From the NCBI GenBank assembly GCA_009602725.1, contig WELB01000021.1:803502-867501 (forward strand): DNA of 64,000 nt, written 5' to 3'. The notes below the pieces were generated by a model. It did not search any database. It was not told the origin of the DNA and saw nothing but the letters and a program-made list of their open reading frames with translations. This document shows positions 1 to 64,000 of the stretch, piece after piece; the first letter of the stretch is position 1; every line of letters begins with the position of its first letter. The position numbers were made by a program, and so were the translations under genes. The DNA is from Spirogloea muscicola. Lineage: Eukaryota; Streptophyta; Zygnematophyceae; Spirogloeales; Spirogloeaceae.

Positions 1-419
1 GCTGATGGCAGCCCCAGCAAGTGCGTCTTCTTGTCACCATCTGAGTGCAAGTCCGGCATGTTCCGGCACGTCATGGAGACGTGACAACCTTTCCACCCCT
101 CCGCTTTCCGAGGGATGGCAATGACCTGCTGCCTGTCATTGCTTGCTTTTGGCCACCATCATCCCCCCAATCTCCCTCTACCTTGGCGCTCCGCAAGTCG
201 CACTTGCTAGCAATTCCGCTGCCGGAAAAGGCGGGCGTAAGCAGCTGCAGCTCATGCCGTTGTGCAACAGTGCGGGCCGGCCCTTCCTGGGGACTGGGAA
301 GAGCAGCGGCCGAATTGGGGAGGTCGATGCAACCTTGTAGCGCCTCTCTTCTCGGTGTTTGTGAGCTCGTCAGCGCTGCGTGGAGCTTTGCACTTGCTGA
401 GTTGAGGTTATTGAGAGCC

Positions 420-548
420 CCCTTGCTGACGTCCTAGACACCAGTATCCTGCTTTTTGCGCCATCCGGCCGTTTCAGACCTTGTCCATTCCTTTGGGCTG
501 GCCTCTCACAGCTATTGCTGACACTCGGGAAGAGCTGTTTTCTTTCAC
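420..548 (+). repeat. LINE 3'-tail copy with hairpin
   Basis: This is a decayed copy of the 3' tail of the window's LINE lineage. It has the order seen elsewhere: remnant of the coding end, a leader reading ccatccggcc, the block gaccttgtccattcctttg, then the hairpin gggctggcctctcacagc and a trailing ggaagagctg. The copy at 10.94-11.07 kb shares the same leader, so the two belong to one tail subfamily. Confidence 0.7.
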
Positions 549-715
549 CTGGGAGTTGCTGATGGCAGCAGCGGCAGGCCAATGCGCCGGGCAGGGATGG
601 GGGTGAGATGGGATGAGGGCGTCAGGGCAACAAAGACGACGCCGCTGATGGCGCACTCCGGGGTTGCCGGCTTTGGCGGGAACGGCCCGTCTGGTCAGTT
701 CGTCGACACTCAGAG

Positions 716-945
716 AAAGAAAGGACGCTTCCAGGAGAGGGCGGTGGCTGTGAGAAGAAGTGGCTCTCCAAAGGCAGCCAGCGTGCTGCTGCCGTCGTCG
801 CGCCAGCGAAGGCGTGCTGACAGCGAGCTGCTGGCGAGTGTCAATACAAGCGGACGAGCAGGCTCGTCCATGGCTCACGGCTGCCATGAGAGACAGATCT
901 TCCAACGTAAGGCAATGGCTGTGAGAGGCCAGCCCAGGGGTTAAC
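716..945 (-). repeat. Two reversed LINE-tail hairpin copies
   Basis: Two minus-strand tails lie side by side. The first reads gcttccaggagagggcggtggctgtgagaag without a full partner arm; the second reads ggcaatggctgtgagaggcc followed by agccc. They are recognisable only through the hairpin and its flanks. Confidence 0.65.
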
Positions 946-2188
946 GCAAGGTTTGTAAGGGCCGGAAGGCGCAAAAAAGCAGCAACAATGCTTCCCTTTT
1001 GCGGCGGGCAGCAAATCGCGGCGGGGGCATGCCGCGGCGGCGCGGTGGCGCTCGGCTTCGCTTTGTCGTCTCGTCGGGTTCGGGACGGGCTCCGTTTCGT
1101 TGGGGGAGTCTTCAACGCGCGCGAAGGCGGGAACGCGCCGCGTCGGTATCCTGTCGATGCCTCAGCTTTGCACGCGGACAGCCGCTCACATCGCCCGCCG
1201 GATGTTCGACGTCACTTCTCATTCATGGTGGTTATCAATCGGAAGAGTCTTCCTTCCATTCCCTCTGCTTTGCGCTTTCCGCTTGAGTTGGCCTCCATCT
1301 CAACTCATGCAAATAGCGAGCTTCTTCATGTCCGCTTCATCGCTGTTTCAAGAAGAGGCGCCTTTGGGATTGCTAGTGGGCGTTGAGGGCCAGTAGTGTT
1401 GACACATTCTGAATTCACTGAATCAGAGCACTTCAGCTTAGTGGCAAGGATACGCTGCATCTTGCACACCCTGCACAATACGGTAAGCAGTTTGTGGTCT
1501 GGTTCTCACAACCAGGCAACTCTTCAGGCCAATTACGGAGGCAGGTCCGTCCTGCTACTTGCTCGAGAATGAAGATGCCTACTGACTGCTTCCAAAGGGT
1601 CCTACTGACCATTCTAGAACTTGCCCACGCCCGCAAAGTTGGCAATCTTCTCCTCGCCCGGCCCTACAAGAGACCTTTACGTATTTGAACTTCTACTTGG
1701 CAGAGGCTTTCTGCAGCTTGATATTTTCGAGTCCATTCGAACTTTATCAAGCAAACAGTCCCCCGAAAATTGATCAAAGCCCTGTCATTGGCCTTCAACG
1801 GTCCTCTGCAGCAGCTGCAGCACAACTCTGGTCTCGGGAGAGGTAGGCTGTGGAGGCTGGGTAACGACCTTGACATGATCTTGACTTCTTGCTGGGCGCT
1901 GGGCACTGGAGCTGGTGACAAGTGCTGAGGTCGCTAGAGGCTCCAAGCTTCAAGCAGCAAGCTATGCATCATGCAACAAGATCCATCTCACAGGGAACGA
2001 ACTGGCTGTTTAGGCAAGGGCGTAAGGACCTCAATGGGGTCGTCAAATAGTGTACCCCGTAGCAGAAGCTTCTACAATGAAGTAATTACCTGACCCGATT
2101 AGCAGTATTCACATCTCATTCATGACTCTGCAGATTTGACTTGCCCTCTTCTATACCTTGGATAAAGCAAATGAATGTGAAGACAATA
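946..2188. other. No recognisable gene
   Basis: GC-rich to about 1.39 kb, then near-average composition. Short open frames exist on both strands (for example 1664-1921 minus) but none shows a motif, a convincing splice pair or similarity to anything else in the window. Confidence 0.5.
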
Positions 2189-3888
2189 CTAAGATATGTC
2201 TGCAGAGGCTGGGCAGAATTCAGTGCTCTGACGGTTATCTTCAGGAATGTGGAAATGGCACAAGAACCTGCGGCAGGTTACCTTGTTCTCGGGACTGAGG
2301 AACTCATGGCTCCATTGCCACTCGATTCTTCCTCTCATGTCATGCACCAGGACATCGACTGCACCAGGGGTCCGACGGTTGTGTGCAAAGAGCGCAGCCG
2401 TGAAGTTGGGGGTCATGCGGCCAGGACCAAGCGTTGCATATCCCACAGGAGCATCAACCATGATCACATCCCAGTCCACATCATACAGCTGCCTGCACTG
2501 ACGGACGATAGTGTCATGGCCCAAGGACAGGTATGAAATGTGGGATCGGTGCGAGGTCTGATCTTGACATGGCAAGTGCTGCAGCACAGAAAGAGGAGTG
2601 ACAAGAGAGAAGCACAGGAGGCACAACTGAGGAGACATCTATCAGTGACAAATACTGCTTAACACCGAGATGCTGAAATGATAGATTACTTGGGTAGCTG
2701 TGTCAAGGTGATGTTGCACTTGCTTTACCCCACATCCTGATGGGGTGCACAATCACACGTCTGGTCGCCTGTGCATGTTGGAGGAGCGTGTTGGCTTGGT
2801 GAAGTTCTGTCTTGTACGGAACGTAGTACATCTCCAGGCGAAGTTTGGACTTTTCAAATTTCTGAAGCATCAATATGGAGAAAAGTGACTAAGATTTCTC
2901 AAGTTCATGAGCTCAGCGTGTGTGCCTTTCATCCAGCGTAAGTAGAACATGTGGTTGCAACTGATGCTGAATGAATGGCATTGGAATCACCTTCTCAAGA
3001 TTGACCATCCATACATGATCATCCTCCGGAAAAACTGTACGACCATCCACATTCAGTGCTGCCCAGATTGGGCTGTCCTGGCCCAGCCCAAAGACAAGCA
3101 TGTTGCACTGGTCCCCTTCGCTGGAGAATGTCGACCGTGATCAAGACCTCCTCCTAGTACGCAAGCAAACACACATGACAAGCACTTATAGCCCTAGCTT
3201 TTGACAAGCTTGCAACCTGCTGTTACGACATCAGTGAGCACTCACTAATTTGGACAACCCTACAAGCTTCTTGACTGGTCAAAGGGCTGCCAGCAGGTGT
3301 TGACTGCAAGTTTCCGCAAATCTGACAAGCTACAGCAAGGAGGTTCTCACCAAAGATTGCTGAGGAGTGAATGGGGAGGTGGCATAGTGAACAAGAGCCC
3401 TACCGGCTTGTTCTTGGAGGGCAGATCTCAGGCCAGCCTGCCGTTGCAACTTTGAGGAGCTCCTCTTGGAAGCCAGGCTGTATTCAGAACGTAACAGAGA
3501 AGATAGAAATTTGAACTTAGGCTCTGAGACAATCAATGGGGCAGCGCAAACATGGCAATGTCGACCTCTTCAAAAGCACAGCGGTTTGCAGCTAAGATTG
3601 ATGGAAAGCTGCTGGCTAGACACTCCTGCAGCTTGCAATGAGCTCGTGAACTGCCAAAGCGTATTGCCGGCAAAGCACCTAGCACGAGATGCCATGGCTC
3701 AAGACATGGTTCTGAAGGCCCTCCCGGCTTCCAAGTGCTTGTGCTATGTAAGGCAATGCCCTTGCCGTCAGTTGCTCGAGCCCGCCCTGGATAGCTAAAG
3801 CTCGCCAGAGGTGCATGGAGCTGAGTAGTCCAGTGCAGAGGGCAACAAGCATCACTACGCAGAAGCACGAAGGCTTACTCGGTGACAT
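2189..3888 (-). CDS. DUF579 / glucuronoxylan 4-O-methyltransferase-like, 5 exons
   Basis: Predicted Golgi enzyme of the DUF579 (polysaccharide biosynthesis, GXM/IRX15) family; characterised GXM members transfer methyl from S-adenosylmethionine to glucuronic acid on xylan. Exon model: 3686-3888, 3351-3477, 2991-3153, about 2729-2861 and 2189 to about 2562 or 2578. Exon 1 starts at the ATG at 3888 and encodes a type II membrane anchor (hydrophobic run CFCVVMLVALCTGLL). Exon 2 carries ALVHYATSPFTPQQSL, exon 3 the family block MLVFGLGQDSPIWAALN, exon 4 LEMYYVPYKTELHQAN, and exon 5 DVIMVDAPVGY, PGRM, DVLVHD and the C-terminal FCP. Junction phases fit for exons 1-4; intron 4 has two possible boundary pairs. 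Exon 3 appears to hold one extra G near 3106, between GP and CN, which breaks the frame, so this is either a young pseudogene or a sequence error. Length, about 330 residues, is normal for the family. Family assignment is firm; substrate is inferred. Confidence 0.8.
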
Positions 3889-4690
3889 TGACCTCGAGCA
3901 TACGGGCAGGCCTCCAGATGCCTCTGCTGGTGGGACCAGCGTAGAGAAGAGCACAAACGACTCTGTGATTGCAGAAACAGGCACGAGCAGGGAGTTTGAG
4001 CCGAGGAGAGGGGAGTCAAGTCGCATGGTAGTCTGGAGAACTGACAACCGCCACGCAATCATACATGTTGTCAAGCGTCTGCGCGCGTACGCCGACTGCC
4101 GGGCAGCAGCATTCTCCGTTAGTGCAGCGAGTCGCTCACCCGGTAAGGATGGACACGGCGGCCAGTGTCACGAACTGGCCGACGGAGCGCAAGGGAGGCA
4201 TTGCCGCGAGCGCAGCGCCCAGGCCGGCTGCGCGCCTTCCCCACGGCGCCGGAGGGCCGTCGGAGGAGGGCCCGCCGGCGGCGAGGCTGCGCTGGATCCT
4301 CGGACCCTGAGCCCCGGGCCTCTGGCCTTGCATCCCGCCGCCGCGGCCCGCCGCTGGCGCCGCCGCGGCATGGCCGCAAAAAAAAAAAAAACCGCCGGGG
4401 CCCGGGCGGCGGCGCGGCGGGGGGCGCGGGCATGCGAAGCGGGTTGCCGGCGGGGTCGCGGGGCGGCGGTTCCAGTCCGCGATGCACCACCAAACAAGGG
4501 GAAAACCCTAAGCCTAAACAGACGGCGCTTCCCATCAAAAGGCAGTGGCTGGGAAAAGCCAGCCCACATGAGGAATCACGGGGACATTGCGCCGAATAGC
4601 TGTGCGCTTTCCGGCGCTTTCCAGTCTGCACCTCGCCCGCTCTCGTCATTCTTCTGGGCTGGCCCAATCTACCAGCTGCTAAGGACAGTG
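3889..4690. other. GC-rich block with A14 run and two tail fragments
   Basis: Upstream of the DUF579 gene and possibly its promoter side. From about 4.14 to 4.48 kb it is strongly GC-rich and keeps several overlapping frames open on both strands, which I read as a composition effect. A run of 14 A at 4378-4391 sits inside it. Reversed LINE-tail sequence lies near 4529-4580 and a plus-strand one near 4640-4670. Confidence 0.5.
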
Positions 4691-5030
4691 GCTCTCCCGA
4701 GAGCTAGTCTGTCCGATTTGAGGCTCCTCACTCGTAGCTACTGAGTGGTCCTTCCTACACCCGTTCAGGCAGAAACACTAAGAACAACGAGCACAAATAA
4801 AAACGAAGCAGCTACGAAGCACTCAGTACCCCTGCTAAGCAGCCTCAGGTCAGAGAGACTGGGTTCCTGGAAGCGGGTCCCCTGGCCAGAGCCAGAGGCA
4901 GCAGCGAGGGCTCTGCCTGCACGCTTCAGGCTCCTCACTCGTAACTACTGAGTGGTCCATCCTCCCCCGTTCTGACATAGCAGTTTCAGGCCCCTTCGTA
5001 GCTGCTTAGCGCTTGTAGGCCCCTCCGTCG
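4690..5030. mobile_element. Nested LINE 3' ends, opposite strands
   Basis: A plus-strand LINE end (SLSDLRLLTRSY then stop at 4742-4744) is followed by a minus-strand end at about 4785-4925 that reads taacccctgc-type sequence back through the GTRFQE region. The plus-strand context then resumes with the same gaggctcctcactcgtaacta text and ends in ccccttcg. The arrangement suggests a minus-strand copy inserted into a plus-strand tail. Confidence 0.65.
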
Positions 5031-6715
5031 TTTGGCCCCTTCGACCCTTCGTCAAATCTTTTCGGGCTCGCTATTCACAGCCCTCGCCCCCATTGGGAAA
5101 GCCACTTTCCTTCTCCTGAGGGGGGGCGAGGGCCAGCTTGTAAAAGTTCGACAAGGCAAACTCCACGCTTTTAGCGTGACGGCGTACGAGGCTTTTGACA
5201 CTGGCGTTCTGGCGAGCGCTGCCACTCTCCGCCAACACCCCGGTTTCCTTACCACGCCAGCCGCGCTGCTCCAGGCTAGCCTGCCCGTTAGCCGGGGCGG
5301 TTTGGGCTGCAGCCCAGTCGCCCGCGCCGGGCAGGCCGCCTACCTGGGCAGCTGGGCCCAGGTCGCCGCCCCCATCTGCCAGCGGTTCCAAGCTCACGGC
5401 AACCGCACCTTGGAGCGGGTGGTAGCTGAAGTGGAGAGCGGCCCGTTGCCCTTCCAGGCTGCTCTCCGCGCTGCCCGCGACGGGCTCATGGCGGCCTACC
5501 CCGACATGTCGAAGCAGGTCGTTCCTTTTGGCCACCTCGCGCACACCCCCGACCTGCGGACCCAGGCCCGCTTCACTGCGCTGGTGGACAAAGCGGCCTA
5601 TGACCAGGTGGCGGAGCTGTCGTGCGTTGTCCCGTCGGTGGTCGATTCGTGTCGGTGCTGAAAAGACTTCTTGCATTCTCGTGTGGCAAGACAGAGCTCC
5701 TTCCGCCGCACGACCTTCGAGGGCGCTCCCGGATCCTCTCCGCCTCCTCACCCGGGGCGGCGGCGTGGTTGTCAGTGCTCCCAATCTACGCGGCGCTCGC
5801 AATACCAGACGAGGTTTTCAAGACGGCGGTCCACCGGCTCCTGGGCCTCTTTCCTCCCTGCCTCGTCGGGGTCCAACAGTGCGAGTGTGGTGCCCGCCAC
5901 GATGACCCTGCGGCGCTGGCTGCCCACATGCTCCGCTGAGCGCACGGGGCGAGCGGACCGGTTCACACGACCTTCTGCGAGACGCCATGCAGGGTGTGTT
6001 CCTGGAGGCCGGCTACAAGGTGGCAGTGGAAAACACGACACTTATGCCCATCCAGCGGGGCGCCGACGGACAGCTCCACACCCGCCGCGCTGACCTAGTT
6101 GCCATCCGCCCGGAGGAGGTCCGCGTATCATCCGCAGATGTGGTGACTCAGACTGCGTCGACTCCGCCAACCCCGCAAAGTCGGCGACGCCCGCCGGGCA
6201 CGTGGTCGCTTTGGCGGCTCGGAGCAAGGAGGGCAAGTACGCTGACCACCCTCCAGGCGATGACTTCGCGGCCCTGGCCATTGACATGCACGGGGTCTTC
6301 GGCAGTGGCTGGTTGGATCTCCTCCAGCGGCTTGCCCGGCGGGCCATCGAGCGGCGGCCGCTTTCGCCAGGCTTCAATGCTGCCGGCTCCCTCGCTCAGG
6401 TATTTCGAATGAGACTGGCGGTCTCGCTCCAGCACTCTCAGGCTCATGCGGTCCACACGCGCGCTGGCCGCGCTATGACTGCTGCCTCAGGGTCTCGGCA
6501 GAGTGCCGCTTTGCCTGCTTCGAGTTATTCTGATTTGCTCTTGCTCACTCGTGGTTATTGAGCAACCAACTGCATCATTTCGTGTTTTGGTGTGTAGTTT
6601 TGTCTTTCCGGGCACTGTTTTGTGGCCTTTGAGGCCTGCGGACATTGTCCGTTCTTTTCTGGGCTGGCTTTGCTGGCCCCTCTTTTTCTATGGGCGAGCC
6701 GTCTTCATTTAGCTG
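5031..6715 (+). mobile_element. 5'-truncated LINE (RT end, CCHC finger, RLE) with 3' tail
   Basis: Non-LTR retrotransposon copy. An older tail occupies 5031-5112; the LINE body begins right after it. Order of parts: C-terminal side of the reverse transcriptase at 5113-5661 (LPVSRGGLGC, then HTPDLRTQARF), linker (LPIYAALAIPDEVF), zinc finger (QCECGARHDDPAALAAHM), restriction-like endonuclease core (HTRRADLVAI, ADVVT) and the C-terminal helical part (ALAIDMHGVFGSGWLDLLQR) ending at the stop 6559-6561. Two or more frameshifts separate these parts, so the copy is dead. The tail at 6562-6715 carries gggctggctttgctggcccc. The order RT, CCHC, RLE is known from the R2/NeSL/CRE group; assignment to one clade is not possible here. 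Confidence 0.8.
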
Positions 6716-6954
6716 CCTGTCACGTCATACGGTGCCGCCCACTGGGCAGCTCGAGGCTCGCCGCCTCTAGGGCAAACCCCCACCCCCCCTTCAAACCAGC
6801 TTTTGCACTCACGTGCAGTTGCAGATCTAGGGTTAACATCTGCGGTTAATAGGTAGACTTGGCCGATTGAAAGCCATTGTGCTAACCTAACCTAGCCCAG
6901 GTAGATTGCGGGGTGACTGCACCACAGGGGCCAGATTGGTCCCGGGGTGGCGCC

Positions 6955-7126
6955 GCAGGTGTGAAACTGGTCCAGGAGAGAGGAAGAAAGTGCGCGCCCA
7001 TAGAGAAAAAGAAATAAGAGGGGCTGGCAGGCCAGCACGAAAAGAATGGACAAAATGCAAAAAGCCAAGAAGATGTCTACAAGAATATGACACAACTAGT
7101 CACAAGACGACGCAAGGGGAAGCTTA
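6955..7126 (-). repeat. LINE 3' tail, reversed
   Basis: Minus-strand tail: gcgcgcccatagagaaaaag, then ggggctggcaggccagcacg and aatggacaaaatgc. It leads directly into the minus-strand coding end that follows, so tail and coding end belong to one copy. Confidence 0.7.
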
Positions 7127-7800
7127 GTAACCCCTGCTAAGCAGCAGCAGCCGCAGGTCGGAGAAGCTGGCCTCCTGGTAGCGGGTCCCCAGGCCAGAGC
7201 CAGAGGCCGCAGCGAGGGCACGCCCGGCACGCAAATGCAACGCGCGAGCCGTGGACCTCTGCAGCGAGTCGGACAGGCGCACAGGACAGAGGGCTGGCGG
7301 TGGGCAGCCCTGTCGGCAAAAAGATGCTGATCACCCGGTCGATGATGAATTCGCGGCCCTGGCGATGGATGTACACGGGGCTTTCGGCAGCCGCTGGCTG
7401 CATCTCCTTCAGCGGCTTGCTCGCCAGGCCATTGACCGGCGGCTGGGTCTGCCAGGGGCGATGCCCGGCTTCAACGCCGCCGGTTCGCTCGCACAAGTCT
7501 TCCGCATGCGCCTGGCCGTATCGCTCCAACGCTCCCTTGCCCACGCCGTCCACACGCGAGCAGGCCGTGCTATGGCCGCCTCCTCTGGGTCTCGGCGGAG
7601 TGCCTCTTTCCCGCAACGATCTACTCAGACCTGATGTTGCTCACTCGTGGGTACTGAGCTTCCCTGCATCGTCTCTGTATTCTGCAGTGTTTTGTAGTGT
7701 AGTCCTTTTTCCGGCTCCTCTTTCTTTGGCTTTGGACATTGTCCACTCTTTTTTGGGCTGGCTTTGCCAGCCCCTCTTCTCTATGGGCGCGCACTTCTCT
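7127..7800. mobile_element. Two LINE ends meeting head to head
   Basis: 7127-7290 encodes, on the minus strand, the last about 50 residues of the LINE protein (LHLRAGRALAAASGSG region, then LLSRGY and stop). From 7291 the plus strand encodes the same region (DEFAALAMDVHGAFGSRW, LHLLQRLARQAIDRR, AGSLAQVFRMRLAVSLQR) to about 7660, followed by a tail with gggctggctttgccagcccc at 7755-7775. The two 5'-truncated ends abut near 7290. Confidence 0.75.
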
Positions 7801-7854
7801 GTACGCCTGTCACCGCAGGTGCCCATAAGTCCAGAACAGTAGCCTGGTGGTAGA

Positions 7855-8250
7855 AAAAACTAACGCGCCCATAGAGAAGAGGTCGACGAATGCAGCGAGT
7901 GCTGTCCACCTGCCACCACCAGAAGTAAAGAAGAGAAGAGGCTTCCAGGAGAGGGCGGTGGCTGGGAGAGGGAAGCTCAGTACCCGTGAGTGAGCAATAT
8001 CAGGTCTGAGTAGCTCGCTGCAGGGAAAGAGGCACTCCGCCGAGACCCAGAGGCGGCGGCCATAGCACGGCCTGCTCGCGTGTGGACGGCGTGGGCAAGG
8101 GAGCATTCAAGCGATACGGCAGGCACATGCGGAAGACTTGTGCGAGCGAACCGGCGGCGCTGAAGCCAGGGAGAGGCCAGCCCAAGAGGAAGGATTCACA
8201 AAGTCCGAAGGGACCAGGGAAAGCGCTGAAGCACACACGGAAACAAGTAG
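7855..8250 (-). mobile_element. Minus-strand LINE end with partial tail
   Basis: 7855-7975 holds fragments of tails (cgcccatagagaagagg; ggagagggcggtggctggga). 7976-8180 is the coding end of a LINE on the minus strand: tacccgtgagtgagcaat reads back as the TRGY end, preceded by the AGSLAQVFRM region. It is truncated near 8180 and followed by another tail fragment. Confidence 0.7.
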
Positions 8251-9219
8251 CTACGCAACAATTCCGTAAGCCCTACTAAGCAACCTCAGGTCGGAGAAAG
8301 TAGTCTCCTGGTAGCTGGTCCCCTGGCGAGCACCAGAAAGAAATTGCTCGCCCATAGAGGGTAGGGGCTGGGAAAGGCCAGCCCAAAGTGAATGGACAAA
8401 GTCCAAAGCGCCAGAAGGTGCCGAAAAAAAAAAAACACATCTAGATACAACTAGACCGCAGAAGGAAACACAGTATCCACGAGTGAGCAACAGCAAGTCT
8501 GAGTAACTCGCAGCGGGGAAAGAAGCATTCCAACGAGACGCAGATGCAGCCGCCATAGCGCGATCTGCGCGCGAGTTGACTGCATCAGCCAAAGAGCGCT
8601 GGAGAGAGACGGAGAGCCGCATGCGAAAGACCTGGGCAAGCGAGCCAGCCACGTTGAAACCCAACAGCTCCCCTGACGGACCCGACCGTCGATCGATCGC
8701 CTGCCGGGCAAGCCGCTGCAGGAGGTCTAGCCAGCGACTGCCGTAGGCCCCATGCACGTCGATCGCAAGTGCTGCGATTTCGTCCCCAACCGGGTGATCC
8801 GCGTACTTGCGTTCTCCACCACGAGCCGCCATGCCGACCGCGTGCCCTGCTGTCGACGCCGATTTCGTGGGGCTGGCGGAATCGGCGCAGTCAGCTGTCA
8901 CCACGTCCGCAAAGATGCGGGGGCCCCCTCCGGGCGGGATGGCGACCAGGTCAGCACGCCGGGTGTGGAGCTGATCGTCCGCGCCTTGCAGGATGGGCAT
9001 GACGGATGAGTTTTCCACCGCGACCGTATAGCCCGCATTCAGAAGCACGCCGTGCATGGCGTCCCTCACGAGGTCGTGGGAGCCGGTCCTCTCACCTCTG
9101 TGGGCACAACGGAGCATGTGGGCCGCCACCTCCGCAGGGTCGGCGTGGCGGGCCCCGCATTCGCATTGCACTACACCAACGAGGCAAGGAGGAAGGAGGC
9201 CCAGGAGCCGGTGGTCAAA
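8251..9219 (-). mobile_element. 5'-truncated LINE with open RLE domain
   Basis: The longest unbroken LINE frame in the window. From 9219 downward it reads HRLLGLLPPCL, the finger QCECGARHADPAEVAAHMLR followed by C, HDLVRDAMHGVLLNAGY, the endonuclease core RRADLVAI and FADVVTAD, KYADHPVGDEIAALAIDVHG and AGSLAQVFRMRLSVSLQR, to YSDLLLLTRGY near 8475. The stop expected after TRGY is replaced by a Cys codon at 8470-8472, so the frame runs through the tail (hairpin near 8360-8380) into the coding end of a further LINE fragment (TFSDLRLLSRAY) and stops at 8251. The 5' truncation point abuts a DUF579 gene relic on the other strand. Without an RT domain this copy cannot move itself. Confidence 0.8.
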
Positions 9220-9537
9220 TCTTTCACGTGGATTGGATGTTATCATCATTGATGCTCTTGTGGGCCGGCGACACAGCGCTCCTGGGCGGATGGCTCTCAT
9301 CTTCACAGCTGCGGTCTTTGCCCACAACAGACAGTCGCCTGGTGCAACTGACGTGCTGGTACACGATATTACCAGGAAAGTGGAGCAAGATTGGAGCGAT
9401 GAGTTTCTTTGTCTTGAGAACAAGGTTGCCTGCTCAGGGCGCTTGTGCCACTATAGCATTCCTGATAATGACCATTTGGGCACAAAATTATGCCAGGCCA
9501 AGAAAGACAAGCCTCAGACTTCTCTGATTGAATGAAT
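9220..9537 (+). pseudogene. DUF579 methyltransferase last-exon relic
   Basis: Plus-strand remains of the last exon of a second DUF579 gene. It shows VDW, DVIIIDALVG, APGRMALIFTAAVFAHNR, GATDVLVHDITRKVEQDW, DEFLCLENKVACSGRLCHY and a C-terminal LCQ. Compared with the gene at 2.19-3.89 kb it lacks one base in the VDW-DV junction (about 9229) and is cut on its 5' side by the LINE ending at 9219. The C-terminus differs (NDHLGTKLCQAKKD against NRQSTEFCP), so it is an older paralogue and not a fresh copy. No earlier exons were found nearby. Confidence 0.75.
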
Positions 9538-10157
9538 TACTTGAATCCTTATTGGCCCCTCAGCTTGATATTTCGATACCACGTCCTCCCTTTTGACCTT
9601 TCCCCATGTAGTAGTTTGACGTCGTTGTACTCATGAGCACTGGCAGGGGTGAATCATCTGCATGCCAGGCAAGTAAGCCCCACAGCACTTGAATGTGCCC
9701 AATATGCCATGATGAAGGGACTGTACAATTATGACAAGCGACCTCATGGAGACTGGAAATTGCTTGTGTGGGTTGGTGTTTGCTCAATAGGACCAGCCTA
9801 ACACCTTGCTTCATGAGCTGGCATTATGCCACTTGGGCCGTTCACTTTGCAGTTTGCTCAGCTCCATCCGTCCTTGCTCCACGAATCTGCAACTCTAGGC
9901 TACTCTGGTGCTGGAGAAGTTGCTGGATCAGTGTGGGAAACTGCTCTGAAATTTGTCAGGCTAGATGGTGGGCAGGCCGCGGCAGGCCAAGGCGACCAAG
10001 GACGCTGACGGCCACCACAGGCTGCTCTGTGAATCATTGCTATTTATGCAAACAAGTCTCGTCTATGCAATGGCTGAACTTGCTGCTGAGGCTGGCATGC
10101 TAGGCGAAGGTGACAGGCAAAAGCAGCGAGTAGTGAGGTATCAATGTCGTAAGCTTT
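9538..10157 (+). other. Exon-like segments, gene not recognised
   Basis: Two plus-strand stretches look like exons. One starts after cactttgcag near 9854 (FAQLHPSLLHESATLGYSGA, then EVAGSVWETALKFVRLDGG). The other lies near 10021-10108 (LLCESLLFMQTSLVYAMAEL, AAEAGMLGE) and ends at a gtgaca donor. Both are helical and free of stops. No known domain was recognised and no start or stop could be assigned. Confidence 0.3.
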
Positions 10158-10161
10158 TTCG

Positions 10162-10240
10162 CCTTCTCCCACCACTCTATTGCCTTCTCCCACCACAAGA
10201 GTGGTGGAATATCTCCCACTACAAGAGTGGTGGGAGAAGG
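10162..10240. repeat. Perfect 17-bp inverted repeat
   Basis: ccttctcccaccactct is answered by agagtggtgggagaagg about 45 bases on. Between the arms lies a second, shorter inverted pair (ccaccac / gtggtgg). The structure is unrelated to the LINE-tail hairpin. Confidence 0.7.
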
Positions 10241-10334
10241 TGTCTTGTTTTGTCTTCCTGAAGGGACCGCAGACATGCGCCGTAGAGTCGATGTGCGCCA
10301 GGAACCTGCACAAGTAGCAGCCTCGGTGTTTAGA

Positions 10335-10495
10335 ATAAAAGACGCTTCCAGGAGAGGGCGGTGGCTGGGAGGGGCCAGCACAGAAGAACGAATGACCAAA
10401 GTTCGATGGGTCCAGGGAAAAGCGCTAAAGCTAGCACACATCGTATCAAGCAGCTACGAAATACTCAGTAACCCCTGCTAAGCAGCCTCAGATGT
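10335..10495 (-). repeat. LINE end and tail, reversed
   Basis: Reads gcttccaggagagggcggtg, ggctgggaggggccagcac, gaatgaccaaagttcg and, at its far end, agtaacccctgctaagcagc, which is the reversed LLSRGY-stop coding end. It joins unrelated sequence at about 10,492. Confidence 0.7.
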
Positions 10496-10594
10496 TTAGG
10501 GCCCCTCTCTTACCTTTAGCCTCGAGCTGCCCACGTGTGCGGCAGCGCGTGATGGGACAGACAGCTATAGGCTGAAAGCTTGGGGTTGCCTTCA

Positions 10595-12500
10595 AGACTT
10601 GATCCATTCTACTGGGCTCGCCTTTCGTCTACTTCCCTATGGACCCGGCAAGTGGACGCCTCCGCCGTCGTAGCTGCGCAAATTCCAGCTAAGGAAATGT
10701 GAAAGAGAATCGACTCGGTCTAGGGTGCAGCCCCAATAGAAACAGCCCTTTCAATTTTCGGCAATGGCTGTGAGAGGCAGAAGGCGCGCGGCGCACATAA
10801 ACTGAAGCGGAGGCCAAATCACAGCACGGTCAGCACCTGCGAGCTGGCCGTGCCGTGCTCTAGCTGCAGCCTCTGGCTTTCGTCAGGGGGATTGCTTCCC
10901 GGCTGCTAGTCTTACGAATTTGCGGCTCCTCACTCGTGGTCACTCGTGACGTCTTAGAGCCTAGTATCTGCTTTTTGCACCATCCGGCCCTTTCCGAACC
11001 TGTACATTCCTTTGGGCTGGCCTCTCACAGCCACTGCTGTCAATTTGGAAGAGCTGTTTCCTTCACTATGTGATCCATCCTACACAAGCTCTGAGACAGT
11101 GCTTTTCGGCCCATTCTGACCTTGCCCATTGTTTTCGGGCTGGCTGTTCACGGCCATGGCCCTTTAGGAGAGCCACTTGTCCTTTTGGAAGAGCTCACTT
11201 CTTTTCTCAGTGTAGGGTATTGGCTGTGAGAGGCCAGCTCAAAGAATTGAACAAGCGCAGACGGACAAATAATTTCAGTGACTTCTGCCAAAAATGGGCC
11301 GCAGACCAGTGCATAAGCTCCGCTTGGCCTCCCTTATGGATGATGCGCACCGTGCAAAGTCTCCCTCTCTTAGCTATTAGGCCCCTTAGCATAGGGCTTC
11401 GCTTAGTTCAGGCCCATCGTTTGCACTAGCTTTTGCCTGAACAGAGCGTTTGCTTCATATGGCCTCCCTCTCGTTCAATGTACACCGCGCGTCTTCTCTC
11501 CTGCAGAGGAGCAGGTGTTGGTCGAGAACATCTCACTCACTTTAAGAAGGTGGCTGGGTCGAGAAGTTCGCCGAACAGCAGATTCACAGGCAGAATGCAA
11601 TGTGTGGCTTGGGCAGGCTGTGCGCGTATGAGCAAGTGGCTTGTACTCCATTGGGCTGGCCTCTCCCTCTTCTCATAGCCATTGCCCCCATTAGAATAGC
11701 TCCTTCTGTCCGAGGTGGGGTGAAGATTTTTACCTTGAGGGTCTCCTGGGATCACGGAAGCACTGTAGGAGATGTGCTAGCAGCAGGCACACCGCCACTC
11801 CAGTGGAATAGTTGTTGGCCGTCAGCCAGTTAGAATAATTTTGACAAGGTCAATAAGGGGCCGAAGAGCGACTACCACGAAGCTACATACAAGCGGGGGC
11901 GAGAAAAGCAGCTCTCAAAGGGGTGAGGGCTGTGAACAGCCAGCCAGCTTAGAGTGTACAAGGTAAGGCGAGGTGGACGAGGCGAGAGGAGAAGTGGCTG
12001 TTGTCAAGACCACAGCAGGCACCCGTTGTGGTCTTCAACAAATTGTCACCGGCGCCTCTGGACCTTCTTCATTCTTTGTGGGCGAAATGACTTCTTCCCA
12101 GCCCTCGCCTTTGCACCTGAGCTGCTTCTCCTCGGCTTCGCAGCAAGACGGCGTCAGCCATTTCAGCTGGAGACGAGGCGGCCCAACCAAGTTGGCAAGT
12201 TGTGCCCGGCGAGAGTCGTAAGAAAGAAAGACTCTTCAGTAGAAAGGAATGTGGCTCTCCCAATGGGGGCAAGGGGTGTGAACAGCCAGCCATAAAAAAT
12301 TGACGAACTCCGAAGGGACCAAAAGCGCTGTCTCAGAGCTTGGCCTGTAGGACGTATCACTCAGTAAGCACGAGTGAGGGCCGGAAATCAGAAAAACTAC
12401 AATGAAAGTGGCTCTGCCAAAGAAAGGGGGCGAGGGGTTTAGGGTAGAGGACGATGGCCGTGATTGGCCAGACCAGAAGAGAATGAACAATGCTCGAAGG
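10595..12500. repeat. Cluster of about nine LINE-tail copies
   Basis: Tail copies on the plus strand lie at about 10.60, 10.94-11.07, 11.11-11.20 and 11.64-11.72 kb. On the minus strand they lie at about 10.75, 11.21-11.27, 11.90-11.96, 12.24-12.31 and 12.40-12.50 kb. Each keeps part of gaccttgtccattc, the ggctggc...cagcc hairpin and a trailing ggaagagc or gggagagcc. Apart from these no gene was recognised in the interval. Confidence 0.65.
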
Positions 12501-14110
12501 GGCCAGAAAAACATTGAAGCGCGAGAAAGTCAAGCCGCCCGGGCCTGTGTGGGCGGCACGACTACTCTTCCACTGCGGGCGGCAAACGGCGGCCGTCTTG
12601 TCGACGCCGCTATGAGCTTGTGCCTTACACCTGACTCCGCACCCAGACACCAACGTGGGCAACAACGTCGTCACTCCATTCTGAAAAAGCTCTCAAGTAA
12701 CGCCGTGAGGGTTTTTAACAGTTGGTAGAATTTGTATCAAGACATAAGCTGTGAGGAATGATGTCATATTGGAAGGGAAGCAAGGACAAAATATTGGTTG
12801 CATGATTTCTCGTGCAGGTCTATGATTGAGAGTGTGATGCATCTACCAGAACAAAGCACTGCCTCCACAAGGGACGAAAGGTTCTGAAGATTGTTGCAAG
12901 AGTTGGCTGTCATTACCAGCAGGTCGTCTGTGCTCCTTGGGGCCAGAGTCATCAATGTCTGCAATATTACCGTGAGTGAAGCTGGGAACCCTGCCTGTTA
13001 TCCATATGTCCACTGCCGCTGTCTTCTCTTGCACTGCCTTGCCTTGTTGTACATGACATCTTTGCGAACTGTCATGTACTACAGGCCACTAACCTGTCTG
13101 CTTCAAGTGCATCAGCAGTGAAATTATCCGCGAGTCGGAAGCGAGATTGTTGGAAACAGGCAAACCAACAGCAAGCAAGAGTGACTAGTAGGTCACAGCG
13201 CAGCTCGGTCCAATCTAGCAGCTCCACCCTTCATCCCTTGCTTGCAAGACAATCTTCATAATGACTGCAAGCTGCCGACCAACATCGCATGCATGACACA
13301 GACCTGCAACCCTCCCCTCCTGCAACCCTCCCCTCCCAAGCATGGACAAAGAGCCTCTTATGCATTTCCTGCTTCGACTCTTCAGGTCTGGTTGGACAAA
13401 TTACCAGAGAGTTCTGCTACGTGGTAGCACCCGCCGTCACCTGTAGGGATTGCCTGCAGATTTTATCAGGAGCTCCCTAGCACTGGTGGGACTCAGTCAG
13501 AAAGAAATTCACTCCTGAGGCTTATAAGGAATGAGCAATCTTCCTCGCGCTCTTTCTCCACATAAATCGGACAAGAAGCGCTGGAAGAACTCCCAGATAG
13601 CATACACGTCGGGAGTTATTTACTTCTTACCAAGTACCGCTGTTGGTAGGACCCTATACTAGGATAGGTGGCGGCGGACCCCAAAAGATGCCATATCATA
13701 CAATATATTACAAATAACCCATTCCGCCATTCCAAACAACCAGGCCGAAAGCCTCCGCGGTTGGTCTAGCCGGAATTCTGCGACAGGGACGCCCATGCCA
13801 CGTGTCCGCCTGGCCCAAGCACAACATGTGCCTACTCCAAGACTTCTGAAGCCCCCGCTGACAGGTAAAGAGCAAACCAAGGAAGGCTTGCACTGCATTG
13901 TACAACGCCGCCAACAGGGCGTAGGAAGCAGGGTCCACCACACATGTAGCTACTTCCAGGTGCCCATAAGTAGTGGCGATTTGGTGAACGTCCCCGGCAG
14001 ACGGGCCATCAAGATCTGAAGCTGGGTCGAGCTGTGCCAGCTCCTTGACAGATTGCTCAAATTTCAGCCTGTTGCACTGCCGGCTGAAGAGAGCTAGGGC
14101 TCAGACTGTG
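12501..14110. other. No recognised gene; weak exon-like segments
   Basis: A minus-strand stretch at about 12.85-12.98 kb (acceptor gtaatattgcag, then TLMTLAPRSTDDLLVMTANS) and one at about 13.86-13.94 kb (VDPASYALLAALYNAVQAFL) are stop-free and helical. They lack a convincing continuation. The rest shows nothing I can support. Confidence 0.25.
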
Positions 14111-14299
14111 ACTACATGCCTTTCACAGGAGTACTGAGTCTGGTCAAGTCAGGTGCCAAAGGTGGGTTCGCGCTTCAAAGCTGCGATGCAAAGGATAGCT
14201 GTGGATTGTTGCACCAGGCCACCAGCAAACATGACCGCCTCCTAACCCACAATCCCACCAGCAAGACAGGCAAACTACTGCAGGCCAACTCCATGCACA

Positions 14300-14702
14300 G
14301 TTCATTGTCACGTCATAAGTGGTGCTGGTCTCTTGCTCCAGACACTTGCCCCCAAAAAGGTGGAGCTGTTGAAAAGTCGGCAAAAAGCTCGTTACGAGAC
14401 TGTAAGGCTGCATACTCCATCTGCGGGGAGCCCGTTGGCTGATTGCAAGTCCCCATCCAGCACTCCTGCAGGAAGGACAACATTTGTATAAGGTACGATG
14501 TTCATATGACTGGAGAGGCAGGGGCTCTTGACGACCCTGGCACTTGTGGGCCTTATCTAACACTCGCTGAAGAAGCTGCTGAAGAGGCTGTGTGGCTACC
14601 AGCCCTGCAAAGTTAGCCCAGGGGGTTTGCACGCCTGCCCGCGCTCCCATGCTTCCATGGTCATTGATATACCTGCTGCCAGCCTTGGCAACCTGCAGAA
14701 AG
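14300..14702 (-). other. Exon-like pair, possible distant family relative
   Basis: After an acceptor (ctttctgcag, exon from about 14,702 down) the minus strand reads VAKAGSRYINDHGSMGARAG and later QPLQQLLQRVLDKAHKCQ. That resembles the end of the helical exon of the small gene family described at 16.4, 25.9, 30.7, 43, 46 and 55 kb. A second acceptor (ccttcctgcag) opens a frame starting ECWMGTCNQP that stops near 14,330. Spacing between the two is much shorter than in the other members, and the usual Ala/Leu-Trp opening is absent, so membership is doubtful. Confidence 0.25.
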
Positions 14703-14710
14703 AGTGCCAT

Positions 14711-16428
14711 TGCAGTCTCGGGACGTGACCTGACCTACTGCTTGTTGTCTCAGATGGCCGCCACAGTGCCGCAAAGCCACAACATCTGTTTGGCATCTCC
14801 TATATTGGTCGTCTCCTGCCACTGTCTCACGACCCAGAGGCTGGAAGATACGGCAGGATGTACACGTTGGAGGAAGATGAAGACCAGCATAGAGATACTG
14901 CGGTCAGCCGGAGCTGCATCAGTATGGCTGACGAGCTGAGGACCCATGAAGTCGGACCCCCTGGAGCACAAGCTACGCGCTTGGCGGCGAGGCAGTCGCA
15001 GGTGCAGTGCCATCCGATGGGGCGGCAGGGCATGTCACTAGTGGAGACGAGGCCGCAGTGGCGCTAGAGGCGGCCATGAGGGCGTGGCGGCAGCCATGGC
15101 GACGTCGCAAGCAAGGCAGCGAGAGGAGCATTGGCCAGGATTGGGAGGCCGCTTTGTATCTCCAAGGACAGCCGCCGTCGCTGGACGCACCTTGGGGGTA
15201 GCGAGCGCGGAACGTGGTGGGGTTCAGGCGTTGGTAACGAGACAACCGGGGCGTTGCGCAGCCATTGCCTTACGTTTGTAGTGTCGGTATTTTCAGACCG
15301 GCTTGTGGGCGGCCGGATGTTAAGAATGAAGGAGCGGGGTGCGCAAGAACTGAAGGGAGGCCAAGTCGAGTCACTCAATTGTTCGAACAAAAGCTAGTGC
15401 ATGAAGTTGGTGCTACATGAAGCGAAGCTCTGTAATGAAGGGGAGCTAAGGTAACAGTGTTGGGGCGGGACAGCAAGGGGTAGAGGGTGAGCTCTTCCAG
15501 CAAAATATGCGGCTGCTGAAATGATATAAACAAATGGAGGATTCTAGAACCCACCATCGAGCACGTGTTGTGTACGTGCAAGAATTTCCTGGTGGGACAG
15601 GTAATTCGGACGACAAGAAGCTGTAAGAAACGGTGACGATGGGCGTGAAAGGGCCAGCCCAAGTACAAGGACAAGGTCCTAAGGGGCCGGAAAGCTCTAT
15701 TCATTCCAGCAAAGCTAGTGTACAGATGACCATTGAATGACCTCTAGTCAAACTGCCACAGGTCGAATAGGTAGCAGCAGGAAAGGAGTGGCCCCGCCAA
15801 TAGCTTGCGGCTGGACGTGCAACATCTGCCCAGTGCCGGTCATCGTAGCCACCAGTGTCAAAGTAAAGGCTGTCTACTTACTGGACCTGCTATTGCTGGG
15901 TCTCACCAAAGCTGTGAGCAGTGTTTCAGTGCCTGAAATCCTCCTATTTGCCAGTCTAAAAAGTTGGCAAAGCGCGGCATTCCAAAGGTCTGTTGTATGG
16001 CAGAGTGAATGAGAACAAGCACAAGGACCACCAAAAAGGCCGTAGCAGTGTAGTGTGAATCTACTGCCCACCTGCGGAAGGCAACAGCTCAACATTAGTG
16101 CCCTCTCCTTGAAGCAATCAGATCAACCATGAGCAATCACATGCTTTAGCTGCTCAACCACCAGTGTCCATTATGTGATACCACTTCTGATGGCCCACGT
16201 CATGGAGATGACAGCTAGCATCAGATTGTAAAGCAAATTCTACGGCAGACTGGTGTGGGGTATCTCATGCTGGAGAAACAGATGCCGACATTGCAGGAAT
16301 GCAGAGTGTGGGATGGCATCATCCATCCCTCCTCATTGCTCATCGCTTCCCTTTCTTTACTCTCCTAGACAGTAGGCTCTTGGAGCTTTTAACATAAGCA
16401 GCATCAACATGTTCACGTTCACAAACGC
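14711..16428. other. No recognised gene; one tail copy, one possible membrane exon
   Basis: A reversed LINE tail lies at about 15.64-15.69 kb (gggcgtgaaagggccagccc). At about 16.07-15.91 kb the minus strand, after acceptor gccttccgcag, can be read as TATAFLVVLVLVLIHSAIQQ, a credible membrane span, ending near a gtgaga donor; the competing frame is also open. Nothing else is supported. Confidence 0.3.
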
Positions 16429-17163
16429 CTACAAGACGGCATGTCTGGAGAGGAGCAAACGCTCATACCTCTTGAGTGGTTGACTCTCTTGAGTATTCAT
16501 ATCCAGCAGCACAAGCGGCAGGTGACCTTTAGCTTCATGATCCAAGGCTCGCAATATCAGAAAGTGCTGGACAATAAAATCGTTACGCGCTGCTTGCAGA
16601 AGCCCAGGGCAGGCGGCTGGAAACCACAACTGCAGAGGGATCCAGCACATTGTCAACAATTGCATCAGTAGGTATTCCGCAAGCAGGTCAATGAGAGCAA
16701 ATGGCGAGAGAGGAAGTAAAGTGCGTGAGAAAGTACTTCAATGTATTGGTCAAATTTCATAGCTCGTTCTATGAAGGAGCTGACAAGGTATGCTCATGCA
16801 TCATCGGCCCGCAGAGGGTGTTGCTGAGCAAGAGGAACAGTGTTGTTTCTAAGGCATGCGCGTCTGCTCGCGACTCCTCAGCGCGAATAAAGCTCCGCGC
16901 ACTTACGGCCTCACCTTAGGGAATGATCTGCAGTTGCGGGAGGCTTCTTGCATGGCCTCAAAGAACCTCTCGAGGGCCTTCATGCAAGCTGGTGTCAATG
17001 TCATGCCCATCTTGGACAATTCGGCTTTTGCAGCTTGAATGTCATTGTAACCTTGATCCAAGAGCTGAACGAGACTCTTGGCTTTCTGTGGAAGGCTCTG
17101 TGACTTCACCGACCACTGACTCAGAACCCCTTCACCAATGAGCTTGACGACTTTGTGGAAGGT
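16429..17163 (-). CDS. Small helical-exon/WFP family member (exons 2 and 3)
   Basis: Member of an unrecognised gene family repeated in this window. Helical exon 16,915-17,163: 83 codons, phase 0 at both ends, opening TFHKVVKLIGEGVLSQWS and closing ALERFFEAMQEASRNC then RSFPK before the gtgagg donor. The intron is 285 bases. Last exon 16,429-16,629 begins LWFPAACPGLLQAARNDF and is open to a stop at 16,429. The shared features are the Cys a few residues before the donor and a last exon opening Leu/Ala-Trp-Phe/Tyr-Pro. The first exon was not found: the sequence just upstream of the helical exon is also open and hydrophobic (LGCFFIFCMLALIVG), which could be a signal-like leader. Function unknown; likely helical throughout. 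Confidence 0.5.
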
Positions 17164-17954
17164 CTGCAGTGCAGGACATGCCAAACATGAATCACCCACA
17201 ATGAGAGCAAGCATACAAAAGATAAAGAAGCAACCAAGAGGTAGAAGCTGCAGAAGACAGAAAATCAGAATAAGTGCTGTGCGCGTTTGCCATAATCATC
17301 GGTCCTGCTGCCTGCAATCTGTCTTGTGAGCACAATGTATACACAGTGCCACATTGTAATGCACGTGTGGAACCTTTTACAATGTGGCGCTTCTAGATGT
17401 ACCCGTCTGCAAGGCAAGGCAGGCTTCCCGAGAAGAGTGCAAGTCCTACAACGGCTGTTCTCACCAATGCTGGCTGGCTGCAGTCATCTTGCCTGGTTGA
17501 TGATGTTGACATTACTAATTTCAGTGGAGCAAGAGTGTGTGGGATCTTCCTGCCACCCTTGCTCCCGCTTGAGTCATAATTTTGGAGTGTCTTCATGTGC
17601 GTGGCGCTCCGGGCCCTGCCCATGTTCCTGAGAGCTGCAAGCGACGCACACGGCGTCGTTGTGTCGTGTTGGACTTGAGAGCCCTAGCAGCAGGGGCAGC
17701 AGCGGCACAGCTTTGGGTGGTGGGAGCTGGAAGTGCAAGCAAGCTGCTTGTGGCGAGGTGGCTGAGAAACTAGGCCGAACGAGAAGTGTGACGTGGCTGT
17801 GCAAAGAGTCGTGGCTTGGTCCGGAGGCTAGCCGCGTGGCCGCCTATGACTTTTGGTGCAACGGGATTGGACTGTAATCGTATCATCGTCCTGCCGCCCA
17901 GAGCTGGAGTCGTGCCACCTGGGCGGCTGGGGGGCGGGCTTGACCCTCCGGACG
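17164..17954. other. No recognised gene
   Basis: Open frames on both strands are short and mutually overlapping. If the family member at 16.4-17.2 kb has a distant first exon it should lie here or in the GC-rich stretch beyond. Confidence 0.4.
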
Positions 17955-18035
17955 ACCAACCAATCCCCCGCCCACTTTCTCCCCCCCCCTCCCTCCAACC
18001 CCCCACTTCGCCCTCCCTCCTGCCACCTTTAATTT
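17955..18035. repeat. Pyrimidine-rich (C-rich) tract
   Basis: About 80 bases made almost entirely of C and T, with runs of eight and six C. The complementary strand has several G runs of three or more and could form a quadruplex. Simple low-complexity sequence. Confidence 0.7.
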
Positions 18036-20151
18036 CCATTCCTCCGAAGAATGTATTGGCTTGAATGTGGTCACCATCAGATCAAGCGCACGCGCGCCTT
18101 CTCGCACTTGAAGGCCTCCCCCAACCGCTTCCTGCTTAGTCCGTGTGAGTCATCTTATCGCTAGCCGCGACGACTCTCTCGCCGCCACTCTTGGTTCGCG
18201 GGCCGAGCACCCCTTCTCCGACCCGTCGCCCCCAAAGCGGCGGCGCGCTTGATGCCAGCAGGGCTCCCACGGCCCCACCGTGAGTTCAAGCGTCCTCAAA
18301 GCCCCGTCTCCAACACCCTTGGCAGACGAGGCTCACGCCGTTCGTGTCCGCTCCGCTTAAACCCCTCTGCCGGTCCGCACAGGGCAGGGTTCTGCATTGG
18401 CGAGCTTCGCATTCAACACTCGCATCTGCGGTCCTTGCCGAGGGCACCTGTCTCGGCGGACGTTGTACACGACCACGCTTGAAGAGCACCGCGACATCTT
18501 CGAGCTGCCGCCATCCCTTGTAAGCGGACAATGTAGGTGAGGGAACCTCCCGGAAGCGCCAGACTGAAGCGCAGCCTCGCAATGCCCCTTCTGTTACCTA
18601 TTCTGAGCACTTTGCTGTGACTGCACATGGATATCAAACCAGTACCTTGCCTATGATCAACCCATCGCCGGCTAGCATGTTCACTATCTCGACATTTCCA
18701 TGGTTGGAAGCACTGCGCTGCTTCCTTGCTTGCAAGCCCGCTCAAGGCGGCTCCAGCCGGCCCCCTCCACTGACAATGGCTTGAGGTCCCCTTCTCCAGT
18801 TATTGGATTGTACAAGCGCGGCACTGTGTCTGCTAGTGAGCTTTGCATTAGCCTCTCTGGCACTCTGGCACCAACAAGCCCCTCGACACTCAGAGACAGC
18901 GCTCAACAGACGTGAGCCCTTATCCTCTATGTCAATGGCTGCAAACATGGTTTTGGAAGGACATCCATAAGCCCATTAGAGGGTCAGAAAGGATGGACAA
19001 GACTCTGATCTGTGTCAAATAATTAGACCGAGACCCACGGCAACACAGTCATGCAGCAATACATTTCAAACGACAATGCCTGGCGCAGTAGCTACTGCTT
19101 AATGGACCAGTGTGCCAGCTAGGCCTCCTAAGAATGCATACTGTCCTACAATCTGAACACCCTTACTCCTTCTATGCTATGCTGCAGGTTGCTTCCTTGT
19201 TCAAAAGGCGGCTGTGAGGTGTGCAGATAAAGTGTTCGGCATAGTGAGGTAACCATGATGTCAGGAGTCTATCTATCTCTGTTGAGAATAAGACATGTGT
19301 GTTATGGAAATGTGCTGGAAATTGCAGGCTTCCCTACTTACATAGCCACAATAAAAAATGCAGATGTAATTCTTCCACGTGCTTCCAGCTTCCAAGCATA
19401 GTTGGTCGTGAACTGGGTTTATGGCTGGGTTCTACTTGCCAGCAATGTGTTCCACAGCTTGCCAACTGTCACTGCACGATGCTTCATGCAGTGATAGTGA
19501 GTAGGGAGGTGGCAGCTATTGTGGTCAGTTCTGGTCATCCCCTTTCACCCCAGACGAAGCCCTCGGCTCAGAAATTAAGATTTCAGGTTCAGACTTGATC
19601 ATCCCCATGTGCACTGAAGATTTGTAAATCTGACTGACTTTGGTCTCAGACCTTCAGCCCCTCAGGGCTTCAAGTTGACGTGAGGAGAAGCTGAGCAAGT
19701 TCATAGCTGCTTCTGTGATATGCAGGCCGGTTAGAACCTTGCTGATAACAGTCTACCAAGACAATGAGCTCCTTGTAGCTCAGGTAGGAGTATTGTGATG
19801 CCTTCTACCCTTCCCAAGTACAGTCAGGACCTACTTGCACCTACAGAAGATAAGACCATTTGGTTGGTGCCAGAACGATGCGACGTGCACGTCCCTCAGA
19901 GAGGACGGTAAGCAAATCATTTGTCAGCAAGAGAGCAAGCCCACAGAGATAAAGATAGCTGACACGCATCTGCCACTAAAGTAGACTCACCTACTTTAAG
20001 GGTTGGCCATGTGTGTGCACCTGTATTGCTTCTGTAATCCAAGAACTGCATTGAGGTATATCAGCATGCTCTTGCAGCCCAAGCATACAGGCAAAGACCT
20101 GTCAAAGCAAGCTGTTGCACTGCAGCGAATCAGGACTTGACCTCATTTCAG
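18036..20151. other. No recognised gene
   Basis: GC-rich to about 18.6 kb, then average. No domain, no tail copy and no family exon was found. The stretch from 18.9 to 20.1 kb is stop-rich in all frames. Confidence 0.45.
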
Positions 20152-20387
20152 TCTACCTGATTGTGCAGGAGGCATCCGATAGGGCTGCACATAATTATGT
20201 GATGAACATTTGTGATTCATGGGAGAGGCTTAACAATGATCTGACCAGAGTAGATCGTGACGCATGTCATTGCAGGCCTTGGTACCTCTCTTGTATGGTC
20301 GTTGCGATTAGTACAGCAGCTGTAGTTTTTGCCGGGGCTATGGCAGGTGTAGGATCTCAAATTTCATGGCTTAGGCCTAGGGAGTAG
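20152..20387 (+). other. Possible last exon of a membrane protein
   Basis: After the acceptor cctcatttcag a frame runs to a TAG at 20,385-20,387. It starts YLIVQEASDRAAHNYVMNIC, continues with DSWERLNNDLTRVDRD and ends in one clear membrane span, MVVAISTAAVVFAGAMAGVG, followed by a short basic tail. The composition looks protein-like and the hydrophobic run is unlikely by chance, but no upstream exon could be joined and I do not recognise it. Confidence 0.35.
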
Positions 20388-21424
20388 GTGTGGGTGTCTT
20401 AGCGGCTGCAGCTTCTTTGACAAGCCGGCTCTTCATCTGTCCCAGATTGTGAGGGGTTGAAGCCTAACTCGTAGTTGCTTTGAGAAAAGTGATGTTGGTT
20501 AAATTCAAGCTGGGTTGTTCTTACTCACTCACTTGAATAGCTTGGACGAATTCAAACTTGCCCCCAAATTGTCCCTACGTGCACATGACTTGGCGGCCTC
20601 TGCCTGCCACAGGCAGCCTTTATTTTGTCACAAGTGGGGTATTTTGTCACAACTCAGCTTGTCATCGTCATCACACGTAGAACATACCCTCTAATACCTA
20701 ATAGATCGAAACAGAGACAGTCAATGCAGGCTGTCCAGGCTCTTCAAAGACGAATGTATTGTCGATCACAGATTCAACACCTTGATCTGTGTTGATCTGT
20801 GAAGAGCCCACCTGATGTCATCTGTCTCGTACATACACATAGATCGCCGCTCCAAAGGGAGCTCGGCCGCATGTAGTGCCGCCTGGACGATGCAAGTGCC
20901 AGACAGGCAAGGCCCATGTAAAGCAGACTGGCATTGGGAGCCGGGGCTCTCCGTCCTAATTGCCTAGGGGACTTAGTGTGAAGGTGGTGCTTGGTTATTA
21001 TCTAAGTGCGGCACTGGCAAGCTTGTGAGCCATTCAGCTGCATCAGCGGAACTATACATGACCGACCCCCTCTACATGGGTTGATGGTAAAGGATATGGG
21101 GCGTTGAAGATTGGCTTGGATGGCGGTGGCATACTGACGCAGATGCTGGTGTTTATCTTGTAAAAGATGTTACATAGGAAAGGAAATGTCAATCAAACTG
21201 GGAAAGGTCCGCTTGACAAGAACCTGGAGATACTGCCACGCCTCCCAAAAAGCCAACAGGGGAGTTATTGTCCTTGAGAGGGTGCACTAGACCAGAGTCT
21301 AGTGAAGCGAGACGGCTGGAGCTAGTGTGGAAGCTGGCACATAGAATGATGAATCAAGGCGACCCTGTGGAGGCTCCCAGTGGTGGGAGACTCTCATTGC
21401 TCCTAGTAGTTGACAAAAGAGAGA
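20388..21424. other. No recognised gene
   Basis: Stop-rich on both strands. No repeat, tail copy or exon-like segment was recognised. Confidence 0.5.
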
Positions 21425-21950
21425 AGCCCTTTCGAAAGTGAGTAACTCTTTCAGAGGAGGCGGTGGCTGTGAAGTGCCAGCCCTAAGAAAATGAACAAAG
21501 TCAGAGGAAGCAGAAAGCAGATATCATTGAGAAAAGCGTCCACTGAGGAGAGCCGCTCAATAAGCCCTCAGTCAGCGGCCTCCTTCCATAAGCAGGCTGT
21601 GGCTGTGAAAGGGCAGCTCATAAAGAGTTTGCAAAGGTCAGTCGGATTGAAGTCGGCCCATGGCACTGTAAGTGTGCCTTGCCCCATTGCGGTGAACCAT
21701 CTGCAGGAAGCAGGCAAGCCTTAGCTAGTAGGCACTTACTGCACTACTGGAGATGGCCTAAAGTAAGTCGAGGTAGCTGTAGCAGCACGAACCTCGGTCA
21801 AAGAGCAAAAGTGAGTGCCTCTGGGGCAAAAGCTTGTAAATTGCAATGTTAGTCTGGCGGTGTGCCAGAGAAAGGAGATACTATTTTGAGCTGGCGACAT
21901 AGGCGGAAGGAAGCAATGGCTGTGGAAGGCCAGCCCAAAGGACTGGAGAA
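21425..21950 (-). repeat. Three reversed LINE-tail copies
   Basis: Tails at about 21.44-21.50, 21.58-21.64 and 21.89-21.95 kb, each with (g)gtggctgtga or atggctgtgg, a partner gccagccc or ggcagctc and, in part, gaacaaagtc. All are on the minus strand, spaced about 150 and 310 bases. Confidence 0.65.
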
Positions 21951-22239
21951 GAGAATGTGTGGGGTACTTGCAGCTCAGGACGCGCTTCTTGTGCTTGGGC
22001 TTGGCTGCTCGAGCGTCCTTAGACTAGCTACGAGTGGCAAGCTTGAAGCAATAATTGTCTTTCAGTCGGATGGCGCCAGAAAGAGACTGAGAAGTCAATG
22101 CCAAGATTTGCCAGTATCCCGTCAATATAAAGACTATCCTGCACAACAAGCGCGATTGATCTGTTGCCGGCAGGCTGTATTGCGCTCCTTGCGCTCCTTG
22201 GCACCTGCCGCTTGGCAGACTGCATAGCCCGCCTCCTCC

Positions 22240-23400
22240 GCCCATTGGTGAAAATTCCTGGAGTCAAAGCAGTTGGTAACAATGACTGCTTTATGATCTG
22301 GGGGCCCTTGCCCAGCGTGCTCGCGAAGAGGTCCCCACGACGCGCGTGTCGACGGCCATCCGCCCAAGTGTGATGGGCATGACATGGAGTTCTCCATGGC
22401 AACGTTGTAACTCGCCTCCAGGAAGACACCATACATGGTGTTCCTGAGGAGGTCGTGTGTGCCGGTCCACTCTTTTCCCATGCGCAGTGGTGTGCGCCGC
22501 CATCGCCGCTGCCTCTGAGCTGCGCTCTCCACACTTGCATTGCACCAACTTACTGAGGCAGGGTGGATGGAGGCCAAAAAGGCGGTGGACAGCCGTGCGG
22601 AAGATGTCATCGGGCATGCTGAGCGCCGCATAGATTGGGAGGGCCGTCAAGCATGCCGCCGCCCCTGGGGAAGAAGCCAACAATATCCGGGTGCACCTAC
22701 AAGTGTCATCCTTGACTAGGAGGTCGACAGCCTGGTCGAAGGCCGCCTTCTCCACCTCCGCCAAGTACCCGCGCCTGAGCACGCAAGTTGGGTTTGTGTG
22801 TAAGGTGCGGAAACAGGACAGCCCGTTGCGTCAGGTCGGGGTGGGATGCTAGCAGCACATCACGGCCTAAGCATAGGGCCGCCTGGAAAGGTAGCGGGCC
22901 AGTCCCACATCCGCTTCCTTCTGCTCCAGGGCGCAACAGCTGTGCTGGATGAAGCGCCGGGACAGGGAAGCGGCAACCTGCGCCCAGCTGCCCAGGTACG
23001 CCACTTCATAGGCGTGCGTAAGTGGGCGCAAGCGAAACCGCCGCAACTGACGGGCAGGAAAGACTGCTGCAGAGCGGCTGGCGTGTTGAGAGAGGCCAAG
23101 TGCTGGAGCGAGAGCCGCCGCGCTTGCCAGGTTGCTGGCGTTGAAGGACTCGTAAGCCGCCTACAGGGCCAAATAGGGAGGAAGTGCCCAGGCCAGGAAC
23201 TATGGGCGCTGTACAATAAAGCTGTGCAGCATGGGGTGCGCCAGCTGCATGTCCAGCAGCTCTGGGAGGCGGTCCACCAAACGGAGGTGATCCTGCAGCC
23301 GGGCCGGCAGCGATTTCACCAAAGGCCGGTGCACCTCCGGGGAGGACAAGGAGGGTGAGGCCGCCTAGAGGCGTCTGACAGTAGGAGGGCAACTGCAGGG
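22240..23400 (-). mobile_element. Decayed LINE, thumb to zinc finger
   Basis: A longer and older LINE copy. From 23,400 downward the minus strand shows, across shifted frames, the RT thumb area (KSLPARLQDHLRLVDRLPEL, MQLAHPMLHSF), LPVSCGGF, PFQAALCLGRDVLLASHPD, LTHKPNLRAQAR, LPIYAALSMPDDIFRTAVHR and the finger QCKCGERSSEAAAMAAH, to about 22,290. At least four frame changes separate these blocks. It is the only copy here that reaches clearly into the reverse transcriptase. Confidence 0.7.
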
Positions 23401-23773
23401 GCGACTGTCAGGCCCTGCAGTGACCAAGCACTGCACTTCTCGGCGCGGACGGACAGGCAAGACCCCGCGGACGGACAGGCAAACCCTCCCAGCTGCCCTA
23501 GAAGGGTGGCGAAGGGGGACACACCTCGTCTGGCTAGCTCACCAGCGTGCTGTTGTTGGCGTAAGTAGGCGCAAGGACGCCGGTGTGTGCTGCGGCCATG
23601 GCCGTCAGCGCCAGGTTATGTGCCAGCGGGTAGAAGAACGAAGCTCGCCAATGGATCCCCTTGCCTTATGCTGTGGCCAACGCGGAGAGCTCGGCGGACG
23701 CTTGCTGCCCTGTCTGGCGTTGGCGCCGCCCGTGAGGCGCGGCGGTAGATTACTTATACGACCACCGCGGCAT

Positions 23774-23851
23774 CATGCTGCGCCAGGAACTCCTCCCAGA
23801 CCCAACTATCGGAATGCTGCGCCAGGAACTCCTCCCAGACCCAACTATCGG
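23774..23851. repeat. 39-bp tandem repeat, two copies
   Basis: aatgctgcgccaggaactcc and the 19 bases after it occur twice in a row, identical except at the edge. The period is 13 codons; read on the minus strand it gives SDSWVWEEFLAQH twice. Confidence 0.8.
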
Positions 23852-23879
23852 AGAGGAGGATGCGCTCCAAGAGAATTGG

Positions 23880-24340
23880 CGGCCCTGACTGGGGTGGGGC
23901 TGGCCCTGGAGGGACTTGCCGGCCTGGGCCGTCACGGCTGCCACCGGCGGGCGGAAGGAGGAGGGGAGGACAACGGTGGCGGAGGCGGCAGGGACAGCGG
24001 CGGTACCGGTGGTGGCAAAGGGGGCTTTGATGAAGAAGAAGGCAGAGGCGGCAGGTGCTAGTGGGCGAGATGGAAGTGACGATGGTGACGGTAAAGGAGG
24101 CAGTGGCGGCGGCGGCGGTGAGGGAGCGGGCGGAGGTGGCGATGACGGAGGCGATGGTGGAGGTGAGGGCGGTGGAGACGGCAGAGGCAGTCGTGGCGGC
24201 GGCGGAGGTGGTGTAGACTGAGCAGAGAGAGCGTGGCGGAGAGACCGGACGGAGACAGCGGCTCATGGGCGCCAGACGGTCGCCGGAGGAGTCGCTTGAT
24301 GGGGCCCAGCCGCGGCGGGGGGCGCAGCAGCGGCGGGGAG
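23880..24340. repeat. GGN-rich low-complexity block
   Basis: Long runs of ggc, ggt, gga and related triplets, densest at 24,080-24,220. Plus-strand frames become Gly-rich and minus-strand frames Ala/Ser/Thr-rich. Several overlapping frames stay open, as expected from composition; I do not call a gene. Confidence 0.6.
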
Positions 24341-24439
24341 GGGCGCCGCGGGCTTGCTGCTCGCCGCGGACGCCATGGCGGCCGGCCCCAGGTTCAGGGC
24401 TCCAGGCTCAGGGGTTGTTGGGTCTTCGGGCTGTAGGGG

Positions 24440-24650
24440 TTTTGGGCTCCGCTTCCAGGAGCCAGCTTCTCCGACCTGCGGTTGCTTAGCAGGGTGTACT
24501 GTGTTTCCCGTTGCGTCGTCCTGTGTCTAGCTCTGTCATTTTTCTTGTCGGCATCTTCTGGGCTCTTTAAGTTCTGTCCCTTCTTTTCGGGCTGGCCTCT
24601 GCCAGCCCCTCTTCTCTATGGGCGCGCACTTGCTTCTTTTGGGAGTGTAT
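24440..24650 (+). mobile_element. LINE coding end and tail
   Basis: cgcttccaggagccagcttc through gttgcttagcagggtgtact is the LINE coding end (RFQEPASPT in a shifted frame). The tail follows with ttcttttcgggctggcctct, gccagcccctcttctctatg and ggcgcgcac. Confidence 0.75.
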
Positions 24651-24724
24651 ATTGAGTGATGGAGAGCGCGGCCAGATTAACTGATGGAGTCCTGGCGTGG
24701 CAGGGCCAGGCCTGCTGAAGTCTG

Positions 24725-25170
24725 TCGGATGTGAGGCTCCTTACTCGTAACTACTAAGTGGTCCATCCTCCCCCCTTCTGCCATAGCCTCTTCAGCCACC
24801 AGTTAATCTGGCCGCGCTTGCTCTCTTCAGGCCCCACAGTCGCTGCTTAGCTCGTAATTTGGCCCCTTCGAACCTTGTCAATTCTTTTCGGGCTGGCTTC
24901 TCACAGCCCTTGCCCCCAATGGGAGCGCCACTTCTTTCTGAAATACGAAGCTCTACTGAAAAATGAGAAGTGGCTATCACAAAAGGGGGGCAAGGGCTGT
25001 GAATAGAGGGAAGGGCTCGCCCACTGAGGATAGGGGCTGGAAAAAGCCAGCCCAAAAAAGAATGAACAAACGCCAGCCCACTTCATGATACTGAAGGGAG
25101 CTCTTCCAAAGGGGGCGGGGACTATCATGCCAGCCCATGAAGAATTGACAAGGTCGAAAGGGCCGAATGG
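24725..25170. repeat. LINE tails in both orientations
   Basis: Plus-strand end and tail at 24,725-24,945 (gaggctccttactcgtaact, then ttcgggctggcttctcacag). Minus-strand tails follow at about 24,965-25,085 (two hairpins in a row, the second ggggctggaaaaagccagcc) and 25,095-25,165. The first two face each other tail to tail. Confidence 0.7.
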
Positions 25171-25199
25171 CGCTGAAAGAACTCAGCTATGCAGGAGAC

Positions 25200-25365
25200 T
25201 ACAGCGAGGGGAGCTTAGTAACCCCGAGTCAGCAGCCGCAAAGCGGAGCCACTAGCAGCTGGAACAGAGGCACCTCGACGACGTGGCCTGCCCGCACTGC
25301 GTGAGCAAGGGAACGTTGGAAGCGATGACGGCGAGAGGCCAGCCCAGGAGGTGGAGAAGACGGCG
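25200..25365 (-). mobile_element. LINE coding end, reversed
   Basis: The minus strand reads QRSLAHAVRAGHVVEV and a degraded end corresponding to LRLLTRGY-stop, then adjoins another short tail fragment at about 25,325-25,365 (gcgagaggccagcccaggag). Confidence 0.65.
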
Positions 25366-25928
25366 GAATCCTGCATACAAGGGGCCGTGCAATGGTTATG
25401 TTGGAAGTACAAAGATATGCGGTCTGCAGAGACAACAGTGCCTGATTCGTTGCCATGAAAACTCGGTAAAGCATGTTTAGCCATGGTCTGAATTGAAAGG
25501 GTCGTAGAGCAAATTGTATGATCCCAAATCGTACTTATTGCAAATTTCATGGCTAGCCTTCACAGCAGATCAATCTGACTGCAAAATACTAAGCAACAAG
25601 TACGACCATTGAGATTGTAGTAGCTTCTACCTACTACTCAGCATCGTCCTCAGCTTCACACAAACACAAGAGGGAGGCTCTTAAGTCACTCGGTCACTTG
25701 CAGAGCACTCCATGACCAAATTAGTAAGTACACTTTATCACTAGCCATGTGCCGGTAAATATGTACAACCTAAATATACCTGCTACAGAAGTCACTCAGT
25801 GTCTACAAGATTCACATGCCAAGTTGCACTGCGTACTCATTGTACTCTGTGACTGCAACTAGGTAGCAGCAGCTTAGAGTTACAATCAGATACAAATGGG
25901 AAGGCCTAGGCTAGGCTGCACTTTGTTG

Positions 25929-26776
25929 TCATTGCATCTGGTTGAATGCGCTCATTACTGCGATTCCTTGGACTGCACAGATGCCTTTTGCCCTGTTCAA
26001 AGAATCTATTGAGGTCCTCGCGGGGTACCAAGCCTGCACAAGATCACGGGCATGTCTCTTAATGTCAGTGCGACTGCCATTGTGTGGATTACTTAGGTCC
26101 CAAAATTGCTTTCCAGTTGTTACAGCTAGCCAGTTGACCACTTTCAGTCTGTGGCAAGGCCCTTGAGCCTCATATGGTTGCTGAGGAATGTTGTCGCTGA
26201 TTTGTTCCCGTCAGAGAAAAGACGTGCTGCATCCAATGCCGCAACTTAGTAGCAGTGTTGCTTGCGTGTCTCACCCGAATAATCTCATGGCATGCACGTT
26301 GTGCATCATCCACTGCTTGCAAGAATCATGACACAGGATCTTGCACAAGGACAGCATTGACAGGAGTCTGCCTTTGCAGCTCCTGCATCGCTGATTGTAT
26401 GATAGCTTCCGCTTGTTGCAACACAGGAAGCAGCAACGAGGCCTCCTGTCTTGCGTTTTGTTGGCTGTACGCTTGCCAATGCTGCAACAGATACGTCATT
26501 GTTCTGGAGATTACGTCTCGAGCAGCCAGGACGACCTGCGACCACAGAGCTAGCAGGTGCAAATTGGTCAAGCATGCATATGACACTTGACTATTTTGGA
26601 AGTCACTTCAAGTCAACAGAAAGTAACAATAGAAGCCTCAAAGAATACCAGTCTTGCTCATGAAAATGCTAGCTGTAGCCTCAAGATCCTGGCACTTAGG
26701 TTAGTGAGAGGCCTGACCACATCTTTGCTGGTAAGACCTTGCCTGATAAAAACAAGAAGTACTTTGAAATCTCCAT
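25929..26776 (-). pseudogene. Small helical-exon/WFP family member with in-frame stop
   Basis: Three-exon member of the unrecognised family. Candidate first exon 26,738-26,776 (MEISKYFLFLSGK, 13 codons, phase 0). Helical exon 26,275-26,535: 87 codons, phase 0 at both ends, VVLAARDVISRTMTYLLQHW onward to FLQAVDDAQRACHEIIR before gtgaga. Last exon 25,929-26,033: AWYPARTSIDSLNRAKGICA to FNQMQ and a stop. Introns are 202 and 241 bases. Codon 70 of the helical exon is TGA with the same frame resuming directly after it, so the copy is probably a recent pseudogene unless the TGA is read or is a sequence error. The last exon is 34 residues, close to the 35 of the 46.2-kb member. Confidence 0.5.
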
Positions 26777-27400
26777 GCTACGTGGTGCACTTAGCAAAGG
26801 CAGAGAGAAATGGCAATGCTGCAATCAGAGGGTGGCATGCTCACAGGCTGTGCTTGTGTCGGGGTGAGGATAGTCGCATATCTAGTTCCACCACATGGAT
26901 AATGGCCATGACGAAGATTGGGAGCTGTGCCGAATGTCGCACTTGGCCACATGGTGTCCAGGTGCAGGAGAACGGTAGCTGCAGCACAAAGTCAAAAGCA
27001 CGTAGCTGCTGGGGCCTTTCCAGAGTGCGTCCGCAAGCGCCAAGTGCTGAAGGCTCCCCAGCAGAGCCAGTCGGAACACCCCGTTACGTCGGAAGACTTC
27101 GATTGGACTCTGGAGCAGGCAGCTGGCAGGGTGTCAGCATTGCATGGACCTCGAGTAGCGGCGCGAGCGCAGCACTGAGGGGGGCAGGCGGGCAAGGAGC
27201 AGGGGGTTGTCTTGTGCGGCGCTTGGCTTCTGCGCAGCTCCTATGTGATGGCGTACCGACGGTGGTGGGCGCGCACCGCCACGCCAGGATGGTGGGATGG
27301 CGGCAGCGGCGTCGCGGGGTCGCCGGGCCCCGCCCCTAGCTAGATTGACTAAGGGCGGAAAAGCCCAAGTGGCGCCGTCGAGAAGTGGAACTTCCGTCTG
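26777..27400. other. No recognised gene; GC-rich from 27.0 kb
   Basis: Frames open on both strands at 26.99-27.4 kb coincide with rising GC and carry no motif. It could contain the promoter side of the minus-strand gene that follows. Confidence 0.4.
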
Positions 27401-29010
27401 ACTCAACCAACTTGTCGTTTCTCTTGTGGGCTGGGAGCTTTTTACGGCTCTTTCTGAACCTTATTTCAATTTGATTTGTGGGCTGGCTTTGACAGCCCTC
27501 GCCCCCTCTATAGGAGCTACTTTTCCTTCTATCATCAGTCCTCGCCCCCTTTCTTTTCTTTCCTCTAGAACAGCCACCCTCTTTGACAAAGCTTACTTCT
27601 TCTTTGAAAGAGCTGGTCACCCTTAGCAAGAGCTGCTTCATCCACTTACAGCCATCGCCCACTGTCAAAGAGCTCCTTCTTCCGTTGCTGGTGCTGCTTG
27701 TCCGGCGGCTCTGCCACTTTCTTCCTAGGCTCGTATGGCCACCCAGCCACCGGTCCCCAGGAGCGCACTCTTTCGGCTCAAACACTTTTCATGGGCCAGG
27801 CGCTGATGGTGGCTGCAAGTTGCACAATGCATGGACCACGTCAATCGTAAGTCCATCTTTACCTGTGGACACCACAATGAGGGGGCTAGTTCAGCAGAGC
27901 GCCTCCCAAGGCAGGCAATGCTGGTATTAATCGGCGTAGCTTGCAAAATCGAAGCTGCAGCTGACATACCTTAAGGTTCTGAATGCCACAAAATGCTGGG
28001 GAGGACGCCTACACTTGCCTACATCCTTTAACTTGCACATCAGGATGACGCGGTTTTGAAAGAGAAGAAGGGCACTCGTGTTGCTGTGGGGAACAATCAT
28101 CTGGAATTGACTCAATGTGACAGCACGCTTTTACTCAATAAGAACACTAACTTTGTTGTGCATCTTCAAGGTTGTTCCACACACTGAAGTCTGGCATACA
28201 ATGTCAATGTGCTTGATCAAGGCGGAAAGAGGCTCACATAACCACGTGGTTATCTGATTGCTGTGAAAGGAGAAGCAACTCTTCCAGAAGGTGGCGAGGG
28301 CTGTGAAAGGCCAGTCCTTAGGCCAGCTCAAAACCGGCTGGGGTCGGTCAGGCTCGACACAGCGCAAATCCAGGAAATCTTCCAGGAGTGGGCGAAATGC
28401 TTTGAAACAAAGGTACCTTCTCAAGAGGCGGCGATGGCTGTGAAAGACCCGCCAGAATAAGTGCAGCCGGACCACAACCGGACTCCTTGAGACCCTGTTC
28501 GATCTTCTCAAGCTGGTCCTTCATGGCCATCACACCCGTTGGAAGAGCTGCTTCAATGGACCTTGTTCAGTCGTTTTGGGTTGGCCTTCCACAGCCAATC
28601 CCCCTTTTCTTCTGACAGCGATGCTTCTTCATCCTGGGCAGGCCTTTCCTCGCCACGTTTTAAAGAGCTTACTTTCTCCTCTACAAAGCCATCCCGCCTT
28701 CGGAAGGGCTTCTTCTCTTGGACCTGTCCACATTTTCTGGCTGGCCTCTTGCACAGCCAATGCCCCTCGTGAAAGAGCTTCTCCGAACAAGTTTGGCAGC
28801 ACGACTCGCGTTTGTCTTGTTCATTCTCTTCTAGCTCTCTTCCTCTGATTGGCTGCTCGAGTCCGTCCCTCGTAAGGAGCGAGGGACGGACCCAAATTCT
28901 CCTGAGTAGTAAGGAGTGTCCCATGTCCTCTGGACCTCGGTCATTCTTGTGTGGGCTGGCTGTTCAACCTCGCCCTCTTTGAAGGAGCCGCTTCTTCCTA
29001 TGGCCTCCTG
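27401..29010. repeat. Dense cluster of LINE tails
   Basis: Plus-strand tails lie at about 27.40-27.56, 28.56-28.64, 28.72-28.78 and 28.94-29.00 kb. Minus-strand tails lie at about 28.26-28.33 and 28.41-28.46 kb. Several are half copies that keep only the hairpin and ggaagagct. Between them, 27,927-28,110 on the minus strand is an open stretch ending at an aaggtatgtc donor (SNTSALLLFQNRVILMCKLK) that may be a host exon. Confidence 0.6.
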
Positions 29011-30659
29011 AAACAGGCGGGTCTTCTCTGCTGGGGCCGTCCCTGTTTGGTTAAGCCACATGGCTCTGTTGGCATTACATGACCGGCTATTTGGGACACG
29101 TGGGCCCGCCAGGTGGCGGGCTGGCTTGCCGGGCAAGTGGCCCGTCCAGAAATACCCTCGCCAGGTTCCACCTTGCGAAGGGGGGACCTTGGGCCCGCCC
29201 GCAAGGGCAGGCCTTGGAGCGACCCGCTCACACCCCTGGAGGGGGGGTGGCACGGGGAAGCACGAAGAGCCTTGGGGGCTGAGGCTCGGGGAAGTTTCGA
29301 GCCGGTGAAGCCCAGGAGCAGCCTTGCTGCTGCTCGCCGCCGCAGCCGCCGCCGCACCTTGCTGCGGGGCCTGCTGCGCCGGCCTGCGCCCAGGAGGTGG
29401 AGTCGCCGCCGGACGGCGGCGCCACAGGGCCTGTCTTCCGCTGCGCCTATGCGCTAGTGCTTTGCCTGTGTAGTGGGTTGGTCCCTAAACCCCCTACAGC
29501 CAAACTTAAGAAGGACTGCTCACCCTAACTGCGTGTGTAGGGCGAGGTTCCTTACAGTCCCGCTACTCACGGCCGCGCGCGACTTGCCTCCTTTTTGCAA
29601 AGTTGACTGGGGGAGCGCTGGTACTTTCCAGAATCAGCAGTGGCTGGGAGACCGGGCGATTGGGCTCTCACACGGATGCTGACTCTCGCAGATGCAGAGG
29701 CCCGCAGTGGTCTCGTCGGGGTGCCTATTTCCAACTGCAAGTTACGCCGACTTGTGGCCGCTGACTCGGGAATACTAAGATCCCATTTGCTGGAGGCTCT
29801 TACAGAGTGGGTTTGGCGCCTTTCGGCCCTTGAACTCTGACCATTCTTTCTGGCTGGCCACTCACAGCCCCCGCCCTTCTGGAAGAACTTCCTCGTTTGT
29901 CAGGCTGCGAATCGCCGAGAGTCCGTGGCTCACCACCTGAGATAGCGGCAGCGGCGGGCACGCCGCGCCCACGCTGCTGCTGGCTAGACAACAAGCGGCC
30001 CGAACAGCGTGAAGCAGTGGGGTCCGCACGTGGCCGTAACAGCAAATCCACTTTCACCTTGGACGCAACACGTCCTTGTCGTCTCTTTCAAAGAATTTTT
30101 TTTTGCTGGGATCACCAGACTTGTGCCTCGCGGCACCGACCACGACGCAGCGCAGGGTGGCGGCCTACTCCCGCCAGATTCCCGCCAAGCAATTTCAGAG
30201 TCTCTCCTGGAAGCGTCGTTTCTTCGTCTTTCTCCGTTGCTTTCCAACTCCTTCTCCCCCATTTCCCCGGGGCAAAGCGGCCATATGGGCGAAGATAATT
30301 GCCTCGCCCATCGTTTTGCCGCTTTTCAAGCAGACCGCGGCGCGCCTTTCTCTCCCGTCGGCGCGCCCGTGTTTACCGCTCCTTTGCCTCTCGCCCTTGC
30401 TTGGCTCTCAGCTACCGGACCAGAGAAGCCCCTTCCCACCATCAGCAAAGCTCTGCAGCAGCTCCACCGCCGCCCCTGCCGCAGCTCGTGCTCGCGGTGT
30501 GGCGCTCATCGCTGCGTCCTGGCCCGGTCATTGCTTCTGGCCGTCTTGCCTCTGCATCAGCATGGGCTGGCACTCGAGGCCCCAGCTGCCAAGCTCGTTC
30601 AGTGCCTGCTTCTTGCAGGTCCGCTTCCGTGATTCTGGAGGTGGATACGCCACACTGTA
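29011..30659. other. GC-rich, no recognised gene; one tail
   Basis: 29.1-29.45 and 29.9-30.65 kb are GC-rich with overlapping open frames in several phases and no motif. A plus-strand LINE tail lies at about 29,823-29,900 (tctggctggccactcacagc). The end of this block is the likely promoter of the gene starting at 30,660. Confidence 0.45.
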
Positions 30660-31698
30660 ATGTCTGAAATGGCCAATGCTGCTGCTGCTGCTGCTGGACG
30701 CGACAATGCACCGGCAGTAGAGGTGAGCTGGTCGAGCAGATCACGACATACTCTTGCATCTGTGGCGTTTTGCAAATGACAAACGCATTTGATTTGTATT
30801 CGTGCTGACTTGCGGGTTCGACACACGACCAGCTAGCACTACAGCCTGTCTGCGGTCCTAAGCTGTCTTGCTCCTGCTGTGTTGCTTGCTGCATTGTTGC
30901 GATCTGCCTGGCTCGCGCAGAGCTTAGCTTCTCATTAGACAGCAGGAGTGTCTGCCCTTGGACAGGAGAGTGACTTCTACTCTGCTGCCATTGTGAAAGT
31001 GGAGAAATCTGCGTTCACGATCTTGCCAGGGTGGACATTCGACGGCCATGATGATCTGGAGAAGATCAAGACCTTGTCTCAGGACCTGGTATATTGCAAA
31101 CAGCAGGTTGAGGAGCTGAATGTACAGCAAAAAATGTGTACCGAAAAGGATGATAACCTCATTATGCATCAGGCACAGCAAGATGCGGCTGGCAAGCTTG
31201 TGGAAGCAATTAGAGAAGCTCATCGGGAATGCAGTACCATATTGAAGGTCAGCAGACTAGCGTGATTCTTACCGCCAATACTGCAAGAGTGCATGTGTCA
31301 ATCATCTGCTCCTCATTGAAGTACTCATTGAGGGCTAGAAATGATGGCTTGATGTACAATGCATGGAGCAGCTTCAGGAATATAAGTTCGCAGGAGCATC
31401 TGAAGCATTTGTGCTGGTGCTTACACACTTGGACTGAGCCCGTTCAGATCAGTTCGCACACAGAAGATGTCCATGCATGGCGCCCCTTGCAGAATCGTTG
31501 CGTTATTTTGACTGTAAGAAGCTGCTGTAGGCCTGGCTCCCAGGCCGCTGTTCGAAGCGTCCCCTCTGCATTGCTCGAGGAGTCTTTGAGGTTCGACATG
31601 CCATTTATGTGGGGCTCCTAAAGGCTGCACAGAAGACCAAGGTGACAGTCTTGCCTCAGCAGCTGTGGCTTGCGAAGGTCAATCGACAGCTAGGATAA
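30660..31698 (+). CDS. Small helical-exon family member, 3 exons
   Basis: The most complete plus-strand model of the family. Exon 1, 30,660-30,722: MSEMANAAAAAAGRDNAPAV plus E, phase 0, donor gtgagc. Exon 2, 30,939-31,247: 103 codons, phase 0 at both ends, with heptad-like stretches (LEKIKTLSQDLVYCKQQVEE) and the terminal KLVEAIREAHRECSTILK before gtcagc. Exon 3, 31,663-31,698: LWLAKVNRQLG and stop, exactly 36 bases, as in two other places in the window. Introns 216 and 415 bases; predicted 135 residues. The Leu-Trp opening of exon 3 is kept but Phe-Pro is not, so exon 3 is the least certain part. Likely soluble and helical; no known domain recognised. Confidence 0.5.
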
Positions 31699-33801
31699 TG
31701 CATATGTTGACGTTCTAATGCATGATATACTTCTGGTCTCAAGTTGGTCATCTGCAGCCTGTGAATTTGCTGTGCACAACAATGTACAGGCATACAATTC
31801 AAAGTGACCTGCCTGTCACCGACCTTGGTCCTGCTCGTGACACAAAGCGGAAAATTGGGCGCCAAGCCCAGCTGGGAGAGGTGCCCTTATAATCAGGATG
31901 ATCGTGCCTACTCGTAGTATTTGCTCATCAAGAGGCTTGGCTTCGGCGTGGCCTTGTCGAGAACTAGGATTTACTCGTAGTTTGTAGATCGTTACTCGTA
32001 GTTCCACGTCCTCTGCAGGATACATAAGCCCTCATACCTGTGAAGCAAGAGTTCGCTTGGATGATATGACAAGGTCAATGAGTAGAGCTGTAGATCTAGT
32101 GTAGCTATACAGGTAATCTGCATAGTGGCATCAGACAACGTTCTTTCTTGAAGTCAAAACTCGTACTGAAACTTGGAGAGAGGTTAACAAGGACATATTA
32201 CACAAGACCATGTTGGAACAAGAATTCTGTTCTCTGACATTTCTTCAATGTCTTATGATATCAAGTCCTGACGAAAGCTACACAAGCTAGTAAAGCTGTA
32301 CCCACGATATCGACAAGCTGTGGCTGACATGGACCATCAGACATCCTATCATTCTGTCGATCAACATAGCTATGTTGAATCTGTTTGCATGCTAGTGCCC
32401 AACCATGGCGGAGCCCTGCGCCAAGTACTTATTGAGCCATTCTTCCCAGGCAGTTGTGCAATGAATGTTCTGCCCAACGTGGCCTTCAGCATAGGTAATC
32501 TTGCAGGAGATAGGTCAGCTACCCTCTACGGTGAGTCTCTGCAAGATATCATTGAGCCGAAGTAGCTTGCCTGAACAGGGATTCTCCAGATATACTCGTC
32601 AGCAGATGAGTACATGTGTGTCGAAGCTGACTATGTGGTGAAGCCCAAGCTGAAACTGCTCAGTAAGACATGGAACGACTTGAAAGGCTTGTAAGGCAGA
32701 GCCACAGAGGGTGCACTAAACTGGCAATCCTCAGGCGCAAGTTCTCGGGCAACTAAAATGGTACTTGACAGAGCTGCCTGCTTGTACCGTTCCGTGGTCA
32801 CCATGTCCTGCACCGGTTCGATGTGGGTTGATTTAATGTGAGCAGGTGCCGTTGGGTCGAGGGCTAGGAATAAGGCCAGCAGATGCAGCAACCTGTGACG
32901 AAGTAATCTATAACGCACATGTCAGGAGGTCGTGGGTGATTGCTGATCAATACACTCGTTATGGAACTCCTTCTTACTATCATTATTTGGTCATGGCTCG
33001 CTATGATCATTCCTATAATTTCCTCGTTGTTGCTTGCATGATGCAGCCTGCCTGCATGGATGAGTCTACCTCATCCATGCAGGTGTACCTAAATTGCGCA
33101 CCTAAATATACATCGCGCTCTCCAAGCTTGCTTTGATTCCTCGCGGTTGTGCAGAAATATCCAAAAGTTGGTGCAAATAATATCCCTGACCTGTTCACTT
33201 TTCACCTGCATGATGTTCGGCTGCCTGCGTAGTGTTGCTCAAAGTGCTTGAGTGCTTTGCGGACGAGGAAGTCCCAATCTGAATGAGACTTCAAGATCCA
33301 GTAAAACGCTGAGCATTTACGAACATCCTTGTGAGCCAGGTGCACAATAGCACCAGCTGTGTCATCAAGAAGGCCGTCGTTCGAATAAGCTGCCTGTCTA
33401 AATTGCTGTTCCTTCGGGTTCCTGAATGCTCAGTCCGGGTGATCCTTAATGGCAGGTAATAAGGAAGACTTTCAGTAAGACAAGCGACCAAGCAAAGAGA
33501 AGCTACTGCTGGTGGCCAATCAAGGCCTTGTCTCGATCGTTGCAATCATCTCACCATTGATTGCCTCCAATGTTGATTTCCATTGTACACCCGTCTGGAC
33601 TTAGCTAGCCGGCCCCAGCATAAGTATCTCTTTCCCGTATTGGCTTATTTTACAGACCTGCTAACATGTGGCTGCTGTAGATGAACAAGTGGGCATCACT
33701 GCCACGATTAGCGGGGTGCATTGTTGCCTTGCTAGCGCCCCAGTAGCGCAGCATGGCGGCGAGGCGAGCTGGACTGAAGAAGCCTCGTGGGCGTACCAAG
33801 C
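31699..33801. other. No recognised gene
   Basis: Average composition. 32,320-32,565 (plus) is open and begins with ATG, but gives no motif. No LINE tail was recognised here, which is unusual for this window. Confidence 0.45.
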
Positions 33802-34083
33802 ATGGAGGATCAAAACTTATCCTACCATGAGACGACAGTCGGAGCACAGCCGATTAGGCAAAGCGTCTACATTGCGCATTGTGGCAGCAAGGGTGGAGCA
33901 GCTACGAGCTTGTTGGGCACAATGCAGAAACTTGGCTACCACAAGGTGCGATGTCTCGTCGATCGTGAGGCAGTCGGAGGGGCGCAGCAGGAGACTAAGG
34001 AGCAAGTTGCATGGCTGAGGGCACGGGCCTTGAGCTTAGAGTGCAGACATTTGGCCCTGAGCGAGGCCTGGGTGTTCGCCTAA
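33802..34083 (+). CDS. Hypothetical 93-residue ORF
   Basis: ATG at 33,802, stop at 34,081-34,083. Begins MEDQNLSYHETTVGAQPIRQ and contains CGSKGGAATSLLGTMQKLGY. Composition is protein-like, but the other two plus frames are also partly open across it and there is no recognised domain, so it may be one exon of a spliced gene or a chance frame. Confidence 0.2.
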   Translation: MEDQNLSYHETTVGAQPIRQSVYIAHCGSKGGAATSLLGTMQKLGYHKVRCLVDREAVGGAQQETKEQVAWLRARALSLECRHLALSEAWVFA

Positions 34084-36640
34084 GGGCTTAGCAAGCAGCC
34101 CTGTCGCAGCCTTTGTTCAGGTAGCCAGCCGACCAGAATGGCTGCCGTCCGGACACGCTCAGGGAAGCCACATGGTCAGATCTGATCCGAAGAATTGTCC
34201 ATCCAACCGTCTAGAGATTAATAGAAATCAAAAGACATGATAAGAACTTGCGTACTATATCGTCATCTATCACAAGCTCCTGCTGGTGTAAGCTAGGAGG
34301 CATGCCAGGACGGACAAGGACTGAAATCGATGTCTCTTAGTGACCCCAATTGCCGAGTGGCTGTTGCCACTTGTCAGGCCTGCCCCTGAGCCTGAGGTCA
34401 ATGGCAGGCGCCTAGTCCAAGTCGTAGCTGTACCTTCAGCCACGCCTCAACAGTACTCCTAATAAGCAAGGTCCTTGTGGTCAACAAGCTGCTTTGTGGC
34501 CACTGATAATGTGGAGGCTGGCCCTTGTGACGACCTTACCCTGTAATATGTGATTGGCGGGCCCTCCATTACCTCAATGCGCGCTTTTCTGCCGAGATCC
34601 TCCACTTGTCCAAGTTGTCCATGTTGCCTTGCCACTTATCGTGGTTTGGCTAGGCTCCGTGTGAGAATAGCATAAACTTGGCGGCCCTCATTTAATCAGC
34701 CAACACTGCTTGCTTCTACTCACCTGTAATTCTGGCGCTGGACAACGAAGCAAGCTACATTCACGGCGCTGATGCTCACCCTGGTGATGCTCTCTGTACA
34801 TCGAATTATTAAGAGACCGGCAGCTCCACGAATAGTGAAGCTGCAATCTGTCATCCTTCTTGTGTGCCTTCAAAGCCCTAAGACTCGGCTACCCGGTGTG
34901 GTACGTCCTACCATGCCTAAGCTATTGCTGGGCTGAACTTCGCTCCTCTGAGATGGAAAGGAAGGCCGCAGTTGCCGTCGGAGCAGACTTCCTCTCTTTG
35001 CAGGCGGTAGGTGGAGTGAGCCGACCAGGAAGGGCATAGCATCTGCAGGATTGCGTCTACAGGCGGCTTGCTCGTGGCTGCGCCGCTGGTCCGTGCCGAA
35101 CCTCTTACATTGGGATCCTGGCGCAGGCGAGGCCTTTAAGAAGGCAGGGAGGCTTCACGTTGGCAGCTCTGTCCTCCATGACATAGCCAAGCCTAGCCAC
35201 TTGAGGCAGCCCTCGGCCAGCTACCTCGCTCGCTTCCTCTGTACTTGGCCGCTCTGGCCACGTCCATCCCATGGGGCAACTCAGGCCTGCCCTTCGTGGA
35301 CCCGAAGGAATTCTTTCAAATAGGGCGTCAAGCTGAAATCTTTCTTTCTTACTCCACTCGATCCGCCGGACCTGGCCCGTTTCAACATTCCTGTCAGGTG
35401 TGCCACGAAGACGGCCGCCTGCTGGCATACAGTCTGCTGTCACCCGCCTCTGTGGACGTCCTGCTGCAAATGTGTTGATCTATCAAAAAGGAAGGCAGCA
35501 TATACAGAGCTAATGACTACGTGTAAAAGTCATGCAGCTCAAAAGTCCATCAATGCTCGGGCCGCCATGCTTGCCCTGCATAGTGAGTTGATACTGCAGA
35601 AGAATGCGTCAGTGTAATGCAACACCATGGCTACATTTGGGCCTGGGAGCAAGTTCTTCCAGGATAACGTCCTCCAAGCCAGGCACCATTTAAAGGAGCA
35701 AGCTAGAGAATTTGCAGCTACTTGCGAGACCGACTTGCTGCCGTGGAACTTGTGCATCTGCAGGAAACTTGTCCATCGGATGAATGTGTCGTGGCGACAC
35801 TCACAGTTGGGCACTAATATATGCTGGAATTTGCAGAGACTAAGACTAGGAATGAACAACGTGCGGTCACTGCATATCCGCCTTTAATTGACCAACTTCC
35901 CGCCTGTAAGAGCTTCAAAATCTGGGCTGTGGTCATCCAGGATAAGAAAGAAGCGAGTCCAGTCGCAAGCCAGCTGCCAAGCCTCGTCACCATTAACAAG
36001 ATGCAAACAAGTTGCAAGTGTACCAGCGATTACAGGCCACTACGAGACAGTACACCAGAGCAAAGTGGCAGCGCCAATGCACCCCACGAATGCAGGGCAC
36101 TAGCTTACCAGTCATTCAAACGTAACACAATTATGAAGCGGTTAAGAGGCACTCTTCACGCTCTGTCTGACCCAAACACTACACCCACACCCTAAGCCTT
36201 TACCAGCATTTAGACAAAGATTTTGTCTTTAGCAATTTGTCAATCTAGCCTGGCACCGAAAGGGGATCAGAACCGCAGCTTTCTGATGTCTCAAGGATGA
36301 AGAGCCACTTTCTCTGCAAGTAGAACCGAAGCATATGAGGTCATGCAATCGAGTATCGGTTACCTATGCCTGCTTGCTGATTATGCAGGCATTGAAGCAT
36401 TCATGTGATTGAAGATGAAGAAGTCATTATCATAGGTAGTCAGCACAGATGTGAGCATCAGGCTTGTCTGTGTAATATGTTTATGAGCCTTGCCGCCCGA
36501 ATTGGACAACAACATCTGCTGTTGGTCAGGCTGTGGTACGACATGTTCTTATCCAGTCAATCAAGTCAGACCTCTGTAACTAATGTTCTAGGTAGGTGAT
36601 CAAACCTTAACCCATCCATCACCTAAAGCCTTCAGGTGAT
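34084..36640. other. No recognised gene; weak exon-like pieces
   Basis: Plus-strand stretches near 35.53-35.61 kb (AQKSINARAAMLALHSELIL, ending at a stop) and 35.66-35.79 kb (DNVLQARHHLKEQAREFAAT) are helical and stop-free with possible acceptors, but cannot be joined into a model. The rest is unassigned. Confidence 0.25.
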
Positions 36641-37139
36641 GCTCTGCTTCAACCCCCCCCTTGGAAGCGGGCTCTCCATAGAAGGAAGCTTCTGCAGCGT
36701 CAGAATCTCACAGGAATCTGGAGGAATCACGCCCCAAAATCCCTTCCTCCGAGGCTGCCGTTGGCGGAGTTGCAGTGTACTCCCTCTACCGGCGCGCTCG
36801 ACCACCCAAGTAGGGGCCTGCGAGTTTGTAAGATTTTCATTTCTGTGACCAAATGGGCGGCGCCAAGGGGGCTGTTGTGGGCCCCATCAGCAGGGCTGTT
36901 GAGGCTTCACAGACTCGCGCCCGAATGGGCCCACTGTGGGCGCGCGCGGCAGTGGGGGGGGCCGCGAATGCAGAGAGGAATCTCGGCCAAAGATCCAAGA
37001 ATCTTTCCTGGAATCTGCGGAGTTACCCTGCTTCGGAGCGCCCATTGCGGGGGGCTGGTGCCTGGCCAGGTCACGGGACCTCCCGCACGGGCAATGGGGT
37101 GTGTGCGACAATCAACGTACCTTGTAAAGAAATGGCAAG

Positions 37140-37905
37140 CGCGGCCAGATTAATTGGTGGCTGGGAGAGGCCAGCCCGAAGGAATGGACAAGGTCTGAAG
37201 GTAGGAGCCGGAGTGCTCAGGACAGAGACAGCAGAAAAAAAATGCTCGCCCATAGGAAAAGAGCGGCTAGCAAAGCCAGCTTAGAAAAGAATGGAAATAA
37301 AGCACCGCATGGACCCCCCCGCACGCACCTCCCCCCGCAACCCACCCATCTTAGCCGCCCGCCCAAGCGGGGGCGCCGCTCCCCACATCCCCGCGATGGC
37401 CGCCGCAGAAGGCGCCGCCGGTCGCGGCAAAGTTTCATGCGTCGCCCCCTTCGCCATTCATGACAGAAAGAAAGTGGCTCTCCCAATGGGGGCTCTCTCA
37501 ATGGGTAAAGTTGCACCACATCTTCAGTTCACCAGCGGCATGTTCAAAGGAAGTCGGCGCTCTTAGTGATCAACTGCGCCGCCCCAGCACGGCGAGCCAT
37601 TCACATTCTCTGCGCACGCCTTTCCACGGAATTTTCTTCTTGGGCTGGCGTTGTCAGCCCCTCTTCTCCAAGCGGAATTTCGTGTATTTTGATAAAAACG
37701 AAGGCCAAATGGCCTTCGTTCTGTTTAGCGAGCCCTTCCCCTTTCCACGGAATTTCGGCAAACCGACTCAAGCAACCTTCGTGGTAGTTGCATCGCTACG
37801 TGATATGAAGCTTTCGTTGGAGGGATTGACGAAGACCGAAGGGGCCGGAAGTGGGGCGAGGGGTTGTGAAAAGGCACTTCACAAACGAATGAACGAAGGG
37901 AAGCT
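37140..37905. repeat. Cluster of LINE tails
   Basis: Minus-strand tails at 37,143-37,200 (gtggctgggagaggccagcc) and 37,235-37,300 (gctcgcccataggaaaagag, aagccagctt); plus-strand hairpin at 37,630-37,670 (ttgggctggcgttgtcagcc); fragments at 37,465-37,505 and 37,825-37,895. The intervening 37.3-37.45 kb is GC-rich. Confidence 0.65.
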
Positions 37906-38154
37906 GAACGGGGTTCATCGCCCACCCCTTCTGATGAAGCTTCTGATATCTTCAGACTGCCCACTTCGCGATGTGAAGCGCGTGCCGGATCTCGTGCAGC
38001 GAATCCCGCCGGGAATCGAGGTGCCGCCCTCGTGCCCGGCCCAAGCCGGGAGCGGGGCCGGTGGCGACGGCAGCGGCGGCGGTCGGCGTCCACAGTGGCC
38101 CAAACGCTGGAGGCCGGCCGTCCTCACGGCCAATTAGTGAGGCAGGCACACGTG

Positions 38155-38320
38155 CCAGCCGGGAGGGAGGGAGGAGAGGGAGGGAGGGAGGGAGGGGCCC
38201 GGGAAAAGAGTAGGGGGAAGGAGGGGAGAGTGGGCGGGGCATGGGGAAGTGGAGAGGGAGGGGGTCGGGGAGGGAGAGGAATTGCATTTCCGAGTGAGGA
38301 GGGAAAGAGAGAAGGGCTCG
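38155..38320. repeat. Purine tract with many GGG runs
   Basis: About 165 bases of nearly pure A and G on the plus strand, with more than a dozen GGG or longer runs (ggagggagggagg type). It ends about 150 bases before the start codon of the PstS-like gene. A reversed LINE tail (38,305-38,370) separates it from the core promoter. Confidence 0.8.
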
Positions 38321-38393
38321 CCCACTGAGGATAGGGGCTGGAAAAAGCCAGCCCAGAAAAGAAAGGGAAGGGGTTTAGTGACAGGGCCCTGCG

Positions 38394-38400
38394 TATATGA
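38394..38400 (+). promoter_or_regulatory. TATA-like element of the PstS-like gene
   Basis: tatatga lies 71 bases before the ATG at 38,471, followed by a C-rich stretch with few A. The position suits a TATA box and a short leader of some 40 bases. Inferred from sequence only. Confidence 0.5.
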
Positions 38401-38470
38401 GGGCTCCCCAGCCACCACTTTGCTTCCCCAGCGCGCTCTAGCCCTCCCCGCGCCCCTCAGCCTAGCAGCC

Positions 38471-39640
38471 ATGGCTCGGCTTGCCGTTGCCGCCCTGGTC
38501 CTCGCCTGTGCCGTCTCCGCCTTTGCCGCCTGCTCCCCCTCCACCGCCAAGTACTTTGGTGGCGCCACCTCCGTCCAGGCCCTGGAGAACCAGGTCCTCA
38601 GCACCTACGGCACCTACGGTTGCTACGACTCTGTCGGGTAAGAGTCTAAATACCCTGGTTTCCATTCGCGGTTTTCTTCGAGCGATATCTGCCAGAAGAG
38701 AGTCTGCCTTGTGGATGCATCCTTCATTGTCCTGACGACCGTCCGTCCATTCTGAAGGGGTTCCCTTCCAATGCATAGACTGATTGCCATGCATGTACCT
38801 TCTTTGGTGCCTGCCAGTTCCGGAGCCGGTTACACCGGCTTCAAGGCCAATACCTACAAGGTTGCCGCATCTGACGCGGCCATGACAACCGCCCAGGAGA
38901 GTGGCTTGGGCTTCACCAAGCTCACCATTCCTCAGGGCCTGCAGTCATACTCCATCCTCTACAATGGCGGCACTCAGCTGACCCTGTCCTGCCAGAGCCT
39001 TGCTGACCTCTACTCTGGCTTCTCTGTCTCCATTGGTGGTGGTGCCATCACTGTCCCAGTCGGTCGCTCCGACTCCTCCGGCACAACCTTTGTCTTCTCT
39101 TCCTACCTGAATCTGTGCACTGCTAGTGGTCCCCGCCCGTGGCCCGCGTCCAAGGTCGGCGAAACTGTCGCGTGGGGCTCCCCTCGCCTGGTCACTGCCG
39201 CCGGCTCCAGCGGCGTTGCTTCATACGTTTTCTCCCACCCTGGTTCCCTCACCTATCTTGGTACCCCAGTTGCCTCTACCTTTGTTACCGGCAACATTCG
39301 CATCGCTTTCACAAATAACAAGGCTGGCCAGAACTACAAAGGTAGCTCATGCTCTGTGACCGGTGCCATCCCCGTATCTGTACCGTCTGCTACAGCCACC
39401 TGGTCTGGAGTCAATACCATATTCCAGCCTGGCTCCGGTGTCTGCCCTATGGTATCATTCGTCTACATCTGGGCCCGCAAAACATACCCCTCTGGCACCC
39501 CCACTGCTACTCAAACAAAAGCTTTCCTCAACTTCATTTACTCCACTTCCGGTCAAAACCTCCTCCCTCCCCTTGGCTTTGTAGGTGTACCATCCGGCCT
39601 TCTCACTCAGAACAAGAATGCTGTTGCCACCATTACGTAG
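38471..39640 (+). CDS. Secreted PstS-like phosphate-binding protein, 2 exons
   Basis: Predicted secreted or periplasm-type phosphate-binding protein of the PBP2/PstS class, which in bacteria delivers phosphate to the PstCAB transporter. Exons 38,471-38,637 and 38,818-39,640, intron 180 bases (gtaaga...ctgccag), 329 residues. Residues 1-19 are a clear signal peptide (MARLAVAALVLACAVSAFA). The intron splits the codon just before SGAG in the N-terminal GVGSGAG-like ligand loop. Further PstS landmarks: KVAASDAAM (about 71-79), GRSDSSGTTFVFSSYL (about 138-153, the RxDxSGT phosphate-binding loop), SSGVASYVFSHPGSLTYL, and CPMVSFVYIWARK. The ATG has a good context (gccatgg). A eukaryotic PstS-like protein without its transporter subunits nearby probably works in the wall or on the cell surface, as a phosphate scavenger or sensor; that is inference. 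No frame damage is visible. Confidence 0.9.
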
Positions 39641-39649
39641 TTTGGCATA

Positions 39650-40600
39650 GCAACTGCTAGCCAATTTGGTAAAATGACAGCTGAAATTTGATACAAATGC
39701 GAAGTGAATACTGATTGAACAATGTGAAAAAATATTTTTTTGTATTACAAAAATTTCAAAATTGACAAATGATATACTACAATATAAACGGATGATATAA
39801 ATGAAAAGTGAACAGAAGTTAAAACAATTCTAGAAATTTTTTCTTTATTATTAAATTTTTTAAAATGGACAGTGAAATAAGAAAAGATAAGCAATCTAAT
39901 AGACAATCAATAAAATTTATATATCGGATTGCAAAATATTCACAATTCTAGCATGCACATTATCTTAAGTATTCAATCTTGTGCTAACACTAGACGACAA
40001 AACAATCTAATTCTAAAATACGTAAAACTTACATTTACGAATTTACAAATTTATCAGAAAGATTGTATATAACAACCTCACTACTATTCATATACATGAT
40101 TATGTTACGAAAACAAACATCCTACTAAAATTTTGTACACCTTTTCGCTGGCAATCTTCATCTCATACTTATTTCTTACCATAATAAACGAGAGAACAAT
40201 GAAAATGTGAAAATCTTCCAAATATAAAATTTTATTCTGAACTCGTCCATACGAAGATGAAAGTGAAAACTGACCACTTGACCATAAGGCAAAGCACGAA
40301 GCGTGGATAGATGAAAAACACTTCTACCCTGTTTTCGCAATCTTTGCAGTAATGTATCCCTGGAACAACGCATGATGATAATTGATTAAATACTACGCCT
40401 TATCACTCTTATCAATCACACCAGTGCTGAAGCTTGCAACCTTGCATATAATCAATTTTTCAGCAGCAACCAGGTTACTTTATAATTACCGGATGTCTTC
40501 TAGTCCTGGCTATACCATACTGTTTTCTCTGTGAAAGCGAAAATTCTATCCGAGTGTATCAGATATTTGGTTTCCATCATAATCTCTTCGAGAATCTGCT
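39650..40600. other. AT-rich block
   Basis: Immediately after the PstS-like stop the sequence becomes strongly AT-rich, with runs such as aaaaaatatttttttg, for about 0.9 kb, unlike anything else here. Its first part is presumably the 3' UTR and terminator of that gene. A minus-strand open frame at 40,176-40,373 starts with ATG (MRCSRDTLLQRLRKQGRSVF) but is not recognised. No LINE tail lies in it. Confidence 0.6.
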
Positions 40601-40798
40601 TTTCTCATGCAAAGGATAGAGGTGCACCAGGATAAAGGTAACATCAGAATGCAAAGCAACACATAATGTGAACAATATTATCCGTACCAGAGACGGTGTG
40701 TAACCCCGCCTGTTACTACGAGCCACATTACAGGGCCGCAGGTACACCTTCTAAATCATGTATGGACTCAGGAGTACTGCTTAAACATCTTTTCCAGA

Positions 40799-41014
40799 CT
40801 ACACGAGGTGGCTGATAAATTTCCGAAGCGTGAGTTTGCACATCAAAAAATGTGTGAGTACACATTGAATCTGTCGCTCTTCAGCTGACATGCAAAGAAC
40901 AGAACCAGCACAGAAGGGACCTTCTTTTGGCTCTGCTGTTGCTGGTAGAGCTGCTTCTTGAACCACCTGAGACATAATGGCACCAGTACTATTCTGAAGC
41001 ATGGTTGTACTCAA
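40799..41014 (-). CDS. Hypothetical ORF
   Basis: Minus-strand open frame with an ATG at 40,999 or 41,014; reads QVVQEAALPATAEPKEGPFC and ends KFISHLV. Protein-like composition, no recognised domain. It lies downstream, on the same strand, of the gag relic, so it could be part of that element or an unrelated exon. Confidence 0.2.
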   Translation of the reverse strand: MSTTMLQNSTGAIMSQVVQEAALPATAEPKEGPFCAGSVLCMSAEERQIQCVLTHFLMCKLTLRKFISHLV

Positions 41015-41159
41015 GTCTCTTTATCGTCCAACCAAGATCGCTGACATAACACTGGGTGCTGTGTGCATCCTTGTTAATAGTAACTCAGTGAAAACAACTC
41101 TGTCTGTATTTGAAGCTACTCTAGCAGGTGAGGCATGTTTGTCAGTGTAATAATTATGA

Positions 41160-41749
41160 ATTTAAAACTGGCTATAATGTGCAATTCCAGCTCGCATCTG
41201 CTGCTGTGATCGAATATCACTACGTTTGCAATGCAAATACGTTTGCAAATTGTTTAGGGCTTGTAGCAACAATCGAAGCAAGGTGTAAGTTGTCATACTT
41301 TGGAAATTGAGTACCCTGCTTGGAGTCAGACATCCCACAGAGTCAGTAAACTGCTCATCGCCATCTTGCATTTCTGCCCGAGAGTTTGCAAGTGCAGCTA
41401 CTTTAGCTCTGCTAACGGCATTAGCTTGACAGCTGGCTAATGTTTTTGTCAGCTGGTCCAGGTGCTTCTCCAGTCTGTCGAATTGAGACTCATCCTTTTT
41501 CATGAAGGGAGTAGAGGATCCCTGGGACTGAGCAGACACATTATTTGATTCTTCTCCCAGCAATGTGATTCGACATGACCCGACCTTCCGCAGTAAGAAC
41601 AAGTCGCTCCAAGCGTCTAATGCAAGGCAGTGCAAATTTTACTTCATGTGACCTGTCTTACCACAACTGCGGCACTTCACAACAGCTCGTGGTCGGTAAT
41701 GGTCAGCTCCATGGTTCATCTTCTGAGAATAACCAGGTTCAGCCCCAAG
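41160..41749 (-). mobile_element. LTR-retrotransposon gag relic
   Basis: Fossil of the nucleocapsid end of a gag gene. Two CCHC zinc knuckles (KCRSCGKTGH and CSYCGRSGHVESHC) follow a basic stretch and precede a coiled-coil-like region. Copia or gypsy type cannot be decided from this part. No pol domain and no LTR pair was recognised. The relic is broken in a few places and looks old. Its upstream edge coincides with the left edge of the 2.2-kb duplication. Confidence 0.55.
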
Positions 41750-43880
41750 CTGCCTCCACTCCTTAGTCGCCACCACCACTGCATGAACGCAAGTCCTCCG
41801 CCGCCACTGCTAGTGCCCCATGCCTTCCGGCCGCTATGGATCTCAAAGTCGGTCAACATGCCTGCGGCAGATCTCAATAAAGGAGAGGCTGCATGGCTTA
41901 CGTGATTTCACAACTGGCACAGCAGGATCACTCCAAGCGCACCAAGGGATGCATGAGCTGCATGGGCAGGCCCTCGATGAGTTTGAGGTGCCGACGCATG
42001 TGAAGGTCCTTGACATGGGCATTGCTGCAGCAGCAGGAGCTGCATCGGCGACTGCAGCAGCCCGAAGATATGGTGAGTAGGTTTGACCACTCTCTTGCCG
42101 GTGCTTCTTGAGGCAGCGGCCTGGGAAGGCAAAGTTCGCTGACAGTTAAGTCTGTAGGCGTTACTGAAGCTCTTCATTGGTATTGTGAGGCTTGGATGGA
42201 GGATGCAGGCGTTGGCCTGACTACCTTGGATACAAAAGTCATGGTCCTTGAAGCCAATCAGAGACCCTGCATGCTTGACCAGAGTTGCACTGAGATAGAT
42301 GAATGGATTCTCAAGTGCGACTCAGATATACTTTGTCATCCTTGCCGATCTTATAGGCCTTCTTGCTGGCGCAACTGACGAGCTCCAAATAGCTGCAAAA
42401 TGGAAGGCTTCATTACTTCCAGGAATGCACCTTTTGGAGATGCAATCTAAAGGGTCCAAGCTTCACCTGAACGGCCAGCTTATCCCTCGCTTGGCATACA
42501 GTACAGGTGGTTGTGAGCTGTGATTGGTATGATGCATTGCATAGGAACGGCATTGTTGGATAGCAATGCAGAAGTGCTATCAGCATGTCAGGATTCCTTA
42601 GTCAACCAGGAGTTCCCAAGATGCCTGCCGCAGACTGTCTGACCAGTGCAGAGGCTTACTGGAGTTTAGGTCAGTGCAAAGTACTTGATGCCAAAGCACG
42701 AGGAACAGATAAAGGAGACGTTCCAGTAAGACCACCTTAGCAGCAATCAATTGTCCAAGGCGCGGCGACTTGGAAACCAGGCCTGCAGCCAGGTAGATTT
42801 CATGGAGCAGGTCATGCCATATGTCCCATGATCAGCCCAATGCCCAATCTCAGCAAGCAAGTACCCATGCAGAGCGGACATCTCAACAAGAGCAAGCTGC
42901 ACTGCTTAAAGGACGCCTAGCCCTAGCATTTGTACATGGCAGAAGTATCTCAAATCGGCCTGTACCAGAAGTAGGTGAACCGGACGGTTATCTACAACGG
43001 AGCGCACTGAACTAGAAAGAGACAGGCATTTACAATCTATTGACGATTCTCCCAAAAGATTGTGATAGCTTGTGAAGTCAAGGAAGCCAGTAAAGCAGGG
43101 GCGCCAGCATTCTCGGGGACGGGTCAACAAGGCTGGGTCGACAAGGCTATTTTCATATTTTCACCTGGAGCACGTTGTTACACTCGTTGCTTGCAGCAGT
43201 GATGCTATCCAAGAAGGAGGACAGGACCACAAGTGTCTGAGGTTCTAGATACACTGCCGTACTTGCCAATGTGGGCCTCCAGCACTCCAGAAGCATCAGG
43301 AGGTCACTTTGAAGATGTGTGGCTGTCGCTTGGGCAGTTCTGCGGAGATGCCTTGCTTTCACAAGTGTGCTGCCTATGCAGAAGACCTGCCAGAGAGTCA
43401 CGGATAGACAGAGCACATAAGTCACATTTGCACGGCCGGACCTCCCGGATGCTGGTCGTCACTCTTCGAGCACTACAATCTGCCCTCTGGTATGCGGAAG
43501 AGGGTGTCCTCTTGCATGCGGAAGAGGGTGCCAACTGGTTTGTTGAGCTCGACGAGCATTTACACACCAGAAAGACAATGGCAGCTAGAGGATGGAGTGA
43601 CGTGTGCGACGACCAATGCAGATGTGAGCATTCAGCGGAGGTGCAGGGCACGTCCAGACGTCCAAGGGCCAGAGAGGCCATACCGGGAGAAGGAGGGCGA
43701 AGCCGAGGACCGTCCAGACCATGTCACTGGATCGCGCGCGGACAGCGGGGGAGGCAGAGAAAGGCGTGCGATGGGGGCGAAGAGGCCAATGCACGGCTCG
43801 TGGTGCAGAGAGCCAAAGGAGAGCGGGCGAGGGGACTGCGGCGGGCGATTGAGGGCCGCCGCGAGCGCGGGGCGAGGGAG
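41750..43880. repeat. Direct segmental duplication, copy 1
   Basis: Matches 45,237-47,510 in the same orientation. Shared landmarks in order: gccaccaccactgcatga; ttgctgcagcagcaggagct; ggaaaccaggcctgcagcca; cctatgcagaagacctgcca; gaggccataccgggagaagg; and ggactgcggcgg. Identity by eye ranges from high in the exons to low between them, so the duplication is old and tandem, with about 1.36 kb of LINE-rich sequence between copies. Confidence 0.8.
42747..43681 (-). CDS. Small helical-exon/WFP family member, duplicate 1
   Basis: Three-exon model, about 123 residues. Exon 1, 43,568-43,681: MASLALGRLDVPCTSAEC onward, 38 codons, phase 0, in a GC-rich start region. Helical exon 43,165-43,386: 74 codons, phase 0 at both ends, VFCIGSTLVKARHLRRTAQA through SFLDSITAASNECNNVLQ and a gtgaaa donor. 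Last exon 42,747-42,782: AWFPSRRALDN and stop, 36 bases. Introns 181 and 382 bases. The helical exon keeps its frame against the duplicate at 46.7 kb despite many amino-acid differences, which argues that both were under protein-level selection at some time. Function unknown. Confidence 0.5.
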
Positions 43881-44099
43881 TGCTGCTGCGCCTGCTCGAG
43901 TCCCGTGGCTTGGGGGGATGCGCCGGAGTGCGGGCTGTTCTCTCCCTCCCCCCGTCCTTGCTTCTCTGAGAAGCTGCTGGGAAGCTGCAGCTGCTCTGCA
44001 GCTTCCTAGTAGCTTCTCGAAAGCGGGGCGCTGATGGGGGAGGCGGCACCTGGGGGAGGTGGCGGACGCGCCCGCCCGTGCGGGCCAGTAGGGAGGGCC

Positions 44100-44720
44100 T
44101 CGAGCTCCTCCCTGGGCTGGCCTTCGGATGAATAGCTCTCCCATATAAGGCAGGGCTGGGTAACGCCAGCCCAAACGGAATGAACAAGGTCCAAAGGCCC
44201 GAAAAGCGCCACCACCGCACAGCTCTGCAAGCTTTTTCCACATCTGGGAATGGCTGCTTCTTGGAAGAAAGGGGCTCTCCTCATAGCTGTGTGGCTTCAC
44301 CGCCTTTGAGGCTGCTCAACAGGGCTGCTCACCCAGTGGCCGCTGAGTTGCTGTGTGCTCTAGCACTTCTCTGGCCCCTTCAAGCTCTGTTTCTTTTTTC
44401 TGCGCTGAGCAATCACAGCCACCGCCCTCTCTCGGAAGAGTCTTCCTTCTCCTTCTGTCGGCCCTTGTGGGCTTGGCCTCTGACAGCCATTGCCTCATAT
44501 TGAAAAGCTGTTTCCTTGTGACCTTGTCCATGCCTTCTGGGGCTGGGTTTTTTAAGCCCTCGCCCCCTTCGAAAGAGCTCTTAAACCACACATTTAGGCA
44601 AAGTGGCTGCAGCGGATGGGAGCTTACTAACCCAACCCCAAGTCTGCAGAAGAAGCCCTCCTTTCCCAGCCCCTATTCTCTGTGGGCGCGCACTTCTCTC
44701 TTTCTCCTCCAAACCTCTCC
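44100..44720. repeat. Cluster of LINE tails
   Basis: Lies between the two duplication copies. Reversed tail at 44,120-44,200 (gggctgggtaacgccagccc). Plus-strand tails at about 44,375-44,450, 44,455-44,515, 44,520-44,590 and 44,660-44,715, each with a gaagag or ggaagagtc trailer or tgtgggcgcgcacttctct. They explain why the spacer is not duplicated. Confidence 0.65.
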
Positions 44721-45236
44721 TTGCACAATTCACCATTTGAAGAAGCTGCTTGCTACTGGAGAGCATTCGTGTCATCCTCCGCCGGCGAGGCGCGCCGCAT
44801 CGGCCGGCGGGAGATGCTGCGCGCTCCTCCCCTGCAGCTAAGACTGAAGAGCAGGGGCGAAAGTGAGCACATGCACCGGTGCGCACGGGGAAGAAGACGT
44901 GTATGAAGTGATGGAGGGCCTAAGTAGCCCAAGTACAAAGACAAGCACATCTATAGATATACATTACCTGCTGCTTAGCCGACCCGCTCAGTAACCACGG
45001 TTCCGCAAGTAGAGGTCGCTAATCGACGTCCGATGGCTAACGGATGGCTACTTTGAAGCCCTTCTGCGACCCCTTGGATGTCGCCCGGCTCTCAGGTGCA
45101 AAGCGCAAGCCTGACCTCGCTGCAAGTAGGCTAATACACGACCAGGAGAAGAGGGGAGGTGGAAGGGGAGGGGCAGTCCACCAATTCCTTTTGCAACCCC
45201 ATGAGGGTGTCTTCCTGGAGGCACCCCGCACACGGA

Positions 45237-47510
45237 CTGCCTCCACGTCTTCATCGCCACCACCACTGCATGATCACAAGGCTTGCACTGCCACGACACG
45301 TGCCAAATGACACACCCCCGCTATGGCTTTCAAATCTGGTCAACATGACTGGGGCAGATCTCAATAAGATGAGGCAGCATGGCTGACGTAACGTGACAAC
45401 TGGCTAAGCAAGACTTAATCCAAGCCCACACTGGATTGAATGAGCTGCATGGGCAGGCTCTCGATGAGGTGCCCATGCTTGTGAATGTGCTTGACACAGG
45501 CTTTGCTGCAGCAGCAGGAGCTGCATCAGCAACTTCGGCAGCCTGAAGAGGGGGTGAGTGGAATTTGGCCACCCTCTTGCCACTTCCACTTGAGGCAGTG
45601 CTCTGGAAAGGCAAAGTTAGCTTGCGCTACAACCAGGTCTGTGGCGTACTTCTACCGCACCGTAGGCTAGTCCCTGCATACAGTGACCTATAGGCGTGAC
45701 TGAGCTCTCAAGCTCCCAATCGAGAAGTGAAAGGCTTGGGTGGAGAATGCAGGGTCTTGAGCTGACCACCTTTGATACAAAAGCAGCAGTCAGGTCCTCG
45801 ATGCTACTTATTGACCCTTATGCTTGACCTGATAGCATTGAGGGAAGATGCACGGTGCGCAATGAGATAGATGGATCGTCAGATACAACTGGCAGTCTAG
45901 TTCGTCCTCGTTGTATGTAATATATGCCTTCTCGCTGGCACAGCTGATGAGCTCCACCAAGCTGCAAATAATAACGATTCTCATCACTTCCAGAGTTGCA
46001 CCTCGGAGATGCTATCTAGAGGGTCATCAAGCATACAGTAAATCGGAATGAGAGCTGTGACTAGCATCATGCATTGTAGGAATGGCACTCTTGGAGAGCA
46101 ATGCACAACTGACACCAGGATGTCAGATACTCCCGACTATTCAGAAATTCTCAAGATGACTTCTGTAAAGTGTCTATTGGAAGAAAGATCTTACCAGGAT
46201 TTAGATCAGTGCTCAGCTACTGATGATGCTTCAGAAGAATGAGGATGAGGTCCAGGAGATTTTTCAGCAGGACCTGCTCAACAGCATTCAGATGCCCCAA
46301 GGCGTGGCGACTTGGAAACCAGGCCTGCAGCCAGGAACATGTGTCGGAGCAGGTCATGCCAAATGTCCCATAAACGGCCCAATGCCCAACCACCAGCAAG
46401 CTAGTAAGCACGAAGAGCGTGACATGTCAACAAAAGCAAGCTGCACAGACAAAGGATGCTCTGCCACAAGGAGCAAGCCCTTGGCACCTAGATTGTTCAT
46501 GTCAGAAGTATCTTGTGCTGTGCTTGTACTATGAGTAGGTGGAACAGACGGTTACCTACAGCGGAGGATACTGAACGAAGAGAGACAACCATTACAAGCG
46601 CTAGACAATCATCTCGGAAGATCTTGATAAAAGCGTAAGAGTCAAAGGCTCGCCACTGTAAGGCAGGGCGCCAGGGTGCTCGAGACAGCTCAACAAGGAA
46701 GTGTCACCTGGAGCACGGTGGTACACTGAGAGCTTGCAGCAGTGATGCTGTCCAAGAAGGAGGACAGGACTTCAAGTACCTCAGGCTCCAACAGCAGTGC
46801 CGTGTTTGCTAGTACGGCCCTCCTGTATTCCAAAAGCATCAGGAGCTGACGTTGAAGACCTGTGGCTTTCGCTCGGGCAGTTCTGCGGAGACGCCATGCT
46901 TTCGGGATTGCCCTGCCTATGCAGAGGACCTGCCAGAGGATTCAAAGAAAGACAATGCACATGAGTGAAAGAATCTTTCAGTGGAGGGCTTAACTTGCAT
47001 ACATGAGCTGTATTACGGCCAGACACCCTGAATGCTGGTCGTCACTCTTCGACCACTGCAACGTCTGCCCTCTGGTATGCGGAAGTGGGTGCCCACAGTT
47101 CGTTTGGTCTTGACAGCAAATGTGCACCAGAAAGTAAAGTCACGGCAATTGGAGGATAAAGCAAAGTCGGCAACGACCAGTGGAGATATGGGCAATCAGT
47201 GGAGGTGCAGGGCATGTTCAGACGCCCCAGTGCTCGAGAGGCCATACCGGGAGAAGGAGGGTGACGCCGAGGATCGTCCAGACCATGTCAATAGGAAACT
47301 CGCGCGCCAGCGGGGGACGAAGAGCAAGGCTTTGGGGTGGGAGTGAGGCCGAGCCGAGGCAAAGCTCGGCTCGCAGTCCGGAGGAGAACGCGGCTGCTGA
47401 TGTCAGAACAGCGGCTGTCAAAGCCAGCCAGCCGGAAAGAGCGAACGGAAGAGGGTGGAGGGACTGCGGCGGCGAGCCGAGGGGCGCCGCGAGTGCGGCG
47501 GGCGCGGGGG
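45237..47510. repeat. Direct segmental duplication, copy 2
   Basis: Partner of 41,750-43,880, same orientation. Copy 2 lacks the extra 26-29-base in-place repeat that copy 1 has around 43,480-43,535 (tatgcggaagagggtgtcct then tgcatgcggaagagggtgcc), and has a longer intron 1 region. Confidence 0.8.
46217..46929 (-). CDS. Small helical-exon/WFP family member, duplicate 2
   Basis: Paralogue of the 42.7-43.7-kb gene. Helical exon 46,708-46,929: 74 codons, phase 0 at both ends, VLCIGRAIPKAWRLRRTARA through SFLDSITAASSQCTTVLQ and a gtgaca donor. Last exon 46,217-46,324: AWFPSRHALGHLNAVEQVLL to LLKHHQ and TAG, 35 residues against 11 in duplicate 1. The intron is 383 bases, almost the same as in duplicate 1. 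An exon 1 homologous to that of duplicate 1 starts at the ATG at 47,245 (MASRALGRLNMPCTSTDC), but its best donor does not fit the frame, so it is left out of the coordinates. Confidence 0.5.
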
Positions 47511-47636
47511 GAAGGCGGTAAGGCTGCTTTGCCAAGGACCCGAGTCCTCGGCTAGAAAAGGAGGACGGGAGGAGGGAGGGAGGAGGGAGGGAGGGGGGGC
47601 GCTCGACTGTGGGCGGGCACGACTTTCTGACGGCCC

Positions 47637-47680
47637 GCCCTGGCCCCCTTTCCGGGCTCGCCCGGAAAGGGGGCCAGGGC
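47637..47680. repeat. Perfect 20-bp hairpin, 4-base loop
   Basis: gccctggccccctttccggg, loop ctcg, cccggaaagggggccagggc. All 20 pairs match and 15 are G:C. It lies just upstream of the GC-rich start region of duplicate 2, outside the duplication, and is unrelated to the LINE tail. Confidence 0.9.
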
Positions 47681-47889
47681 GCTTCTTCCGGGCTCCGGGC
47701 CCCGTTCCCCATGGCCCGCCGGCGTTGGCGGCATGCGGGGGAGGCGACGGCGCCCCCGCTCCCGCCGATGGGGAGCCCGCCTGCACGTCAGTGGCCCTCC
47801 TTTTCAGCTGCTTCTTGGAAGACGAGCTCGTCTTTCCTCCGCCCTTCGCCTTCGCTCCGTTCCGGCCCCGGAACCCTGTTCAGTTTTCT

Positions 47890-48085
47890 GTGGACTTTGT
47901 TCTTTCCTTCTGGGCTGGCCATTCACAGCCCCCGCCCCCTTTGGAAGAGCTCACTTCCGGGCTGGCATCTAGCAGCCGTTGCCTCCTCCTCTCATCCTTC
48001 AGTGGGCTGTCTTTTCACAGCCTTCGCCGCCTTCTGCTAGAGCTGTCTCCCGTAGAAGAGCCTTCCTTCGCCACCTCCGCTGCAG
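47890..48085 (+). repeat. Two to three LINE tails
   Basis: ttccttctgggctggccatt, cacagcccccgccccctttg, gaagagctcacttccgggct, then a second hairpin ggctgtcttttcacagcc and a ggcatctagcagcc half copy, head to tail. Confidence 0.65.
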
Positions 48086-48149
48086 CCATGGTTGAGGCCC
48101 GCCAGGCGCGCAGACGGGGCCGGCGGAAGATGCGACGTGCCCCCTCCTC

Positions 48150-48530
48150 TTGCTGGTCACGCCGACGTGCGGCTCTTGGCTAGGGGCTACTCAGCCGCTA
48201 GCGGCATAGTGGCCAACTTTGCTCTGATGAATGATTGGCGTCTACGCTGTACACGACCTCGTCGCGCTTGCACTCGACGTCCACGGGGCATTTAGTACTC
48301 GCTGGCACGACCTAATCCAGCGCGGCGTGCTGTTACCCGCCGTCAAGGGCAGTAGAGCGAGCAGCCCGGCTGCAACACCCTATATCGCTCTGTCAGGTGT
48401 ACAGGATGCGCCTTGCCGTCTCCTTGCAGCGCTCCTTGGTACTTGCTGTGCACTTGCGGGCAGGCGGCGTCTTGGCTGCTGCCTCCGCTTTCAACAGGGT
48501 GACGCTTTAGCGTCCACTATACCCTGATCT
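48150..48530 (+). mobile_element. Diverged LINE end
   Basis: A copy of the LINE C-terminal region that differs more from the others: HDLVALALDVHGAFSTRWHD, LIQR, then VYRMRLAVSLQRSLVLAVHL in a shifted frame. It lacks a clear RGY-stop end and is followed at 48.60-48.76 kb by two separate tails. Older subfamily or long-decayed copy. Confidence 0.6.
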
Positions 48531-48599
48531 GCAACATGACTAGAGCTCATTAAGCGTGCAATTGCAGAGTCGCGGGAAGTAAGTATTCGTGATTATGCG

Positions 48600-48765
48600 C
48601 CCTCCGGCCCTGTTGAACCTTATTCATTCATGTTGGGCTGGCCTCTTACAGCCATCGTCACAAGGGCTACTTATTTCTGGATTGCCTAGACCTTGTCCAT
48701 TCTTCTTGTGCTGGCCTTTCACAGACTGCCCCCTTCGGAAGGGCTTTGTCTTGGCGGAACTGTGG
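48600..48765 (+). repeat. Two LINE tails
   Basis: ttgggctggcctcttacagc with a ccatcgtcacaagggctact trailer, then accttgtccattcttcttgt, gctggcctttcacagactgc and ccccttcggaagggctttg. Head to tail, about 80 bases apart. Confidence 0.7.
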
Positions 48766-48769
48766 ATAA

Positions 48770-49735
48770 GATTGATTTTGAACACTAGATCTTTAATGCT
48801 GAAAGCATAATGATTTCTCGAAGCTTCAATGTGACCGTGAGCCTGGTCCTCGATGGGGCCGTGCCTGCATCCTCGAATTGACGCTCTTGCCCTCCCCGAT
48901 GACAGAGTGGGTTCCTCTTGCTTTTGGCCGGGGTCCAGCTCGGACATCAGAGCGCGCAGACGGCGCAGCCACGCCGCATCTCAAGGGTGGGCCTGGGCAA
49001 CTTCTGGAGCTCTCCTAGCCGTGTGCAGCTCGGTGGCCTTAGCAACTCTGAGCTCCACGATTGACGGTTAAGCGGCGCGGAGCTTGCAGAAGGGACAAAC
49101 TTAGGTCCTACCTTATGATGGTGGTATATTGCCCCTTAAAGTCAAAATGCAGCGCTTTACAAAACAGCACCGCTGATTGCTGAAGTGCTCTGCACACAGC
49201 TTTTCGTTCAGAATCAAAGATGGGAAGCAGAGCTGTCTTGTGAACCTGCCAAGTCACCCGTCAAGATCTTGCAGCTGTGGTACTGTGCTGGCTGCTCTGC
49301 ACCTGATTAGTGAGCCACCATCGCATCACTTGCAACGAAATGTGACAAACATTATAAGATCACAGGAGTGCGCATTGGCCACGATGCATCCAATGAAGAC
49401 ACAGCGATGAAGCGGTCAAAGCTGTGATGTGGGTCCTGGTCAATGAGTGGCCATTTGTTCTGCTGATGCTTTGTCCTTTCGTGTTGGGGCTGCCATATAT
49501 GCCATCCTTTGCAATGGCACCCCTGATCAGGACACTGTCCCTCCTTTCATTAAGAGCAATCGCCTTTCTGCAACCGGCGGCCGCCCAGTCAGCTGCCACC
49601 GCGGCCTGCACAGCCTGGTTGGGGGAGGGCGTCTGAGCGGCGCCGCATCAATCTGGGCTCCTGGTTTTGGGCGTGCTCTCCACCTCATGCGCGGCACCAA
49701 TCACCTGGCACGTCCATGAAGCAGCCCAAGCTGCT
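48770..49735 (+). other. No complete gene; orphan 36-base last exon
   Basis: After the acceptor aagatcttgcag, 49,275-49,310 reads LWYCAGCSAPD and stop. This has the same Leu-Trp opening and the same 36-base length as the last exons at 31,663 and 42,747. No helical exon was found within 400 bases upstream, so it is either an orphan or chance. 49,447-49,700 is another open stretch (GAAIYAILCNGTPDQDTVPP) of unknown nature. Confidence 0.25.
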
Positions 49736-49749
49736 GCTCTGGTGAGTTG

Positions 49750-50010
49750 AGGAACAAGCTCTACTAAGAAGAGGAGGTGGCTGTGTAAGGCAGCCAATGG
49801 TCTAGACAATGTCTACGGAGAAGCACAACACGGAAAAGGCCCACTCAGTAGTACAGTAGCTATTAGTACAAGAAAGAGCTCTTCAATAAGAAGAAGCAGC
49901 TGCTCTAAGGAGGCGGCGGCTGTGGAAGGCCAACCCGAAAGAAGTAACTCTGTTGATGCAAGGCAATTGCTGTGAAGGCCAGCCTAATATGTAACAGGAA
50001 TTAACAGGTC
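49750..50010 (-). repeat. Three reversed LINE tails, degraded
   Basis: gaggaggtggctgtgtaagg, aggcggcggctgtggaaggc (49,910-49,945) and ggcaattgctgtgaaggcca (49,963-49,985). All are reduced to about the hairpin. Confidence 0.55.
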
Positions 50011-50634
50011 TGAAAGGACCGGAAGTGGCAAAGGAAGAGAGGCACGCGGTGCGCATGATAATGAGAAGGAGGCCAAAGCACGCCAGCACACGCCAGCACA
50101 CGCCCCCAGCATTGAATGCCACTCGAGCTTGCAATCTGCTGAACCTTGTCATTTGCCTCCTTAATTTGTTACAGCCATCAAGCGAACAACCGATGAGGTG
50201 GCGGGAGAGATGCCTCTCACACATTCTCCCAGGTGTCCATCAGGAGATTACAAATTGTTCTTATAATCTTGGTCCATAATGTCTAGATCTAGACCTTGAA
50301 GTGCATCCCAGTCTATAAAAAGATGGGGTGCCAGATTATGCTGGTGAAGATGCTTGGACTCATCATACACCTTGCACAGTGCTAAGGTGGGCTGCACAGT
50401 GGAAGTGTAGACAATGAGAGGGTCAGCTTAGCTCGTATCACCATGCACGACAAGACGCTGCAAATTGAGGCATCACAGATTGGTGATGATTCATGATGAT
50501 GATTGAGGAACTGGCATCTGCAATGCACAGGTGCTTGCCTTGCGAAAGCCTGACCATGCACGCAACTGAGGGTGGTGTACTGCCCATGCATACTTTGCAA
50601 GGTCATATACATGGGCATTCAGAGCAGCTGAAAC

Positions 50635-51429
50635 CTACATCAGCTACGAAACGTTTCTCACGATCTGGCCTCAGCACAACGTACTCCCACATCCTCCAAT
50701 CTGTCAATTGGTCCTTTCCAATAATGTATTTAAAATTGCTCTTTCTCCCAATGATTCTGTTCTCGTCGTCATGAATATAATGTGAATCGCTTTGATCTCT
50801 CCATCTCCCATTGTTACCCACGCTCCTGTCAACTTTACTGCCTCCTTTTGTAGACTTTTTTCCCTTTTGTCTTAAAGGGCTGAAGACATGCCAGGGATGG
50901 CCCCCACAGCACACCTGACCTGTTTCTCATCGAGCATAATGATTCTTGTCAGTCACGACGTTGATATTGGAAGCTGTGCTGCAAATGGGGACAAAGCACT
51001 ATCTTCTTAGTAGCAAACACCTAACAATTCGTAACATATCCACTTGTGGGGGTCAAAGGTCAAAACTTGGACTGAGCCAACACTGCATAAGAGAACAGGC
51101 TACGCATTACTGGTCACCCCTGTGATCATGACAGCAAATCATGACATTCAATTAAGTTTCACGCGGGAGAGATTGTGCGTACTGCCATGGAGCCCAAGTT
51201 TTGCAGGTGCTTCGCCATACACATTCACCTCGGGAATCAAGTCATTCAAGTCTTCTATCTCCTCCATAGTAAGCTGTGCTTGTAGGTCAAGTTTCCTCCT
51301 CAGTATAGATATTGCCTCAACATCAGTGGGTTCAAATGTGAGCCTCCACGAGCTACCCAGAGGTATCCCATTCTTGGCCAGGATTCCTTTAAGGCGTGGG
51401 TAAACATGGTGGCATCGCAGGCACACCAT
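50635..51429 (-). other. Two exon-like segments, gene not recognised
   Basis: 51,211-51,429 minus: KGILAKNGIPLGSSWRLTFE and LRRKLDLQAQLTMEEIEDLN, ending at a cccgaggtgaat donor. 50,635-50,870 minus: DRSVGNNGRWRDQSDSHYIH and GKDQLTDWRMWEYVVLRPDR, ending at a gtaggtttca donor. Both have convincing protein composition and the same strand and could belong to one gene, but no domain is recognised and neither start nor stop is known. Confidence 0.35.
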
Positions 51430-52335
51430 AACCGAGGCATCAAGCTATTGCTGACCCTGGGTGCATCTGCAACAAGCGACACACCCGCAAAGGTCGTCAA
51501 GATGATGTCTGACAAACTATTTGACGCTAGTCAGTTAGTGCTCAATCTGTGTCAAGCTACTCATTTCCACTGAAATGTGGCAACCCAAAACTCACAAGTA
51601 GGGGGAGGGTCCCCTTGAGCGGCTGCTTTGACCAGCAGGAAGGTCGAGAGTGGCCGCTCGTCCGCTGCCTGGGAAGCCCGCCCGACCAAGATTTTAGCTC
51701 CTCTACAGGGCTCAGCCGACCAGACTGGTACAAGTGAGTTATCAGCTGCGCAAAGGTCAGCAAAACAAGGTCGCGGCAAGGTCAAGACATGGACTACCTT
51801 AGAGGCAGTGACATGTCCGCAGACAGCTCAGTCAAAGGCCGGAATCTGGTCCACGTAAGCCAGTGGCTGCCCAAGGGGCCTGTGCTGAACGAACAGGCCA
51901 CCGGCTCGGTCTCTAGATGGACACATTCACCTGATGTGGCTGCACCCTGCTGTAGAGCACATAAAACTCCACCACTCACAGGGCTTACTGCAGCAAGCAG
52001 GCTGCACCACGAGCCTGCCGCGCAGCCCTGGACGGAGGCGGCGAGCTCGGGGCTCGCCGCGCGCTCGCTACCAGCAGCGAGCGGCGGTGCATGCGCTACC
52101 GGCGGCCGTGGCGCCGCGGGCAGCGCTGCCGAGCATTGCCAACGGGGGGGGCACGGGCTGCTGGCTAGCTCGGCAGTGAATGCCGTCTGCAAAGAGGGAG
52201 GGGGAGGGAGCGTGTGTTGGGGGGGTATCATTGCGGTGTGGGGGTCATTTCGCTTTTGCCACCCCTTCCGGCCATCCACTACACCGTGAGACGAGGACAG
52301 GCTCCTTGAGCGCTGCGACTGCAAGCAAAACAAGC
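51430..52335. other. No recognised gene
   Basis: GC-rich from about 52.0 to 52.2 kb with overlapping open frames. A G-rich tract (gagggagggggagggagcg) lies at about 52,193-52,212. Nothing further is supported. Confidence 0.4.
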
Positions 52336-52420
52336 AGCTCTTCCTAAGGAAGGCGCAAACAGCTCTTCCTAGGGAAGGCGATGACTGTAAGAGCCAGCTC
52401 AAGAGAGAATTACTAGGTCT
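52335..52420 (-). repeat. LINE tail, reversed
   Basis: Begins with the doubled block agctcttcctaaggaaggcg / agctcttcctagggaaggcg, then atgactgtaagagccagctc. Half-decayed copy. Confidence 0.55.
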
Positions 52421-52659
52421 GAGATGGCTAGAGAGGCGCAGACAATACGACAGCCTAAATCTCCGTGACTGCGAAGGAGTGTCGGTTGTTGGAGTGAGCC
52501 GCCAAAGCTGGAGCCACGCGGCGATTGATGATTGCTGAAAGCAGATCTAAGTACTGATTATATCTGTCGTGTGACCACAGGTGAACTGCTGCCTGGTTGC
52601 TGAACCGGCGTGGGCCCAGAAGAAGATGCTCCTTCAGTATGTAGGATCCCTCAAGCAAG

Positions 52660-53100
52660 GAAGAGCCCCCGCTGCCGGAAGAGCGCTCACTGCTGCCTCT
52701 GGCTCTGGCCAGGGGACCCGCTTCCAGGAACCCAGTCTCTCTGACCTGAGGCTGCTTAGCAGGGGTTACTGAGTGCTTCGTAGCTGCTTCGTTTCTTTTC
52801 TGTGCTTGTTCTTCGTACTTCCCCTGGCCCCTTCTCGTCCTTTGTCCATTCTTTCTTGGGCTGGTTTTTCCAGCCCCTATCGTCAATGGGCGAGCCCTTC
52901 TTCCTGCTTGCCTAGATAAGGATGGACAAAGGACGAGAAGGGGCCAGGGGAAGCACTGAGGAAAACAAGCACAAAATTAAACCAAGCAACTATGAAGCAC
53001 TCAGTAACCCCTGCTAAGCAGCCTCAGGTCAGAGAGACTGGGTTCCTGGAAGCGGGTGTCCTGGTCAGAGCCAGAGGCAGCAGCGAGGGCTTAAGCAAGC
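52660..53100. mobile_element. Two LINE ends, tail to tail (long inverted repeat)
   Basis: 52,675-52,910 plus: coding end GTRFQEPSLSDLRLLSRGY, stop at 52,770-52,772, tail with gggctggtttttccagcccc. 52,918-53,100 minus: a second copy of the same end and tail. Arms 52,692-52,850 and 52,918-53,084 pair at roughly nine bases in ten or better, with about 67 bases between them that hold the hairpin of the first copy. Upstream, the minus strand at 52,455-52,650 is open (FSNQAAVHLWSHDRYNQYLD) and may be a host exon cut by the insertion. Confidence 0.75.
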
Positions 53101-53179
53101 CCCTTCAAGCTCCTGGAAGAGCATTGGCACTGGCCCTCAGCCACCGCCTGCCTCCCTTCTGGAGGAGCCTCTAAGGCCC

Positions 53180-53385
53180 TGATCAGGGGACTCGCTGCCC
53201 AGAGACCAGTTTCTCCAACCTGCGGCTGCTCAACAGAGGGTTACTGAATGCTTCGAAGCTACTTGACTTCCTGTGTGCTTTCGCGCCTTCCCTGGCCCCT
53301 TCGAACCATGTTCATTCTTTTTTCTGGGCTGGCCTCTCACAGCCAGCGCCCTCTCCTGGAAGCGTCCTTCTCTGTAAGGAGCCGT
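53180..53385 (+). mobile_element. LINE end and tail
   Basis: FSNLRLLNRGY and stop near 53,244-53,246, then cgaaccatgttcattctttt, ttctgggctggcctctcaca and gccagcgccctctcctggaa. Third LINE end in 700 bases. Confidence 0.7.
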
Positions 53386-54500
53386 CCACAGAAAGTGGAC
53401 ACATATTGGGCTTCCATTGAAACGCTCTGCCCGATGGGCACCAGTCTTGCCAAGTGGGCCGCCCACGCACAAGTTCCTCACGGCTGCGACGGCCGGGTGA
53501 TGGGCCCAAGTCCTTTCCAGCCTCTTGCTTGCCTTCGAAATTCACTTGCTAGCCTTTTCCTTGAGCATCAAGCCTCGGCTTGCTTGAAGCGGCCCATCTT
53601 ACTCCTAGTAATTTACAATGCAATTTTTCCGCAGCAAGGGCGAGGCTCAACGCACTTGCACGCCAAGGACGTGACCACATCGAGGAGGCGCCTTAGAGGC
53701 ATTCGCAGGTACTTGCTGGAGGGCACTGTTTGAGGAGGGCCAGAACGCTTCGTCCGAGGAGGGCTTCAAGCTGCGATGCAATGCGCTCCCCCCTCCCCGC
53801 AAGCAGGCGCCGCCTATCCCTTGCCGCGGCAGCGTCGCAAGCTTGCCCACTGGTGATGGGCCGGCAGTGCTTGGCAAGACGGCTCGTCACCGGCGGCGCC
53901 AGGGTGCTGGTCCCAACCGGAAGGGATGATGAGCCGAGGCTCCGGGCCCGGGCCCAGGCACGCTCCCCCCCCGGACCCCCCCGGGCGGCCCGCCCCTCCG
54001 CGACCTGCCCGACCTGACTGCCATGTGGGACACAGACAGCCGCTTAGCTCTACCCCGAATCTTCACCTCGCGCCAAACAATAGCGTGCCAGGTGAATTGA
54101 GCTGAATGTGATCACGTGGTCCTCGCAGAGCAGCCAATACGAGCGCGCCAGGAGGCAGCACTGCCGACGGCCGGTGCCGGTGCCGCCGTGGGCACCTCTT
54201 TCTCAGCTCCGCGGCACGGAGAGTCGTCGCGGCACCGCCGTGGGTGCCGTGCTGTGCAGATGCCGCGCACAGCGAAAGTCGCATTTCTGATGCGTGCGGG
54301 CGGCCTGGCCGCCCGACTGCGGGCCGTGACCTGACGCCGATGCCCGCCGGCCGGTCCGTGGGTCCGAGCCCGCCGCTGGTAAGGGCGGCCCGCTAACTTT
54401 CTGGTTAGGCAGAGCAATCGGCAACGAATCTTTCGATCAAGGGGCGCGGGCTCTGTAGTGGATCTTCTCTCGGTGCCCTTTCAGACCCTTTCAGATGACA
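53386..54500. other. No recognised gene; GC-rich
   Basis: Open frames at 53,730-54,017 and 54,112-54,417 overlap others on the opposite strand and follow GC content. No motif. Confidence 0.4.
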
Positions 54501-54529
54501 GCCATCTCCCTCGGCTGAAAGACTCATCT

Positions 54530-54612
54530 TTCTTTCGGACCTTGTCCGTTCCTTTGGGCCGGCCTCTCACAGGCCACTGTCTTACAATGGAATAGCTGTT
54601 TCTCCTCTCGGG
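54530..54612 (+). repeat. LINE tail
   Basis: ggaccttgtccgttcctttg, ggccggcctctcacaggcca and aatggaatagctgtttc. The hairpin has changed on both arms in step (GGCCGGCC / GGCC), consistent with pairing having mattered. Confidence 0.65.
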
Positions 54613-54910
54613 ACCGCCCGGCCGCTTCAGTGTGGTGACGGTTAGCAAGCGGGCCGTCAGCGACGCCCGCCACTTTCTCTCGCGGCGAAGACGTGCGTCA
54701 ACGGGCGGGAGGTCAGGTCAACGGAGCGCTGACCGGCGGGAGACCGGGCCGCCGGGCTCTGCGCCGGGAGAACGGTGGCGCCCCCAGGCAGTGCTACAAA
54801 GCGCGCCGCCCTCCGCCTCCATGGCGCCCGTCGCCAGCAGCTTCCGCAGCGAGCTCCCAGGAAGCGGCCGTTGCCCGACTCCCCGACACCGCACCCTCCC
54901 ACTTACGCGG

Positions 54911-55924
54911 ATGGCCTGTCGAAGGCTGTCGAGGTCCGCGGCGGTCGCGGCCATCAACGTCGTCGAGTTCGTGCCAAGCGCCACCAGCCACGACCTCGTC
55001 GCGGTACGCGCTACCGAGCCTCTCTTTGCACTGCACTTACTTCTCAGCTCATCTGCTTGTCCTTGGCTGGTGGCCGAGGCAAGAGTGGGGCGCTGATGCC
55101 CTTTCAAGCCTTTCGTGTCTAAGGCTGAGCCTTGCATCATCTTGGCCTCGTGACCTAGTATGTGCAGGGATTGCTTGAGCTCTTGAAAGGAACTGATTGT
55201 GTGCGCAGCATTGATATTATTCGTGCCGGGGTCTGCACATTCAGCAGTCGTCGAGTCGTTTCGCAGCAGCAATGTGGGTGAATCAATCAATAGAACCCGC
55301 TTACATAACAACTGCTTGGCTTCAATTGACAGCTCATCTTGGTCATTACTGAGGTTGGAGCCGAAATCATGGAGGCTTGGAAGTCCACTTCAGGTGTATG
55401 CAAGAAAGCAGTGTGTCTGCAGCGAGCTGCGCTGCAAGCTATTGACGCTGTCAAAGACCGTTCACATGGCATTGGTGACCTAGAGACTTTTCTATCCTTA
55501 ACCAGACTCACAAATAGCATCCTCGATCTGGACCATGAATGCAACAAAATCCTTCAGGTCAGTCTGTGCCTTGCCTTGCCAATAATGAAATGCTATTCAA
55601 CTCCACCGTTGTTGACAAAGTTGAGATCGTGCTAGGAGATTTCCTGGACAATCTATCTCAAGCCAAGGTTTTCGACCGTTCTGGTTACCTGCTTGCCTTT
55701 GCTCCGCTCTGCTTTAGGGTCTTCAGAACTGACAAAGGATGTCAAAACTAAATTGCTTGCCGAAAGCTACGTCTGACATTCTATTGTGGGCTGCAATGCT
55801 GCAGGCTTGGTTTCCCTGTCTATGCACTCCGGCAGGCTTACGTATCGCTCATGACAGGTTTGAGGTTCAGTACAAAGCAACAGTCCAGATGCTGAATGAG
55901 AGATGCCCAAGGGATAATCACTGA
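54911..55924 (+). CDS. Small helical-exon/WFP family member, 3 exons
   Basis: Predicted 145 residues. Exon 1, 54,911-55,003: MACRRLSRSAAVAAINVVEF to SHDLVA, 31 codons, phase 0, donor gtacgc, in a GC-rich start region. Helical exon 55,333-55,557: 75 codons, phase 0 at both ends, LILVITEVGAEIMEAWKSTS through NSILDLDHECNKILQ and a gtcagt donor. Last exon 55,805-55,924: AWFPCLCTPAGLRIAHDRFE to RCPRDNH and stop, 39 residues. Introns 329 and 247 bases. Length of the helical exon and its ending match those of the 43- and 46-kb members closely. An open hydrophobic stretch inside intron 1 (ALILFVPGSAHSAVV, about 55,206-55,250) might be an alternative leader exon. No damage is visible. Function unknown. 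Confidence 0.55.
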
Positions 55925-58900
55925 CACAACCTCTGATGTTGGCTTGCTATGAGCTTATGAGACCATCTCGTACCTTGAGCTTTATTTGTTTGATGGGGAG
56001 TTGGAGCTCGTATTGACTAGACTTATGACGATTCTTTACATTCTAGAGAGTGCCAGCTGCCTATTAGCAGCTGCATGCAGATGTAAGTATTCTACTCACA
56101 AGCAAATCTTCTCTCGCCTAGCAAGTGCGCATCCTCTTGAGGAGGTTGTCCGTCGACAGTGTCAGCACAACTCAAGAACGATGGGCACAAGCAAGTAATT
56201 TCTTCCTGAGCTACTAAATGCTTCTATGGAGCTTGCAAAGTTCTCCAATCTCCTGCAACCAGTGAACTTGCTAAACTACCACGATAATGCACGACGATAG
56301 CAAAAATAAGCTGTCAGACAGCTGGCACGTCCAACATCTACTTAGCACAAGAATGGCAGTTTTACTCCTAAGGAAAGGTATGGCAAAGTGTACTTGTCGG
56401 CTTGATAGGAGGTCCCCTCCCTCCCTTCAGCTTATCTGACTTTCTATGGCTGACACGGGGGTAACTGAGAGGCCCTATTTGCCCAGCCTGCAGCTCCACA
56501 TATTGTAGATGCTCTCCAAAGTTCCTCCTCATTAACTCGGCTCGCTTTCAGAGCGGCCCCTGAAGTAAAGCAGCCGCCTTTTTCATACTGATTGACTGAT
56601 GATCTGGACGGTCTTCTGAGCCACCTCCCCCCTTTTAGGTCTTCTGCTCTGGGAATGTTGCGTTTCAATGACCACAATAGGCTCACGCATAATTTGACTC
56701 GACTTGACCTTGAATGGGGTGTCAAGAAACGGTGTCAAGAAAATCGAAGGCAGGGGACCATCATGACACACACAGGAACTTTGCTGAGGATCACTGAATT
56801 TTAAATTGAACATCAGGCTAAGTGTTGCGTGGGGAATACAAGCTCTAAGGCGACTAGGACACTGAAGTGGGGAATTGCTAGTTGGTATGGAAGGACAACA
56901 TGCCAACAGGTGTGGATTGAAGATGGAGGCTGGAGACTGGGGGCTGTTCGAGCGTCGCAATTAAGGCGAACTTTCGCAGGCTTGTCAATTTGCAGTTAAG
57001 ATTGGCTTTGCTGTCACTCCTCGATGAACAAGGGATGTGTTTACAAAACTAATGGATAAGCAAGCGTGCAGGTAGGCAGGAATTGACAACGGTGCAAGTG
57101 GAAGCTCCCAGTGTTGAGACCATTGTAGGAGCCTTTGTGGCAGTTTTACAAGAGTTGGGGGTATCCTCTGCAGGCAGCTAGAGAGGTTGTGAAACCACAG
57201 TGAGTGCTTCAATGAGCACGGTAGCTCCCTTAGCCTCCTCTTTACAGGCATCGCATCCGGCAACCGCTCACCTGTCATCCCGCTATGGCTGCAGTCTTGT
57301 CGGTAAGCCAATTTCTGGCTAGCTCACGCTTGGATACTGGGGAGTGATGCCAATCTGAATTCAAGGTCATGTCCAGCGTAAGAAGCCTGCCTGCACACTA
57401 GCATTGCTTTCAAAAACAATCTGAAACACCGTCAATTAAGATGGCTGATTTACTTGTCTGTCATCCTTGTCCGTCATGATTACTTAGCCTGTCGACTGCA
57501 GCTAGTAGGAGGTACTTGCAGCGGGGCACGCATGGAAACATACTGCGTAGCATGTCACATTGAAGATAAAATCATTGATCGTATGGGTCCTCGTTTCCAT
57601 ACCCCGGTAGAGAGTACTGCTAAGACATAAACGATGTGAGGATGTGCTTCCGATGGAGATGAGCTTGCAGCACAGCTGTTAATCTTGCACCTTCTTGTGT
57701 CAGCCTGTTTGCAGCGAGCTCAGGCTCATGCTTTGCACCAGATAGTGGACGAGCTCTAGTTGTTGACATAAGGGCTTTAAAGTCAGTTTTCACGATTCAT
57801 TCTTGCGCCGTCGTTTGTCAGCGGTATGCAGTCTGCAGTATCCACTTGGTGTAGTTGCAAACATTGTCCTGGATCATCCCCCAAATAGCGCAGTGGCTGT
57901 TCAGGGTGATGAGGTAGTCCTTTCCGCAGACCGCTTTTGCATCTCCACACCTTGACCATTGGCTGCAACACAAGGATTACGCCGACTTTGCTTGCAGCCT
58001 GCGCTCACGTGCCCTCCCCCTTCTGCTGCCGCCAGCCACCCGCTGTGCCGTTGCGACCAAGCAATGAGACATGCAGGAATGAGTCACATGCACAGGGGTT
58101 GTTGATACCCTCCATCTTTAGCAAGTGTGCCCGAGTAGGAGCCAGCATGCATGCACCTGCTCAGCAAAGTGGCGGATGTTGCCTACTACAGGTCCCTGAG
58201 GAGCAGGCAAAGAATGCTCAGCCTGCAGGTGCCTGTCGTGCCCTTCAGCTACAGACCTCTGCAGGCAGGTGATGGATGCTGTGAGCTGCATGGAAAATGG
58301 GTATCTCTTGAGTTCTTCCATGTTGGTGCCTGGCGGAGGCTAGACACACCTGAGCAGCACGCTCCTGCCAAGCAGGTGGTGCACAAGCATAAGCTGCAGG
58401 CGCTTGTTGGGCATGTGAAGCATGCTGGCTGCTGCTCGAGGACAGATTCCTCTCTTCAGGGCCCAGTACGGGTGGTATTTTTTTCACTAACTGGACGGAG
58501 AAGAGACGTGAAAGTCGTCTTGAAGAGGGGCTGCAAGACAAAGGGTGCATAGAGATAGACAAGCTGGACCAAATCCATGGCACTTTTGCCCATCAGAATT
58601 CGCCCAATCTGCACAACTTGACGTTGCTAGTTATCATGACAGTATGATCAAGCTGAGGACATGCGGGACAGTCGGCCCGCTTGCTGAAGTGATACAATTA
58701 GTGTCTGCTTACTGGAGCTTTTGCCACTTCCTCAAGACCACATGAAGGCCCTCCGTTTGATGACAACATGCTGCCCTGGTACTTGAAGGTGGGTTTGACC
58801 ATGTGGCAGAATCGGCTCCTGAGAAGAGCAAAGGGTTGAAGTGCAAGTGAGGTTACTGTGGAGTCACAGCAACATTACCACAGTGCACATGCAATGCGAC

Positions 58901-60614
58901 AGTACGGATATCGTGAGGCAAGAGTGTGCTGCACAGTCATATGCCACAACCTAGCGTGAGCAGGTGCTGGTCAAGGCTCATGGTGCTGAGTACATCTCTG
59001 TAACAAGCATGGAGGCTTCACCAGTGAAAATGCCTGTGAAACTAGGCACCACTTGCGTGCTTCAATGCATGCGAAGATACGTAGCAGGGTGATGGGCATG
59101 GTCTGCAATACTACCTGCTCTGGCTGGCAAGCTTGCTGCAAGATGATGCTCTGGCAGATACCCTACTAGTGTCTGTGCAGATATGACGATTCTCTAAGTT
59201 GGCATAGGCTGTATGTCTTCTGCCCATTGAGAGCAACTGCAGGCTTTGCACTTGCTGTGTACATCAGAGTGCCCGGGACAATGGACAACTCTTGTAAGGT
59301 TCTGACTATCAACCACCAGCTCTTCAAGTGGTGTGACTGTCTTGTGGTGTTACGGTCTCTCCACACCTCCATCTGTAAGTGTGGCATGCTTGCTGAATCT
59401 TGGTGCAATTGATACACAGGAATAGAGTCTAGACTGTCCCACCGTGGCTGGGTTCCAGTGTTCTGACAGCCTGCAGGGCCAGGAAGCATCTCAACCTTGC
59501 ATGAGAAGGTGATGGACTTTGAGAGCCCTGGTTTGCACGCACACAGCAGTGATGCTAAGGGTCATCTGATTGGTGGGTGCAGGCAACACAAGCATCGGGT
59601 AGCTGATAAGATTGCTGACTCGTGCACCTTTGGTGCCGAGGCCTACCACGGCCTTAGCTTGATGACATCTCTGGGCCAGCCCATCGCACAGACGACGCAG
59701 ACTTTGACCTGTATGAGAAGTCAACTGAAAACTTGCGCTGTTGACAGAACATGCTCGCTGATGAAGAGATTTGCACAGTGATTCCATAGTGATCGGCTCT
59801 TCTGAAAATTTGTTAAGAGGGAAAGCATGGGCTTGCCATAGGTGGATCCACGACCCTTGCTAAAGAGGCTGGCCCTTGGATTGCCCTTGAAGATAATATT
59901 GGACCTGTAGATGTGGATGTGGCGGTGGTGGAAATGACCACGGGCTTGCAAAGGGGAAGCCCGCAGAGTAGAGTCGTGGAAGCGAAGGGTAGGGGCAGCA
60001 AGCCTTGTTGGCGATGCCTTGGAGGACTCGGGCAGGAGAAAGGCGGTGATGCTCAGTGCAATAGTCAGAGCTGAGGGCCGCGCAGGCTGTGGAGGACCGC
60101 CGGCTGGTAGAAGACCTAGCCAAACATTGGAGCTAGTGTAGCAACAAAGTATTGTCTTGAATGTTTCTACATGCATACATACATGAAAAGCGGACTAGTA
60201 TACAACAGCGTCCCAAATTTGTTTGTGACGTAACGTCCTTAGTAGCCAGTGGTCGCTATGAACTTGGAAACATCTGCTGTCTGTACACACTTCACATGCT
60301 CACAGTGAGCTAGTAAAGCACAGATATAACGACCTCAGCGTCCTCCCTATTTATATAAACATCCATGGAGGAAAAAACGCACAACACCATAGATAGGAAT
60401 TGTGCATCATTCATCCAACGACGTCAATAGCAGCGAGTTTCTGCTAGAGATGTAAAGAATGTGCTCTGTACACTGAAGCATTGACAGTCCTTACAGAAGC
60501 TTATATGCGATATTAAGGTTGTAAAGTAGAGTCTTGTCACTGCCTCTCATGTCATCGGCAGGTCGTTCGTCATCCGTGGCATGCAATGTCGAAGTCGGTG
60601 CCATCTGAACATAC
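55925..60614. other. Mostly unassigned; two exon-like pieces
   Basis: 55,985-56,080 plus (LTRLMTILYILESASCLLAA, then a strong gtaagt donor) could be a further exon of the preceding locus or of a neighbour. 57,783-57,962 minus, after acceptor ccttgtgttgcag, is open in two frames, one reading CGDAKAVCGKDYLITLNSHC. 58.1-59.8 kb has several plus-strand open stretches with no recognised domain. Plus-strand ttatataaac at about 60,352 resembles a TATA box but no gene follows. No LINE tails were recognised in these 4.7 kb. Confidence 0.3.
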
Positions 60615-61148
60615 CACTGAGCGCTTCTTTGGAAGTCACTAGTACAATCATGTTTTGGAGAGGCCACAAAGTCTTCTCCAAAGCTACAGCTGACTGATAG
60701 CAGTGCAGCACAATCTCTCGAAGCAAGCCTTCATTGACGGCTAGGAATACCTTGACAGCAGTACTTAGCATGGCAGTCTCCCCTCCAGATATGAGAACAT
60801 CTGCAGCCTACAGAACAAGCAAAGCAGGACAAGTGCATCAGTGACACTTGTTATGCAGGCTTCCAAGGCAGCCCTCTGCTTTGTGAGCGGTGTTTGTCGC
60901 AGCACTGTGCCCCTTTGCCACCTTTCCAAGGGCAGTCATTGAAGCATCTCACATGGGATACAAAGGTCACACGTAAGAAAGGTGAACGTCCCCCTCAACA
61001 TAGCCAGCTGAAATTGGCATACGAGGCTATGGATGCAAGATTGTGTTCTGGTAGGTCATGTTTTGGCTCTAACCACGCAGGATGAGCCGATTGTTGGCTC
61101 TTCGACGAGCGCAGCCTTGCCTTTCTCTTTCCCTGGTGCAGCCGCCAT
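60615..61148 (-). CDS. Candidate small gene, first two exons
   Basis: Exon 1, 61,074-61,148: MAAAPGKEKGKAALVEEPTI to CV, 25 codons, phase 0, downstream of a GC-rich stretch. Exon 2 starts at 60,807 after acceptor tgcttgttctgtag and reads AADVLISGGETAMLSTAVKV, FLAVNEGLLREIVLHCYQSA and VALEKTLWPLQNMIVLV, ending either near 60,640 (gtgact) or at 60,615 (gtatgt). The layout (short GC-rich phase-0 first exon, then a helical exon) is that of the small family, but no last exon opening Ala/Leu-Trp was found. Distant relative or unrelated. Confidence 0.35.
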
Positions 61149-62025
61149 GCCGGAATTGCTGCAGGAGAACGCGATGCGAGCTTGAGTGCTCGGGGCTAAC
61201 TTGGGCAACCCACAAGCTCGTTGTGCATCAAGAAATTTCAGGGATCCGGAGCGCATTGCTCGTCTGACTACCTGCTCGTGGAGGCGGAAGCGGTCGTGCT
61301 CGACTTTGCTGGCAGGGACGGTTCCATGGCGGTGTGGTCGCAGGGCTGGAGAGGACCGCCGCCGAGCGGCAGCGGCCGAGACGGGCGCAGGGGGCAGGGG
61401 GTGAGGCTTGAGACTGGCAGGCAGCCCTGAGGAGTTGGGGCTATGATTGCACTGAGGGCCTAGCACACAGGGCGATCGGAGCACAGGAGAGTCCAGGCAA
61501 ATGGCAATCAGCCTCTGACCAGCCAGAATGAAATGGCTGCCCACATCGCGAGGAGCGCAGTCCTGGCGCCGCCGGGGGCTGGCGCACTCGCCGGGCGCGG
61601 CGCCATGGCGGTTGTTGCTGCAAAGCAGACGCGCTGGCGGGCTTGAGCGCGGGCAAACGAACTTCGGGCACAACGAGGACGAGCACTGAATTGTGCTGCC
61701 TCGCAATTGTGAAGGTATCGGAGCGCGCCGCGCGGCCGTCGACCCGGGGCAGGGAATCGCCGGTGGCAATCCGGCGTCCGGGCGGCGGGCGGCGGCGCCG
61801 TGAGTGGGAGGAGCGCAAGGAACTTGGAGGTCCGGGGGGTGGAGCTCTGCGTTCATACATGCCAGGCCCCGCCCTGCCGCGCCCCCGCAACGGCCCCATC
61901 GCAACAAGCATCGTCCAAAGATACCCCTGTAGCCAGTTCGTGCCCGCCACGCGGCCAGCGGAGGGGCGCGTTAAGGGAAAAGGGGGCGATGGCAAGCAGA
62001 GTAAGCGCTTGCAATAAACAAAAAC
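61149..62025. other. GC-rich, probable promoter side, no gene called
   Basis: Long frames stay open on both strands (minus 61,056-61,907, plus 61,643-62,017), but they overlap each other, are rich in Arg, Pro and Ala, and have no motif; I attribute them to composition. The block may hold the promoter of the minus-strand gene starting at 61,148. Confidence 0.45.
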
Positions 62026-62029
62026 CAAA

Positions 62030-62350
62030 AGAAATTGCTCGCCCAGAAGAAAAGAGGGCCTAGCAAAGCCAGCCCAGAAAACAAGTGGACAAATCTTCGA
62101 AGGTCACGAAGGCCACAAAGCGGTGCCGGAAAAGAAAAGGAAAAAGAAAATACTACACATCAGGACACGAAATGATGCAGATGGATGCTCAGTATCGACG
62201 AGTGAGCAGCAGCAAATCGAAATAACTCGAAGCCAAAATCAGAAGGAGAGGAGCTATTAGCACTTTTCCAGCCCCTATTCTCAGTGGGCGAGCCCTTCTT
62301 CTCTCAATGGGCTAGCCCCTCTCTATTTAGCAAGGGGAGGAATGAGTGTG
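62030..62350. repeat. LINE tails, one reversed and one forward
   Basis: 62,035-62,105 minus: gctcgcccagaagaaaagag, aagccagcccagaaaacaag, tggacaaatc. 62,185-62,230 holds a reversed coding end (acgagtgagcagcagcaaat). 62,262-62,340 plus: the outer part of a tail with gtgggcgagcccttcttctc. Confidence 0.65.
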
Positions 62351-62436
62351 TATTGAGAGATTGAGGGCCTGTGTGGCCAAGTACCAAGGCAAGCACAACG
62401 ACAAATGTATGTCACCTGCTGCTGCAAGGAGCGAGG

Positions 62437-62760
62437 GATGTGAGAACAAGCTCATTCAAGCTCTTCGTACTTCCCCTGGCCCCTTCTCGTCCTTTGTTCA
62501 TTCTTTTTTGGGCTGGCTTTTCCCAGCCCCTATCCTCAATGGGCGAGCACTTCTTCTCTCAATGGGCTAGCCCTTCTCTCTACTTAGCAAGAGAAAGGGA
62601 TGTGAGAACAAGCTCAATCAAGCTCTTCGTACTTCCCCTGGCCCCTTCTCGTCCTTTGTTCATTCTTTTTTGGGCTGGCTTTTTCCAGCCCCTATCCTCA
62701 ATGGGCGAGCCCTTCTTCTCTCAATGGGCTAGCCCTTCTCTCTATTTAGCCCTTCTTTCT
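62437..62760 (+). repeat. 162-bp LINE-tail tandem, two units
   Basis: Units start at 62,437 and 62,599 with gatgtgagaacaagctca. Each contains cgtacttcccctggcccctt, the hairpin and tcaatgggctagccc. The second unit is also the left arm of a long inverted repeat. Confidence 0.85.
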
Positions 62761-62904
62761 ATTTAGCCCTTTCTCTTGCTAAATAGAGAGAAGGGCTAGC
62801 CCATTGAGAGAAGAAGGGCTCGCCCATTGAGGATAGGGGCTGGAAAACGCCAGCCCAAAAAAGAATGAACAAAGGACGAGAAGGGGCCAGGGGAAGTACG
62901 AAGA
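62624..62904. repeat. 127-bp inverted repeat, one mismatch, 27-base loop
   Basis: Arms 62,624-62,750 and 62,778-62,904. By direct comparison only one position differs (ctttttcc against the complement of ggaaaacg). The right arm is the tail of the minus-strand LINE that follows; the left arm is a forward tail. Each arm contains its own small hairpin. Confidence 0.9.
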
Positions 62905-64000
62905 TCAACAAGCACAAAAAAGAAACGAAGCAGCTACGAAGCACCCAGTAACCCCTACTAAGCAACCTCAGGTCAGAGAGACTGGGTTCCTGGAAGCGGG
63001 TCCCCTGGCCAGAGCCAGAGGCAGCAGCGAGGGCTCTGCCTGCACGCAGGTGCAGCGCGCGGGCCATAGACCTCTGCAGCGAGACGGCCAAGCGCATGCG
63101 GTACACCTGCGCTAGCGACCCTGCTGCATGGGAGTCCGCCGGCTCCCCATAAAAGCGGCGGACAATGGCGTGGCGTAAGAGCTGGTTGAGCAGCTCGAGC
63201 CACCGAGCGCCCAGCGCCCCGTGCGTATCGATTGCGAGCGGGAAGAACTCGTCTTCCCGCGGGTGATCTGCGTATTTAGCTCCTTGGCCGGCGCGGCGCA
63301 GGCTACCGCATACCCAGCCTTGGTGGCACACTGGGTTGGGTGTGAGCGGTCATATGAGTCCGTGGTCACCACGTCCAGGAGAAGACGTGGCCCGCCTGCT
63401 GGTGGGGTGGCCACAAGGTTGACGCGACGAGCGTGGAGACCGTCGGCCCGTTGCTGGAGCGGCATGACCACGGAGTTCTCGGCTGCCACCGAGAAGCCAG
63501 CCTCCACAAGGATGCCATGCGTCGCATCCCGGAGATGGTCATGAGCCGCTGTCCGCTCTCCGCCATGGGAATAGCGCAGAACATGAGCGGCCAGCTCCCC
63601 AGGCTCGGCCCCTCGCTCGCCACATTCACACTGTTGCACACCCTGGAGACATGGCGGCGGCAGGCCCAGGAGCCGGTGGACGGCACTGCGGAACACCTCG
63701 TCCGGGAGTGTGAGGGCTTCAGTGAGGGGGAGGGCCTGGAGCCACGCCGCGGCCCCCGGGGAGGAGGCCGAGTGGAATCGCGCGCGCCCGCGCAGGTCGG
63801 CCTCCGGGAGCTGCAGCAAGGTGGTGGTGAAGGCTGCCTTGTCCATGGCGGCTGCAAAGCGCGCTTAGACGCGCAGGTCGGCGGTGTGCGCGAGGTGCGC
63901 GAAGGAGACCGCCTGGCCCGCCAGGTCCGGGTGCACTGCGAGCAGCTCCTGGTCGGCGGAGCGTAGCGACGCCTGGAAAGGCAGCACACCCGTTTCTACC
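62905..64000 (-). mobile_element. LINE (linker, CCHC finger, RLE, C-terminus), cut by window edge
   Basis: The minus strand enters at 64,000 with PFQASLRSADQELLAVHPDL and AHTADLRV. From 63,846: LPDEVFRSAVHRLLGLPPPC, the finger QCECGERGAEPGELAAHVLR (the final Cys is Tyr here), HDHLRDATHGILVEAGFSVA, the endonuclease core RRVNLVATPPAG (Asn where other copies have Asp) and LLLDVVTTDSYD. From about 63,310 in another frame: KYADHPREDEFFPLAIDTHG, AGSLAQVYRMRLAVSLQR and GTRFQEPSLSDLRLLSRGY. Damage: an in-frame TAA just before the ARF block near 63,867, one frameshift near 63,310, and TGG in place of the stop after RGY (62,945-62,947). Upstream RT is outside the window. Confidence 0.8.

Follow-up and report, generated by a model that had tools for sequence, protein, structure and literature searches.

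The window, a stretch of DNA of 64 kb with a G+C content of 54.6%, is taken to be eukaryotic on account of its introns. It contains a local cluster of six loci that, judging from their sequence, are very probably diverged paralogues of a single small protein-coding gene. The part of the gene that is directly visible at the six loci (A to F) is a pair of coding exons, designated exons 2 and 3, joined by a phase-0 intron. Loci A (16.4–17.5 kb), B (25.9–26.5 kb), D (42.7–43.7 kb), and E (46.2–47.3 kb) are on the minus strand, and loci C (30.7–31.7 kb) and F (55.3–55.9 kb) are on the plus strand. An earlier note on this DNA placed six loci at these positions and counted at least five members. The places are confirmed by motif sites and by leave-one-out profiles of the joined exons (6/6), and the count holds as well: D and E represent one tandem duplication, and the number of independent members is therefore five. 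The note also described strong sequence divergence with a kept splice architecture. Indeed, the members other than the D/E pair have identities of only 9–24% to A or E and share the phase-0 junction.

At all six loci, exon 2 ends in phase 0 with the motif C-x-x-[IVF]-[LIP]-[QKR], immediately followed by the donor GT[GC]A, and the previously claimed cysteine-containing exon end is thus present throughout. Exon 2 is located at 16915–17163 in A (83 codons, CRSFPK/GTGAGG), 26275–26535 in B (87 codons including one in-frame TGA, CHEIIR/GTGAGA), 30966–31247 in C (94 codons, CSTILK/GTCAGC), 43165–43386 in D (74 codons, CNNVLQ/GTGAAA), 46708–46929 in E (74 codons, CTTVLQ/GTGACA), and 55333–55557 in F (75 codons, CNKILQ/GTCAGT). 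The range of 74–94 codons lies within the 74–103 codons first proposed for this exon, with the reservation that it is interrupted in B. Exon 3 starts 241–383 nt after exon 2, in phase 0, with [CT]AG followed by [AL]W[FYL]P. It opens with LWFP in A (16429–16629, to the first stop), AWYP in B (25929–26033, 34 codons and then a stop), AWLP in C (31531–31698), and AWFP in D (42747–42782), E (46217–46324, 35 codons and then a stop), and F (55805–55924, 39 codons and then a stop). The intervening intron 2 is 285, 241, 283, 382, 383, and 247 nt long in A to F, respectively, compared with the 240–415 nt given earlier. The opening LWLA assigned to C in the earlier note has to be abandoned, since a better acceptor, TAG followed by GCCTGGCTCCCA, is found approximately 130 nt earlier at 31531. 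Exon 3 from this position reads AWLPGRCSKRPLCIARGVFEVRHAIYVGLL and aligns with AWFPCLCTPAGLRIAHDRFEVQYKATVQML of locus F. The idea that exon 3 has a shared donor at a conserved Val was also dropped, as the residues past the Val resemble each other as well.

The reading frame is open through exons 2 and 3 in four of the six loci (A, C, E, and F), because B is interrupted and D is frame-shifted. The TGA at 26326–26328 leaves only 17 open codons ahead of the donor in B, and the early stop in exon 3 of D is caused by an indel relative to E. Exons 2 and 3 of every locus are supported by the joined-exon profiles described below, exon 2 of D and E additionally by comparison of the two copies, and exon 2 of A and E by AlphaFold2 prediction.

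The motifs at the junction are far from what chance provides. Five AG/xW[FY]P sites are present in the 64-kb window, every one at A, B, D, E, or F, whereas 300 simulations under a trinucleotide model give a mean of 0.43 and a maximum of 4. Donor and acceptor motifs pair within range four times (A, D, E, and F), versus a simulated mean of 0.02 and a maximum of 1. The joined-exon test dispenses with the motif filter: for each of 3822 candidate AG/GT pairs lying 200–450 nt apart, the 45 residues that precede GTNA were joined to as many as 30 residues that follow YAG, with pairs near the loci excluded from the background. Each profile omitted the locus to be tested, and D and E were omitted together. 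All six loci are recovered with scores of 30.5–46.2 bits (E 1.5e-7 to 2e-12), and the best background scores are 5.6–9.3 bits (850–1093 candidates reported per run); the member scores are favoured by junctions picked by eye in advance, but the gap to the background is wide. The corrected junction of locus C gives the top score of the six. The single exons are less discriminating. With the exon 2 profile alone, A, C, E, and F rank over all non-members, and B is missed (51/1808 non-members score higher). With the exon 3 profile alone, A, C, and F rank over all non-members, while one of 1701 non-members outscores B and three of 1687 outscore E. A profile built from all six loci finds no seventh locus within the 64-kb window.

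The branch-point-like word TGAC should be noted, since it is related to the certainty of the exon boundaries. It lies 26, 34, 22, 32, 32, and 31 nt upstream of the exon 3 acceptors of A to F, respectively, that is, 22–34 nt upstream in 6/6 cases versus 597 of 4311 YAG contexts (13.8%), though the word was selected after inspecting the acceptor sites, where the local pyrimidine content is only 40–67%. At the exon 2 acceptors, TGAC is found in two of the six loci. Because these acceptors do not share the word, the 5′ end of exon 2 is placed with less certainty. In locus A, a pyrimidine-rich alternative acceptor at 17247 extends exon 2 to 111 codons and adds a hydrophobic start. The short first exon proposed earlier for four loci is plausible in A, C, D, and E, yet dissimilar between loci. 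The candidates are at 17465–17512 in A (minus strand, 16 codons, donor GTGAGA) and 30660–30722 in C (plus strand, 21 codons, donor GTGAGC), both weak, and at 43684–43722 in D (donor GTATGG) and 47248–47286 in E, both on the minus strand with 13 codons starting MVWT and drawn from the D/E comparison. The weakly supported parts of the gene model are thus exon 1 and the start of exon 2; of the three exons originally described, the sequence shows exons 2 and 3 with their junction.

The tandem duplication (41750–43810 versus 45237–47383, 68% identity) contains D and E and allows the parts of the gene to be compared. In exon 2, 46 of 222 nt differ, and in candidate exon 1 three of 39; indels are absent from both (0 in 261 nt together), whereas the two introns, compared over 628 aligned positions, show 170 differences and 14 indels. 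The corresponding Jukes-Cantor distances are 0.08 for candidate exon 1 and 0.24 for exon 2 versus 0.30 and 0.36 for the introns. The conservation of exon 3 (27 differences in 103 positions, two indels) does not exceed that of the introns, and the final part of intron 2, just ahead of exon 3, is conserved like the exons. The differences in exon 2 fall on codon positions 1, 2, and 3 in numbers of 20, 14, and 12, with a dN of 0.233, a dS of 0.27, and a dN/dS of 0.86. This ratio does not single out the coding frame, because the other two forward frames, both with stops, give 0.59 and 1.14. Over the 132 nt from the candidate start, the lowest dN/dS (0.53) belongs to a frame other than that of MVWT (1.14), which weakens the candidate exon 1 of D and E.

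AlphaFold2 was run on exon 2 only, with the six rows from the window as input and B cut at its stop. The prediction gives three helices whether A or E is the lead row. With A leading, the pLDDT is 86.5 and the pTM 0.71 (pLDDT of 79.2–86.5 over five models); with E leading, the values are 82.1 and 0.63 (62.5–82.1). This prediction and the fast protein change agree with the earlier description of the family as fast-evolving helical proteins. From its sequence, exon 3 appears to form a W[FYL]P turn and then a helix, in which A, B, C, and F share a V[QR] stretch. As read from the alignment, a stop follows this conserved helix within approximately 3–8 codons in B, E, and F, and the frame stays open for 36 codons in A and 24 in C.

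The starts of the proteins differ in hydrophobicity. In A, the 19-residue mean is 2.31 when the alternative acceptor is used; with candidate exon 1 it is 2.18 for D and 1.89 for E. Of 69738 open 19-residue windows, 0.34% have a value of 1.85 or more. No clear hydrophobic start is seen in B, C, or F, nor in A when its first acceptor is used (means of 0.79–1.27; 0.91–1.27 for B, C, and F). D and E would therefore carry a hydrophobic N-terminal segment if candidate exon 1 is used, and A perhaps does so through its alternative acceptor.

We searched for known relatives of the family at the sequence and structure levels. No member reaches any Pfam cut-off, including those of RPW8, MLKL_N, and DUF1221, while control sequences match DUF1221 and the controls NRG1, RPW8.1, RPW8.2, and ADR1 match RPW8 with E values of 4e-12 to 3.3e-45. 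NCBIfam gives no accepted match (best E 0.034). Against PDB sequences, the family profile has no match up to E 10, and of the single queries A has a best E of 0.16 and E has no match. A Foldseek search with the three-helix exon 2 model gives nothing informative (best E 1.3 among the best 50 of 142 matches), and a search of viral contigs with the exon of locus E alone finds no relative. Membership in Exo70 was considered and rejected: the likeness to its N-terminal domain (Exo70_N, PF20669) comes only from a sub-threshold match of B (E 2e-4, 21.9 bits versus a cut-off of 23.9), one of six loci, the other members have no match, and the strands scanned around A, C, D/E, and F contain no Exo70 domain.

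The family resembles the RPW8/CC-R domain (PF05659; RPW8, HR, NRG1, and ADR1) in size, in its predicted helical bundle, in the putative hydrophobic segment in front of the bundle in D, E, and perhaps A, in an aromatic turn that follows helix 3 when the family is aligned with NRG1, and in fast evolution within a cluster, but it differs in that a family-level sequence match is absent. The comparisons with RPW8/CC-R and MLKL/DUF1221 used sequences confirmed in PDB or Pfam. Alignment with the NRG1 CC-R profile scores 16.7 in the expected register, a value reached by none of 200 column permutations (maximum 16.4) and by 0/150 and 1/150 block permutations. The four-sequence CC-R profile scores 14.7 over 24 columns, with 11.5 for the reversed family, and this is reached by 2/150 column permutations and by 3/150 and 9/150 block permutations. 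HHalign assigns the CC-R alignments probabilities of 0.5–1.1% (about 1% for NRG1). The similarity to CC-R is a hint and not a result, because several templates were tried; the profile support is nominal, and the family is therefore not placed in RPW8/HeLo. We take the helix order of the family to be the same as that of the MLKL N-terminal or HeLo domain (PF22215; DUF1221 in plant MLKL). The profile score against MLKL, however, does not rise over the permutation level (13.3, reached by 13/150 permutations, with the reversed family higher at 14.4), and kinship with MLKL as membership was rejected; a further difference is the lack of a kinase or NLR domain in the strands scanned around A, C, D/E, and F. 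Two further attempts were set aside: a combined CC-R and MLKL profile (12.9, reached by 6/150 permutations), and pairwise Smith-Waterman alignments to NRG1 and two MLKLs, of which the lowest shuffle counts, 12/500 for C versus NRG1 and 22/500 for E versus 6ka4, are not significant because 18 comparisons were made.

These likenesses lead to a working model. The three predicted helices of exon 2, together with the turn and a putative fourth helix from exon 3, would form a stand-alone four-helix bundle of roughly 110–150 residues, preceded in D, E, and perhaps A by the hydrophobic segment. The most likely mode of action, put forward tentatively and by analogy, is that of a membrane-associated helical-bundle protein acting like RPW8/HeLo, in which the bundle would hold the N-terminal segment or insert it when the cell is stressed or infected. 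The protein would be under diversifying pressure, and the fast protein change and the gene turnover may be driven by rivalry with other organisms. RPW8/HR proteins are described as having a potential N-terminal transmembrane domain and a helical bundle likened to MLKL and HET-S; they include a clade that evolves fast (PMC6684095). The complete statement, a family of six paralogues with an RPW8/HeLo-like mode of action, has slightly less than an even chance of being right. It is distinctly unlikely that the cluster as a whole is a fast-turnover set of stand-alone RPW8/HeLo-type membrane-acting helical proteins, of which we know none in this lineage. If it were, small executioner proteins would seem to have existed apart from NLR receptors, and the RPW8/HeLo reading, if right, would bear on the origin of stand-alone membrane-acting bundles before they joined receptors. 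If the family is real and expressed, it is recognisable at approximately 9–24% identity by its splice architecture and a few residues, and ordinary annotation would label such diverged members orphan genes.

A real family of small helical proteins unrelated to RPW8/HeLo, such as an unnamed adaptor or coiled-coil protein, is a serious contender, though somewhat under an even chance, and is about as probable as the membrane-bundle model. It accords with the searches of Pfam, NCBIfam, and PDB sequences and the Foldseek comparison, none of which yields an accepted match; the sole sizable Pfam score is the sub-threshold Exo70_N match of B alone; by itself, however, it leaves the NRG1 register and the hydrophobic starts, both weak, unexplained. 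The exons may also belong to the 5′ portion of larger genes with more exons and with further, unrecognised domains, a reading which overlaps the others and which we consider unlikely. It would explain why the copies of the duplication share conserved islands approximately 1 kb past exon 3, beyond the three exons of the original description, one of them Ala/Pro/Ser-rich (41920–42120 and 45410–45610, minus strand), and why A and C remain open after the conserved helix, but not the stops that follow this helix so closely in B, E, and F. In this Ala/Pro/Ser-rich island, third positions account for eight of 14 differences and a gap of 6 nt is in frame, with two 1-nt indels flanking the island; it could represent an additional exon or part of an adjacent gene. 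Also speaking against larger genes, the duplication stops at 45237 in the E copy, and dispersed repeats follow. A larger host gene of the kinase, NB-ARC, or LRR type was rejected, as no Pfam domain reaches the cut-off in the three frames of the locus strand at 12.6–17.6 kb (A), 30.5–33.6 kb (C), 41.0–47.8 kb (D/E), and 54.6–59.4 kb (F), nor at 11.6–21.5, 33.6–38.3, and 48.2–52.4 kb on the plus strand and 27.4–37.2 kb on the minus strand. It is improbable that the exons are relics, either pseudogenes or non-functional pieces of genes, in a region full of repeats: the TGA in B, the frameshift in D, the dN/dS of 0.86, the intron-like exon 3 of D/E, and the many repeat families in the window speak for it, but exons 2 and 3 of A, B, C, and F overlap no match in a sensitive comparison at the DNA level (E up to 0.5; one match with E 0.22 touches candidate exon 1 of C), and members other than D/E, with only 9–24% identity to A or E, have retained their frame and splice sites, the frame being open in four of the six loci.

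No tRNA is found in the window by ARAGORN with the bacterial code, and Rfam gives no match there at the gathering score. The parts scanned for host genes show repeat families, probably mobile elements, with sub-threshold matches to zf-CCHC, KWL1, and Ogr_Delta. Short dispersed repeats with the dyad GGGCTGG...CCAGCCC are located at 4825–4994, 24575–25240, 38298–38371, 44640–44710, 52640–53100, and 62264–63044. They occur as direct and inverted copies, the arms of which are up to 99% complementary. Related open frames with approximately 35–73% protein likeness are present at 5604–6558, 7182–7631 (plus strand), 8254–9450, 22137–22830, and 62762–63864 (minus strand). They have no Pfam match at E 0.01 in the seven pieces scanned, and are perhaps the end of non-LTR retrotransposons. 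Just past the end of the D/E duplication, 41503–41725 on the minus strand contains what appear to be two CCHC zinc knuckles in different frames, with one sub-threshold zf-CCHC match in Pfam (E 0.029). In the parts scanned, the sole recognised domain at the cut-off is a phosphate-binding-like PBP_like_2 domain at 38.8–39.6 kb on the plus strand (E 1.2e-11), within the open frame 38756–39640. A frame upstream of it, in the region 38468–39640, has a signal-peptide-like start and may be the first exon of the PBP_like_2 gene.
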